Shown here one piece after another: positions 1 to 64,000 of a stretch of 64,000 nucleotides of DNA. The DNA comes from Paragyromitra xinjiangensis. Taxonomy: Eukaryota; Ascomycota; Pezizomycetes; Pezizales; Discinaceae. The notes under the pieces are model-generated. The model saw nothing but the letters and a program-made list of their open reading frames with translations, did not search any database and was not told the DNA's origin. The stretch is taken from NCBI GenBank assembly GCA_038503065.1, contig JBCAMK010000011.1:1426001-1490000 (forward strand), written 5' to 3'. Each line of letters starts with the position of its first letter. Positions within the stretch are counted from its first letter, which is position 1. The translations under genes were made by a program, and so were the position numbers.

Positions 1-970
1 CATTGCGAGTGTAGAGCAGGAGATTTGCTTTCAGGTTCCAGGAGATTCCTGAGATCTGGAGGCTTTCTGGTGCTTTGGCAGTCAGGAGTTCTTTGTTGAT
101 GGTGTTGCGCAGGACAAGGAGATTGAGGCTTTCTTCTTTCTGATCACCACTGCGTTGGACAATCATGTTCTTGGTGAGTTCTGGGGTTGGAGTTGTGGGG
201 GTGTCAGTGTTGGCCTTCGCAGGCTTTCCATCTTTCGCCACAGTGGCCCAAGTCTTTGGTGCAGGAGGTGGAGGAGGGGGAGGAGGTGCTGGCGCGTTTT
301 CAGTTGCCTTTCCCTTTCCCTTGTTTTTCTTGGGTTGTTGGGGAGCGGTGGGGATTGTTGTTGCTGTGATTGCTGGTACGACAGGAGTTGCTTTCAGGGT
401 GCGGTGGATTGAATCCACTTTCCCGATCACAGTGTGGCTCATGGAGCCCAGGGAGGTTGAGATTTGGGTGGTGAGGTTGCTAACCATCATTTTGAGCTCA
501 GCGATTTCCTTGTTCAGGTGTTCATTCTGTGCCATGAGGTGCTGGTTGACATCGTTTTGACTCATTGGGAGTGCAAAGTAGCTGGGAGTGCGTTTGGGAG
601 GGGGAGCAGATTGTTGTTGGTTGCCAAAGGTTCTCTTTGACGGGCCAGCTGCGGATCTGGTCCTGGTCATTGGTTCTGGCTCGTAGGTGAGGTCAATTCC
701 TCCCAAAGTGTTTCTAAATGATAGAGGATGTGTGGGGGAGTTGCCAGCTGAGGAGAAGAATGGTGGTGGGAGTGTGATCTTGCGAGCAAATGGTGCCGGG
801 AGAGGTTTGGTGGTGGAGGAAATAGGGTCGCTGCTCATGATGTCTGGAGCATGCTGGCTGACGTTCAAGAATCGGTTGGTGGCCGTCATGGTAGGGCTGG
901 AGGGAGGTGAAGATGGAGGTACGACAGGAAGTTCCGTGTCGTCTTGCATTTCATCCCCGTGGGCCGACAT
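1..970 (-). CDS. LINE ORF1 (gag-like), N-terminal part, runs off the window
   Basis: Open for 323 codons from ATG at 970-968 (MSAHGDEMQDD...) to the left window edge without a stop. The N-terminus is proline- and serine-rich. A short heptad-like stretch follows (NQHLMAQNEHLNKEIAELK), then a Lys/Gly/Pro linker, and finally a segment (TWATVAKDG..., LVLRNTINKEL) that resembles the part of the e1/e2 ORF1 proteins just before their zinc knuckles. In Tad1-like LINEs ORF1 is an RNA-binding gag-like protein with CCHC knuckles near its C-terminus; those would lie outside the window. The assignment rests on similarity to the ORF1s seen further right. Whether an ORF2 follows cannot be seen. Confidence 0.7.
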   Translation of the reverse strand, partial: MSAHGDEMQDDTELPVVPPSSPPSSPTMTATNRFLNVSQHAPDIMSSDPISSTTKPLPAPFARKITLPPPFFSSAGNSPTHPLSFRNTLGGIDLTYEPEPMTRTRSAAGPSKRTFGNQQQSAPPPKRTPSYFALPMSQNDVNQHLMAQNEHLNKEIAELKMMVSNLTTQISTSLGSMSHTVIGKVDSIHRTLKATPVVPAITATTIPTAPQQPKKNKGKGKATENAPAPPPPPPPPAPKTWATVAKDGKPAKANTDTPTTPTPELTKNMIVQRSGDQKEESLNLLVLRNTINKELLTAKAPESLQISGISWNLKANLLLYTRN

Positions 971-1487
971 GGTTCCGGAATTTTTCGGAATTTTTCGTGT
1001 AACGGAAACTAAAAATAAATTGCCGAGACAAAAGTTGATTGGACGTTGAAGACTGGAGGCTGATTGGGTTCCACCGATGGAATGTTCCAGAAGGTAGCAG
1101 GTGATGTGCTGTCAGTCAGAATTGCAATATTCCGAGATTTCTGGCGATTTTCGGCGATAAAATGAGTACTACTCGGGCGCCTGTGGGCCGATTTGGCTGA
1201 AACTAAAAATCCTGGGCCGTAGTATGTAGGCGGCGTGGATGTGCAAGTTTCAAGTCAATCGGACAAGAACTGGTTGACTGGCGACGATTTTGAGGGGGGG
1301 CTCGGCGGGTTTTTTGGTGGGGTGAGCCCCAAAGAGGGGAAATGAAGGGGAAAATCACAACAACTTCTGCAATAGAAGAGATGGATTTCCCAGGAGGTGT
1401 AGAAGGGGGTAAAAGGGGGCGCTGATTCCGAATATGAAGTCGGTTTGATGATATCTCTGTTGCTAGGAAGGAAGAGATCGAGGAAAG
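971..1487 (-). other. 5' untranslated region of the left-edge LINE (no gene)
   Basis: No credible reading frame. The stretch shares the phrase CAACAACTTCTGCAA and a GATTCCGAATA block with the 5' leaders of the ORF1-only LINEs e1 and e2, so it is probably the 5'UTR of the LINE whose ORF1 starts at 970. Its outer boundary is set only by the start of the inserted plus-strand fragment at about 1488. Confidence 0.45.
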
Positions 1488-1863
1488 CTGTGCAGGTTTC
1501 GACGAAGGCTCTGCAAGCGAAAGACAGAATCGCATGCAAATCTAAGTCTCCCAACCACCCTTACGAATTCATCTCCCTTGACAGTGCTCGGATTGTTGGA
1601 GGGACATGCTATAGGCACAAAGCATGTGCTGGTGAAAAAAGAATGCCCAAGGTAGTCTTGTCCTGTCAGAGAGGGCACTAAATCGGGGTATTAACACATA
1701 TACCGAAGAATAGCCGTAGAGGGCTGAGTTGGACCCAGTGGGAGGAATCGGGTAGTTAGTTGCGTTTTGTTTTTGTTTTCTGTTTTGTTTTCTCTACATG
1801 TATGCCATATCCGTTTCGGATTTATGCAGTATGAAATATAAATGGATAAATAAATAATAATAG
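1488..1863 (+). mobile_element. 5'-truncated ORF1-only LINE fragment (e-family 3' end)
   Basis: This begins inside the last codons of the e-family ORF1 (the bases that encode AASERQNRMQI in e2) and runs through the whole e-family 3'UTR. Landmarks are GGCACAAAGCATGTGCTGGT, ATCGGGGTATTAACACATA and CATATCCGTTTCGGATTTAT. It ends in an AAAT-type tail (ATAAATGGATAAATAAATAA). A 5' truncation with a simple-repeat tail is the usual product of target-primed reverse transcription. ORF1 is joined directly to the 3'UTR with no ORF2, as in e1 and e2. No target duplication could be confirmed. Confidence 0.75.
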
Positions 1864-2118
1864 TTCCTCTCAAGGCAGAGCCTGAGAGATTGTTTGTAGT
1901 AGATGAGGATAGTGATCCTGAGATCTACTAGCTAGCCGTTCATTGGTCTTAATATCATTTCGTTCATACAACAGTTGTACTGAGGAGGCCTGATAGGCCG
2001 AAATCGCTGGATCGATATGCAACTTCTCCTAGTTAACACCCAGCTCAGAACCATTATCGATACCTGCACAGAAACCTGCTCAACGATCATTGACATTGTT
2101 GGTTGCGCTAGTATCACA
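1864..2118. other. Unassigned sequence upstream of the SNF2-like gene
   Basis: No gene or repeat recognised. Before element A inserted, this sequence was directly upstream of the SNF2-like gene start at 5807, so it may contain that gene's original promoter. Confidence 0.3.
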
Positions 2119-2479
2119 CATCAGCAAAAAACAGAAATGCCGTAAAGTCCCTCTGGACGCCAAAATGCCATGGCGGAAACATACCCTTCTGGGCGCAGCG
2201 TGGTCCAACTACATGTCGCCCAGAAGACATGGGGTTGGAGCTCTGGTCATCTGGAAGGCAGCGCTGTAGGCTCTGATCGTCTGGACGAGCCCTAGTCGTC
2301 TGGACGAAGCTTGTCGACCTCTGTACGTCCGGGGGAACCTCTTGCGGGGCCAGCACATTTTGGTAGGTTTGGAATTGCACGCTTTGCTTGTATGGCTCGT
2401 ATAGCTTCAATTCGTTCTATTGATTTATCTACTACAATTCTCTGGATCTATATATATGTACAAACATTTACTACCCGCA

Positions 2480-3225
2480 GCGAATTGACCAATCGGCGCA
2501 GGCGGTGGAAGCTGCGGCAGCGAATTGACCATAGGGCAGAGGGCAGCTGCAGCAAATCGACCATATGGCAGAGGCGGTGGAAGCTCAGGCAGCGGATCGA
2601 CCATGTGGCGGAGGCGGAGGAAGCTCAGGAAGCGAATCGACCTATTGGCGCAGGCGCAGGAAGCTCAGGCAACAAGTCAACCTATTGGCGCAGGCAGCGA
2701 ATTGACCATATGGCGGAAGCGGAGGAAGCGGCGGAAGCGCAGACAGCGAATTGACCTATTGGCGCAGGCAGTGGAAGCTCAGGCAGCGAATTGACCATAT
2801 GGCGGAAGCGCAGGCCATCAGCAAAAACAAACGACATTCCTCTGTGGCCTATTTGACCTCTGTGGCCTATTTGGCTCCTATTTGGCCTCTGTGGCCTCTG
2901 CAGAGGTCAACATTCCTCTGTGGAGGTTTCCGAGGAAATTTTGATATTTTCCTCTGCAGAGGCCACAGAGGCCACAGAGGTCCAAATAGGAGCCAAATAG
3001 GTCATTTTTTGTTCTTGCTGATGGCAGCGGATCGACCATATGGCGCAAGCGCAGGCAGCGGATCAACCATATGGCGCAGGTAGCGGAAGCTGCAGCAGCG
3101 AATCGACCATATGGTGGAAGCGGAGAAAGCGGTGGAAGTGCAGGCAGCGCAGGCAGCGAATCGACGACCTGCCCGAGGCTGGCAGCGAATCTAGCTGCCT
3201 CCTGAGCTCGCTTAGGCGGAAGCAG
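2480..3225 (+). repeat. 40-bp minisatellite of element A
   Basis: Imperfect tandem units of about 40 bp built around CAGCGAATTGACCATATGGCG and GGAAGCTCAGG. The array is interrupted by MITE N2. The unit length is not a multiple of three and the unit has no common stop, so several frames stay open. The resulting Ala/Glu-rich peptides are not treated as genes. Confidence 0.85.
2816..3023. mobile_element. MITE N2: 208-bp foldback element
   Basis: Starts CATCAGCAAAAAC and ends TTCTTGCTGATG, flanked by GC on both sides. Deleting it together with one GC restores a normal minisatellite unit (GCGCAGGCAGCGGATCGACC). The interior is a long imperfect inverted repeat: GGCCTCTGTGGCCTCTGCAG on the left and its complement on the right, so most of the element could fold into a hairpin. 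No coding capacity. The ends place it with the Plavaka-type family. Confidence 0.85.
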
Positions 3226-3457
3226 TGAGGCAGGCAGGCAGGCAGGCAGTGTGAATCGAACCGAGTCTGGGAGGCATATCAGCGGGAGTCAAATAAACGG
3301 AAGCAAGACGTTACCTAGGAGGTTCTTTGCAAGCAGAGCTCGTTACTTCGAACCTAAATGTCACGATGTCAGTGGTAGAGCGAGGTTGAGAATGGGTAGG
3401 GGGGAATAGGGGGAAGCATGTGGGAAGGAATAGGGGTAGGTGTCTTAGAAGGCTTTG

Positions 3458-5455
3458 CATCAGCAAAAAAAAAATGTCGCCCCGACACTTTCCTGTCTTC
3501 TGGAAGGCCATATTCCGCCTGCTGTGTTTGTGGCCTTCCTGATCACCTAGGCGAGCTGCTCTGAACGCTGGCCTGTGTGGGCGCGGGCTGCACAGCGCTC
3601 CAGCCTCCAGGCGCTCGGCTGCAGCTTAGCTGCGAACACCCGCACCCGGATGTGGCACTTAGCAAAATCCAGCAGGCTGCCCGATCGATTTTTTTTTTTC
3701 TAAGTCCCTGAAACCTGGGAACTTAGCAAAATTCACCTCGCCTCCCCCAGGCACTTAGCGATTTTCAAAAATCTCCAGGTCACTTAGTCATCGCTGAGTC
3801 GTCGCCAAAGCAACGCCTAATAAGACACCAATCTCCACCTCTCCCGTCCTTCCTACTATTGCTTCCCCCTATTCCCTCCCACCCATCCCCTATTCCTCCA
3901 CCCATCCTCTATTCCCTCCCACCCATTCTCAACCTCGCTGTACCACTGACATCGTGACATTTAGGTGCGAAGCAACAAGCTCTTCTTGCAAAGAACCTCC
4001 CAGGTAACGTCTCGATTCCGTTTATTTGACTCCCACTGATATGCCTCGTAGACTCGCTTTGATCCACTGCTTCAGCTTCCTCTGCTTCCGCCTAAGCGAG
4101 CTCAATATGCTGATCGATTCGCTGCCTCCGCCATATGGTCGATTCACTGCCTGTGTCATATGGTCAATTCGGTGCCTGAGCTTCTGCTGCCTCAGTCAAT
4201 TGATCGATTCGCTGCCGCAGCCTCCGCTGCCTCCGCCACAGCTGCAGCAGCTTCCGCTGCCTGCGCCATATGGTCAATTCGCTGCCGAGCTTCCTCCGCC
4301 TCCGCCATATGGTCAATTCGCTGCTGCTGCCTCCGCTGCCTCCGCCATATGGTCGATCCGCTGCCTGAGCTTCCTCCGCCTCCGCCATATGTTCAATTCA
4401 CTGCTGCAGCCTCCGCTGCCTCTGCCATATGGTCGATCCGCTGCCTGAGCTTCCGCCGCCTCCGCCACAGCTGAAGCAGCTTCCGCTGACTGAGCTTCCG
4501 CCGCCTCCGGGAGGTCGTCAATCCGCTGCCTGAGCTTCCTCCGCCTCCGCCAATTGGTCAATTCGTTGCCTGAGCTTCTGCTGCCTCAGTCAATTGATCG
4601 ATCCGCTGCCTGAGCTTCCGCCGCCTCCGCCACATGGTCGATCCGCTGCTGCAGCCTCTGCAGCCTCCGCCATATGGTCGATTCGCTGCCTGAGCCTCTG
4701 CAGCCTCCTGGAGGTCGTCGATCCGCTGCCTGAGCTTCCTCCGCCTCTGCCATTTGGTCAATTCGCTGCTGCAGCCTCTGCTGCCTCTGCCATATGGTCG
4801 ATTCGCTGCCTGAGCTTCCGCCGCCTCCTGGAGGTCGTCGATCCACTGCCTGAGCTTCCTCCGCCTCCGCCATATGGTCAATTCGCTGTCGAGCTTCCTC
4901 CGCCTCCGCCATCTGGTCAATTCGCTGCTGCAGCCTCTGCTTCCTCCGCCATATGGTCAATTCGCTGCCTGCGCCATATGGTCGATCCGCTGCCTGAGCT
5001 TCTGCCGCCTCTGTCAATTGATCGATTTGCTGCAGCAGCTTCCGCTGCCTGCGCCATATGGTCACTTCGCTGCAGGAGCCTCCGCTCCCCCATACCCCTA
5101 GGATACGAAGAACAGATACATGTACATATAGAGCTATATAGAAATAATAGAACAATTGTAAACAAGCATATAGGCAAAAGCATTCAAACTAGACCACAGG
5201 GTGACCTGCTGAAAATGTGGTTCTGTGGGCGCACTGCTCTCCCCCTGCTGTCTTCCAGACACTCGTCTACCCTTTGTGGCCGCCCAGAGAATAGCCTCCT
5301 GAACCTAGCGCGCCCCCATGTCGACCTCTAGTAAGCTGTCGCCCAGACGTGAAGGGCAAAATTTACAGCCTGAGGGAGGGCTATATTCCGCCCCGACCGC
5401 CCCGGTCGCCTGATGCATTGGGCGGACCGGGCGACAATCCGTTTTTTTGCTGATG
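3458..5455. mobile_element. Element B: 2-kb non-autonomous DNA transposon nested in A
   Basis: Ends CATCAGCAAAAAA... and ...TTTTTTTGCTGATG, flanked by TG at 3456-3457 and 5456-5457. B is in the opposite orientation to element D: its left end (TGTCGCCC...CTTCTGGAAGGCCATATTCCGCC) is the complement of D's right end. The order is terminal GC-rich block, AAATCTCC/ACTTAGCGATTTTC block, 40-bp minisatellite, second terminal block. No transposase is encoded, so it must be moved in trans. Insertion into A shows B jumped after A. Confidence 0.88.
4040..5092 (-). repeat. 40-bp minisatellite of element B
   Basis: About 26 imperfect units of roughly 40 bp, seen on the plus strand as CCATATGGTCGATTCGCTGC plus TGAGCTTCCGCC variants. 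Some units carry TCCTGGAGGTCGTCGATCC in place of the CATATGG core. It is the reverse complement of the A and D arrays. Long open frames here are a product of repeat composition. Confidence 0.85.
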
Positions 5456-5806
5456 TGCTAAGGCGACACCTAAGCGAAGCTTGAAGATTTTGAAAATCGC
5501 TAAGTGCCTAGGGTCAGGGTTTTGACTTAGCGAAATAAAAAAAAAGTTACGGCAGCTGCACGCATCGGGAGGGTGTCGGACGCACACAGGTCGTCCAGAG
5601 GTGGTTGGTGAGAGCAAGGGCTTCTGGAAGTGCGCTAGGGCGTTGGCTGGCGGTAAGAGTTAGTCACAGTGCATCTAGATGCAGCACAGGCGCAGGCAGG
5701 CCGTCAGGAGGGGTTCAAGAGACAATGCCTGTCTTCCAGAGGGCCAAAATGCCAATATACAATGTTACCGTTCTGGATGCCTTTTTTTTTTTACTGATAT
5801 GTTGAA

Positions 5807-8800
5807 ATGCCTGACCAGCCCCAGGAGACGCTATCCCCCGCGCGCAATCCGGCTAGGCAATCAGGCCTGACTGCTCGAACGCCCACACCCATTGAAGAGC
5901 AGGACCCGATGGAGGATGAAATAGAAGATCAGGGTGCAGCTGAGGGGAAGGGAAAGCAGAGGGAGGAGGGGAGGGGAGGGGAGGATCAGGGCGCAGCTAG
6001 AGGGAAGGGGAAGCAGAGGGAGGAGGGGAGGGAAGGGGAGGATCAGGGCACAGCTGGAGGGAAGGGGAAGCAGAAGGAGGGGAGGTGGGGGGAGGAAGGG
6101 GGGGAGGGGGGGGATAACCCAGCGGCGGATAGTAGCGAAGATTCGGCCAGCTTGCAGTCGGAACCAGATATCGGTGAAATAGTGAAACCTACGTGGCGTC
6201 TCACCGGCATTGGCCGGGGGGGGTCTGCCAGCCAGGTTAAACCCAGGCCAAAGGTTCTGATCAACACAGATGCCGACTTTGATCTAATTGCCGGGGCTCC
6301 ATTCAATAAAATAGTTCTTGGTGAGACTGGAGATGATTCTCGGAAGGAAGGGCCCGATGACGCTGACGGAGATACAGCTAGTGTTGAATGGTACGAGTCA
6401 TACTCTGACAACCCACTCTGACAGTACACTCTGACAGTCGGCGCTTAATTTAGGTTGCACTGAATCCTGGATAACGAGATCTTCCAAAGGGAGAATCTCC
6501 AAGAGTCGTTCACTGCCTTGGGCATAGACCCGGCGACATGGGCTTTTCCATTGATCAAACCTCCATTCAAATTTATGGACCACCAGATAATCGGCATCAA
6601 TTGGATGAAGGAAAAGGAAGAGGGTTTAGCATGTGGGGGACTCCTCGCTGACGACTGCGGCACGGGTAAAGTAAGTGTTAAATCAAACCGCTCGACATCA
6701 CTCTGATATTATTCTTATTACTAACTCGGACCAACCAGACAATGACACTACTGGGACTACTGTGTATTCAAGCTCATGAGTACGAAGCACGTCGGGTCCA
6801 GCAAAACTTGACTACGGAATTCTACCAACAGGCTCTCGGGACCTACGAACGATCCAAAAGGGAAGTGACACTCAAGGAGGGAGATATGAAGCCCCGGAAC
6901 CCGGATAAGGTCTTCATGGGACCGACATTGATAATCTGTTACCAAATCACTCTGACATTCACTCTGACACTGTCAGTCCTGACTCTGATGTTTGTGATCT
7001 TTAGTCCAGTTCCAATGATTTCGGAATGGCAAGAGGCGATTCGTAGCAACACTCTACTCACTCTGATTCTCCACTACGGCAACGCTTTTTTCGATAGGAG
7101 GGCCTGGCACCAAATCAACTCAGCCAGCAAATTCCCATGGCGCCATGTCATCATTACCACAAAGGAAACGTTGATGAAACGTTGGGCCAACAAGGACTTC
7201 CGGGGCCAGAGATTTTGGGGTACAGAAGACTTGCTTCTTCAGCGTTTAGTACTCAACGAAGCTTATCGCTTCCGAGTGTCCGGCGCCCCCCCAGCAGGCG
7301 TCATTAGCCCCACCACAAGACTACTTTCCCGCAGTGACCCAAACAATGCCATGGCAATGTGGGCAAAACATTTGGACTCGCTAAATCCAGAGGCCAAATG
7401 GATGTTGACAGCCACCCCTCTAGTAAGTACCATGTCAGACCTCCGGTGGGTATGTCGGTTCCTACAGCGGCCTGAGTGGCTATCGGACAACCTGCCCCCA
7501 GATACGTTTGCCAATAAACACGACATCAAGTTAGGAGCGTGGTTCCAAAACCCTGATCGACCCAGCAAGGACGGTACCAATCTGGATGCAGTCTTTACTC
7601 GTGTTGCAGATCTATTCCGGGATTATAAGGCACATGGCTCCTATGTCCACTGCACAATAAAAGCCTGGAATGCCTTTGTCTGGGGCAATCTCAATAACGC
7701 ATCGAAGTTGCAGCACCTCCAGCGCACAGGAATGATCACCCCGAACCAGCGGCAACATTTGTCAGACTCCCTGTGGGTAGTGGGACGATATGCGCAAGAG
7801 ATTTTGTGTACTCTGATACTCCGCGGCTCGATGGTCAGCAGGATTCCGTTTCGGGTGGGTAAGCCGATTATCGATATACCTGTCATGAAGACTGTCACCA
7901 CTCGCCTGCAGTTCACAGATGACGGATCCAAGGATGTTTATTCCTCCCTAGTCGACAATTATGACCAAATGCGCGCTTCTTTTGGCAGGTCAACAGAAGA
8001 AGGACAACAAGCGCCAATTCCAGGCCATAAATTTGGCCCCCGCTGGCATTATATTCGATTGGTTTCATTGTCCCCTTTGCTTGGCTATGCTTCCTTTGCC
8101 GAGGAGTTTTCCACGGCGAACTTATTCAGCAAGGACCTAGCAGATAAAGGCCATCCACACAGTTTGAACGTGAAATCTCTGCTGACGAAGTTCCGCGAGC
8201 AAATGCTGGATAGAGGAACACATTTCTATCCGGAATCTATGGCCAACATGAGTGATGAGGATATGGTCCGGGCAATGGAATTCTGCAGTCCAAAATTGGG
8301 TCGACTCAAAGATCGATTGCACGAATTGGTCACGATGGGTGGGAAGAAGGTTATATTGTGGGTCTATTGGCCTCTGTCGCAATGGCTAATTCAAGAAGTA
8401 AGTAGCCTTCTGTCAGTGTCAGTGTCAGTGTCAGTGTCAGTGTTGGCGTTGGCGTTGGCGTTGGCGTTGGCCCCACTTGATCTCTTAATCGCTCGATCAT
8501 GTTCCAACATAAAACTAGTACGTTCGGCTGCTCGGGATTACCTGCTTCGCTGTCTATAGCGGTCTAAGCAATAAGAATCGTGACAAAATAAAGGATTCAT
8601 TCAATAAAACCAAGGAAATCGACGTTCTGGTCCTCTCCTATCTCTGCAGCAACGAGGGCATCAATCTTCACTATCAATGCTCGGATACCATCATGGTAGA
8701 GCAAGGTCTTTCCTATGCATCGGAGCATTAGACATGGAGTCGGGTCCGCCGCATCGGGCAAAAGGAAGAGCAAAACACCGAGCGTCTAGTTAATCTCCAA

Positions 8801-9001
8801 ACGATCGATACATTGATCGAGAAGGCCCAGCGGGAGCACCAGAGCCCTATGCTATATGCATGGGGAATTATGGAGAGCCTCGGGGGAATAGCTGACACAG
8901 ACGAGGTCTTTGACACGTTGATCGGCAAGATACCTCCAGCGGTTTTAAGAGACCAGATTATTGGACGCGGGGGCCCAGATGAGCTCGAAATAGAGGACTG
9001 A
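5807..9001 (+). pseudogene. SNF2-family helicase-like gene, decayed
   Basis: A multi-exon SNF2/Rad5-16-type ATPase. The N-terminal exon carries three copies of a 19-residue acidic/basic repeat (EDQGAA.GKGKQREEGRGG). Then come an FKFMDHQIIGINWMKEKE motif, Walker A (DDCGTGKT, completed across a 68-nt intron at 6671-6738), motif III TATP (about 7410) and the C-terminal lobe (LLGITCFAVYSGLS, VLVLSYLCSNEGINL, VRRIGQKEE). A second intron is at 8398-8518; splicing it restores QE|YVRLLGIT. Damage: the Walker B aspartate is Asn (LNEAYR, AAC at 7255-7257), and an in-frame TAG at 8729-8731 lies just before the RIGQ motif. The join of the first exon (to about 6390) to the second (from about 6470) is unresolved. 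Such proteins remodel chromatin or DNA complexes; this copy is probably inactive. Confidence 0.75.
5930..6105 (+). repeat. Triplicated about 57-bp coding repeat
   Basis: Three G/A-rich direct copies (GAAGATCAGGG, GAGGATCAGGGCGCAG and GAGGATCAGGGCACAG starts), each encoding EDQG(A/T)A.GKGKQ. They lie in the N-terminal region of the SNF2-like gene, before its helicase motifs. Confidence 0.8.
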
Positions 9002-9293
9002 CTCGGCACTCGTCAGACTTCTATTCTGTCAGAGTTGCGCCGGTTAGGATATGGGTATTGGTTTTCTTTCTTGTTTTGTTCGGGTATTACTATGGGTACG
9101 GGATGGGTACGGGATGGGTATCGGGGGACAGGGTATTGGTTTTCTTTTCTTTTGTCTGGGTGCTGCTGCGGGTACGGGTATCGGGGGGATATGGGTATTC
9201 GTTTTCTTACTAGTTTTGTCCGGAGCCCGATGAGCTCGAAACAGGCGGCTGACTCGATATTTGTCAGACCTCCTATTCTGTCAGAGTTGCGCC
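8979..9293 (+). repeat. Direct duplication of the SNF2 gene 3' end
   Basis: GATGAGCTCGAAA...GACTCG...TCAGAC...CTATTCTGTCAGAGTTGCGCCG occurs at 8979-9044 and again, diverged, at 9228-9293. The offset is about 249 bp. The second copy lacks the rest of the gene. Between and after them lies T/G-rich sequence with repeated GGGTACGG and GGGTATCGGGG. Confidence 0.8.
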
Positions 9294-9739
9294 GTCGGGG
9301 GTATCAGTTTCCCTTCTTATTTTGTCAGGATATTACTATAGGTATGGGACGGGTATCGGGGGCATATTTTTGGTTTTCTTTATTTTGTTTCTGTTTTTTC
9401 CATGGGTTATCTTTATTATGTGGCGGAGGGTTTACTTTTACTATGGGGATGGGCTCGGAGTACTGCAAATTTGTATTTATTGGGAGGAATAGGAAGGTTT
9501 TGTTCGAGTGAGTAGACATGATATTCGACTTGAGCCTAGCGTCGCAGATCCTTCCAGCTCCGCGGGTCTCAGGCCTCCCAGTACCGTGGATCCCCCTTTA
9601 TCTATCCCCCTTTCTTCTTACGATCTCTCTCCCTCTTCTACCAACCATCATAGCCTTGCATTACTGCCTTCACTCCCCTGTTTCGCCCCATCACCCTTGT
9701 TTCCCCCCTTTGATTGTATTTGTATTAAACATCCTCGCC
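9294..9739. other. Intergenic region upstream of the DUF6532-like gene
   Basis: No gene seen. The first half is T-rich with GGTATCGGGGG blocks. The second half (9540-9735) is C/T-rich (TCCCCCTTTCTTCTTACG...CTTGTTTCCCCCC), which is common for fungal promoters. It ends at a good start context, CGCCATGCC. Confidence 0.4.
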
Positions 9740-11736
9740 ATGCCTCCAAAAAGTCAAGCAATATACCCTGATACAAAACGAAAGACGCGTAATTCAGCTG
9801 CATCGTCGTCTACAAATACTGACAGCAGACGTGGCAGAGTTTCAAGAAAACCCTCGGGTGGTCACGCATCAACACGTCGAAGGGCCACCACTACCCTGAC
9901 ACTACCAGACAGCCAGACAGCCAGCCAGTCAGAGTACGACTCTGACATGGCTACGGGGGCAGATGTTCTCGCAGGTTCCAACATTTTGGTGCCAGCTACT
10001 CCTTTCAAACCTTCTACTATGCCACCACCACCTCTCCCTACTGCTCCTCCCCCCCTACTCCTCCTCCTTCGCAGGCACCCCAAGCCAAGCCCTTCAGCAT
10101 ACTATCATCTCCTTCAGTCGCTGCCACCGCTACCCAACACCCGCCTTGTGCTCAGCGGAGTCCGGGAGAGCTAGACTTGACTCCCCAGACCCTGCTCCCC
10201 AGTATTCAGCAAAGCCCGGATCTAGGAGATTCTGAAGACTTGGGGGCAACTAGAAGTGATGATGATTCTTCCGGGCCGTATTTGCTATACTCTTCCAATA
10301 GAACTCCAACCCCATTTCAACCACCTGTGAGGAAGTCTATTGGACCTGGTGTAAGCTATCCCCTTCTATATCAAATAGGATATATATCCCGCACCGGCTT
10401 CAACTCTGACGACTCCAACTCTGACGCTCACTCTGACATTGGCTTACTCATACTGATAGTCCTCTGTTTCCAATCTGTCTTCGAGCAGTGGATATGATAG
10501 TAAGGGGAGCGGTAGCTATGCCAGCAGCAATTTCCGAAAAAGGAGGTCGGCCTCGACACTGTCGGACTCGGTCCCACCTAGTGAAGCAAGATCACGGGAC
10601 AAGAGAAATATAGGCCCACTGAGGGATAGAGGTGAGCTTAGTCCCAACTGGTCAATCGCAAGAGACATATTTGTACTACGAATACAGACGGAAAACCCCT
10701 ACCCCCGACCAGACGTGCAGGAGATGATGGCTGTTTCTGTGTTTCGAGAGGCGTATGGGGAATCGGGCGATCGATTCGACCTCAGTGAGATCGGCGATAC
10801 CGAAATTCACATGGTATAAACCTTCCTTTCCTGTACGCAGTTAGTGCAGGCTGACACTGAGGCCCTGGCATAAAGTTGGCAGACCGTATATCAACCTCCC
10901 AAGGGTACTTTGCCGAAGCGGCTAGGGAATGTGTTTGTAAGGTGTACGGCCTTGATACATTGAAGGGAGATGACCTCCTTAATCGCGTTCGTAGGCTTAT
11001 ACGCGATAACAGTCACCGTTTCCACTTTTCAGATGAGAAGAAAAAGGTGAGTTACCACTTACTAGTAGTTCCCTTAGCCACTTGTCCTCCAGATCACGGT
11101 AGAGCGCTAACCCGAACACAGGTCCCAAAGAAAATGTTTTGCCATCTCGCAATCGCTAATGTAATTCACGGTGCTTGGTATGGCAAAAAAACATATGCAC
11201 GCCGACCTGACACCCAAAAATATAGCGAGGAGATTAGTCCAGTGGCCTTGGTTTTGGCGACAGTAGCTATCCGGTATGCTCTTGACAATTGGTCTTCAGG
11301 GGAGTATCTTAGGAAAAACTTTGAAGGAGGGACGTTTAAAGGTGAGTCCGTGTGTATATTGTGTCTATGTCAGAGTCGGCACGTCAGAGTCGGCACGTCA
11401 GAGTCGGCACGTCAGAGTCGGCACGTCAGAGTCGGCACGTCAGAGTCGGCACGTCAGAGTCGGCACGTCAGAGCTGGCATGTCAGGGTCGGCACGACGGG
11501 GGATATTATACAATTATCAGAGCTAATTGCAAGGCGAAGGGGTGTACGATGAGTATACCAATCAGTGGAACACAATACCGAAAGAATCGCAGCGAATTAT
11601 CCTCGGCATCCAATTAACGGAGGTAAAAAGGTTATCGGGATGGGAGACTGGCAATGGAGGGAAACCGGCAGTGGTGTGGAACCCGGAGGTGGATTTGCTT
11701 GCGGACGATAGTGATGATTCTAGTGACGATTGTTAA
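9740..11736 (+). CDS. DUF6532-like protein of the SNF2 locus
   Basis: Start ATG 9740 (MPPKSQAIYPDTKRK). Introns at 10351-10459, 10814-10875, 11047-11121 and about 11342-11533 join in frame. The product has a basic Ser/Thr/Pro-rich N-terminus. Its C-terminal helical domain reads from RDIFVLRIQTENPYPRP, through QGYFAEAARECVCKVYGL and KMFCHLAIANVIHGAWYGKK, to SPVALVLATVAIRYALDNW. The tail is acidic (LLADDSDDSSDDC). The domain resembles DUF6532 (function unknown, common in fungi and often near transposons) and parallels the P1 gene at 50935-52857. The reading frame breaks in a C-run near 10045-10052: one more C would give PPPPTPPPSQAPQ, so this is a 1-nt deletion or a sequence error. The last acceptor is my best choice, because an in-frame TAA lies just before it. 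Confidence 0.65.
11369..11494 (+). repeat. 14-bp tandem repeat inside an intron
   Basis: Nine head-to-tail copies of GTCAGAGTCGGCAC, the last two slightly diverged, within the fourth intron of the DUF6532-like gene. Each unit contains GTCAGAG, the complement of the locus-wide CTCTGAC motif. Confidence 0.95.
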
Positions 11737-11912
11737 CGGGAATGGGATTTGGAGAGGTATTTTACAGCGTAAGATATAATATAATATAATAGCATCGATT
11801 AGCGTAACATAGCATAGCATAGCAGAGAATAGAAGAAATAAATATAATCTTCAGGCACAATGTATCACTCTGACAGCATCAGAGTAGTATACAAAATGAC
11901 AACTTGAGAGAT

Positions 11913-12150
11913 TTGAGAAAACTCCCAGAAGACTATCGTCACGTACACGAAGCCTCCTAAAACACACTCCGTAGCGTATACAAAGCTTCCCGAACTCAAT
12001 CTGACAGTGTACGAGAACACTCCCAAAAGACTATTATGACGTATACGAGGCCTCCCAAAACACGCTCCGAAGCGTACACAAAACTTCCCAAATTCACTCT
12101 GACAGTGTATGAGAATGCTTCCAGAGAACTATCATCGCGTATAGGGAATC
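11913..12150 (+). repeat. 98-bp tandem repeat, about 2.4 copies
   Basis: The phrase (G/A)ACTAT(C/T)(G/A)T recurs at 11931, 12029 and about 12127. Each unit includes a GT(A/G)CACGA-type stretch, CTTCCC(G/A)AA and TCTGACAGTGTA. Units are about 80% alike by eye. They again contain the TCTGACA motif. Confidence 0.8.
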
Positions 12151-12230
12151 TACAGAATGACTTCGAGGAGTCACGCAAGTTACATTTCCAAAGGTCTTGA
12201 TAGTTTACCCATCGGCTATCAAAGCTTACA

Positions 12231-12280
12231 GAAAGCATGGTGAAAGCACGGTAAAAGCACGGTGAAAGCACGGTCAAAGC
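12231..12280 (+). repeat. 11-bp tandem repeat
   Basis: About four and a half copies of GAAAGCACGGT with single-base variants. Confidence 0.85.
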
Positions 12281-12368
12281 AAATGAAAAAGACAGCATAT
12301 GCTTCTAGTTGTCTCTCAGTAGACATTAAAAAGCTCGATTGGTCATTTTCGCCTATTTCGCCTATTTC

Positions 12369-12401
12369 TGTTACCATAGCGTGTCAAAGGCTATGGTAAC
12401 A
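12369..12401. other. Perfect 12-bp inverted repeat (hairpin)
   Basis: TGTTACCATAGC at 12369-12380, a 9-nt spacer, then its exact complement at 12390-12401. It lies 40 bp from the broken 3' side of LINE alpha. It could be a stem-loop, or the joined ends of a lost DNA element; the sequence alone does not decide. Confidence 0.6.
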
Positions 12402-12440
12402 CACAAAAGGTGGGTGGTAACAAATCAAGCTTTTCGTGAC

Positions 12441-13676
12441 GGGTGGTATGGGTTGTGGGGTGAATTCGTTGGGTGGGAAAAATGCCTTTGTGAATATTTG
12501 TCATTTGTCTTGAAATTCGGTTTTGTTTTCAAGTGAGTGGATGTTGGTGGGGGGTATACGGCCTTTGGATTGCTTGATGGTTTTCCATAAGGTGTTGGGA
12601 TCATTTGTGTTCAGTCTTTGTTGCCAATGTTGTTCTTTGGTCAGTTTAACTTCTTTTTGCCATTTTTTGTGTAGGTTTTTGGCAATGAGTTTGTTTTCTG
12701 GTGTGGGAAATGTTCTGCTGTATTTGTTCGTGGCGCTGAGGGCCTTGTGCAGTTTGGTGAGTTCTTTGGTCCACCATGATTTGGACTTTTGGGAAGGTTT
12801 GGAAAGGGGGATTGCGGCCTCTGTTGCTTGTTGGAGCATGAGTGTTAGGGTTACGCATGCTGCTGTGGTTTGGGTTTTGGTTGTGAGTGGCATTTTGTGT
12901 ATGGGGTGGTTTTGGATTATGTGGTGGAATTTGTCCCAGTCTGCTTTGTGGATGTCCCTTTTGGGGCAAGTGTTGGAATGTGTGTTTAGGACGAATGTTG
13001 TGGTGATGGTTGCGTGATCTGATCCATCTCTGAGTCCTGAGTCGCTTTCCCATAATTGGGCGAGGTGGTCTATGCCTCTGGATAGTGTGAGATCGATTAC
13101 GGAGGGGTTGTTGCCGTTGCGTGGGAAGTGTGTGTATGTCCCCGGGTGGTTATGCAGGTGATATGTTTGTTCTTCTAGCCAGGAGACCAGGAGGTTTGAT
13201 ATGGGTCTGGTTCTGTCGATGGTTGGGAAGTGTGAATGTGTTTTGGCGCCATACCACCATGTGTGGTGGAGGTTGAAGTCTCCGCAGATGATATGGTTGG
13301 GTAGAAAGGTGTTAGTGGAGAGGTAGTTGTGTGAGGAGGGTAGATGATTTGCGTAGATGTTGGTGATGTCGATTGTTAAATTTGGATGTTTAATTAGTAC
13401 TGTTAGGCAGTTGTTAAAGTAGGTTGATTTTTGAATTGGGTTAAGATGTGATTTGATGTAGGTGACGCATTTTGGGTTTGGTGATAAAGGTGCGAATAAA
13501 GTGAAGTTTGGGATTTGAGGTGGTAGGCCAGTTGGTAGGCACCAAGGGTCTTGTAGAAGGAGTGCTATTAAGTTTTTGTTCATTGCGGCGTGTTGGGTTA
13601 CTGAATGGGTGGAGGCCATTCCTTTGGCACAGTTCAGTTGCTGTACCTGGGCTATGCCTAGTGATTTGGTTGTCAT
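12441..13676 (-). pseudogene. LINE alpha ORF2 fragment: endonuclease domain
   Basis: Starts MTTKSLGIAQVQQLNCAKGM directly after the ORF1 stop. It has the AP-endonuclease-like motifs LLLQDPW, ITNIYANH, CGDFNLHHTWWYG and GSDHATITTTF. The normal catalytic Glu of the QE(P) motif is Asp, as in every copy here. An in-frame TGA at 12501-12503 replaces the Cys codon of KCQIFTKAFF found in beta and gamma. The homologous frame ends near 12441. No RT is present, so it cannot retrotranspose by itself. Confidence 0.85.
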
Positions 13677-15368
13677 TTAATTTTTGGTGGTTGGTTTTTT
13701 GGAGCGGTTTTTTTCAAGGTATAGGGCCCTGGTTTTGGCCTTTTCTGGACAGTCAATGGCTGTGTGTTGGTTGGTGTCGCAGCATGCGCAGCGTAGTGAC
13801 ATGTGGGTGCATCTGGCTCCTCCTTTGCAGGTGGGGGTGGAGCATTTGTGGTCTTTGGTGTGCATCAGCAAAAAAATTAATTGTCACCCGGTGCGTTTTG
13901 GTCTTCAGGTGCATCCTGATCTTCTGGAAGGCCTCATTCCTTCAGAAGTACCAGGTGCAATTTTTCACTTTTAGTATGTTATCATTCAGCCTAATCCGGT
14001 AACAATATTTTTGGCACCCTGTATCATTTTGGCACCCAGTGCATCCTGATCTTCTGGAAGGCCACATTCCTTCAGAGGCACTGGGTGCCACTTTTTTTTT
14101 TTGCTGATGTGGTGAGGTTGGGCGCAGATAGCGTAAGCAGTATCGTTTTTGCATGTTGCGTCATGGTGTGCAAGTTTTTGGCAATTGCGGCATTGGGTGG
14201 TGGGGTTGATGGGGTGGTATTCTCGTGCTTTGCATGTGGCGTTGAAGAGGTTGAGGTATGTGAAACCAAGTGATTTAAGGGTGTGCTTGGCAGGTATAGC
14301 AATGACGATGGAGGAGAGTTTTTTCCCCTTGTGGCCTTCTTCAGTGCTAAGCCATATGGGTGCTTGTGCGAGTTCAACTTCTGGGAGAGCTGCTTGGAGT
14401 GCATTGGTGATGTCGGTGATTTGGGTTGGTTTGCTATTAAAGTAGGTTGGGACACTGTCCAAGATGAACTTGGACCATCTGCCGCCGACTCTGGTATTGG
14501 TGATGGGAATTTTGAGTAATGTGCAGGCAGAGGTGATTTCATGTTGGTATTGTGTGAGGAAGGTGTCTGCTGGTTCGTTTGGACGTGTGAGGAGCATGAG
14601 ATTGTCACCGTTGGTTTTCCTGACTGCGAGGATGCAGGTTTTTTGTGCTCCTAGCTTGTTGTTAATGGCGTCGAGGATTGCATCAGGGGTGATGGTTGCT
14701 GGAAGGGGTTCGGTGAGTTCCAGGATTATTTCTCTTTTGTCCGTGGTATATTCCGGCTTGTAGAGAGGTTGGGGTGTTGGTTTTTAGCCCTTTTTGTTTA
14801 GGACTTGTTGGAATGATGGTTCACCCAGTGCTGGCGCGGTGATGTTGGCGTAGGAGGTTTGGGCTCCTTGCTTCGGTTTGGTTTGGTTGATGGGTTGGGG
14901 GGCTTGAATGGTGGGGATAATGGGGGCAATTGGTGTAATCTTTGCCGTTTGTAAGCTGTGAAGTCTGTTGTCCAGTGTGCGAACATCGTTCTGTAGTCTG
15001 ATGTTCTGGGCTTTGATGTCGGCAAGTTTAGTGAGGGATACTTCATGCTGTTTGTGGCTGAATTGAATTTGCGTTTTGAGACTGCTTAGCTGTTGTTGGA
15101 AGTCAAGCTTTAAGTCTGCAATTAGGCTCTGGATTAGCCAGGCGAGGTAATTTGTTGCTTTGCCATGGTTGAGGTTTTGAAGTTCCTCAGGCGCAAATTG
15201 GGTGAAGTTCATATCGGAGTTGTAGTCCTGTCCTCCAATGTCTTCTTCATCTTCGTCGGCTTCGCTAGAGGAGCTACTGTGGTGGGACTCGGAGGGTGGT
15301 TTGTCCATCATGGAGAGGTCTGCTGCGTCAAAGGGAGAGAGTGCAGTGGAGCCTTTGGCTTGGGACAT
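13677..15368 (-). pseudogene. LINE alpha ORF1 (gag-like), broken
   Basis: Starts MSQAKGSTALSPFDAAD. An upstream in-frame ATG at 15467 exists, but MS(Q/A)xEGSTAL is the start shared by the copies. The protein has an acidic serine region, a coiled-coil-like stretch (SLTKLADIKAQNIRLQNDVRTLDNR), a conserved DKREIILELTEPLPA domain, then zinc knuckles (QCRNCQKLAHHDATC, CACCDTNQHTAIDC). It is broken by a TAA at about 14784 (AAA to TAA after NKKG) and by MITE N1, which splits the HH/TKDHKC zinc region. Confidence 0.9.
13863..14109. mobile_element. MITE N1 inside LINE alpha ORF1
   Basis: A 247-bp element with ends CATCAGCAAAAAAA and TTTTTTTTTTGCTGATG, flanked by TG on both sides. The intact site in gamma (CTTTGGTGTGGTGAGG, 31620 region) shows that removing N1 plus one TG restores the ORF. 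The interior holds two copies of a GGTGC...GCATCCTGATCTTCTGG block. No coding capacity. Confidence 0.93.
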
Positions 15369-18144
15369 TGGAAGTGTTTTGCGTTGGATGGGAGGGAAGA
15401 GGTGAGAGGAGGTTTGTTTGCTGCCAGCAACCTTTGGTGGGGTTGTTTGAACGTGGACAAAGTGCACTGGGGTTGTGATGGGTGAGGGGGATCTCCTGGG
15501 GGGAGTTTGGGGATCCAGAGTGATGACTCCGATGCAGGAGGAGGTAAGTTTCCTGAAGTGGGGTAAAAGTGGTGAGAAAAGAAGCAGTAAAGTTAAAGAC
15601 TTTTTGCTGTGTGTAACGCGGTTGCAACGCAGAATTTGGTGTTTTTGGCTATTTCAATCAGCGATGTCAGGGCATGTGTATTTATTTTTATTTATTTTTA
15701 TACGGCCCTGATACAAAGTATATCGCCTCAACTGCCACCACTAAACCCTCCCCTTAATCCTGACATAAACGAAACAACAACAAATAACAAAAACAAAACA
15801 AAACAAACAAAATAAATAAAATAAAACAATTTTTAAATATCAAGCGCATCCATAAAAGAAAAACAATTCGCGATGTTTAAATCATTTTCAAAAAGAAAAT
15901 CCCTTTTAATATCCCGTTGTTTAAAAAATAAAACTCGTTCAATGACGTAAAGTGGGCACGATAGGATGCGGTGTTTGGAAGAATCTTCTTCTCCGCATTG
16001 GCAGATGATGGGGGGTTGTCCAGGTAGGTGATCAGCTTAGGAAAGTTTGTTTCTGACTTTCCAGATTCTTTTTGCACAATGTAAAGGCAATCGAGCTATT
16101 TTTGGATTTAGTTGTTTGGTGTGGGGGATCGGTGGAATCCATTTTTGATGTAAGGTTTTGTGTGGTTGTAAGGATAGCCAGTTTAGTGTGGTTCGTGTCC
16201 ATTTGCATGATGATAGGTGGTAGGCTTCTTTGGCTAGGTGATCTGCTATTTCGTTTCCTGCGATGCCTGTGTGTGATGGGGTCCACTTGCCCATTACTTG
16301 GCAGCCAATTGATTGTAAGGTTCGTATGCCGGTGAGGGTATGCCAAAGATATTCTCTGTTGGCTGTGGTTGCGCCTGTTAATGCCAGTAGGGCATTTTGA
16401 TTGTCTGCGCATAAAAATACTGGTGCGGGGTGCATGATGTGGTTGATGAGCAGATGAATGGCTTCTTGTATGCCATGAATTTCTGCGTCTTCGTTTTCGG
16501 CGTGGTGTGCGATGTTGCAGCGATGTGAAAGGCTTTGTGTTTCAATGCCAAAGCGAATGTGGATTAAGTGTGCTGCTGCAGATGCAGTTCCATCCTCAGC
16601 TTTAGAGCCATTGGAATATAGGAGCCAGGCGTTTTCAAGTGTGCCAATCCAAGTTTTGTGTGCTTGGGCCGTTTCTTCCTTGGATTTGGAAGATATTATA
16701 ATGTTTCCAGATGGGAGATAAATTGGTAGGGAGGGAGGGAAGAGATTTTCGAGCGGTGGGGAATGTTGGAGCAGTGGTGTGAGAAGTGAAGCGATGCGTG
16801 TGAGTCCAGTCCCTTGGTACTCTTGGATTTGCGGTAATGTTTTGAGGAGGGGGAGGAAGGCTGGGTTATGAGGTCCAGTTTTTAAGATTCTAATGGCGTA
16901 TTTCTGAGTGGGCATATCTAGTAGAAGGTCTAGTGGAGGAAGAGAAGCTTCTGCGAGTAGTTTGTCGAGCTTGGTTCGTCGTGGGAGGCCTGTGATTAGC
17001 CTGGCGAGTGAATGATAAGCCGGTCTGATCTTTTCCAAAAGATTATGTTTGCCTGTCCACCAGAGGGGTGAGCCCCATAAGAAGTTGGGTATGGCTAGGG
17101 CATGGATGAGTTGGTGAAGGTTGTGTGGGGTGAGGTTGTGTGCTTTGGCCATGGTGCTGAGGCGTTGCGTAATTGCCCTGAGCCGGTTGGAAGCTTTGTC
17201 TATTTGGGGAAGGAAGGATAATTTGTCGTCGATGTGTATTCCAAGTGATTTGATTACTTGTGAGGGTAGGATTTCAAGATTGATTGATGGTATGAAAAGT
17301 GGAATATCCAGTTTTCTGATCGTTGTTTTTGTGAGGAAGTGTATGAGCTCTGTTTTGGGAGGTGAATAATTGATGTTTAAAAGTTTAGCCCTGTTGATTT
17401 TTTCCGTGAATCTACTTTGCAGGGTGAGATTGGCGAATTTGGTGCTGAAGGCTCCTTGTAAGAGAGCATCTTCATCTATGTAAATAGAAGAAAGTTGAAG
17501 ATTCGAAGGAGAAGGCGCGGTATCTAATGCCGCGCTATAAATAGTAAACGCGATAGAAGAAATGGGTGAGCCTTGTGGGAGGCCTTGTGGGAATGGTTTG
17601 GGATCTTCTTTTTGTTGATTAAAGGAAAAGGAGATTGTGCAATCATTGTTGAATTCCTTATACCAATTGGTAATCCAGTTGGGGAAGGTGTGATGTTGGA
17701 GGATGTGAAGCATTTGTGAGTGAATCACGCAATTGAAGGCTCCTTCTATGTCGGATGTGAGGAGGGATGGTCTAATTTCCCTGTTGCCGCTTTTGTTTTT
17801 GCTTCTGATGATTTTTCTGTCGAGCCATTCTTGAGCTGTGGTGAGTAGGTTGGCAAGGGGATCTATGGCAGAGATAGAGGTTCTTGCTCCTGTGTGTTGG
17901 GAATTTATTGCGCCTGTGATTATTGCGTAGGATTCTAATTTTTTGGCTACGCATTTTTCCAGGAGTTTTCCTAGGCATGAAAGTAGTGAAATAGGACGGT
18001 AGGATTTCGGTGTGGAGTAATCGGGTTTTGATGCTTTGGGGATTGGGGTGATGAGGGCGTGTTTCCAACAGGTGGGCATGGCTGAGTGAAGTAATGCCTG
18101 GTTGAAGATTTTGGGTATGAGGTTTGGATCAGCGAGGTGCGCTT

Positions 18145-19410
18145 CATCAGTAAAAAAAAAATTGCGCCCAATAGGTACATATTCCGCCCGACCGCCTGCC
18201 GCGCCCGGGCGAAACTAGCTGCAGGCTGTGCTTCCCCCTGGCGCCGCTTGGTGCCTGTACCGCTTCCCAGGCGACCTCCCACCATCTGGCAGCGCTGGGC
18301 GGCAGCTCGAGTACTTAGCAAATTTTCGATCGAATTTTTTCTAAGTCCCTGAAAACCCGGGACTTAGCAAAATTCACTTCACTCGCCTCCCAGGCACTTA
18401 GCGATTTCGAAAAATCTGGAGGTCGCTTAGTCATCACTTTGTAGTCGCCAAGTCGTCGCTTAGTCGTCGCCAAAGCAACGCCTAGTAAGACAGCAATCTC
18501 CACCTCCCCCTATTCCCTCCCATCCTTCCCACTATTGCTTCCCCCTATTCCCTCCCACCCATTCTCAACCTCGCTGTACCGCTGACATCGTGACTTTTAG
18601 GCTCGAAGTACTAAGCTCTGTTTGCAAAGAAACTCCTAGGTAACGTCTCGCTTCTGTTTATATGATTCCCGCTGATATGCCTCCTAGACTCGCTTTGATC
18701 CGCTGCTTCAACTTCCGCTGCCTCCGCTGGCTGCTTGCTTCCGCCTAAGCGAGCACAGCAAACAGCTCAATTCGCTGCCTCAGCTTCCTGAGCTTCCGCC
18801 GCCTCCGCCACATGGTCGATCCGCTGCTTCCTCCGCTTCCGCCATATGGTCGATTTGCTGCCTGAGCTTCCGCTGCCTGCGCCACATGGTCAATTCACTG
18901 CCTGAGCTTCCGCTGCCTCCGCCACATGGTCGATTCGCTGCCTGAGCTTCTGCCGCCTCAGTCAATTGGTCGATCCGCTGCCTGCCTCTTGCAGGTCGTC
19001 GATTCGCTGCTGCCGCTTCTGCCGCTTCCTCCGCTTCCGCCATATGGTCAATTCGCTGCCTGAGCCTGAGCCTGAGCCTGCGCCTGCGCCAATAGGTCGA
19101 TTCGCTGCCTGAGCTTCTGCTGCCTGCGCCATATGGTCAATTCGCTGCCTGAGCTGCCTGCGCCTGCGCCAATAGGTCGATTCGCTGCCTGAGCTTCTGC
19201 TGCCTGCGCTATATGGTCAATTCGCTGCCTGAGCCTGAGCCTGCGCCTGCGCCAATAGGTCAATTCGCTGCTGCAGCCTCCGCTGCTTGCGCCATATGGT
19301 CAATTCGCTGCCTGGGCCTGAGCCTGCGCCTGCGCCTAAGCCTGCGCCTACGCCAATAGGTCAATTCGCTGCCTGAGCTTCCTGCGCCTCCGCCAATAGG
19401 TCGATTCGCT

Positions 19411-19445
<35 letters not shown>

Positions 19446-19928
19446 CGCCAATAGGTCAATTCGCTGCCTGAGCTTCCTGCGCCTGCGCCAATAGGTCGAT
19501 TCGCTGCCTGCCTCTGGCAGGTCGTCGACCTGCTGCTGCAGCTTCCACAGAAGCTAGTTTAGCTGCGCCCTTGATATTTGTACATAGATATATAGATAGA
19601 CACATAGAATAAAGCAATTGTCAATGATATTGGTTCCATACAAGTGATTCCTGAATATTCCGGGCCCTACAAGCATACTGTGCAAATCCATTCTACAGGG
19701 CGAACTGCTGCCAAAATTCTGCGGCAGCGAGGGGCCACCCACGCCTAGAAGCGGCCCACTACACCACTTGCTACAGGAGGAAACGACCTCCTCCAGGCTG
19801 TCAAAGGTCTAGGGGCCGTGCCTCCCGGGCGCGCCGAGGTGCTGCAGCAACCTAGCAGAAGGGTAACATTCCGCCCGACCGCCCAGACCTCCAGGCGGCC
19901 GGGGCGGCTTTATCGATTTTTACTGATG
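18145..19928. mobile_element. Element C: 1.8-kb non-autonomous DNA transposon in LINE beta
   Basis: Ends CATCAGTAAAAAAAA and TTTTTACTGATG, flanked by TT at 18143-18144 and 19929-19930. The matching uninterrupted site in gamma (GAGGTGTGCTTGGGTGAT, about 30060) confirms the insertion. The layout is as in B: terminal GC-rich block, ACTTAGCAAATTTTCGATCG/CTTAGCGATTTCG block, CTATTCCCTCCCACCCATTC, minisatellite, unique block with CATAGAATAAAGCAATTGTC, terminal block. It has no transposase. C has T where the others have C at the seventh base of the end (CATCAGT), and A's right end shares this. Confidence 0.92.
18690..19545 (-). repeat. Minisatellite of element C
   Basis: Units of about 36-42 bp with CCATATGGTCAATTCGCTGCC or CCAATAGGTCGATTCGCTGC cores, joined by GAGCCTGAGCCTGCGCC hexamer expansions. 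The CCAATAGG variant is more common here than in B and D, where CCATATGG dominates. Confidence 0.85.
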
Positions 19929-20021
19929 TTGGATGATGATGGGGTATGTTATGCCATCTGCGCCTGGGGCTGAATTCTTGTTGGTTTTGGCGAGGAGTTT
20001 GCTAATGTGGTTTGATGTGAT

Positions 20022-22315
20022 TATTATTTATTTATTTATTATTTATTTATTGTTCATACTCGCATGCATCCGAAACGGATATGGCGTACAGCAGAAGAAA
20101 ACCCAACAGGAACATAAAAGAAAACAAAACAAAACTAACTAATCCTCCACCAGTTCCAACTCAGCCTCTTCTAGGCTTGTCATCAGTGAATGTGTTAATA
20201 CCCCGATCTAGTGACTCCCTCTCACAGTGTCAAGACTACCCTGGGCATTCTTCCTTTACCATCGCTTGCTTTGTGCCTATAGCACTCCTTCCACCAGGTC
20301 CAAAGACCCCTGAAGGTTGGATATATCGATAAGGGTGGGGTGTAACTTAAGTTACCATGCGATCCTGACGTTCGCTGGCACTAAGTTTGGCTTGGGTGAG
20401 TTTGAGGCAACCAGAGAAGTTACCACGATGCGGTTCGTTACAGTTCTTGCAACGGATGATGGTGTGGAGGCAGGGAGCTCCCTTGATAGTGCAAGAGGAG
20501 GTTGCGCATGAGTGGGAGGATGCTGTATGAGGCCCAGCACAGATGTTGCAGAAGGGTGTCTTGCTGGTACAGCGTTGTTGTGGGTGGCCAAAGGCCAGGC
20601 AGGTAGTGCATTGGGTGTCTGGCCCAAAGCGAAGGTATTTGGTGACTTTGTGACGAAGTCCAAACATGGAGAGCCCTCTCTCAAGGGCAGTGGTGGCAGG
20701 CTGCTTCCCCACAATGGTAAGAACCATAGAGGATGCCTGTTTCCCCTCTCTCTGCTCAGGTCTGGTGAGCCAGCGGGGGTCGCGGAGTAGGGTGGTGCCT
20801 GGGTTAAACTGCTCAACCTCAGATCTGATCTGTTGGAAGCCCTCTTCGCCAGAGGGAATGGAGGTGGGAATGTTGTGCACAACAACTTGGGTCAGGACTG
20901 CTTCCTTCTCCATGCTGTTGGCATTGGGAATGGTGTTGCGAACAACTTCCTCAAGCTTCTGTCTTTGCTTAAGGAGGGAGTCAGAGGTAGTGGAGGTGAC
21001 AGCAATGAGCTGCACATGGTGAGCTGGTGTGAATCGCACCTCTGCAATCAATGGCCTTTCCAGGGCAGCATTGACTGCATTGCGAATGAGGAGTGGGGTG
21101 ATGTCATCAGGAATGGGTAGACCATTCCTGGTGATGATGAGTGTACGGTCGCGTTTTGGGTGTTTTGGTAGGCTTGGAGGCCTTGCTGGCGGGTCTAGGA
21201 GCCCTTTTAGAGGCAACCTGAGCCCAGGAGGTGGTGGCTGGCGGGGGAGGTGGGGGGAGGTTGGCAGAGGTCAGAATGGTTGTGAGAGTCCGTTTCTGTT
21301 CCAGGACTGCAACCTTGGAGGTGAGGGTAGCCACCTTTTCCACTAGAGCTGGGTCATTGTGGAAGGTAGGGGCTGGTGGGGGTGTATTGATGGCTTTTTC
21401 AAGCTGTTTGACGCCTTTTGTGAGTGCTTTGATGAGCCTGTTCTGCTCATCCATCACTGCGAAGAGGGAGGGGTTGTAGTTCTCCCCAGTGCCAATGGCA
21501 CCAAGGCGATCCAAATTGCTGTTAGAATCATCCATCTGGATGACTGGAGGTAGGGTGGTAGAGAAGGTGAGGGGTCCCTCAGTGTCCGTCATGTCAGAGT
21601 CAGACTCTTCCAGGAGGACAGAGCCACTGTCTGTGGGCTCTGTGGCGGGCAGGGAGGCATAGTGAGGTAGGGGGACTGCTGGGCGAAGTGGCAGGGCTTG
21701 TGTAGGTGTTTGCTCTGGGTCTCCATGAAGCAAAGGCGAAAAACGGGTGTTTGGGGGTGTTGTAGGGGCGCCAAACGGCGTTTGGAGCGGGTTTTGAGGT
21801 GAACTAGTCACAGAAGAGGGAGACCTGAAGCCTCTGCCTCTCCCTCTGCCTCTAGTCGAAGAGGAAGACATAGAGGGTCTTGAACCGACAGGAGGAGGTG
21901 GGGTGTATGGGGGGGTTGCTGTGGGGCCCTGGGGGGGTCCCTGGCGGGTAGGGGAGGGTGGGAGCAGGAAGTGTCAACAACTTCTGCAAATCTGCTCGGA
22001 TCCGAACGAACGAGAGGGCGATCGAACGGGCACGGTGAGGGGACTCCAAAAAGCCCGGGGTCAAGTCAATCGGAGTAGTATTGGTGGAGATATGAGGTTT
22101 TGCAATATCTCAGGATTTGGTGAGGTTTTGGGAAAAGAGGGGTAAAATAGCGAATTCGACAACAACTTTTGCAAATCGAGAGCAACCTCGACGTACAATA
22201 GCAGGATCGAACGAGGGCAGCGAGCTGATTCCGAATAATCAAAAATCTCGTTAATCGGAGTAGTATTGGTGGAGTTGTGACCAAAAAGTCACTTTGGCGT
22301 TGTTGTTGTCGGTCT
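20022..22315 (-). mobile_element. ORF1-only LINE e1
   Basis: Inserted in beta ORF2 with a 14-bp target duplication, TGGTTTGATGTGAT, at 20008-20021 and 24567-24580. The right copy follows e2. The 3' tail is (AAAT)n-like (plus strand TTATTATTTATTTATTTATT). ORF1 is followed directly by a 3'UTR with no endonuclease or RT. The 5' leader ends CCAAAAAGTCACTTTGGCG and a TTGTTGTTGTCGGTC terminus, which is the site where e2 inserted. Movement would need enzymes from another LINE. Confidence 0.9.
20347..21871 (-). pseudogene. e1 ORF1 (gag-like), frameshifted
   Basis: Starts MSSSSTRGRGRGRGFRSP (an Arg-Gly-rich N-terminus). A variable Ser/Thr/Pro region, a coiled-coil-like segment and SWAQVASKRAPRP follow. 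The conserved domain (DRTLIITRNGLPIPDDITPL, AEVRFTPAHHVQLIAV) lies in another frame; the shift is near 21110-21150, in an A-rich stretch. The C-terminus has knuckles CTTCLAFGHPQQRC and CKNCNEPHRGNFSGC. It ends SERQDRMVT at 20347. ORF1 proteins bind LINE RNA. Confidence 0.85.
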
Positions 22316-24551
22316 TATTTATTTATTTATTTATTTATATTTCATACTGCATAAATCCGAAACGGATATGGCATACATATAGAGAAAACCAAACAGAAAA
22401 CAAAATCAAAACGCAACTAACTACCCGATTCCTCCCACTGGGTCCAACTCAGCCCTCTACGGCTATTCTTCAGTTTATGTGTTAATACCCCGATCTAGTG
22501 CCCTCTCCCACAGGACAAGACTACCCTGGGCATTCTTCTTTCACCAGCACATGCTTTGTGCCTATAGCACGTCCCTCCAACAATCCGAGCACTGTCAAGG
22601 GAGATGAAGTCGTAAGGGTGGGGGGAGACTTAGATTTGCATGCGATTCTGTCTTTCGCTTGCAGCTAGTCTTGCTGCTGTGAGTTTGAGGCACTCAGGGG
22701 AGTTACCACGATGTTGTTCGCCACAGTTGGCGCAGCGGAGGATGGTGTGGAGGCAGGGAGATCCTTTGACATGGCAGGAAGGTTTGCCGCAGGTGTGTGT
22801 TGACACTGTATGAGGCCCAGCACAGATGGTACAGATAGGGGTCTTGCTGGTACAGCGCTGTTGGTGGTGGCCAAAGGCCAGGCAGTGGGTGCATTGGGTG
22901 TCCTGTCCAAAGCGAAGGTATTTGGAAACCTTGAGGCGGCGTCCGAAAAGGGAGAGCCCTCTCTCAAGGGCAGTGGTGGCAGGTTGTTTCCCCTGGATGG
23001 TAAGAACCATAGAAGAAGCCTGCTTGCCCTCTCTCTGCTCTGGTCTGGTGAGCCAGCGAGGGTCGCGCATGAGGGTGGTGCCAGGGTTGAACTGTTCAAC
23101 CTCTGACCTGATGTGTTGAAATCCTTCTTCGCCAGAAGGAATGGAGGTGGGTACGTTGTGCAGGACAACCTGAAAGAGAGTGACCTCTTTCTCCAGGCTG
23201 TTGGCATTGGGGATGGTGGATCTCACAATCTCCTCAAGCTTTGATCTCTGCTTGAGGAGTGTGTCGGAGGTGGTGGTGGTAACAGCAATGAGCTGCACAT
23301 GGTGAGCAGGTGTAAATCGCACCTCTGCAATCAAGGGGCTTTCTAAGGCTGCATTGACTGCGTTGCGAATGGTGAGTGGGGTGACATCCTCAGGAATGGG
23401 TAGACCATTCCTGGTGATGATAAGGGTGCGGTCGCGCTTGGGAGGGTTGGTGGGTGGTTTGGGGGCCTTGGAGGCCTTGGGGGCGGGTCTGGAGGCCTTT
23501 GGAGGCAACCTGAGCCCATGAGTGAGGTGCAGGTGCTGGGGCAGCAGCTGGTGGTGGGGGGAGGTTGGCAGTGGCCAGAATGCTAGTTAAGGCGCGTTTC
23601 TGCTCCAAGTCTGCCACCTTGGTTGTGAGGGTTGCTACCTTCTCCACAAGAGCTGGGTCGTTGTGAACGGTAGGGGGAGGTGGGGGGTTCCTGGCTGCCT
23701 TCTGAGGCGTCTGATTTCCCTCTCCAGTTGCTTCACATAGAGGCGATACTGGTGGAGGTCTCTGGCAATTTGGATCACAGCATCTGCGATCTTGATAGTG
23801 GTGTTGAGGGTGGGAGCCACGAAGTCATCCATGCTCTCATGCTCTGACTCTGACTCTGTCATCTCATGGTCTTGAGAATCTGGAGGGAGTGGGAGTGACT
23901 CATAGTCCTGAAGGGCAACAGCAGGACGCAGTGGGAGGGTTTGAGTAGGGGTCTGCTCTGGGTCTCCATGGTGGAGGGCAGAAAGTCGCGAATTGGGGGT
24001 GTGGTGGGTGCTGTGGGTGTTGTGGGGGTGGTGAAGGGCGAAATTGCGCCAGGAGAGGGAGACTGAAAGCCTCTGCCTCTCCCTCTGCCTCTGGACGAAG
24101 AGGAAGACATGGAGAATGATCCTGAACCGACAGGAGGAGGTAGGGTGTAGTTGTAGGGCCCTGGGGGGGTCCCTGGCGAAGGGAGAGGGGGTGGTAGAAG
24201 CAGGAAGTGTCAACAACTTCTGCAAATCTGCTCCGATCCGGACGAACGGGAGGGCGATCGAACGGGCGCGCTGTGGGGAGTCCAAAAAGCCCGGGGTCGA
24301 GCTAATCGGACGTAAACTCGTGGAGTTATGAGGTCTTGCAAGATCTCAAAATTTGAGGTGTAGGGGGGGAAAAGAGGGGTAAAACAGCGAATTCAACAAC
24401 AACTTTTGCAAATCGAGAGCGATTTCGACGTGCAATAGCAGGAATGAACGAGGGCAGCGAGGCGAGTCCGAATAACCAAAAAGTAGAGCAATCGGAGTAA
24501 AACTGGTGGAGTTGTGACCAAAAAGTCACTTTGGCGTGGTTGTTGTCGGTC
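22316..24551 (-). mobile_element. ORF1-only LINE e2, inserted at the 5' end of e1
   Basis: Flanked by the 16-bp duplication TTGTTGTTGTCGGTCT at 22300-22315 and 24552-24567. The duplicated sequence is the 5' terminus of e1 plus one flanking base. The tail is TTATTTATTTATTTATTTAT on the plus strand, joined to the e-family 3'UTR. As in e1 and the 1488-1863 fragment, ORF1 runs straight into the 3'UTR. Confidence 0.92.
22630..24110 (-). pseudogene. e2 ORF1 (gag-like), frameshifted at least twice
   Basis: Starts MSSSSSRGRGRGRGFQSPS. A first shift near 23900-24000 moves the frame to one reading ...SRLSALHHGDPEQTPTQ. The frame changes again near 23690 and in GCCTCCAAAGG at about 23508. It then runs intact through KRDRTLIITRNGLPIPEDVT and the knuckles CTHCLAFGHHQQRC and CANCGEQHRGNSPEC to QNRMQI. 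The frameshifts are not the ones in e1, so the two copies decayed separately. Confidence 0.85.
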
Positions 24552-25865
24552 TTGTTGTTGTCGGTCTGGTTTGATGTGATGTGTGGGAGTTCATGTGTGA
24601 TGTTTGTGTGTGGGGGTTGCAACCATTGCGGTGGTATGGGTTGTGGGATGGAGTTGTTGGGTGGGAAAAATGCCTTTGTGAAAATTTGGCATTTATCTTG
24701 GAATTCCGATTTGTCTTCAAGTGTGGGAATGTTGGTGGGGGGAGTGCGTCCTTTGGATTGTTTGATAGTTTTCCAGAGGATGTTGGGATCGTTGGTGTTG
24801 AGTCTTTGTTGCCAGTGGTGTTCTTTGGCAAGTTTGACTTCTTTTTGCCATTTTTTGTGTAGGTTTTTGGCAATGTGTTTGTTTTCTGGTGTGGGGTGCG
24901 TTCTGCTGTATTTGTTCGTGGCATTAAGGGCTTTGCGCAGTTTGGTGAGTTCTTTTGTCCACCATGATTTGGATTTTTGGGAGGGTTTGGACAGAGGGAT
25001 TGCGGCTTCTGTTGCTTGTTGCAGCATGAGAGTTAAAGTTTCGCAGGCTGTTGTGGTTTGGGTTTTGGTTGTGAGTGGCATGTTGTGTATCGGGTGATTT
25101 TGTATTATGCGGTGGAATTTGTCCCAATCTGCCCTGTGGATATCTCTTTTAGGGTGGATGTGGGTGTGTGCGTTTAATACGAAGGTTGTGGTGATGGTTG
25201 CGTGATCTGATCCATCCTTTAGGCCTGAATCGCTTTCCCATAATAGGGCAAGGTGATCAATGCCTTTGGATAGTGTGAGGTCGATTATGGAGGAATTGTT
25301 ACCATTGCGGGGAAAATGTGTGTAGGTTCCTGGGTGGTTGTGGAGGTGGTAGTCTTGTTCTTCCAGCCAGGAGACTAGGAGATTGGATATGGGTCTGGTT
25401 CTGTCGATGGTTGGAAAGTGCAGGTGTGTTTTGGCGCCATACCACCATGTGTGGTGGAGGTTAAAATCTCTGCAGATTAGGTGGTTGGGCAGGAAGGTGT
25501 TGGTGGAAAGATAGTTGTGTGATGATGGTAAGTGATTTGCGTAGATGTTGGTGATGTCGATGGTTAGATTCGGGAGTTTAATTTGTACTGTTAAGCAGTT
25601 GTTAAAGTATGTTGATTTTTGGATTGGATTGAGATGTGATTTGATGTATGTAACGCATTTGGGATTTGGTGATCAAGGTGCAAATAGTGTGAAGTTTGGG
25701 ATTTGAGGTGGTAGACCAGTTGGTAGGCACCAGGGGTCTTGTAGTAGGAGTGCTATTAGGTTTTTGTTCGATGCGGCGTGTTGGGTTACTGAATGGGTAG
25801 AGGCCATTCCTTTGGCACATTTCAGTTGCTGTACCTGGGCTATGCCTGATGATTTGGTTGTCATT

Positions 25866-27299
25866 TTAATTTTTGGTGGTGGGCTTTTTGGAGCGATTTA
25901 CTAGATATAGGGCTCTGGTCTTGGCTTTTTCTGGGCAATCGATGGCTGTGTGTTGATTGGTGTCGCAGCAGGCGCAGCGGAGAGGCATGTGAGTGCATCT
26001 GGCTCCTCCTTTGCAAGTGGGAGTGGAGCATTTGTGGTCTTTTGTGTGATGAGGTTGGGCGCATATGGTGCAGGCGGTGTCGCTTTTGCATGTTGCGTCG
26101 TGGAGTCTGAGTTTTTGGCAGTTGCGGCATTGGGTGGTGGGGTTGATGGGGTGATATTCCCTTGCTTTACATGTGGCGTTAAAGAGGTTGAGGTATGTGA
26201 ATCCGAGTGATTTGAGAGTGTGTTTGGCGGGTATGGCGATGACGATGGAAGAGTGTTTTTTCCCTTTGCGGCCTTCTTCCGTGCTGAGCCATCTGGGTGC
26301 TTGTGCGAGTTCGACTTCGGTGAGGGCTGCTTTGAGTGCATTGGTGATGTCTGTGGTTTGGACTGGTTTGTCATTGAAGTGGGTGGGGACGCTGTCTAGT
26401 ATAAATTTGGACCATCTGCTGTTGACTCTGGTGTTGGTGATGGGAATTTTGAGTAATGTGCAAGCAGAGGTGATTTCGTGTTGGAATTGCGTGAGGAAGG
26501 TGTCCGCTGGTTCGTTGGGTCGTGTGAGGAGCATTAGGTTATCTCCATTGGTTTTCTTGACTGCGAGGATGCAGGTTTTTTGTGCTCCTAGCTTGTTGTT
26601 GATGGCGTCAAGAATTGCGTCTGGTGTAATAGTTGCTGGGAGAGGTTCAGTGAGTTCCAGGATTATTTCTCTTTTGTCTGTGGTGTAGTCCGGTTTATAG
26701 AGGGGTTGGGGTGTTGGTTTTTTGCCCTTTTTGTTTTGGACTTGTTGGAAGGGTGGTTCGCCTGGTGCTGGGGCGGTGATGTTGGCGTAGGAGGTTTGAG
26801 CTCCTTGTTTGGGTTTGGTCTGGTTGGTGAGTTGGGGAGCTTGAATGGTGGGGATGATGGGGGCGGTTGGTGTGGTTTTTGCTGTTTGCAAGCTGTGAAG
26901 TCTGTTGTCTAGGGTGCGAACATCATGTTGAAGTCTTATGTTTTGTGCCTTGATATCGGCGAGTTTGGTGAGGGAGGATTCATGCTGTTTGTGGCTGAAC
27001 TGAATCTGGGTTTTGAGACTGCTTAGCTGTTGTTCGAAGTCTAGCTTAAGGTCTGCAATTTGGCTTTGGATGAGCCAGGCGAGGTAGTTAGTGGCTTTGC
27101 CATGATTGAGGTTCTGAAGTTCCTTGGGCGCAAATTGTGTGAAGTTCATGTCGGAGTTGTATTCTTGTCCTCCGATGTCTTCTTCATCTTCGTCGGCTTC
27201 GCTAGAAGAGCTGCTGTGGTGGGAGGGGGGTTTGTCTGTCATGGGAAGGTCTGCTGCGTCAAAGGCAGAGAGCGCAGTGGAGCCTTCAGCTTGTGACAT
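25866..27299 (-). CDS. LINE beta ORF1 (gag-like), intact
   Basis: 477 aa from MSQAEGSTALSAFDAAD. It has an acidic serine-rich start (SSSSEADEDEEDIGG), an LNHGKATNYLAWLIQSQIADLKLDFEQ helix, then a heptad-rich segment (about residues 85-135) and a Pro/Thr linker. Next is the conserved DKREIILELTEPLPA...RWSKFILDSVPTHF domain, then knuckles QCRNCQKLRLHDATC and CACCDTNQHTAIDC. The first knuckle reads LRLHD where others have LGHHD, keeping the metal ligands. One base separates its TAA from the ORF2 ATG. The intact frame contrasts with the broken ORF2. Confidence 0.88.
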   Translation of the reverse strand: MSQAEGSTALSAFDAADLPMTDKPPSHHSSSSSEADEDEEDIGGQEYNSDMNFTQFAPKELQNLNHGKATNYLAWLIQSQIADLKLDFEQQLSSLKTQIQFSHKQHESSLTKLADIKAQNIRLQHDVRTLDNRLHSLQTAKTTPTAPIIPTIQAPQLTNQTKPKQGAQTSYANITAPAPGEPPFQQVQNKKGKKPTPQPLYKPDYTTDKREIILELTEPLPATITPDAILDAINNKLGAQKTCILAVKKTNGDNLMLLTRPNEPADTFLTQFQHEITSACTLLKIPITNTRVNSRWSKFILDSVPTHFNDKPVQTTDITNALKAALTEVELAQAPRWLSTEEGRKGKKHSSIVIAIPAKHTLKSLGFTYLNLFNATCKAREYHPINPTTQCRNCQKLRLHDATCKSDTACTICAQPHHTKDHKCSTPTCKGGARCTHMPLRCACCDTNQHTAIDCPEKAKTRALYLVNRSKKPTTKN

Positions 27300-27758
27300 T
27301 GGGATTGTTTTACGTTGAATGGGAGGAGAAAGGTGAGAGGAGGTTCGTTTGCGGCCAGCAACCTTTCGTGGGGTTGTTTGGACGCGGACAAAGTGCACTG
27401 GGGTTGCGATGGGTGAGGGGGATCTCCTGGGGGGAGTTTGGGGATCCAGAGTGATGACTCCGATGCAGGAGGAGATAAATTTCCTGAAGCGGGGTAAAAG
27501 TGGTGAGAAAGGAAGCGCAAAGATTAAAGACTTTTTGCTGTGTGTAACGTGGTTGCAACACAGAATTTGGTGTTTTCGGCTATTTCAATCAGCGATGTCA
27601 GGGCATGTGTATTTATTTATTTATTTATTTATTTTTATACGGCCCTGATACAAAGTATATCGCCTCAACCTCCTCCGCTAAATCTCCCCCAAACAAAACA
27701 AAACAAAACAAAAACAAAACAAAACTAAACAACACTAACAATATATAAAAAAACAATA

Positions 27759-30700
27759 TCAAATATCAAGCGCATCCATAAAAGAAAAACAATTTGCAAT
27801 ATTTAAATCATTTCTGAAAAGAAAATCCCATTTGATATCCTGTTGTTCGAAAAATAATGCTCTTTCAGTGATGTAAAGTGGACAGATGAGAATGCGGTGT
27901 TTAGTAGAATCTTCTTCTCCGCATTGGCAGATGGTAGGGGGTTGCCCCGGTAGATGATCGGCTTTGGAAAGTTCGTTTCTGACTTTCCAGATTCTTTTTG
28001 CGCGATGTAAGGGCAGCTGGGCAATTTTTGGGTTTAATCGTTTAGAATGGGGGTGTGGGGGAGCCCATTTTTGATTTAAGGTTTTGCGTGGTTGAAGGGA
28101 TAACCAATTTAATGTGGTTCGCGTCCATTTGCATGGTGATAGGTGGTGTGCTTCTTTGGCTAGGCAATCTGCCGTTTCATTTCCCGTGATGCCTGTGTGT
28201 GATGGAGTCCATTTGCCCATTACTTGGCAGCCAATTGATCGTAAGGTTTGGATCCTAGTGAGGGTGTGCCAGAGGTATTCTCTGTTGGCTGTGGTTGCGC
28301 CTGTTAGCGCCAATAAGGCGTTTTGATTGTCTACGCAAAGGAAGACTGGGGTGGGATGTATGATGTGATTGACAAGTAGATGAGTGGCTTCTTGTATGCC
28401 ATGGATTTCTGCATCTTCGTTTTCGGCGTGATGTGCGATATTGCATTGATGTGAATAATTTTACGTTTCGATTCCGTAGCGGATGTGAATCAAGTGTGCT
28501 GCTACCGATGTGTTTCCATCTTCGGCTTTAGAGCCGTTGGAGTATAGGAGCCAAGCGTTTTCCAATGTGCCAATCCAGGATTTGTGTTCTTGGGCTGTTT
28601 CCTCTTTGGATTTGGAGGATATGAGGATGTTTTCGGATGTGAGATAAATTGGTAAAGAAGGAGGAAGAAGATTTTCGAGGGGTGGGAAATGTGGATATAG
28701 GGGTGTGAGGAGTGAAGCGATGCGTTTGAGTCCAGTTCCTTGGTACTCTTGGTTTTGTGGTAATAGTTTGATCAGGGGAAGGAAGGCTGGATTATGAGGT
28801 CCTGTCTTCAGGATTCTGATTGCGTATTTTTGTGTATACATGTCTAATAGAAGATCTAATGGTGGGAGGGCGGCTTCCGCAAGTAGCTTTTCAAGTTTGG
28901 TTCGCCGAGGAAGTCCTGTGATTAATCTAGCGAGCGAATGATAAGCTGGTTTGATTCTTTCCAGGAGATTGTGTTTGCCTGTCCACCAGAGGGGCGAGCC
29001 CCATAAAAAGTTGGGTATGGCTAGGGCATTGGTAAGTTGATGAAGGTTGAATGGAGTGAGGTTATGTGCTTTGGCCATAGTGCTGAGGCGTTGTGTGATC
29101 GCTCTGAGTCGGTTGGAGGCTTTGTCTATTTGTGGAAGAAAGGAAAGTTTGTCATCAATGTGTATGCCAAGTGATTTGATTACTTGCGAGGGTAATATTT
29201 CAAGGTTGATTGATGGTATGATGAGTGGAATGTCTAATTTCCTGACCGTGGTTTTTGTGAGGAAGTGTATGAGTTCCGTTTTGGGGGGTGAATAATTGAT
29301 GTTGAGATATTTGGCCCTGTTGATTTTGTCTTCGAATCTGTTTTGCAGGGTAATATTGGCGAATTTGGTGCTAAAAGCTCCCTGTAGGAGGGCATCGTCA
29401 TCTATGTAAATAGAAGAATGTTGGAGATTTGAGGGAGAAGGTGCAGCGTCTAGAGCTGCGCTGTATATGGTGAATGCGATTGATGAAATTGGTGAGCCTT
29501 GTGGGAGGCCTTGCGGGAATGGTTTGGGGTTTTCTTTTTGTTGATTGAAGGAGAAGGAAATTGTACGATTGTTGTTGAATTCTTTGTACCAATTGGTGAT
29601 CCAGTTGGGAAATGTATAGTGTTGGAGGATGTGGAGCATTTGTGAGTGAATTACACAATTGAATGCTCCTTCTATGTCCGATGTGAGGAGGGATGGTCTG
29701 ATTTCCCTGTTGCCACTTTTGTTCTTGCTTCTGATGATTTTCCTGTCAAGCCACTCTTGAGCTGTGGTGAGTAGATTGGCTAGGGGATCTATGGCAGATA
29801 TGGAAGTTCTTGCTCCTGTGTGTTGGGAGTTAATTGCGCCTTTTGATGATTGCATAGGCTTCTAGTTTTTTGGCTACGCATTTCTCCAAAAGTTTGCCTA
29901 GGCAGGAAAGTAGGGAGATGGGGCGATAAGCCTTCGGTGTGGAGTAATCGGGTTTGGATGCTTTGGGTATCGGGGTGATGAGGGCGTGTTTCCAGCAGGA
30001 TGGCATAACTGAAAATAGTAATGCTTGATTGAAGATTTTGGGTATGAGGTTGGGGTTGGCGAGGTGTGCTTGGGTGATAATTGGATACGTTATACTGTCT
30101 GCGCCTGGGGCTGAGTTGTTGTTGGTTTTGGTGAGGAGTTTGCTGATATGGTTCGAAGTGATGTATGGGAGTTCGTGTGAGATGTTTGTGTGGGGGGATT
30201 GTAACCATTGGGGTGGTATTGGTTGTGGGGTAGAATTGTTGGAAGGAAAGAATGCTTTTGTGAAGATTTGGCATTTGTCCTGGAATTCGGATTTGTTCTC
30301 GAGTGAGGGGATGTTGGTGGGGGGAGTGCGTCCTTTGGATTGTTTGATGGTTTTCCATAGGATGTTGGGATCGCTGGTATTGAGTCTTTGTTGCCAATGA
30401 TGCTCTTTAGCGAGTTTAACTTCTTTTTGCCATTTTTTGTGTAGATTTTTGGCGATGAGTTTGTTTTCTGGTGTAGGATGTGATCTGCTATATTTATTTG
30501 TGGCGCTGAGGGCCTTTCGTAGTTGGGTGAGTTCTTTTGTCCACCATGACTTGGATTTTTGGGAGGGTTTGGAAAGGGGAATTGCGGCTTCTGTTGCTTG
30601 TTGTAGCAAGAGAGTCAGGGTTTCGCATGCTGAGGTGGTTTGTGCCTTGGTTGTGAGTGGCATGTTATGAATGGGGTGATTTTGTATTATGCGATGGAAT

Positions 30701-31446
30701 TTGTCCCAGTCTGCTCTGTGAATGTCTCTTTTGGGGCGAGAGTGGGTGTGTGCGTTTAGTATGAATGTTGTGGTGATGGTTGTGTGATCCGAGCCATCTT
30801 TGAGGCCTGAGTCGCTTTCCCATAATTGGGCGAGGTGCTCAATGCCTTTGGATAGTGTGAGATCGATTATGGAAGGGTTGTTGCCGTTGCATGGGAAGTG
30901 TGTGTATGTTCCCGGGTGATTGTGGAGGTGGTATGCTTGTTCCTCTAGCCAGGAGACCAGGAGGTTGGATATTGGTCTGGTTCTGTCAATGGTTGAAAAG
31001 TGTAGGTGTGTTTTGGTGCCATACCACCATGTGTGGTGGAGGTTGAAGTCTCCGCAGATGATATGGTTGGATAAGAAGGTGTTGGTGGATAGGTAGTTGT
31101 GCGACGAGGGTAGGTGATTTGCGTAGATGTTGGTTATATCGATTGTTAGGTTTGGGAGTTTGATTTGTACCGTTAGGCAGTTGTTGAAATATGTTGATTT
31201 TTGTATTGGGTCTAGATGTGACTTGATGTAGGTGACACATTTGGGATTTGGTGATAGGGGTGCGAATAGAGTGAAGTTTGGGATTTGAGGTGGTAGGCCA
31301 GTTGGTAAGCACCAAGGGTCTTGTAGTAGGAGTGCTATTAGATTTTTGTTCGATGCGGCGTGTTGGGTTACTGAGTAGGTGGAGGCCATTCCTTTGGCAC
31401 AGTTCAGTTGCTGTACCTGGGCTATGCCTGATTGTTTGGTTGTCAT
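27759..31446 (-). pseudogene. LINE gamma ORF2 (endonuclease-RT-RNase H), two lesions
   Basis: Starts MTTKQSGIAQVQQLNCAKGM, its ATG directly after the ORF1 TAA. Endonuclease motifs are LQDPW, CGDFNLHHTWWYG and GSDHTTI. RT motifs are SDIEGAFNCVIH, GLPQGSPISSIAF and YIDDDALL, so the RT active site is intact. The RNase H first motif is YSNGS (AAC at 28536-28538), losing the usual catalytic Asp; AENEDAEIH, CVDNQN and WTPSHTG remain. The C-terminal zinc-like motif is CQCGEEDSTKHRILIC. An extra A near 29838-29848 shifts the frame (AIIKRRN stop), and CAA to TAA at about 28461 stops it. The full product would be about 1,230 aa. Confidence 0.9.
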
Positions 31447-32889
31447 TTAATTTTTGGTGATGGGCTTTTTGGAGCGATTTACTAGATATAGGGCTCTGGT
31501 CTTGGCTTTTTCTGGGCAGTCGATGGCTGTGTGTTGGTTGGTGTCGCAGCAAGCGCAGCGGAGAGGCATGTGGGTGCATCTGGCTCCTCCTTTGCAGGTG
31601 GGAGTGGAGCATTTGTGGTCTTTGGTGTGGTGAGGTTGGGCGCATATGGCGCAGGCAGTGTCGTTTTTGCATGTTGCGTCATGGTGTCCAAGTTTCTGGC
31701 AGTTACGGCATTGGGTGGTGGGATTGATGGGATGGTATTCTCTTGCTTTACATGTAGCGTTGAAAAGATTGAGGTATGTGAATCCAAGTGATTTAAGAGT
31801 GCGCTTGGCGGGTATGGCAATGACGATGGAAGAATGTTTTTTTCCTTTGCGGCCTTCTTCGGTGCTGAGCCATCTGGGTGCTTGTGCGAGTTCGACTTCA
31901 GGGAGGGCTGCTTTAAGTGCATTGGTGATGTCTGTGGTTTGGATTGGCTTGTCATTGAAGTGGGTGGGGACGCTGTCCAGAATGAATTTGGACCATCTGC
32001 TGTTGACTCTGGTGTTGGTGACAGGGATTTTGAGTAGAGTGCAGGCGGCGGTGATTTCGTGTTGGTATTGTGTGAGGAAGGTGTCTGCTGGTTCGTTGGG
32101 GCGTGTGAGGAGCATTAAGTTGTCTCCGTTGGTTTTCTTGACTGCGAGGATGCAAGTTTTCTGTGCTCCTAGCTTGTTGTTTATGGTGTGAAGAATTGCG
32201 TCGGGGGTGATGGATGTTGGGAGGGGTTCGGTGAGTTTGAGAATTATTTCTCTTTTGTCTGTGGTGTAATCTGGTTTGTATAGGGGTTGGGGTGTGGGTT
32301 TTTTGCCCTTTTTGTTGTTAACTTGTTGGAATGAAGATTCGCCTGGTGCTGGGGCAGTGATGTTGGCGCAGGAGGTTTGGGCTCCTGGTTTGGGTTTTGT
32401 AAGGTTGGTTGTGTTTGTGAGTTGGGGAGCTTGGATGGTGGTTATGATGGGAGCGGTTGGGGTGGTTTTTGCTGTCTGTAGACAGTGAAGTCTGTTGTCC
32501 AGCGTGCGAACATCGTTTTGAAGCCTGATGTTTTGTGCCTTGATATCGGCGAGTTTGGTGAGGGAAGATTTGTGTTGCTTATGACTGAACTGAATCTGTG
32601 TTTTGAGGCTGCTTAGTTGTTGTTCGAAGTCAGATTTTAGGTTTGCGATTTGGCTTTGGATGAGCCATGCGAGGTAATTTGTCGCTTTGCCGTGATTGAG
32701 GTTTTGGAGTTCTTCGGGCGCAAATTGTGTGAAGTTCATGTCGGAGTTATAATCCTGTCCTCCAATGTCTTCTTCATCTTCGTAGGCTTCGCTAGAGGAG
32801 CTGCTGTGGTGGGAGGGTGGTTTGTCCATCATGGGGAGGTCTGCTGCGTCAAATGCAGAGAGCGCAGTGGAGCCTTCGGCTTGGGACAT
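31447..32889 (-). CDS. LINE gamma ORF1 (gag-like), intact
   Basis: 480 aa from MSQAEGSTALSAFDAAD. An upstream in-frame Met at 32988 is possible but not shared by all copies. The order is as in beta: acidic serine N-terminus, coiled-coil-like region, central DKREIILKLTEPLPTSITPD domain, zinc knuckles QCRNCQKLGHHDATC, an HHTKDHKCSTPTCKGGARC segment and CACCDTNQHTAIDC, then a basic tail SKKPITKN. The gene ends TAA immediately followed by the ORF2 ATG (TAAATGAC), a termination-reinitiation arrangement. Confidence 0.9.
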   Translation of the reverse strand: MSQAEGSTALSAFDAADLPMMDKPPSHHSSSSSEAYEDEEDIGGQDYNSDMNFTQFAPEELQNLNHGKATNYLAWLIQSQIANLKSDFEQQLSSLKTQIQFSHKQHKSSLTKLADIKAQNIRLQNDVRTLDNRLHCLQTAKTTPTAPIITTIQAPQLTNTTNLTKPKPGAQTSCANITAPAPGESSFQQVNNKKGKKPTPQPLYKPDYTTDKREIILKLTEPLPTSITPDAILHTINNKLGAQKTCILAVKKTNGDNLMLLTRPNEPADTFLTQYQHEITAACTLLKIPVTNTRVNSRWSKFILDSVPTHFNDKPIQTTDITNALKAALPEVELAQAPRWLSTEEGRKGKKHSSIVIAIPAKRTLKSLGFTYLNLFNATCKAREYHPINPTTQCRNCQKLGHHDATCKNDTACAICAQPHHTKDHKCSTPTCKGGARCTHMPLRCACCDTNQHTAIDCPEKAKTRALYLVNRSKKPITKN

Positions 32890-33200
32890 TGGAGCTGTTT
32901 TGCGTTGAATGGGAGGGGAGAGATGAGAGGAGGTTCGTTTGCGGCCAGCAACCTTTGATGGGGTTGTTTGGACGCGGACAAAGTGCACTGGCGTTGCGAT
33001 GGGTGAGGGGGATCTCCTAGGGGGAGTTTGAGGATCCAGAGTGATGACTCTGATGCAGGAGGAGGTAAATTTCCTGAAGCGGGGTAAAAGTGGTGAGAAA
33101 AGAAGCAGTAAAGTTAAAGACTTTTTGCTGTGTGTAACGTGGTTGCAACGCAGAATTTGGTGTTTTTGGCTATTTCAATCAGCGATGTCGGGGCATGTGT

Positions 33201-33418
33201 ATTACCCGTAGATAGTGCTGCCAGTGCGTTGCCTATCAGCTTGCGCTGATGCATACTGCACAGGTTGATTCAGAACTCCACCACTTCCTCGGAGTGGTAG
33301 ATGCAGCTGTCTATGTGCCGTCAGCTTGTCAGCTTCCGCACATGCGGTTCCTCTGTATCAACCAGATCAGTGGGATGCGGTAGCTCTCTGCATGTGGGAG
33401 CAACCTCACCGATGCAGG
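33201..33418. other. Central spacer between the two LINE arrays
   Basis: A 218-bp single-copy-looking stretch with the 5' end of gamma on one side and the 5' end of delta on the other, so the two arrays are transcribed away from it. It contains a CCGTCAGCTTGTCAGCTTCC repeat and a GGTTGATTCAG...CTCGGAGTGG region. I recognise no gene. Confidence 0.6.
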
Positions 33419-33420
33419 CT

Positions 33421-34085
33421 CCTACAGTCCCATCAGTCCGGCCCTGATCTACTACGCATACTAGAGGCAGTATATAACAAGCGACCGCCCACCTCGCTTC
33501 TACTTTTCCTCCATCATCTCCGACCGCAAACTCAACACCACAAACCACCTCTCCCAGAATCTCACGAAACCAAAAAGTCTCTATCTCTTTGGCCTCGTTT
33601 ATCATCACACCCCATCTCGCTTCTGGGAACTCATCACTCCCATCGCTCCCCCATCAACCTGGCTCCCAATACTCCTCCTAGAGTATCGCCATCACCACCT
33701 GCAACTCCTGTCCGACTTGTTTGGTCTACTACTTCGCCAACGCCAGTTGTTTCGCCCGAATTTCTCTTTTGATTCCTACTGTCCCATCAGTCCGGGGCCC
33801 TATTCTACTCCACATACTAGAGGCAGTATATAACAAGCGACCGCCCACCTCGCTTCTACTTTTCCTCCATCATCTCCGACCGCAAACTCAACACCACAAA
33901 CCACCTCTCCCAGAATCTCACGAAACCAAAAAGTCTCTATCTCTTTGGCCTCGTTTATCATCACACCCCATCTCGCTTCTGGGAACTCATCACTCCCATC
34001 GCTCCCCCATCAACCTGGCTCCCAATACTCCTCCTAGAGTATCGCCATCACCACCTGCAACTCCTGTCCGACTTGTTTGGACACC
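33421..34085 (+). repeat. Tandem 5'UTR monomers (355 bp) of LINE delta
   Basis: ACTAGAGGCAGTATATAACA begins at 33461 and again at 33816, giving a 355-bp period. A 40-bp piece of a preceding monomer end (CAGTCCCATCAGTCCGG..., 33426-33460) comes first. The second monomer diverges after CCGACTTGTTTGG to lead into ORF1. Each monomer starts with a TATA-like GTATATAACA. Repeated 5' monomers act as promoters in mouse L1 elements; that role here is inferred. Confidence 0.88.
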
Positions 34086-34161
34086 CATCACACCCACACC
34101 CCTTGCTGGGCGCAAACGCACCTCCAGCCACCTCTCCCCCCACCTCACCCGAACTTCCAAC

Positions 34162-35595
34162 ATGTCTGCACCTGAAGGCAGCACTGCCCTCTCTGCTTTC
34201 GACCCCGCAGATCTTCCAATGGAAGACAAACCTGTCTCCAACCACAGCAGCCCTTCCAGTGAACATGACGACGATGAAAGCGTCGGAGGTCAGGAATTTA
34301 ATTCCAACCTCAACTTCACCCAAATCCCCGCCGAAGAAATGGCAAACTTGACCAACTCCACCTCCACCAACTATCTTGCCTGGTTCATTCAGAGCCAATT
34401 CAATACAATGAAAGACGAACTTGAAAGACAAATGGACACTCTCCTAGCACAAATCAAATTCAACAACATTCAGAACACCAACACCACTTCCAAACTTGCC
34501 GAAATCAAAGCCCAAAATATCTCCCTCCAAAACACTGTACGCTCACTAGACGCCAGGCTTCTACATCTCCAAACCAACCAAAGTGCAAAAGCCAACACCC
34601 CTGCCGCAAACAACAAACCTCCCACCACAAACACCAGCAAACCCTCCAATTCCAACAACAAAACACAAGAAACCTATGCCAGCAAAGCCACAACAGCACC
34701 TGGCGAAGCCAACTTCACCACCGTCACCAACCGCAAAACCCCAAAAATACAACCACTATACAAGCCTGATTTCACCACCGACAAAAGAGAAATCATAATT
34801 GAACTTACCGAACCCCTTCCCGCCTCAGCCACCCCAGATTCCATACTCAATGCCATCAACAATCGTCTAGGAACTGTCAACACATGCATCCTGGCCGTTC
34901 GCAAAACCAACAACGACAATCTCATCCTCACCACCAAACCCAACGAAGCCGCTGACAAATTCATTGAACAATACGAACATGAAATCACCTCAGCTTGCAA
35001 TCTCCTCAAAATCCCAATAACCAACATCAGAATCAACAGCAGATGGTCCAAGTTCATCATCGACGCTGTCCCCCTCAACTTCAATCTTGAGCCCGTCACA
35101 CCCACCACCATCACCAATGCCCTTCAAGCCGCCCTACCTGACGTACAACTGGCCCAAGCCCCGAGATGGCTATCTACCGAAGAAAAACGCGTCGGCAAAA
35201 AAGCCTCCTCCATCGTCATCGCTCTGCCAGCCAAACACACCCTCAAGACCCTAGGCTTCACCTACCTCAATATCCTTAACGCCACCTGCAAAATCCGCGA
35301 ATATCACCCAATCAACCCCACCACCCAATGCCGCAACTGTCAAAAACTTGGACACCACGATGCCACCTGCAAGCAAGAAGTCGCCTGTGCCATCTGCGCA
35401 CTTGCCCACCACACCAAAGATCATAAATGCGACCAAATCACGTGCAAAGGAGGCGCCAGATGCACAAACATGCCACTCAGATGCGCCTGCTGCAACACCA
35501 ACCAACACACTGCCATTGACTGCCCCGAAAAAATGAAGACCAGAGCACTCTATCTTGCTCAACGCGCACAAAAACTAAACAACCGTAATGATTAA
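34162..35595 (+). CDS. LINE delta ORF1 (gag-like), intact
   Basis: 477 aa from MSAPEGSTALSAFDPAD, the start shared with the other copies; the frame is open further upstream through the 5'UTR. The order is an acidic serine N-terminus, a coiled-coil-like segment (TTSKLAEIKAQNISLQNTVRSLDAR), a Thr/Asn/Pro linker, and the conserved domain DKREIIIELTEPLPASATPD...RWSKFIIDAVPLNF. Zinc knuckles sit at about residues 390-455: QCRNCQKLGHHDATC and CACCNTNQHTAIDC are CX2CX4HX4C, with an HHTKDHKC segment between. Such proteins bind the LINE RNA. The stop overlaps the ORF2 start in ATGATTAA. Confidence 0.9.
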   Translation: MSAPEGSTALSAFDPADLPMEDKPVSNHSSPSSEHDDDESVGGQEFNSNLNFTQIPAEEMANLTNSTSTNYLAWFIQSQFNTMKDELERQMDTLLAQIKFNNIQNTNTTSKLAEIKAQNISLQNTVRSLDARLLHLQTNQSAKANTPAANNKPPTTNTSKPSNSNNKTQETYASKATTAPGEANFTTVTNRKTPKIQPLYKPDFTTDKREIIIELTEPLPASATPDSILNAINNRLGTVNTCILAVRKTNNDNLILTTKPNEAADKFIEQYEHEITSACNLLKIPITNIRINSRWSKFIIDAVPLNFNLEPVTPTTITNALQAALPDVQLAQAPRWLSTEEKRVGKKASSIVIALPAKHTLKTLGFTYLNILNATCKIREYHPINPTTQCRNCQKLGHHDATCKQEVACAICALAHHTKDHKCDQITCKGGARCTNMPLRCACCNTNQHTAIDCPEKMKTRALYLAQRAQKLNNRND

Positions 35596-38500
35596 ACACA
35601 CAACACAAATCACAGGCATAGCCCAAGTGCAACAACTGAATTGCGCTAAAGGAAAGGCCTCCACTCTCTCAGTACTCCATCACGCAAACATTAACACTCA
35701 ACTCGCCATACTCGCATTACAAGACCCACGGTCAGAAGCCCAGGGCCTACCACCAAACATCACAAACTTTCATCGCTTTTCACCAACAAACCAAAACCCC
35801 AAATGCGTCACCTACATCAATGCAAACATGAACCTCAACCCACGCATTTCAACCTCCTTCTTCAACAACGCCATTTCCATCATCATCACCACGGCAATAG
35901 GCGACATCGAAATCTCCAACATATATGCCAATCACACACCAACAACATACACTTATCTCAACATGCATCACTTCCTCCCCATGCACATAATACTAGCAGA
36001 CACCAATTTACACCACACATGGTGGTACGGACTTGAAACCGACACACATCGCACCTCCATCAACAGAACCAGACTAATAGCCAACCAACTCGTGGACTGG
36101 CTAGAAGACCACAATTACCAACTCATCAATCACCCAGGAACCCCCACACACTTCCCCAGAAATGGCAACCAAAATTCCATCATAGACCTCACCCTATTCA
36201 AAAACATACAACAATACCTCATAACGTGGCAAGCCGATCAAGGACTAAGGGATAACTCTGATCACACCCTAATCACAACCACCATATTTCTCCCACCTAA
36301 ACCCACAGCCACACCCAAACGCAACCTCAACAAAGCAAACTGGAGTCAATTCCACAACATAATAAGACAATCAGCACTCAACAATTCCCAGCCCACCAAC
36401 GCCAGTGAAACCGCCAAAGAATGCGAACAGCTCACCTCTCTCATACAATTCGCCACCATAACAGCCATACCTTTATCAAAACCCAGCCAACACTCCAAAG
36501 GCTGGTGGACCAACGAACTCTCCAAACTAAAAAGGAAAATAAACGCCGTCAACCACTTAACCAAACAACCCAATCCACCACAACACGCCAAAAGCCTCCT
36601 TAAAAACCTTCGAGTGCAATGGAAAACCGAAATCAATGAAGCCAAAAAACACCATTGGCACCAACGGCTCTCCACCAACGATCCCAAACAAATATGGCAA
36701 GCCATCAAACAAACTAATGGATGCAGACCCCCCACCACCATACAACCCCTACACAACGCACCTAATTTCGAAGCACAATGCAACGCCTTCAAATCCACCT
36801 TCTTCCCACCCATCCTCGCCTCTCCCCAGCCACTACCACAAAACTGGCTTCCCCCACCCGCACTAGATCAATCTTTCAATACACCCCATGTCACTCCAGA
36901 GCTAATTTCTAAATTGCTCGCCAAAACCTCCGCCGCATCCGCTCCAGGACATGACGGAATTCTCTATCCCCACATACAACATGCCCATCAAGCCGCCCCC
37001 CAACTCATCCCCAAAATCTTCACGGCTGCCCTTCGCTTTGGCGCCTTCCCTGACATATGGAAACAGGCAATAGTCACACCCATACCCAAATCAGGCAAAG
37101 ATGATTATTCCAAACCCAACGCCTACCGCCCCATCTCACTATTATCATGTCTGGGTAAACTCCTAGAACGCATCATCACTAGACAACTAGAAATTGCTGC
37201 AATAAATTCAGGCGCAATCAATCACCAGCACACAGGTGGACGCACAGGAATTTCGGCAATAGACGCCCTACAACAAATCATCACACCATCCCAATCCTGG
37301 CTTGACACTCCTGCCACAACAGGACACCAAAAACAACTACGACCCTCTATTCTCACCACAGACATCGAAGGAGCCTTCAACTGCGTCATACATCAACAAA
37401 TGACTGCGATCTTTCTTCATTTTAAATTTCCCACATACCTCATACAATGGTATCAAAGTTTTACCACCAACCGAACAATAGCCTTCCGCTTTAACAACAC
37501 CACAAGCCCAACACTACCCTTCAACAGCGGACTCCCCCAAGGATCTGCTGTTTCATCCATCGCCTTCACTATATACAGTGCCGCGCTAGACACTGAACCA
37601 TCACCCTCCAACCTTACCTATTCCAACACCTACATTGACGATAATGCCATGCTACAAGCAAGCTTTTCACAAAAATTTGCCACCATGACACTACAACAAC
37701 GCCTCAACCTCAAAGTCGAAAGAGGCTCACACCTCAATATCCTTTTCTCCCCACCCAAAACGGAACTCATGCACTTAAGACTCAGTTCCAGGACCAAAGA
37801 TCCCACCCCCACTTCCATCACGCTCTACGATCAAAGCATATTACCCACCGAACAAAACCGTATGCTAGGTCTTATAATTGATCGAAAATTAACCTTCCAC
37901 CAACACACCCATCACATTGTCGCCTCCTTACTCAAAACCAAAGGAGCCATTTACCCCCTGCTCAAATCCATACACCTCACCCCCGCCACAATACATCACA
38001 TATTACACATAGTTCACATCCCCAAGATGCTATGGGGCTCCCCCATATGGTGGACAGGTGCACCCACCCTAATCGACAACATTCAACCAGCATATCACAG
38101 CCTCGCCCGCCTCATTACGGGCCTTCCCAGATATACCAAAATAACCCACCTTCTACGCGAAGCCGCCTTACCACCGCTTAATTTACTGCTAAATTATCAT
38201 TCACAAAAATATGGCATACGCATTTTAAAAAACAACGCGTACAACCCAGCCTTTCTCCCACTACTTAAGCTCCTCCCACAAACAACAGAATACAAAGGGA
38301 CAGGACTCAAAAGAATAGCCTCCCTGCTTCAACCCCTCATCAACAATCAACCCCTTGAAAGACTTGAATTTCCCTTTCATCCTCCATTTTTCACACAAAG
38401 CTCCCTACAAATTTCCCAGCTTTCCAAACAACAAACAGCCACGCAACACATCAAGTGGACAGGCACATTAGAAGATTCCTGGCTCCTTTATACAGATGGT

Positions 38501-39280
38501 TCTCTCATTGACAACGGACACTCATCCTCCGGCGCATACATCGCTCACATACGATATGGCATCACCACACAAACATACACACATTCCTGTGCCCTCGGAC
38601 ACCATGCCGAGAATGAAGACGCCGAAATTCACGCCATACAAGAAGCCCTAAATCTTTTGCTTCAACACATCGTCTACCCTGCTTCCATACACATATGCGT
38701 TGACAATCAAAATGCCCTAAAGTCACTCGCAGGAGGACCCACACACAACAAGGAATACCTGTGGCACGCACTCAACGCGTGCAATTCACTTCAAAAAATA
38801 GGATGCTCCATCAGTGGCATATGGACTCCCTCTCACACACAAATCTTTGGCAACGAGAAAGCCGATCAACTGGCCACACTCGCCCATAACAAACCCCTTT
38901 GCCCATGGCACCGTCTCACCCTTGGACACCTTTCACTCCTACCCAAAAAACATCTACTCAAATCATGGGCCTCTAACACCCAAGAGCCCGTCGCGCTTCA
39001 CATCGCTCAACACCTTACATCATTATCACGAAAACGATTTTCCAAACTTGCGAAAATACGCAATCAAGCGCACTTCATCGATCCCACTGGATTCACCGAT
39101 CCCTTCATATGCACATGCGGCGAACAGGATGGCTCCTACCATCGCATCATGTCCTGTAAACTCAGAAACAAAGAACGAGAAGATTTCTTTAAAAATTCAG
39201 AACCAGATTGGAGTATTTTCTTTTTGCCTAAGTTAAATTTTTCCGAGTTTTTTTCTTATGTTAACCTTTTAGGGTTATAA
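35588..39280 (+). CDS. LINE delta ORF2: endonuclease-RT-RNase H, intact
   Basis: 1,230 aa, MIKHTTQITGIAQVQQLNCAKGK. The endonuclease spans about residues 1-235: LQDP at 45, ADTNLHHTWWYG at 137, NSDHTLI at 223. The RT has motif A TTDIEGAFNCVIH (about 591), motif B GLPQGSAVSS (about 647) and motif C YIDDNAML (about 681). RNase H has YTDGS (about 967), ENEDAEIHA, CVDNQN and WTPSHTQ (about 1078). A zinc-like CTCGEQDGSYHRIMSC lies at about 1174. This order is that of Tad1-type LINEs: the endonuclease nicks the target and the RT copies the RNA there. Two oddities are QDP instead of QEP and ADTN instead of GDFN. Arg replaces the Trp of QDPW found in the sister copies. Confidence 0.93.
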   Translation: MIKHTTQITGIAQVQQLNCAKGKASTLSVLHHANINTQLAILALQDPRSEAQGLPPNITNFHRFSPTNQNPKCVTYINANMNLNPRISTSFFNNAISIIITTAIGDIEISNIYANHTPTTYTYLNMHHFLPMHIILADTNLHHTWWYGLETDTHRTSINRTRLIANQLVDWLEDHNYQLINHPGTPTHFPRNGNQNSIIDLTLFKNIQQYLITWQADQGLRDNSDHTLITTTIFLPPKPTATPKRNLNKANWSQFHNIIRQSALNNSQPTNASETAKECEQLTSLIQFATITAIPLSKPSQHSKGWWTNELSKLKRKINAVNHLTKQPNPPQHAKSLLKNLRVQWKTEINEAKKHHWHQRLSTNDPKQIWQAIKQTNGCRPPTTIQPLHNAPNFEAQCNAFKSTFFPPILASPQPLPQNWLPPPALDQSFNTPHVTPELISKLLAKTSAASAPGHDGILYPHIQHAHQAAPQLIPKIFTAALRFGAFPDIWKQAIVTPIPKSGKDDYSKPNAYRPISLLSCLGKLLERIITRQLEIAAINSGAINHQHTGGRTGISAIDALQQIITPSQSWLDTPATTGHQKQLRPSILTTDIEGAFNCVIHQQMTAIFLHFKFPTYLIQWYQSFTTNRTIAFRFNNTTSPTLPFNSGLPQGSAVSSIAFTIYSAALDTEPSPSNLTYSNTYIDDNAMLQASFSQKFATMTLQQRLNLKVERGSHLNILFSPPKTELMHLRLSSRTKDPTPTSITLYDQSILPTEQNRMLGLIIDRKLTFHQHTHHIVASLLKTKGAIYPLLKSIHLTPATIHHILHIVHIPKMLWGSPIWWTGAPTLIDNIQPAYHSLARLITGLPRYTKITHLLREAALPPLNLLLNYHSQKYGIRILKNNAYNPAFLPLLKLLPQTTEYKGTGLKRIASLLQPLINNQPLERLEFPFHPPFFTQSSLQISQLSKQQTATQHIKWTGTLEDSWLLYTDGSLIDNGHSSSGAYIAHIRYGITTQTYTHSCALGHHAENEDAEIHAIQEALNLLLQHIVYPASIHICVDNQNALKSLAGGPTHNKEYLWHALNACNSLQKIGCSISGIWTPSHTQIFGNEKADQLATLAHNKPLCPWHRLTLGHLSLLPKKHLLKSWASNTQEPVALHIAQHLTSLSRKRFSKLAKIRNQAHFIDPTGFTDPFICTCGEQDGSYHRIMSCKLRNKEREDFFKNSEPDWSIFFLPKLNFSEFFSYVNLLGL

Positions 39281-39496
39281 AAATTATGCGAATAAGTAGG
39301 GGTTTTTGATTTGGGTTTTTTCCTATTGATTATTTCCTTCGTAAAAATTTGTTATTATTTTCCTTTTTATTATTATTATGTTTAAGAAATTGGTTCGGAA
39401 ACGGGGAGGATTTATTTGTAGTTGGCGGCGGATGAGGCGATATACTTTAGTATTAGGGCCGTAGAATTAAAACACTAAAACACTAAAACACTAGAG
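39281..39496 (+). other. LINE delta 3'UTR and tail
   Basis: T-rich 3'UTR, then a conserved end (GGCGATATACTTTAGTATTAG, GGGCCGTA) and three AAAACACT-type units. The next copy starts at CACTAGAGGCAG, so the tail and the 5' end share CACTA. Confidence 0.85.
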
Positions 39497-39834
39497 GCAG
39501 TATATAACAAGCGACCGTCCACCTCGCTTCTATCTTTCCTCCATCATCTCCAACCGCAAACTCAACACCACAAACCACCTCTCCCAGAATCTCACAGAAC
39601 CAAAAGTCTTTATCTCTTTGGCCTCGTTTATCATCACACCCCACCCTGCATCTGGGAATTCATCACTCCCATCGCTCTCCCATCAACCTGGCTCCCAATA
39701 CTCCCCCCAGAGTATTGCCATCACCACCCGCAACTCCCGTCCGACTTGTTAGGGCACCCATCACACCCACACCTCTTGCTGGACGCAAACGCACATCCAG
39801 CCACCTTTCCCCCCATCTCACTCGAACCTCCAAC

Positions 39835-41268
39835 ATGTCTGCACCCGAAGGCAGCACTGCCCTCTCCGCCTTTGATCCCACAGATCTCCCCATGGAAGAC
39901 AAACCCGCTTCCATCCACAGCAGCTCCTCCAGTGAACACGGCGATGATGAAAGCGTCGGAGGCCAGAAATTTAATTCCAACCTCAACTTCACACAAATCC
40001 CTGCCGAAGAAATGGCAAACATGACCAATGCCACCACCACCAACTACCTCGCTTGGTTCATCCAGAGCCAACTCAACTCAATGAAGGACGAATTTGAGAG
40101 ACAAATGGACACTCTTCTAGCTCAAATCAAATTCAATAACATCCAAAATACCAACACTACCTCCAAACTCGCGGAAATTAAAGCTCAAAATATTTCCCTT
40201 CAAAACACCGTCCTCTCCTTAGATGCCAGGCTCCTACACCTTCAAACCAACCAAAGCACCAAAACCAACATCCCTGCCGCAAACAACAAACCTCCCACCA
40301 CAAACACCAGCAAACCCTCCAACACCACCAACAAAGCACAAGAAACCTACGCCAGCAAAGCCACAACAGCACCGGGCGAAAGTAACTTCACCACTGTCAC
40401 CAATCGCAAAATTCGAAAGATCCAACCACTATACAAGCCTGATTTCACCACCGACAAAAGAGAAATCATACTTGAACTTACCGAACCCCTTCCAATCTCA
40501 GCCACCCCAGATTCCATACTCAATGCCATCAACAACCGTCTAGGAGCCATCAACACATGCATCCTAGCCGTTCGCAAAACCAACAACGACAATCTCATCC
40601 TCACCACCAAACCCAATGAAGCAGCTGACAAGTTCATCGAACAATATGAACATGAAATCACCTCAGCATGCAACCTCCTCAAAATTCCAATCACCAACAT
40701 CAGAATCAACAGCAGGTGGTCAAAATTCATCATCGACGCTGTCCCACTCAACTTTAACCTCGAACCCGTCACACCCATCACCATCACCAATGCCCTTCAA
40801 GCCGCCCTACCCGACGTACAACTAGCCCAAGCCCCAAGATGGCTATCCACTGAAGAAAAACGCGTCGGCAAAAAAGCTTCCTCCATCGTCATCGCCTTGC
40901 CGGCCAGACACACCCTCAAAACCCTAGGCTTTACCTACCTCAACATCCTAAATGCCACCTGCAAGATCCGTGAATACCATCCAATCAACCCCACCACTCA
41001 ATGCCGAAACTGTCAAAAATTAGGACACCACGACGCCACCTGCAAACAAGAAGTTGCCTGTGCCATTTGCGCACTTGCTCACCACACCAAAGACCACAAA
41101 TGGGACCAAATCACATGCAAAGGTGGCGCCAGATGCACACACATGCCACTCAGATGCGCCTGCTGCAACACCAACCAACACACCGCCATTGACTGCCCCG
41201 AAAAAATGAAGACCAGAGCACTCTACCTTGCTCAACGCGCACAAAAAATCAACAACCGTAATGATTAA
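39835..41268 (+). CDS. LINE epsilon ORF1 (gag-like), open, one zinc ligand lost
   Basis: 477 aa from MSAPEGSTALSAFDPTD, same domain order as delta. The outer knuckles QCRNCQKLGHHDATC and CACCNTNQHTAIDC are intact, but the middle segment reads HHTKDHKWDQITC where delta has HKCDQ. The Cys to Trp change removes a likely zinc ligand. It ends in the same ATGATTAA overlap with ORF2. Confidence 0.88.
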   Translation: MSAPEGSTALSAFDPTDLPMEDKPASIHSSSSSEHGDDESVGGQKFNSNLNFTQIPAEEMANMTNATTTNYLAWFIQSQLNSMKDEFERQMDTLLAQIKFNNIQNTNTTSKLAEIKAQNISLQNTVLSLDARLLHLQTNQSTKTNIPAANNKPPTTNTSKPSNTTNKAQETYASKATTAPGESNFTTVTNRKIRKIQPLYKPDFTTDKREIILELTEPLPISATPDSILNAINNRLGAINTCILAVRKTNNDNLILTTKPNEAADKFIEQYEHEITSACNLLKIPITNIRINSRWSKFIIDAVPLNFNLEPVTPITITNALQAALPDVQLAQAPRWLSTEEKRVGKKASSIVIALPARHTLKTLGFTYLNILNATCKIREYHPINPTTQCRNCQKLGHHDATCKQEVACAICALAHHTKDHKWDQITCKGGARCTHMPLRCACCNTNQHTAIDCPEKMKTRALYLAQRAQKINNRND

Positions 41269-44200
41269 ACACACCACACAAATCACAGGCATAGCCCAAG
41301 TGCAACAACTGAATTGCGCTAAAGGAAAGGCCTCCACTCTCTCAGTACTCCATCATGCGAACATCAACACTCAACTAGCCATACTCGCCTTACAAGACCC
41401 ATGGTCAGAAACCCAAGGCCTACCACCAAACATCACAAACTTTCATCGCTTCTCACCAACGAACCAAAATCCCAAATGCGTCACCTATATAAACGCAAAC
41501 ATAAACCTGAATCCACAAATATCAACTTCCTTCTTCAACAACGCCATTTCAATCATAATCACCACAGCCATAGGTGACATTGAAATTTCAAACATCTACG
41601 CCAACCACACACCCACAACACACACTTACCTCAACATGCACAACTTTCTCCCTATGCACATAATATTAGCAGACACCAACCTACACCACACATGGTGGTA
41701 TGGACTCGAAACAGATACCCACCGCACTTCCATAAACAGAACCAGAACCACAGCCAACCAACTCGTGGACTGGCTAGAAGACCACAGCTACCAACTCATC
41801 AACCACCCAGGAACCTTCACGCACTTCCCTAGAAATGGCAACAAAAATTCCATCATCGATCTTACCTTATTCAAAAACACACAACAATATCTCATAACCT
41901 GGCAATCCGATCAAGGCCTAAGAGATAACTCTGATCACACCCTGATCACAACCACCATCTTTCTCCCGCCAAAACCCACAGCAACACCCAAACGCAACCT
42001 CAGCAAAGCAAACTGGACTCAATTTCACAATATAATAAGACAATCAGCACTCAACAATTCCCAACCCACCAACGCCAATGAAACCACCAAAGAATGCGAA
42101 AAGCTCACCTCCCTCATACAACTAGCCACCATCACGGCCATACCCCTATCGAAACCCAGCCAACATTCCAAAGGCTGGTGGACCAATGAACTCTCCAAAC
42201 TGAAAAGGAAAATAAACACCATCAATCACTTAATCAAACGACCCAATCCACCACAGCACACCAAAAGCCTCCTTAAAAATCTTTGAACGCAATGGAAAAT
42301 CGAAATCAACGAAGCCAAAAAACATTACTGGCATCAACGGCTATCCACCAACGATCCCAAACAAATCTGGCAGGCCATCAAGCAAACCAACGGCCGCAGA
42401 CCTCCCACAACCATACAACCTCTACACAACACACCCAACTTCAAAGCACAATGCAACGCCTTCAAGTCTATGTTCTTCCCACCCATCCTCGCCTCCTACC
42501 AACCACTACCACAAAATTGGCTTCCCCCACCTGCATCAGACCAATCCTCCAATATACCCCATGTCACCCCAGAATTAATTTCCAAATTGCTCGCCAAAAC
42601 CTCCCCCGCATCCGCCCCAGGACACGATGGGATCCTCTACCCTCACATACAACACACTCATCAAGCTGCTCCCCTACTCATTCCCAAAATTTTCACAGCT
42701 GCCCTTCGCTTTGGCGCCTTCCCCGACATATGGAAACAAGCAATCGTCACACCCATACCCAAGTCAGGCAATGACAACTATTCCAAACCCAATGCCTATC
42801 ACCCCATTTCACTATTATCATGCCTGGGCAAACTTCTAGAACGCATTATCACTAAACAACTAGAAGTCGCCGCAATAAATTCAGGTGCAATAAACCACCA
42901 ACACACAGGTGGGCGCACGGGAATTTCGGCAATAGATGCTCTACAACAAATCATCACACCATCCCAATCCTGGCTTGACATTCCTGCTACAACAGGACAC
43001 CAAAAACAATTACGGCCCTCCATCCTCACCACAGACATTAAAGGAGCTTTCAACTGCGTCATCCATCAACAAATGACAGCGATCTTCCTCCACTTCAAAT
43101 TCCCCACATACCTAATACAATGGTACCAGAGCTTCACTACCAATCGAACAATAGCTTTCCGCTTCAATAACACCACAAGTCCAACACTACCCTTCAACAG
43201 TGGACTCCCTCAAGGATCCGCTGTTTCATCCATCGCTTTCACCATATACAGCGCCGCACTAGACATCGAACCATCACCCTCTAATCTCACCTATTCCAAC
43301 ACTTACATTGATGACAATGCCATGCTACAAGCAAGCTTTTCACAAAAATTTGCCACCAAAACACTGCAACAACGCCTCAACCTCAAGATCGAAAGAGGCT
43401 CACACCTCAATATCCTTTTTTCCCCACCAAAAACGGAACTCATGCACTTAAGACTCAATTCCAGAATCAAAGACCCCATCCCCACCTCCATCACACTCTA
43501 CAATCAAAATATCCTACCCACCGAACAAAACCGCATGCTAGGTCTCATAATCGATCGAAGATTAACCTTTCATCAACACACACATCATATCGTCGCCTCC
43601 CTACTTAAAACCAAAGGAGTCATTTATCCTCTTCTCAAATCCATACACCTCACCCCCGCCACAATACACCACATCCTACAAATAGTCCATATCCCCAAAA
43701 TGCTATGGGGCTCCCCCATATGGTGGACAGGCGCACCCACCATAATAGATAACATCCAACCAGCATATCACAGCCTTGCCCGTCTCATCACAGGCCTTCC
43801 CAGATATACCAAGATAACCCACTCATTACGCGAAGCCGCCCTACCACCGCTCAATCTACTGCTAGATTACCATTCACAAAAATACGGCAAACGCATCTTA
43901 AAAAATAACGCGTATAATCCAGCCTTCCTCCCGCTACTCAAGCTTCTTCCACAAACAACAGAATACAAAGGAACAGGACTCAAAAGAATAGCCTCCCTGC
44001 TTCAACCCCTCATCAATAACCTACCCCTCGAAAGACTTGAATTTCCCTTTCATTCTCCATTCCTTACACCAAGTTCCTTACAATTTTCCAAATTTTCCAA
44101 ACAACGAACAGCCACGCAACACATAAACTGGACAGGCACATTAGAAAACGCCTGGCTTCTCTATACAGATGGCTCCCTCAACGACAATGGACACACATCC

Positions 44201-44415
44201 TCTGGTGCATATATCGCCCATATACGCTATGGCATCACCACACAAACATACACACACTCCTGCGCCCTCGGACATCACGCTGAGAACGAAGACGCCGAAA
44301 TCCATGCTATTCAAGAAGCCTTAGCTCTCTTGCTCCAACACATCATTCACCCTATCCCCATATACATATGCGTTGACAACCAAAATGCCCTAAAGTCGCT
44401 TGCAGGAGGACCCAG

Positions 44416-46398
44416 CATCAGCAAAAAAACGGATTGTCGCCCGGTCTGCCCAATGCCTCAGGCGGCCCATGCGGTCGGGGCGGAATATAGCCCTTCCCGA
44501 GGTTGTGAATTTTGCGCTTTGCGTCTGGGCGACAACCTACCAGAGGTCGGTCATTCTCCAGCATAGGGTGCACTGAGCTTCAGGAGGCTATCTTCCAGGC
44601 GACAATGGGGGGTTGATGGGCGTCTGGAAGACAGCTGGAGGAGAGCAGTGCGCCCACAGAATCACATTTTCAGCAGGTCGCCCTGTGGTCTAGTTTGGAG
44701 GCTTTTGCCCATATGCTTGTTTACAATCGTTCTATTATTTCTATGGATATATAAAGTTCTATATGTACATGTATCTGTTCTTCGTACTCTACGGGTAGGG
44801 AGGGGTTGAGCAGCGAATCGACCATATGGCGCAGGCAGCAGAGGCTCAGGCAGCGAATTGACCATATGGCGGAGGCAGCGGAGGCTGCTGCAGCGAATTG
44901 ACCATGTGGCGGAGGCGGCGGAAGCTCAGGCTGCGAATTGACCATATGGCGCAGGCAGCGGAAGCTCAGGCAGTGAATTGACCATGTGGCGGAGGCAGCG
45001 GAGGCAGCAGCAGCAAATCGACCATATGGGGCAGGCAGCGGATCGACGACCTCCAGGAGGCGGCGGAGGCTCAGTCAGCGGAGGCACCAGAGGCTCAGGC
45101 AGCGAATTGACCATATGGCGCAGGCAGTGGAGGCTGCTGCAGCGAATTGACCATGTGGCGGAGGCAGCGGAAGCTCAGGCAGTGAATTGACCATATGGCG
45201 CAGGCAGCGGAGGCAGCAGCAGCAAATCGACCAATTGGCGGAGGCGGTGGAAGCTCAGGCAGCGGATCGACCATATGGCGCAGGCAGCGGAGGCAGCAGC
45301 AGCAAATCGACCAATTGGCGGAGGCAGAGGAAGCTCAGGCAGCGGATCGACGACCTCCAGGAGGCAGCAGAAGCTCAGGCAGCGGATTGACGACCTCCAG
45401 GAGGCGGCGGAAGCTCAGGAAGCAGAGGCAGCAGCAGCAAATCGACCAATTGGCGGAGGCGGCGGAAGCTCAGGCAGCGAATTGACCATGTGGCGGAGGC
45501 AGCGGAAGCTCAAGCAGCAAATCGACCAATTGGCGGAAGCGGAGGAAGCTCAGGCAGCGAATCGACCAATTGGCGGAGGCGGAGGAGGAGGAAGCTCAAG
45601 CAGCGGATCGACCATGTGGCGCAGGCAGCGGAAGCCCAGGCAGCGAATTGACCATTTGGCGGAGGCGGAGGAAGCTCAGGCAGCGGATCGACCATATGGC
45701 GCAGGCAGCGGATCGACGACCTCCAGGAGGCAGTGGAAGCTCAGGAAGCTCCTGAGCTCGCTTAGGCGGAAGCAGCGAAGCAGGCAGCCAGCGGAGGCAG
45801 AGGAAGCTGAAGCTGCGGATCGAAGCGAGTCTAGGAGGCATATCAGCGGGAGTCAAATAAACGGAATCAAGACGTTACCTAGGAGGTTCTTTGCAAGCAG
45901 AGCTCGTTGCTTCGATCCTAAATGTCACGATGTCAGCGGTACAGCGAGGTTGTGGATGGGTGGGAGGGAATAGGGGGAAGCAATAGTAGGAAGGACGGGA
46001 GAGGTGGAGATTGGTGTCTTATTAGGCGTTGCTTTGGCGACGGCATGGCGACTACTCAGCGATGACTAAGCGACCTGGAGATTTTTGAAAATCGCGAAGT
46101 GCCTGGTGGGAGTCGAGGTGAATTTTGCTAAGTCCCGAATTTCTAGGGACTTGGAGAAAAAAAAAAATCCATCGGGCAGTCGGCTGGATTCTGCTAAGTG
46201 CCGGCGCCCGGACACGGGTGGCTGCGGACGAGCGCCAGGAGGCCGGAGCACTGCGCGGCCTGCAAAGCCTGCGCTTGGGCGCAGCCAGCACCCGGACCAG
46301 CTTGCCTGGGCAGGCAGGAAGACCACAAACGCAGCAGGCGGAATATGGCCTTCCAGAAGACAAGCACGTGTCCGGGCGACAATTTTTTTTTGCTGATG
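44416..46398. mobile_element. Element D: 2-kb non-autonomous DNA transposon in LINE epsilon
   Basis: Ends CATCAGCAAAAAAAC and TTTTTTTTTGCTGATG. Comparison with delta (GGAGGACCCACACAC) and zeta (GGAGGACCCACACAT) shows a CA target duplication, with one extra G before the left end. The order is a CGGATTGTCGCCCGGTCTGCC terminal block, a CTGTGGGCGCACTGCTCTCC-like block, the minisatellite, a GTCAAATAAACGGAATCAAG block and AGATTTTTGAAAATCGCG. It ends with a GC-rich terminal block. It is the best-preserved A-D family member here. No transposase gene. Confidence 0.93.
44810..45760 (+). repeat. 40-bp minisatellite of element D
   Basis: About 23 units of roughly 40 bp: CAGCGAATTGACCATATGGC followed by GGAGGCAGCGGAAGCTCAGG variants. 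Some units carry GACGACCTCCAGGAGGC or GACCAATTGGCGG in place of the CATATGG core. The variable cores recur in a patchy order, as expected from unequal exchange between units. Confidence 0.9.
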
Positions 46399-46939
46399 CA
46401 CACATAACAAGGAATACTTGTGGCACGCACTCAACGCATGCAATTCACTCCAAAACATAGGATGCTCCATCAGTGGCATATGGACTCCCTCCCACACACA
46501 AATCTCTGGCAATGAAAAAGCCGATCAACTGGCCACATTCGCCCACAACAAACCTCTCTGCCCATGGCATCGCCTTACCCTCGGACATCTTTCACTCCTA
46601 CCTAAAAAACATTTACTCAAATCATGGGCCTCCAATACTTCAGAGCCCATTGCACTCCACATCGCGCAACACCTCACATCACTATCACGCAAACGGTTTT
46701 CTAAACTTGTAAAAATACGCAATCAAGCGCATTTTATCGATCCCACCGGATTCACCGATTCACTCATATGCACATGCGGCGAACAAGATGGTTCCTATCA
46801 TCGCATCATGTCCTGCAAATTCAGAAATAAAGAACGACAAGATTTCTTTAAAAATTCAGAACTAGATAGGAATATTTTCTTTTCGTCTAAGTTAAATTTT
46901 TCCGAGTTTTTTTCTTCTATGAACCTATTAGGGTTATAA

Positions 46940-47141
46940 AAATTTCTGTTGCGAATAAGTAGGGGGATGATCGTTTTGGTTTTCTTTCTAGTTAAAAATT
47001 TTCCTTTTGTTCTTTTATTTTTTTATTATTATTAGGAATTGGTTCGAAAACGGGGAGGAATTATTTGTAGATGGCGGCGGATGAGGCGATATACTTTAGT
47101 ATTAGGGCCGTAGAATTAAAACACTAAACACTAAACACTAG
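46940..47141 (+). other. LINE epsilon 3'UTR and tail
   Basis: T-rich 3'UTR, GATGAGGCGATATACTTTAG...GGGCCGTAGAATT, then AAAACACTAAACACTAAACA. The next copy begins at CACTAGAGGCAG. Confidence 0.85.
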
Positions 47142-47481
47142 AGGCAGTATATAACACGCGACCGCCCACCTCGCTTCTACTCTTCCTCCATCATCTCCGA
47201 CCGCAAACTGTACACCACAAACCACCTCCCTCAGAATCACACGATACCAAAAGTCTCTATCTCTTTGGCTTCGTTTATCATTACACCCCACTCCGCTTCT
47301 GGGAACTCATCACTCCCATCGCTCCCCCATCAACCTGGCTCCCAATACTCCTCCCAGAGTATCGCCATCACCACCCGCAACTCCTGTCCGACTTGTTCGG
47401 GCACCCATCACACCCACACCTCTAGCTGGGCGCAAACGCACGTCCAGCCACCTCTCCCCCCACCTATCCCGAACCTCCAAC

Positions 47482-48921
47482 ATGTCTGCACCCGAAGGCA
47501 GTACTGCCCTCTCCGCTTTCGATCCTACAGACCTCCCAATGGAGGACAAACCCGCCTCCAACCACAGCAACTCCTCCAGTGAACATGATGACGATGAAAG
47601 CATCGGAGGTCAGAACTTCAACTCCAATCTCAACTTCACCCAAATCCCCGCCGAAGACATGGCAAACCTAACCAATGCTACATCCACCAACTATCTTGCT
47701 TGGTTCATCCAGAGCCAATTCAACTCGATGAAGGACGAATTCGAGAGGCAAATGGATACCCTCCTCGCCCAAATCAAATTTAACAACATACAAAACACCA
47801 ATACCACCTCCAAACTCGCGGAAATCAAAGCACAAAACCTCTCCCTACAAAACACCGTCCGCTCCCTAGACGCCAGACTCCTACACCTTCAAACCAACCA
47901 AAGCCAAAACACCAACACCCACACCCCCGCCGCAAATAGCAAACTTCCCATCACCAACACCAGCAAACCCTCTCACCTCACCAACAAACCACAAGAAACC
48001 TATGCCAGCAAAGCTACAACAGCACCTGGTGAAAATAATTTCACCTCCGTCACCCACCGCAAAGCCCCAAAGATTCAGCCACTCTACAAGCCCAACTTCA
48101 CCACCAACAAGAGAGAAATAATACTCGAACTCACCGAACCCCTTCCCACCTCAGCCACTCCTGATTCCATACTCAACGCCATCAACAACCGCCTAGGAGC
48201 TGTTAACACATGCATACTAGCCGTCCACAAAACCAACAACAACAACCTCATCCTCACCACCAAACCCAACGAAGCTGCCGACAAATTCATTGAACAATAC
48301 GAACATGAAATCACCTCAACATGCAACCTCCTCAAAATTCCAATCACCAATATCAGAGTAGACAGCAGATGGTCCAAATTCATCATCGATGCTGTCCCCC
48401 TTAACTTCAACCTCGAACCTGTCACACCCACCACCATCACCCATGCCCTTCAAGCTGCCCTACCTGACGTTCAACTGGCCCAAGCCCCAAGATGGCTCTC
48501 CACAGAAGAAAAACGCGCTGGCAAAAAAGCCTCCTCCATTGTCATCGCTCTGCCCGCCAAACACACCCTCAAGACTCTAGGCTTCACATATCTCAACATT
48601 CTCAACGCCACATGCAAAATCCGCGAATATCATCCCATCAACCCAACCACCCAATGCCGAAATTGTCAAAAATTAGGACATCACGACGCCACCTGCAAAC
48701 AAGAAGTCACCTGCGCCATTTGCGCACTCGCCCACCATACCAAAGATCACAAATGCGATCAAATTACATGCAAAGGAGGAGCCAGATGCACACACATGCC
48801 ACTCAGATGCGCCTACTACAACACCAACCAGCACACCGCTATTGATTGCCCCGAAAAACTAAAAACCAGAGCACTCTATCTTGCTCAACGCGCACAAAAA
48901 ATCAACAACCATAATGATTAA
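47482..48921 (+). CDS. LINE zeta ORF1 (gag-like), open, damaged knuckle
   Basis: 479 aa from MSAPEGSTALSAFDPTD. It keeps the domain order of delta, with two extra linker residues (QNTNTHTPAAN). The first knuckle QCRNCQKLGHHDATC is intact. The last reads CAYYNTNQHTAIDC, where Cys to Tyr removes a CCHC ligand. It ends NNHND in the same ATGATTAA overlap with ORF2. Confidence 0.87.
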   Translation: MSAPEGSTALSAFDPTDLPMEDKPASNHSNSSSEHDDDESIGGQNFNSNLNFTQIPAEDMANLTNATSTNYLAWFIQSQFNSMKDEFERQMDTLLAQIKFNNIQNTNTTSKLAEIKAQNLSLQNTVRSLDARLLHLQTNQSQNTNTHTPAANSKLPITNTSKPSHLTNKPQETYASKATTAPGENNFTSVTHRKAPKIQPLYKPNFTTNKREIILELTEPLPTSATPDSILNAINNRLGAVNTCILAVHKTNNNNLILTTKPNEAADKFIEQYEHEITSTCNLLKIPITNIRVDSRWSKFIIDAVPLNFNLEPVTPTTITHALQAALPDVQLAQAPRWLSTEEKRAGKKASSIVIALPAKHTLKTLGFTYLNILNATCKIREYHPINPTTQCRNCQKLGHHDATCKQEVTCAICALAHHTKDHKCDQITCKGGARCTHMPLRCAYYNTNQHTAIDCPEKLKTRALYLAQRAQKINNHND

Positions 48922-49940
48922 ACACACAACACAAACCACAGGCATAGCCAAAGTGCAACAACTGAATTGCGCTAAAGGAAAGGCCTCCACTCTCTCAGTA
49001 CTTCATCATGCAAACATTAACACCTAACTTGCTGTACTCGCACTACAGGACCCATGGTCAGAAACTCAGGGCCTACCTCCAAACATCACAAACTTCCACC
49101 GCTTTTCACCAACAAACCAAAATCCCAAATGCGTCACCTACATTAACGCAAACATGAATCTAAACCCACGAATTTCAACCTCCTTCTTCAACAATGCTAT
49201 ATCAATTATAATCACAACAGCATTAGGCGACATCGAAATCTCCAACATATACGCCAACCACACACCAACAACACACAACTATCTCAACATGCACAACTTC
49301 CTTCCCATGCACATAATAGTAGCAGACACCAACCTACACCACACATGGTGGTACGGCTCTGAAACCGACACCTATCACACCTCCATCAATAAAACCAGAC
49401 TAATAGCCAACCAACTCGTCGACTGGCTAGAAGATCACAATTACCAACTAATCAATCACCCAGGAACATTCACACACTTCCCTCGAAATGGCAATAAAAA
49501 ATCCATTATCGATCTCACCTTATTCAGAAACATACAGCAATACCTCATAACCTAGCAATCCGATCAAGAACTTAGGGACAACTCCGATCACTCCCTAATC
49601 ACAACCACTATATTCCTTCCACCGAAACCCACCGCCACACCCAAACGCAACCTTAGCAAAGCCAACTGGACTCAATTCCACGACATCATCAAACAATCAG
49701 CACTCAACAATTCTCAACCGACCAATGCCGATGAAACCACCAAAGAATGTGAACAGCTCACCTCTCTCATACAACTCGCCACCATTATGGCCATACCCCT
49801 ATCAAAGCCCAGCCAACATTCCAAAGGCTGGTGGACCAACGAACTTTCCAAACTTAAGAGGAAAATAAACACCATCAACCACCTCTCCAAATCATCCAAC
49901 CCACCACAACACGCCAAAAGCCTACTCAAAAAACTCCGAA

Positions 49941-50640
49941 CATCAGCAAAAATAATTATTTCCTCCCTCAGCTCCAGGAGGCTCGGGAGGCTCGGGAGGC
50001 GCTGGAGACTCCTGGAAAAAATGTGCCTACCTGGAGGAGCGAACGATACTCCACATCCTCGTGGAGACCCTGGGAGTCGTCCGCACCTGCTCCCCGAGTC
50101 TCCACGGAGATGCTTAGGCTCCTCCAGGTGTCTCCATAATGGGCAAGTATTAGTCAATATCCTGTGGAGAATCGTCGCATGGCTGCTTCCTTCATGGAGT
50201 ACACGATATTGAGCTTCCTCCCAGGGAGAGCAGCAGCACGACTACGTCCTCCCTGAAGCATACGAACGTTTAGTGTTCTCCTGGGGAGCGCAGAGGCATG
50301 ACTACTTCCTCCGAAGGATACGCGATATCGTGCTTCCTCCCATGGAGCAAGCGTTCTTTACTTTACAACTCCATACCATTGCATTTATACCTCCCGGAGA
50401 TATCCTGAATCGTCTCGGAGGTCCTTTGAATCCTCCTGAGCTCTCCATAATCGCTATGGCATCCCACATCCTCGCTCAGGAGGTCCTTGCTTCAAATCAC
50501 ACTTAAAGCCATTCACATGATATCACTCGGACCTGAGGAATTGAGTGCAGAAGAATTGAAATTACTATTATAGCGAGAATCCTCCAAAATGATATAGATA
50601 ATCCTTCGCATATCGAGACCAATCAACAGACGGATTAAAC
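49941..50640. other. P1 left subterminal region, no gene
   Basis: Dense in CTCCAGGAGG, CGGGAGG and TCCTCCCATGGAG motifs. From about 50150 to 50360, units of roughly 65 bp recur: a CGATAT(T/C)G(A/T)GCTTCCTCCC core, then GGAGAGCAG or GGAGCGCAG, then GACTAC(G/T)TCCTCC. P2 has the same array at 63020-63300. These are candidate transposase-binding sites. Confidence 0.7.
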
Positions 50641-50655
50641 AGCAAACAAATCGAA

Positions 50656-50930
50656 AGATGAGGCGTATCCTCCACAGCGCAATCTAAAAAACGAACTAAG
50701 GAAAAGATGCAGTGTATCCTCCACTGACCCCGAGACTAACCAAAAGACAGACAAAAACAAACGAAAAGAAAGATGCAGCGTATCCTCCACAGACCTCAAG
50801 ACCAACCAAAAGACAGACAGAAACAAACAAAAGGAAAGATGCAGCGTATCCTCTACGGCCCCCCAAAGCTAACCATAAGACAGACAAAAACAAACGAAAG
50901 ATACAGTGTATCCTCCATGGCTCCAAACAT
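50656..50930 (+). repeat. P1 tandem repeat, about 66-bp units
   Basis: Five units start GATG(C/A)(A/G)G(T/C)G or GATACAGTG and contain GTATCCTCCAC at 50657, 50706, 50772, 50838 and 50900. The rest of each unit reads ACTAACCAAAAGACAGACAA. It lies just downstream of the DUF6532-like gene stop. Confidence 0.88.
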
Positions 50931-50934
50931 CCCT

Positions 50935-52857
50935 TCAAAGATCCTCAGCCTCCCTCTCCTGCTCGAAGCTTGCAACAGCCCCAGCAAGGTCGACCTGCAT
51001 ATCATCAGTAGTTGGAGGAGGTGTATCGACCTCAGTTTCGATCTCGCTCTCGTTTTCTCGCTCTAGGAAAAGGGTAGGAATATTGACAGGTCCTGGTGCC
51101 TGCTCCTGATCCTCAGGATGAGGAGACTCCGAACCCTTTCGCCTAGCTTTGCTGCGAGTATCCTGATAACCTCCCTTCTCAAGGTCCCGTTTCCCCTTGC
51201 GATTCCGTAACTCACCCATATGATCGTCGTCGTCGTCATCGCTCCAAGGATCAGCTGACTCTTCCACAGGCCTCCTAGTCACCTTGGAAACCTTTCTCTC
51301 TACTTCATGCCGAATTGCACTGAGAATTTCCCCTTCCCATTCAGGAGCTCTGAGTGCTATGGCATTCCACGTCCTGCAGTGCCTGTGCCAGACCGCTATA
51401 AAGGATGTCAGTCTTCCTAGGAGAGATATAGTAGGATCCGGGGAGGGGGGAGTGGTACGATGACAGGTATCCCGAGTGAAGTCCACAGGCTCCACATACA
51501 TGCCAGTCCTCCAGGCCTTTAGCCCATACTGAAGCGCTGCTGTGATAAAACAAATGAACTCCTTATTGATCAAGGAGCTAAACGCGGCATCGGAGCGTCC
51601 CCTCATCCTTCTCCCTTTATAGTACCGGAGGAAGATGAGCTCAGCAATCGCATCATTGAGAAAGCGATTCTTATAATCCTAGTAGGATGGTCAGCTTCCT
51701 ACTCCTATTGCTCCCGAATTCGACATACCGCCATGGTAGATTCAAGGCACATAAACCTATCCTTGACTAGCAAATACTCCACCTTGTTTCGGATACTCTC
51801 AGGATTTTGCTCATCCAACTCATAGAGCTGGACAATGCTCGCCTTGGCTGCGCCAACGAGGTGAGAGCGCACCCGGCAGTGCTGTTGGCTAATCTATATC
51901 TCGTGTGAGGATATGCAGTATCCTTAAAGGAAGGGGTAATTACCTGGACGTGGTTTTCTTGGTCAGTTCCAAGCTCTCCAAGGCAAGCAATTCGGACAAG
52001 CTGTAGGTGGTCTGTGGATTGGGAATGAATACCTGACGAGTACAAGCTGCCTCCAGAGGAGCCTGACGCTCCATATCCTCCGAAGCCTTTGCCCAAGCAG
52101 CACGTATCCACCTGAGCAATGTGTCGGGGGATGGCAGGGGCTCACAAAATAGGGTCTTCTGGAAAATATTCTCCTGGCATGCATGGACCAAGGCGCGGAT
52201 AGGGTCCCCCAGCAGATATATGCTTCTGCTACTCCTTCTATGGAGGTCTCCCCCGAGACGACTCTCTGTATCGTCCATGGGAGATACAGACCTTCCACTG
52301 CTACGACTCTCACCAGATAGACGATTAGGGGAGTTGGCAGGAGTTGCCGGAGGGCGCCCTGGCCTAGCTCGCCGAGCTGGTGTTTGCTCTAGAGATTCAG
52401 GAACACGCTATTTTGCAGTTAGAAAGTACTGAATATTTTAGGATTCTCAATACCTGACGATTCTCAGTATCCCTAGGGTTCCTACCAAGTGAGCTCGCCC
52501 TCGATAGCTGGCATTACGGGCCATTTCTGCTGCTGCTGCCTGTATCTTCGTCTGCGATTTTCTAGTCCGGTTCTGACTTGGAGGGGGAGCTTGCTCATCC
52601 TCATAGAAGTCCTCATCTGCCGAATCTCCTTCATCTACTTCCTCCTCTGCCTCCTCCTCTACCTCCTCCTCCAATTCCTCTCCTTCCTGCGATGCTGGTC
52701 CTCTTTCTCTTTCTTTGCCACGTCGGGTATAATTAAGAGGCTCAGCTTCCGGATCAGCGATACGCCTTCTCCTTCCTTCGGAGGGTCCAGGTGCGTGGCG
52801 AGAGGGAGGTGGCATTCGTTTAGCTGCTTCATGGCTTCTCTTGCTGATGCCTGCCAT
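50935..52857 (-). CDS. P1 DUF6532-like protein, four exons, intact
   Basis: Exons 52857-52486, 52407-51944, 51888-51729 and 51678-50935. Introns are 56, 50 and 78 nt with GT-AG ends, and phases match throughout (579 aa). The N-terminus is basic then very acidic (a run of EEE.VEEEAEEEVDEGD). The middle is Arg/Pro/Ser-rich. The helical domain runs from PIRALVHACQENIFQKTLF through HLVGAAKASIVQLYELDEQ and NRFLNDAIAELIFLRYYKGR to KEFICFITAALQYGLKAW. The C-terminus is charged (DPWSDDDDDDHMGE, a KRDLEKGG linker, IETEVDTPPP). The domain parallels the 9740-11736 gene. Function is unknown; position in P1 suggests a transposon accessory, perhaps DNA-binding, role. Confidence 0.82.
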
Positions 52858-53289
52858 CCTTCAATGGATAATGGATGATTTGGAAGGATAATAGAAGGCG
52901 ATATAGTATTGTATGAGAGAGAATAGCGTATGGAGGAGAATAGCGTATGGAGGAGAGAGAGAATCCTGAGGAGAACCTCTGGGGGTGACGATTATAAGGA
53001 GTGTGGTCTATCCTCTAAGACATATTTGAATTAACTCTAGTCCTAATATAATACTACTGACGCAGCGCTTCGACCCCCCCCCAAAATAAACAAAATACAC
53101 GTATAGCAAATATCAAAGGATGTCCTGCATCCTCACGGTAATCCCCATAAAGCTCCCCTAATCCCAATCCTAATCCTTATACCCGATACCCCTAATCCCA
53201 ATATCCCTAATCCCACCCTTCCGACCTGTTTAATATTATAAGCATTCGCTGATCTAGTGATAGCAGTCAGAAGGGAGTATACCAATCGT
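52858..53289. other. P1 intergenic region
   Basis: Lies between the 3' end of the unknown gene and the start of the DUF6532-like gene, so it should hold the latter's promoter. It has AGCGTATGGAGGAGA duplications (52925-52960), a CCCCCCCC run at 53077 and repeated CCTAATCCCAAT (53155-53215). No gene seen. Confidence 0.5.
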
Positions 53290-54802
53290 TCAAGAAGGAC
53301 CTGCTTCATCAGTATCATCCACTTCCTCCGTATCCTTCGCTTTCCCTTTCCCCTTATCCTTCGCTTTCCCCTTATCCTTCGCCTTCCCCTTATCCTTCGC
53401 TTTCTCCTTATCCTCCGCTCCCTTCACTGCAGCCAAGGCTTCGGCAAGTGCCTCAGCTGTAAAATAATCAGGGTCCCCTGACGCAGGTGGCGTATCTGAG
53501 CCATCATACTCTTCCGCAGGCTCCCCCTTGGGGCCCGGGCCATCGTATGGGGCTCGATGAAGGACGACCAGCATCCTCGGAGCGGTTAGACTCTGTATCT
53601 GAGCTAGCCAGCCAGCAACATCTTCATCGTCGGCAAGAATAGTAGAGATTGGGTAAGTCGTAGAAAGCTCTCCAGGAACAGCATCCATAAGGGCTCCTAG
53701 CATCCTTCGAGGAGTACGGCCCACAGGTAATCGCCTCGTGGCTACACGAAGGCACTCGTTAAGGGTAGGAGCACTAATTACGGCAACCCAAGACTTGGTT
53801 AAACCCCAATTGGCCTCAGCCGGTGCTTCCCAGGGATAACGAGTCTCCTTGGTGGAAACCCTCCACCAGGCATCCGGGTCACAGAGTATCACTCGGACTG
53901 CGACTTCCTTGAAACCTGAATCACCCACACGATAGTAAGCATCCTTCAGTCAAACAAATAGAGACCATAAACAGAATCTTACCTTCCACATCTTTTTCCG
54001 TTGCCTTGATCATACCAGTAGCCTCTAGCTCCGCACGGATCTTGGTATCCGTCTGCTGCACCTGATGCAAGCAATCGCGGAGGAGACTCTGCATCGCTTG
54101 ATCTACCTGCTCCTGATCCTCCGCATGCCTTGAGCGGTAGGTTACAATAGAATGGTGCTCTGTTGCCCATGCCGTTAATAACTCCCATGCATCTACGGTA
54201 GGATTAGCAATGCCTCGGATACCATGCATCCTCAAATAGGATACGACATCACTCCGAAGGACGGTATAATGATGAGGATTATCCTCTCTAAACCCAAGGA
54301 GTGGCTTATAGTCAGTGGCTTTCATGAGCTTTTTCTTTGGCGTTTCCTTCTTTGGCGCCTTTTCCTTTATTACCACTTTCTTCGGCGTTTCAGGCTTCTT
54401 TGGAGGTTTTGGGTCCTTCTTCGGAGTCTCCGTATCCTCCTTCGGGGTTTCCGGATCCTCCGATGGTTCCTTAGCTTTGCCTTTACCTTTATCTAAAGCA
54501 GCCATGGAGGGGGATGGAGTCTGTGTATCCTTCTTGGATGTTATAAGTACCTGGTCCAAAAAGAGGCGCCAACCTATATTGTCGGAGGGAGCGGTTGGGA
54601 TATCAGTCCTCCGAGCACGAGGAGTAGGAGTTGAAGAAGTTGGAGTTGAAGGAGCTGCGGCGCGGCGGGCAAATTTTCTTTGTGTATAGTCGTCGCTGCT
54701 GGACGGGCGTTTTCGTTCGTTCGAGGGAGTCTCTGTATCTTTCGCAGGATTCTGAATAGCACTTGGTTCTGGTTCTTGATTTGATTTACTGGGAGTATTC
54801 AC
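53290..54802 (-). CDS. P1 protein of unknown function, two exons, intact
   Basis: Exons 54802-53983 and 53915-53290 with a 67-nt GT-AG intron, giving 481 aa. The N-terminus is Ser/Thr/Pro-rich with basic patches (NERKRPSSS, RKFARRAAAP). Then come PETPKEDTETPKKDPKPP-type Lys/Pro repeats. A middle domain (YKPLLGFREDNPHHYTVLRSDVVSYLRMHGI...NPTVDAWELLTAWATEHHSIVTYRS) follows, then a helix (QEQVDQAMQSLLRDCLHQVQQ). The second exon has VRVILCDPDAWWRV and RRMLGALMDAVPGELS. The C-terminus has repeated KAKDKGK and ends DTDEAGPS. I do not recognise a family. Lys-rich repeats at both ends suggest nucleic-acid contact. It lies beside the DUF6532-like gene on the same strand. Confidence 0.8.
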
Positions 54803-55598
54803 CGCCTATTTATATCAGTATCAACGTATCAAGATACTCCCCACCATGGAGTTTGCTTACCGCCCAACTTGAGCGCTGAATTTCCTCCGCGGAGTCTACT
54901 GCTGATTTGAGGATATTGGGCATCTTGAAACAGTAATATCAAGTTGGTTTAGGAAGGATATATAGTATCGCGAGCTTAGGCAAGCTAGGAGAGAAGGTTG
55001 CAGAGGATGGAGGAGAGCGAGGAGGAAGCTGAAGAGGAAGCTGAAGAGGAGGAGAAGCAGGATTTGTTTGCCCTGGCAGCGTTTATGAGGTCATATGTGA
55101 GGTATTGATAGGATCTGTGCGCAGGCCAACCCTAACCCACCTCGAAACCACTAAGCGACGCCTACACCTCCTATTTTGGGATTAGCCTGCTCCCATATTT
55201 CAACCTCATATCAACACCCCCTGAACTCCAACGAGCAGCAGCAAGAGCTTCCTACCTTTACGAGTAGTAGACTCCTACTCTAGCGACCAATATCACTCCA
55301 CTTCAGCGAGTTACAGCATCCTACTCCTTTCCAGCATCCTACTCCCTCTCAGCGTTCTACTTCTCCTCGGCATTAGCATCCCCGAGGCTGATTTCCAGCG
55401 ATCGCCGCAAATCCTCCACGGGGCAACATTCCGCTCCCGCGCAAGCTCTAGCCTGGATCCTCCCAATAGTGAGCAAATATCCTACTTCCTATCAGCGAGT
55501 GTCAGCATCCTAATTTCTCTTAGCGAGTATTGATATCATACTTTCTCCCGGCAAGGGCATTCTACTGCCAAGCGAGTTCCAGCATCCTTCAAGTTGAT
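54803..55598. other. P1 divergent intergenic region (promoters)
   Basis: 796 bp between the minus-strand unknown gene and the plus-strand transposase. It is rich in CATCCTAC, CAGCATCCTACT and AGCGAGT phrases from about 55310 to 55590, and GAGGAAGCTGAAGAGG copies at 55020-55050. No gene recognised. It probably holds both promoters. Confidence 0.6.
55310..55592 (+). repeat. CATCCTA-rich repeats before the transposase gene
   Basis: Imperfect repeats of about 20-50 bp with the pattern CAGCGAGT(T/G)(A/T)CAGCATCCTA(C/A)T. These are further instances of the ATCCT motif close to the transposase start. Confidence 0.6.
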
Positions 55599-58500
55599 AT
55601 GGAGGTTTCAAGATCCTGTTGCCCACTGTGCCGCCGCACCTACAGCTCAGCTATATCATTACATACCCACATGGCGGATATCCACCCTAAGCATACCTCC
55701 ATCGTATTTGGTCAAGGAGGCTCCCAATCCGAAGAGGATAATCAGGATGGTGCAACAGTTGGTTCATGGCGCAAAAAGAATCCAGACAGTGACTGGGAAG
55801 ATATCTGCTCTGACTCAGAAGGAGGCACATCGTCAAATGGGAGCACTGCAGGCGGAAGTGAGAAGGATGACGAGAATCCTTCCGATACGGAGGATAATGA
55901 CGTAAATACTAGTATAGGGCCCATGCAGCTGTCTGGCCCAGGGGTAATTCAATTTGCCGATGCAGCAGGCTCTTTGGGGGATGTGGAGGATCATCAGGAG
56001 GTTGTCGAATTCCTCCTTTCAAACCCATACACTCCATTTGAGACGGCTTTTGACTTCAAGCTCGCTAGGTGGATGATGGAGAGCGGAATAGCAAAAACCC
56101 GTATCAACGAGTATTTCAACGAGGAGCTCTGTACTCCTGTGCCAGGATTTAGGTCTGCCCATACGATGTACAGACTCCTTGATAGGATAGATCCGGATTT
56201 AGGCCAGGCACACTGGCAGCGAGGGAGTTGTGAAGTCATGGAGGGGATGAGGAAAAGAGTGACGTGGTATTACTTCAGGCCAATACTGGCCTGTATCCAA
56301 TACTTGCTCAAACAGCCGGCATATGCCAAGGATATGGTCTATCGTCCAATCCGAGAATACAACAACAGCGGAGAGAGGATGTATTCTGAGCTGCATACAG
56401 CAGACTGGTGGTGGGAAATACAGGTTAGCTATTCCCTCCTACGTATCCATTATTCTGCTAATTCTCGTGGCTAGGAAAGCTTATCTCGCGGAGCCACAGT
56501 GATTCCAGTCATCTGCGCATCGGATGGCACACATCTTACCAATTTCTCAGGTGACAAGAAGGCTTGGCCAATCTACTTGACGATAGGGAATATCCCTTCT
56601 GAGATTAGAAATAAGCCAACGAATATGGCCATGGTCCTTGTGGCACTCCTCCCGATCCCTCCAAAGTTTACCAAGGACAATTCAATCAATAGGCTCCGCC
56701 GGGAAGCCAATAGGGATATATTGTACGAGGTTCTAAGCATCCTTTTGAAGGATATGAGGGAGGCTGGGATGATCGGAATCCGATTAGCATGTGCGGATGC
56801 TCAGTACCGAATGTGCTATCCAATCCTTTGTGCTTGGATGGCTGACCACGCAGAGCATTGCCAACTCCACAACCTGCAGCAAAACGCCTGCCCAAAGTGC
56901 GAGGTCAGACCAGACCAACTTGGTGAGCTAGTCAGCAGCCCGAAGCGAAACGATAAGGAGTATCAGGAAGTGGCGCAATCCTTCGCCGATACTGAGATCC
57001 TCAGGAATTGGAGTATCTCGTCGAACGAGGGCTGAAAGCGCCATTCAACGTCTTTTGGGGGATGCCACACCTCCCTCGCGCTGGGGACCTTCACAAGCCA
57101 GACCTCCTGCATAATATATATCTCGGTTTATTGAAGCATTTGATGGAGTGGATAGAGAGCTTCCTTGAGAAGCACAAGAGGCAGCAGGCATTTGACGAAG
57201 TCTGGATGTCGATACCCCCCTTCCCAGGCCTGACTAGGCCAACAAAGGCCTATCGAGAGGTCACCCAGTGGCAGGGCAAGGAGATGCGCAATCTTGGCCG
57301 TATCCTTCTCGGAGCGTTTGCAGTTGCGTTGCTCAATCCTTCGAAGGATGAGCTATATCCTTTCAAGCGAGCTATCCTTTGTGTGCGGAGTTTTATCGAT
57401 TTCCACCTTATGGCACAGTATCGGAGCCATACACCTGAAACCTTGCGATATATGGATCAATACCTCGCCGACTTCCACCAGCATAAGGATATCTTCCTAG
57501 AATTCAGAGCTTCGAAGAAAGCAGGCGCCAAGGCACGAGCAACAGTCAAACGCTTGAAGTTATCTCAGGATGCCCGGCATCCTTTTACAGGATCAAGAAA
57601 AAGGCGACTGGAGGATGCTGATAGGCTCGAAAGGAGAGAGCTACTCATTGAAACGCGGCAGGAAGAAAGCCACTTCAACTTTCCAAAGATGCACCTCTTA
57701 ACGCACTTCCATGAGCACGTTAAGCAGTATGGAGGGATCCCCATGTTTTCTACTGAGGCGGGGGAGACAGCACATCGGCAACAGATCAAAGAAGGATATC
57801 GGGCATCCAATAAGAACGATTCGACGAAGCAAATCCTGCACTACTACGCACGTCGACAAGCATTGGGTATGCGTATATTGAACCTCCGGGCCCTTTCGAG
57901 GGATGCTGAGCCTCCTAATTACGAGGATGCTGAGCCTCTCAATCCCGAGCTGCAGGATATTCTTAGGCCTAGACGATCCGAGGTCCAGCATACAGGAGAA
58001 AGGGCATCCCTCCGGCGATTGTGTGGTCGACAAGCAAAGATCTCCCTTCTGCATGACATCATCTCCCAGATCAATATGCCAGATCTACCGGAACGAATAC
58101 TATACTATAGTAGTCAGAATTTGAAGGATGAGCGTCGTCTTGAGGAGGATACAGAGGCTCTTCTCACATACCCAGCTGAGATGTTCTCTCACCTTCGAGT
58201 CCCTGTGCCGAAGTTCCAGCAACCTGAGGAGTTTGAGCTTCATCGTGTGAGATGCACAGGGGAGCGAGCGTTTAGGAGTCAGGCTCCACGGAACGATTGG
58301 GTGTGGGTCCAGGTAGGGGATGAGAGCCAGTTTGGCGCTCTTCGAGGACGCCTTCCAGCCAAAGTGCTTTGCCTCTTCAAGATTCGGGATCCTCATACCC
58401 AGTATACTCATCGGCTAGTCCTTGTGAGGATGCTACGAGCCTTTCCAGGTGGAGGCAGGATTACTGACATCCATGGGATGGTGAGAGTATCTACTAGGCT

Positions 58501-58657
58501 GGCGGACGATCGATTCGTTGTGGGGATAAAGAGTATCATGGGAATAGCACATCTCATTCCCGAGCACCCGGAGCTCCAAGAGAATAATACTAAATGGCTG
58601 GTCAACAACCGAATTGATCTTACAACGTTTAATGAGATCTATACTTTAGAGAATTGA
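55599..58657 (+). CDS. Plavaka-type transposase of P1, one intron, one apparent frameshift
   Basis: Start MEVSRSCCPLCRRTYSS, with a C2H2 finger (CPLC...HTHMADIH, residues 8-28). The frame opens further upstream, but this ATG begins the finger. A GT-AG intron at about 56425-56474 joins WWWEIQ|ESLSRGATVIP. Family signatures are ICASDGTHLTNFSGDKKAWPIYLTIGNI, LACADAQYRMCYPILC and CPKCEVRP, then DLLHNIYLGLLKHLMEW, STEAGETAHRQQIKEGYRASNKND and a long C-terminal domain. The Asp of ASDGT, the Asp of CADAQ and a Glu of TEAGE are likely catalytic residues (inference). At about 57004-57010 the frame changes: EILRN continues as LEYLVERGLK. This could be a 1-nt deletion or an unrecognised intron. The rest is open to 58657. 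Confidence 0.85.
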
Positions 58658-59366
58658 GGATACTGAGTATCCTCGTAGGACCAAGAACGCAGGAATATGT
58701 GTGGATTAAGGAAACTGAGAATCCTCGAGGATTGCGAACTCTACGAACTTGTGCGGAGTGGGCGAAGGATGGGAGAGGCAAAGAATGAGAGTACTAGTAG
58801 GCGTGAGATGGGAGTAGGCGTAGGATGCTTGATATCCTACGTGGCAACACTATCAATCGACTCAAAGAATGTGGGGTAGGCGAAGGATAGGAAAAGGCGA
58901 AGGATAGGAGTAGGCGAAGGATAGGAGTAGGCGAAGGATGTGTGTAGGCAAAGAATGAGAGTCCTAGTAGGCGTGGTATGGGAGTAGGTAGAGGATGCTT
59001 GATATCCTACGTGGCAACACTATCAATTGAACGAATAAAAGAATAGAACCAATCAAATCTGAATATCACGTGCTGAGCTGCAATTACTAAGCAAAACACC
59101 TGAAATTTTGCGGGGAAGAGAAGCATTATCCTCCTAGAGATATGAAGGAGTTGCTAGGCGCTCCACGAGCGTACATCAGTGATGAAGAGCAGCCATTTCC
59201 TCCAGGAGATTAAAAGGAGTCAAAAGGATAAGGTATATCCTCCAGGAGGAAGTAGTAGCGTGACCACTCCTTATGGAGGTCAGGGAGCGCGTAGAGGTCA
59301 GGGAGGAAATTGCCTCCCCGGGAGACATGCCCAAACTCCTGGAGGCGATAATTATTTTTGCTGATG
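58658..59366. other. P1 right subterminal region, no gene
   Basis: Contains GTAGGCGAAGGATAGGA tandem units (58870-58945) and a direct duplication with 170-bp offset (58781 and 58951, both reading AAGAATGAGAGT...GATATCCTACGTGGC). After it come GGAGGTCAGGGA and CTCCTGGAGG motifs up to the right inverted repeat. Confidence 0.8.
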
Positions 59367-62031
59367 AACACAATGGAAAGCAGAAATCAACGAAGCCAAA
59401 AAACACCACTGGCACCAACGTTTATCCACCAACGATCCCAAACAAATCTGGCAGGCCATCAAGCAAACCAATGGCCGCCGTCCTCCCACTACCATCCAAC
59501 CCCTACATAACGCACCTGACTTTGAAGCACAATGCAACGCCTTCAAATCCACTTTCTTCCCACCCATCACTGCCTCTCCCCAGCCACTACCCCAAGATTG
59601 GCTCCCTCCACCCGCATCAGATCAATCCTTCAACACACCACATATCACTCCAGAACTAATCTCCAAACTACTCGCCAAAACCTCCCCCGCATCCGCTCCA
59701 GGACCAGACGGAATCCTTTACCCTCACATACAACATGCACATCAAGCCGCTCCCCTACTCATTCCAAAAATATTCACAGCCGCTCTTAAATTTGGCGCCT
59801 TTCCCAACATATGGAAACAAGCCATCGTCACACCCATACCTAAAGCAGGCAAAGACGATTATTCCAAACCCAACGCCTACCGCCCCATTTCACTATTATC
59901 ATGACTTGGCAAGATTCTTGAACGCATCATTACCAGACAACTAGAAATCGCCGCAATAAATTCAGGGGCAATTAACCACCAACACACAGGTGGGCGCACA
60001 GGAATCTCAGCAATAGATGCCCTACAACAAATCATCACACCATCCCAATCCTGGCTTAACATTCCTGCCACAACAGGACATCAAAAACAATTGCGACCCT
60101 CCATCCTCACCACAGACATCGAAGGAGCCTTCAACTGCGTCATTCATCAGCAAATGACCGCGATCTTTCTCCACTTTAAGTTTCCCACATACCTAATACA
60201 ATGGTACCAGAGCTTCACCACCAATCGCACAATAGCCTTCCGATTTAACAGTATCACAAGCCCAACATCACCCTTTAACAGCGGACTCCCCCAAGGATCC
60301 GCCACTTCCTCCATCGCCTTTACTATATATAGCGCTGCCCTAGACATGGAACCATCCCCCTCCAACCTCACCCACTCCAATACATACATTGATGACAACG
60401 CCATGCTGCAAGCAAGCTTTTGACAAAAATTCGCCACCATGACTCTACAACGTCTTAATTCCAAAATCGAAAGAGACTCACACCTCAACATCCTCTTTTC
60501 TCCGCCAAAAACAGAACTCATGCATCTGAGACTTAGCTCCAGAATCAAAGATCCCACCCCCATTCCTATTACACTCTACAATCAAAGCATTCTACCCACT
60601 GAACAAAATCGCATGCTTGGTCTCATAATCGATCGAAGATTAACCTTCCACCAACACACTCACCACATCGTCGCCTCCCTACTCCAAACCAAAGGAGCTA
60701 TTTATCCTCTCCTCAAATCCATACACCTCACCCCCGCCACAATACATCACATCTTACACATAGTCCACATCCCCAAAATGTTATGGGGCTCCCCCATATG
60801 GTGGACAGGCGCACCCACCATCATAGATAATATCCAACCAGCATACCACAGCCTCGCCCGCCTCATCACGGGCCTCCCCAGATACACCAAAATAACCCAC
60901 CTACTACGAGAAGCCGCCCTACCGCTGCTTAATTTATTATTAGACTACCATTCACAAAAATATGGCATTCGCATTCTAAAAAACAACGCGTACAATCCAG
61001 CCTTCCTCCCCCTACTCAAGCTTCTTCCACAAACCACAGAATACAAAGGAACAGGACTTACAAGAATAGCCTCCCTGCTCCAACCCCTCATCAACAATCA
61101 ACCCCTCGAAAGACCCGAATATTCCTTCCACCCGCCCTTCCTCACAATGAACTCCATACAAATTTCCAAATTCTCCAAACAACAAACAGCCGCGCAACAC
61201 ATCACCTGGACAGGCACACTTGAAAATTCCTGGCTCCTCTATACAGATGGCTCCCTCAATGACAAAGGACACACATCCTCCGCCGCATATATCGCCCACA
61301 TACGATATGGCATCACCACTCAAACTTACACACATTCCTGCGCTCTCGGACACCACGCCAAAAACGAAGACGCCGAAATTCACGCCATACAAGAAGCCTT
61401 AGCTCTCCTGCTCCAACATATTATTTTCCCTAGTCCCATCTATATATGCGTTGATAATCAAAACACCCTAAAGTCACTCGCGGGAGGACCCACACATAAT
61501 AAAGAATACCTATGGCACGCACTTAATGCATGCAATTCACTCCAAAATATAGGATGCTCCATCAATGGAATATGGACCCCCTCCCACACAAAAATTTTTG
61601 GCAACGAGAAAGCCGATCAACTGGCCACACTCGCCCACAACAAACCTCTCTGCCCATGGCACCGCCTCACCCTAGGACATCTTTCACTCCTACCCAAAAA
61701 ACATCTACTCAAATCATCGGCCTCCGACACCTCAGAGCCCATCGCGCTCCATATCGCGCAACACCTCACATCACTATCACGAAAACGCTTTTCTAAACTT
61801 GCGCAGATACGCAATCAGGCACATTTCATCGATCCCACTGGGTTCACCGATCCCTTCACATGCATATGCGGAGAACAGGATGGTTCCTTTCATCGCATCA
61901 TGTCCTGCACATTCAGAAATAAAGAACGACAGGACTTCTTTAAAGATTCAGAACCAAATTGGAATATTTTCTTTTCGTCTAAGTTAAATTTTTCCGAATT
62001 TTTTTCCTATATTAACCTGATAGGGTTATAA

Positions 62032-62243
62032 AATTATCATGCAAATAAGCAGGAAGATGATTGATTTGGGTTTTCTTTTCAGTTTATTTTTTCTCGGTTA
62101 AAATTTTATTATTATTTCCTTTTATTTTTGATTGTTTTAAAAAAGAGATTTGTACAACGGGGAGGATATATTTGTAGTTGGTGGCGGATGAGGCGATATA
62201 CTTTAGTATCAGGGCCGTAGAATTAAAACACTAAACACTAAAC
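62032..62243 (+). other. LINE zeta 3'UTR and tail
   Basis: T-rich 3'UTR, the conserved GAGGCGATATACTTTAGTAT end, then AAAACACTAAACACTAAACA. The eta 5' end follows at once. Confidence 0.85.
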
Positions 62244-62830
62244 ACTAGAGGCAGTATATAACAAGCGATTGCCCACCTCGCTTCTACTTCTCCTCCATCA
62301 TCTCCGACCGCAAACTCAACACCACAAACCATCTCTCCCAGAATCTCACAGAACCAAAAGTCTTTATCTCTTTGGCCTTGTTTATCATCACACCCCACTC
62401 CGCATCTGGGAATTCATCACTCCCATCGCTCCCCTATCAACCTGGCTCCCAATACTCCACCCAGAGTATCGCCATCACCACCCGCAACTCCTGTCCGACT
62501 TGTTTGGGCTGCTACTTCGCCAACGCCAGTTGTTTCGCCCGAATTTCTCTTTTGATTCCTACAGTCCCATCAGTCAGGGGCCCTAATCTACTCCCCATAC
62601 TAGAGGCAGTATATAACAAGCGATTGCCCACCTCGCTTCTACTTCTCCTCCATCATCTCCGACCGCAAACTCAACACCACAAACCATCTCTCCCAGAATC
62701 TCACAGAACCAAAAGTCTTTATCTCTTTGGCCTCGTTTATCATCACACCCCACTCCGCATCTGGGAATTCATCACTCCCATCACTCCCCTATCAACCTGG
62801 CTCCCAATACTCCACCCAGAGTATCGCCAT
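62244..62830 (+). mobile_element. LINE eta: 5' monomers only, cut by P2
   Basis: ACTAGAGGCAGTATATAACA at 62244 and again at 62599, a 355-bp period identical to that of delta. The second monomer is interrupted at GTATCGCCAT by P2. ORF1 and ORF2 of eta, if present, would lie beyond the right window edge. Confidence 0.88.
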
Positions 62831-63560
62831 CATCAGCAAAAATAATTATTTCCTCCCTCAGCTCCAGGAGGCTTGGGATCGTCGGGAGACTCGGGAGACT
62901 CCAGGAGTTTATGTGCCTACCTGGAGGAGCGGTGGATACTCCTCATCCTCCTGGAGACTCCGGGAGCCCACGCCGCCCACTCCACGAGTCTCCCTGGAGA
63001 CGCTGAGGCTCCTCCGGGCGGCTCCATAATGCGCAAGTAATTACTCAATCTCCTGGGGAGAGCAGTCGCATTGCTGCTTTCTTCATGGAGTGTACGATAT
63101 CGAGCTTCCTCCCTGGGAGTGCGGAGGCACAACTACCTTCTCCATGAAGTATGCGATATCGAGCATCCTCCCATGGAGAGCAGCAGCGCGGCTTCGACCT
63201 CCCTGAAGTATGCGACATTCCGCATCCTCCCAAGGAGCGTAGAGGCATGACCATTTTCTCCAAGGAATGCACGGTATCGAGCTTCCTCTTAGGGAGTCGA
63301 TGTCCTTTACTTTACTACTCCATACCGTGGCATTTATCCCTCCCCGAGATATCCTGAATCCTCCTGAACTCTCCATATTCATTAGGGCGTGCCATATTCT
63401 CGCCCAGGACCCTTGCTTCAGACCGAGTTTAAAGCTATTCACATGATATCACTCGGACTTGTGGAATAGAGCATATACGGATTAAAATTACTATTATAGC
63501 GAGAATCTACCAAAATACGATATAGATAATCCTCCGCAAATTGAGACCAACCAAACAAAA

Positions 63561-63840
63561 GATGAAGTGTATCCTCCTAAGCTCCTAACGCTAACCAAAA
63601 GACAGACTAAAAAACGGACCAAAGAAACGATGCAGTGTATCCTCCACGACCCAAAACCAACGACCAACGACCAACGAAAGAAAAGATGCAGTGTATCCTC
63701 CACAGCCCCCAAGACTAACTAAACGACAGACAAAAAAACAGACAAAGGGAAAGAGGCGGTGTATCCTCAGGACTAACGAAAAGACAGACGAATAACGAAC
63801 GAAGAGAAAGATGCAGTGTATCCTCCATAGCTCCAAACAT
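63561..63840 (+). repeat. P2 tandem repeat, GATGCAGTGTATCCTCC units
   Basis: Units begin GATG(C/A)AGTGTATCCTCC and contain CTAAC(C/T)(A/G)AAAGACAGAC, as at 50656-50930 in P1. Confidence 0.85.
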
Positions 63841-63844
63841 CCCC

Positions 63845-64000
63845 TCAAAGATACACAGCCTCCCTTTCCCGCTCGAAGCTTGCCACAGCCCCAGAAAGGT
63901 CGACCTGCATATCATTAGTAGTCGGAGGACCAGTATTGGCTGCAGGAGTTGGAGGAGGGGTATCAACTTCAGTTTCGATCTCATTCTCGATTTCTTGCTC
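63845..64000 (-). CDS. P2 DUF6532-like protein, C-terminal 51 codons
   Basis: Reads, toward the stop, EIENEIETEVDTPPPTPAAN...PPTTNDMQVDLSGAVASFERERE and ends AVYL. This aligns with the P1 protein's C-terminus (...TDDMQVDLAGAVASFEQEREAEDL). A short insertion (TPAANTGP) distinguishes it. The rest lies beyond the window. Confidence 0.85.
   Translation of the reverse strand, partial: EQEIENEIETEVDTPPPTPAANTGPPTTNDMQVDLSGAVASFEREREAVYL

What the first reader, a model, noticed from the sequence alone, without database searches (positions are those of the whole stretch)
12441..62830. Two divergent head-to-tail LINE arrays with decay increasing away from the centre
Seen: three minus-strand copies (alpha, beta, gamma) and four plus-strand copies (delta to eta) face away from a 218-bp spacer. 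Next to the spacer, delta has no ORF lesions and gamma has two. Further out, beta and epsilon carry stops and insertions. Furthest out, alpha is 3'-truncated with stops and zeta has at least four stops. Inference: new copies were added repeatedly at the 5' end of older ones. HeT-A/TART arrays and Chlorella Zepp clusters grow by a similar chain.
Basis: partly seen in the sequence, partly recalled or inferred. Interest (0 to 1): 0.82.

Follow-up and report, generated by a model that had tools for sequence, protein, structure and literature searches.

The report
LINE arrays growing inside an LTR
In a fungus, two related jumping elements each seem to insert at one exact spot inside the end repeat of another jumping element, again and again at that spot, so that newer copies push older ones outwards into back-to-back stacks.

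Summary
The arrays are real, and the spacer explains them: it is the core of a 702-bp LTR of a Ty3/Gypsy retrotransposon, with 92 pattern hits in this unnamed 48.2-Mb fungal genome. Two related LINE families enter two fixed LTR sites, each duplicating 11 bp: A (minus) at LTR 406-416, B (plus) at 675-685. Of 86 B 3' ends, 39 run into another B, 43 into the LTR right end, 4 into neither. Of 22 A 3' ends scored, 8 run into another A, 13 into the LTR, 1 neither. Each insertion rebuilds the target beside the LTR core, so the next copy can land inside it. Tandem duplication is not the main route: 1 of 72 segments has its nearest relative in its own array. Outer copies have longer terminal branches in 13 arrays, shorter in 3, tied in 3; ORF lesions show no significant genome-wide trend. 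Chain growth is thus supported, but the target is a Gypsy LTR, not a telomere and not only LINE itself. Site-specific LINEs are known; I found no paper on a fixed LTR target.

The parts
33193..33472 (.).
   Evidence: blastn to the 702-bp LTR of L079: 406-685 at 91.8%; 92 pattern hits genome-wide
33193..33203 (-). Inner copy of the A target-site duplication (LTR 406-416)
   Evidence: outer LTR pieces L064-L068 and L099 end at 416, cores start at 405-408
33462..33472 (+). Inner copy of the B target-site duplication (LTR 675-685)
   Evidence: LTR match ends at 685 at B junctions; LTR right ends after B tails begin with the same 11 bp
27614..33192 (-). LINE A copy 1 (gamma), next to the LTR core; ORF1 open, ORF2 in three open pieces
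   Evidence: start at LTR core
15683..27602 (-). LINE A copy 2 (beta), split by inserts at about 18146-19928 and 20022-24539
   Evidence: A-A junctions
12441..15671 (-). LINE A copy 3 (alpha), 5' part; cut at 12441 by other DNA
   Evidence: an A 3' end followed by the LTR left part at C11:1419142
33473..39491 (+). LINE B copy 1 (delta), with an extra 356-bp 5' monomer; both ORFs open
39503..47138 (+). LINE B copy 2 (epsilon), with an insert at about 44415-46398
   Evidence: B-B junction
47150..62245 (+). LINE B copy 3 (zeta), with a 9.4-kb insert (about 49941-59370) that encodes a Plavaka transposase
   Evidence: B-B junction
62257..62835 (+). LINE B copy 4 (eta), 5' fragment of two monomers, cut by another insert

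Best explanation
Two related LINE families insert by target-primed reverse transcription at two fixed sites in the LTR of one Ty3/Gypsy family, in opposite orientations, with their 5' ends facing each other across the LTR core. Each insertion duplicates 11 bp of its site. The inner duplicate stays joined to the LTR core, so the target is rebuilt on the 5' side of the newest copy and the next insertion can land there again. Older copies are pushed outwards and decay. Shown: fixed sites, duplications, LTR pieces on both sides, head-to-tail copies, unrelated neighbours within arrays. Supported statistically: the age order. Inferred: target priming itself, that the endonuclease reads the LTR side of the site, and that the LTR core supplies the start of the innermost copy's transcript.
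For: LTR identity of the spacer and Gypsy domains between its LTRs. Exact sites and 11-bp duplications. B 3' ends: 39 into B, 43 into LTR, 4 neither of 86. A 3' ends: 8 into A, 13 into LTR, 1 neither of 22. 17 of 17 A 5' ends outside A-A junctions abut the LTR core. Nearest relative in the same array in 1 of 72 segments. Outer copy longer-branched in 35 of 46 within-array pairs, permutation p .0006; without this window 24 of 34, p .016; by arrays 13 against 3 with 3 tied, p .011. In nine of nine copies with an extra monomer ~44 bp of LTR stands before the body's 11 bp.
Against: Position effect is not significant for the B 5' segment alone (p .32) and borderline for B 3' (p .056); 11 of 46 pairs and 3 arrays go the wrong way. 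ORF lesions show no significant trend. 4 B and 1 A 3' ends are not explained by these junction patterns, though one of the 4 B is a B-B junction. Insertion at an internal tail-duplication junction would leave the same structure, so growth only at the core is not proven.
Confidence: 0.86

Rival explanations
1. Zepp-like self-targeting: the LINE's own 5' end, not the LTR, is the target, and the LTR is one of several places where a chain started.
For: 39 of 86 B 3' ends and 8 of 22 A 3' ends run into a copy of the same family; the 11 bp is present at internal junctions too.
Against: 43 of 86 B 3' ends and 13 of 22 A 3' ends abut the LTR at one base, so the LTR without any LINE is a target. The chain base is nearly always this one site.
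Confidence: 0.08
2. Tandem duplication by unequal crossing-over made the arrays from one inserted copy.
For: Regular head-to-tail spacing; one whole array on C19 is present twice at 0.3-0.5%, so duplication does occur at a larger scale.
Against: Nearest relative in the same array in 0 of 30, 1 of 20, 0 of 15 and 0 of 7 segments; neighbours differ by ~10% or more.
Confidence: 0.02
3. Template jumping: several RNAs were joined head to tail in a single insertion event.
For: The extra 5' monomer equals the body of its own copy in delta (0 of 260 differences) and nearly so in L019 (1 of 259) and L062 (5 of 260), as a jump at the 5' end would give.
Against: L036 (21 of 258) and L038 (16 of 258) do not show this. 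Array members differ by ~10% and differ in age on average, whereas one event would give equal ages.
Confidence: 0.03
4. Assembly artefact: the order of similar copies was made by the assembler.
For: No reads could be seen; repeats are hard to assemble.
Against: The same junctions recur 39 (B-B), 43 (B-LTR), 30 (LTR-B), 8 (A-A) and 13 (A-LTR) times over many contigs, and neighbours are too different to be confused easily.
Confidence: 0.01

Closest known systems
Zepp / ZeppL LINEs of green algae
   Same: Nested LINE insertions on existing copies make tandem clusters, one per chromosome, thought centromeric (passages of PMC3446292 and PMC8226300).
   Different: Zepp targets existing copies and is often 5'-truncated. 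Here copies mostly start at one fixed base, the chain starts in a Gypsy LTR, and two families grow back to back. Kinship to Zepp was not tested.
Celine LINE of poplar centromeres
   Same: LINE that sits mostly inside other TEs, above all Gypsy-like elements, and is partly nested in itself (passages and section 11 of PMC11288735).
   Different: [quoted passage not shown] here one 11-bp site per family.
Target-specific non-LTR retrotransposons (R1, R2, Tx1 clade, Utopia and others)
   Same: Insertion at one exact site in a multicopy target; [quoted passage not shown]
   Different: Target is the LTR of a Gypsy element, used at two sites in opposite directions. Xenopus Tx1L in Tx1D is a recalled parallel (LINE into a DNA transposon); one search found no paper with those names.
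HeT-A / TART / TAHRE telomere arrays of Drosophila
   Same: Head-to-tail LINE chain that grows at one end (recalled; only the listing of PMC5537684 seen).
   Different: Growth is at an internal LTR site, not a chromosome end; no telomere here.

Membership tests
site-specific non-LTR retrotransposon | LINE coding capacity: endonuclease, RT | tested here: met
   Delta ORF2: PF14529, PF00078, PF00075
site-specific non-LTR retrotransposon | insertions at one exact site of a multicopy target | tested here: met
   B: 82 of 86 3' ends run into LTR or B at the site; A: 21 of 22
site-specific non-LTR retrotransposon | endonuclease cuts that site | not testable with these tools
   needs a nicking assay
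Tad1 clade (fungal LINEs) | place in an RT tree with named Tad1 elements | not tested
   Domain set fits by recall only; no tree was made
Zepp-type self-nesting LINE | existing copies of itself are the main target | tested here: not met
   43 of 86 B and 13 of 22 A 3' ends abut the LTR, not a LINE
telomeric LINE array (HeT-A/TART type) | chain at the chromosome end | tested here: not met
   Window lies at 1.43-1.49 Mb of a 2.06-Mb contig
Ty3/Gypsy (the target element) | LTRs with short duplications; RT, RNase H, integrase in this order | tested here: met
   5-bp duplications on 4 of 6 single LTRs whose two ends were readable (L079, L088, L092, L093; not L081, L087) and around the pair L095/L096; domains in L100
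centromeric retrotransposon cluster | one cluster per chromosome, bound by centromeric histone | tested here: inconclusive
   83 of 92 LTR core hits lie in the densest 260 kb of their contig; 21 of 22 contigs have at least one; no chromatin data

The most novel reading that the evidence does not exclude
The LTR core is a shared two-way address and promoter for two LINE families. Only the copy next to it is transcribed; each new insertion unplugs its predecessor, a conveyor belt that stacks its own history inside centromere-like regions. The Gypsy family has begun to escape by changing the A site: among the sites examined the TTTTA form is never occupied by A (0 of 17 occupied, 38 of 70 unoccupied; Fisher p 1.5e-5, not corrected for LTR kinship).
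Probability: 0.35. Interest if true: 0.85.

Novelty: new variant of a known kind. Interest (0 to 1): 0.72.

Why it matters
It extends exact LINE targeting to the LTR of another retrotransposon. Because the site is rebuilt at each insertion, position in the stack is a relative clock that can be read from one genome. Two related LINEs that use two sites of one LTR in opposite directions are a natural test of how endonuclease specificity evolves, and the variant A site hints at an arms race between two kinds of retrotransposon. If the clusters are centromeres, fungi would have a counterpart of the algal Zepp centromeres, built in a different way.

Tried and rejected
Spacer as a structured RNA or tRNA gene: no Rfam match at gathering score in the window, one chance-level match near the spacer, no tRNA. 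Spacer as LINE 5' UTR only: dropped when LTR copies without LINEs were read. The first distance run was inflated by foreign inserts and was replaced by reference-anchored distances, in which L034 (B 5') and L063 (A 5') fell out for shortness. L018 (C18 plus array) was not used because I could not assign an LTR core. The duplicate array C19b was dropped but is's 72 segments and. One search dropped pieces with fewer than 80 aa matched, and its A queries, being pieces of gamma, cannot show gamma's own breaks. Not tested: centromere identity, clade tree, relatives in other fungi. One paper search was left unused.

Full report
What is there. The window is C11:1426001-1490000 of an unnamed fungal genome of 48.2 Mb in 22 contigs. 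Self-comparison shows a minus-strand array of LINE family A (alpha, beta, gamma) and a plus-strand array of family B (delta, epsilon, zeta and a fragment, eta), back to back. Delta ORF2 carries endonuclease, RT and RNase H domains. A and B are related but distinct: 64% aa identity in ORF1, 45-53% in ORF2.

The spacer. A search with 33150-33480 found other copies at 94-97% identity (40 of 112 candidates scored), and a 28-mer from it has 92 matches with up to 3 mismatches. I fetched 20 of these with flanks and compared them with the ten. The spacer is the inner part of a 702-bp unit that begins TGTAACGG and ends CCGTTACA. Among six single units without LINEs whose two ends were readable, four have a 5-bp flanking duplication (L079, L088, L092, L093) and two do not (L081, L087). 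One pair (L095, L096) encloses 6.5 kb and is flanked by GGTGG. Inside this pair an open frame has RT, RNase H and integrase domains in Gypsy order (L100), on the strand opposite to the orientation used here. The spacer is therefore the core of a Gypsy LTR.

The sites. With the LTR as ruler family A enters at 406-416 and family B at 675-685, each with an 11-bp duplication. LTR parts on the outer side of A arrays end at 416 in L064-L068 and in L099; L099 is the outer end of the A array of this window. Tails are (AAATA)n for A and (TAAACAC)n for B.

How strict it is. B 3' ends were located by B sequence alone: 86 matches. Within 70 bp, 39 are followed by another B start, 43 by the LTR right end, 4 by neither. 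One of the 4 (C10:972664) is a B-B junction. Of 93 LTR right ends, 43 follow a B 3' end. For A, one search scored 40 of 152 candidates; of the 22 3' ends among them, 8 run into another A start, 13 into the LTR left part and 1 (C10:1038851) into neither. The 17 A 5' ends outside A-A junctions all abut the LTR core at LTR 405-408; two further weak partial matches were not counted as ends. Of 85 B starts matched by a pattern that includes the 11 bp (so biased to this site), 39 follow a B tail, 30 the LTR core, 14 an extra 5' monomer and 2 were unclassified; one of the two, C2:3013797, is the body start behind a monomer in L080.

Chain or duplication. The nearest copy lies in the same array in 0 of 30, 1 of 20, 0 of 15 and 0 of 7 segments (B 5', B 3', A 5', A 3'). 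Tandem duplication is not the main route. A whole array on C19 is present twice at 0.3-0.5%, so larger duplications occur.

Age order. Median terminal branches by position from the LTR core are B 5' .027/.029/.035/.051/.053, B 3' .025/.037/.103/.068, A 5' .040/.055/.129, A 3' .048/.079/.176 (the last positions hold one or two copies). Spearman p values are .32.056.033 and .020 for branches, and .63.050.068 and .024 for nearest-neighbour distance. With the C19 duplicate removed, 35 within-array pairs have the outer copy longer and 11 shorter (permutation p .0006), and 24 against 10 without this window's array (p .016). The segments of one copy are not independent, so I also counted arrays: 13 outer-older, 3 outer-younger, 3 tied (p .011). 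Data: 29's 39 B junctions, 11 of 30 LTR-B starts, all 8 A junctions, 16 of 17 inner A ends, 6 of 14 outer A ends. ORF lesions rise only mildly: B 5 in 12,733 aa at position 1, 7 in 11,911 at position 2, 5 in 6,517 beyond; A 8 in 12,949, 3 in 4,985, 1 in 591; Spearman p .29 to .93. So the clear decay gradient of this window is stronger than the average, while the age order behind it holds on average.

A clock caution. The LTRs that hold the arrays have terminal branches of 0-3% (window core .030, its outer piece .007 over about 150 bp). Insertions cannot be older than their LTR. The ~10-15% between copies is therefore mostly older than insertion, unless LTR copies are kept alike by gene conversion, which I did not test; several A and B lineages seem to have been active side by side.

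How it probably works. Target-primed insertion leaves LTR core + 11 bp + new LINE + tail + 11 bp + older LINE or LTR. Core plus 11 bp is the original target again, so arrays can grow outwards from the core on both sides. I infer that the LTR side is what the endonuclease reads. Insertion at internal junctions cannot be told apart by structure and may explain some of the 11 misordered pairs. The B 5' monomer has ~44 bp of LTR in front of the body's 11 bp in nine of nine copies compared. The monomer equals its own body in delta (0 of 260), nearly so in L019 (1 of 259) and L062 (5 of 260), and by short comparison in L080, L094 and L097 (2, 0 and 0 of 72-74), but not in L036 (21 of 258) and L038 (16 of 258); L034's body is cut by an insert and cannot be judged. 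This shows that LTR sequence has been part of copied template and suggests transcripts that start in the LTR core; that is inference.

An arms race? The 17 A-occupied cores read all have the TATTA form of the site; 38 of 70 unoccupied LTR sites have the TTTTA form (Fisher p 1.5e-5). LTR kinship is not corrected for; a younger LTR subfamily that simply came later would look the same.

Setting. 83 of 92 LTR core hits lie in the densest 260 kb of their contig, and 21 of 22 contigs have at least one. This is centromere-like; no chromatin data are at hand.

Known relatives. Zepp makes nested LINE clusters on existing copies, one per chromosome (PMC3446292 and PMC8226300: passages). Celine sits mostly in other TEs, chiefly Gypsy-like ones, with a unique duplication each time (PMC11288735: passages and section 11). 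[quoted passage not shown]). Searches for a LINE with a fixed LTR target returned none in their listings. The library lacks most subscription papers, so this is weak evidence of absence.

Noticed in passing
20022-24539 (minus): A third LINE family (C), two ~2.3-kb copies head to tail with an ORF1-like frame. The first sits in A's ORF2 with a ~13-bp duplication; the second sits at the 5' start of the first with a 15-bp duplication.
   Followed up: partly
2477-5455, 18335-19516, 44416-46400: Three copies of an element rich in 40-bp tandem repeats; two of them interrupt beta and epsilon.
   Followed up: no
49941-59370 and 62831-63929: Plavaka-type element inside zeta and a related left end that cuts eta.
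   Followed up: partly
33473-33817: Extra 356-bp 5' monomer of delta: B start, ~50 bp of unknown origin and ~44 bp of LTR; 14 B starts genome-wide follow such a monomer.
   Followed up: partly
C19:~915-936 kb and ~1013-1039 kb: The same B array present twice in opposite orientation at 0.3-0.5% difference.
   Followed up: partly
C11:114-230 kb and 1097-1118 kb; C14:1440-1552 kb: LTR core hits away from the main cluster of their contig.
   Followed up: no
13862-14105: A ~240-bp insert in alpha with short degenerate repeats.
   Followed up: no
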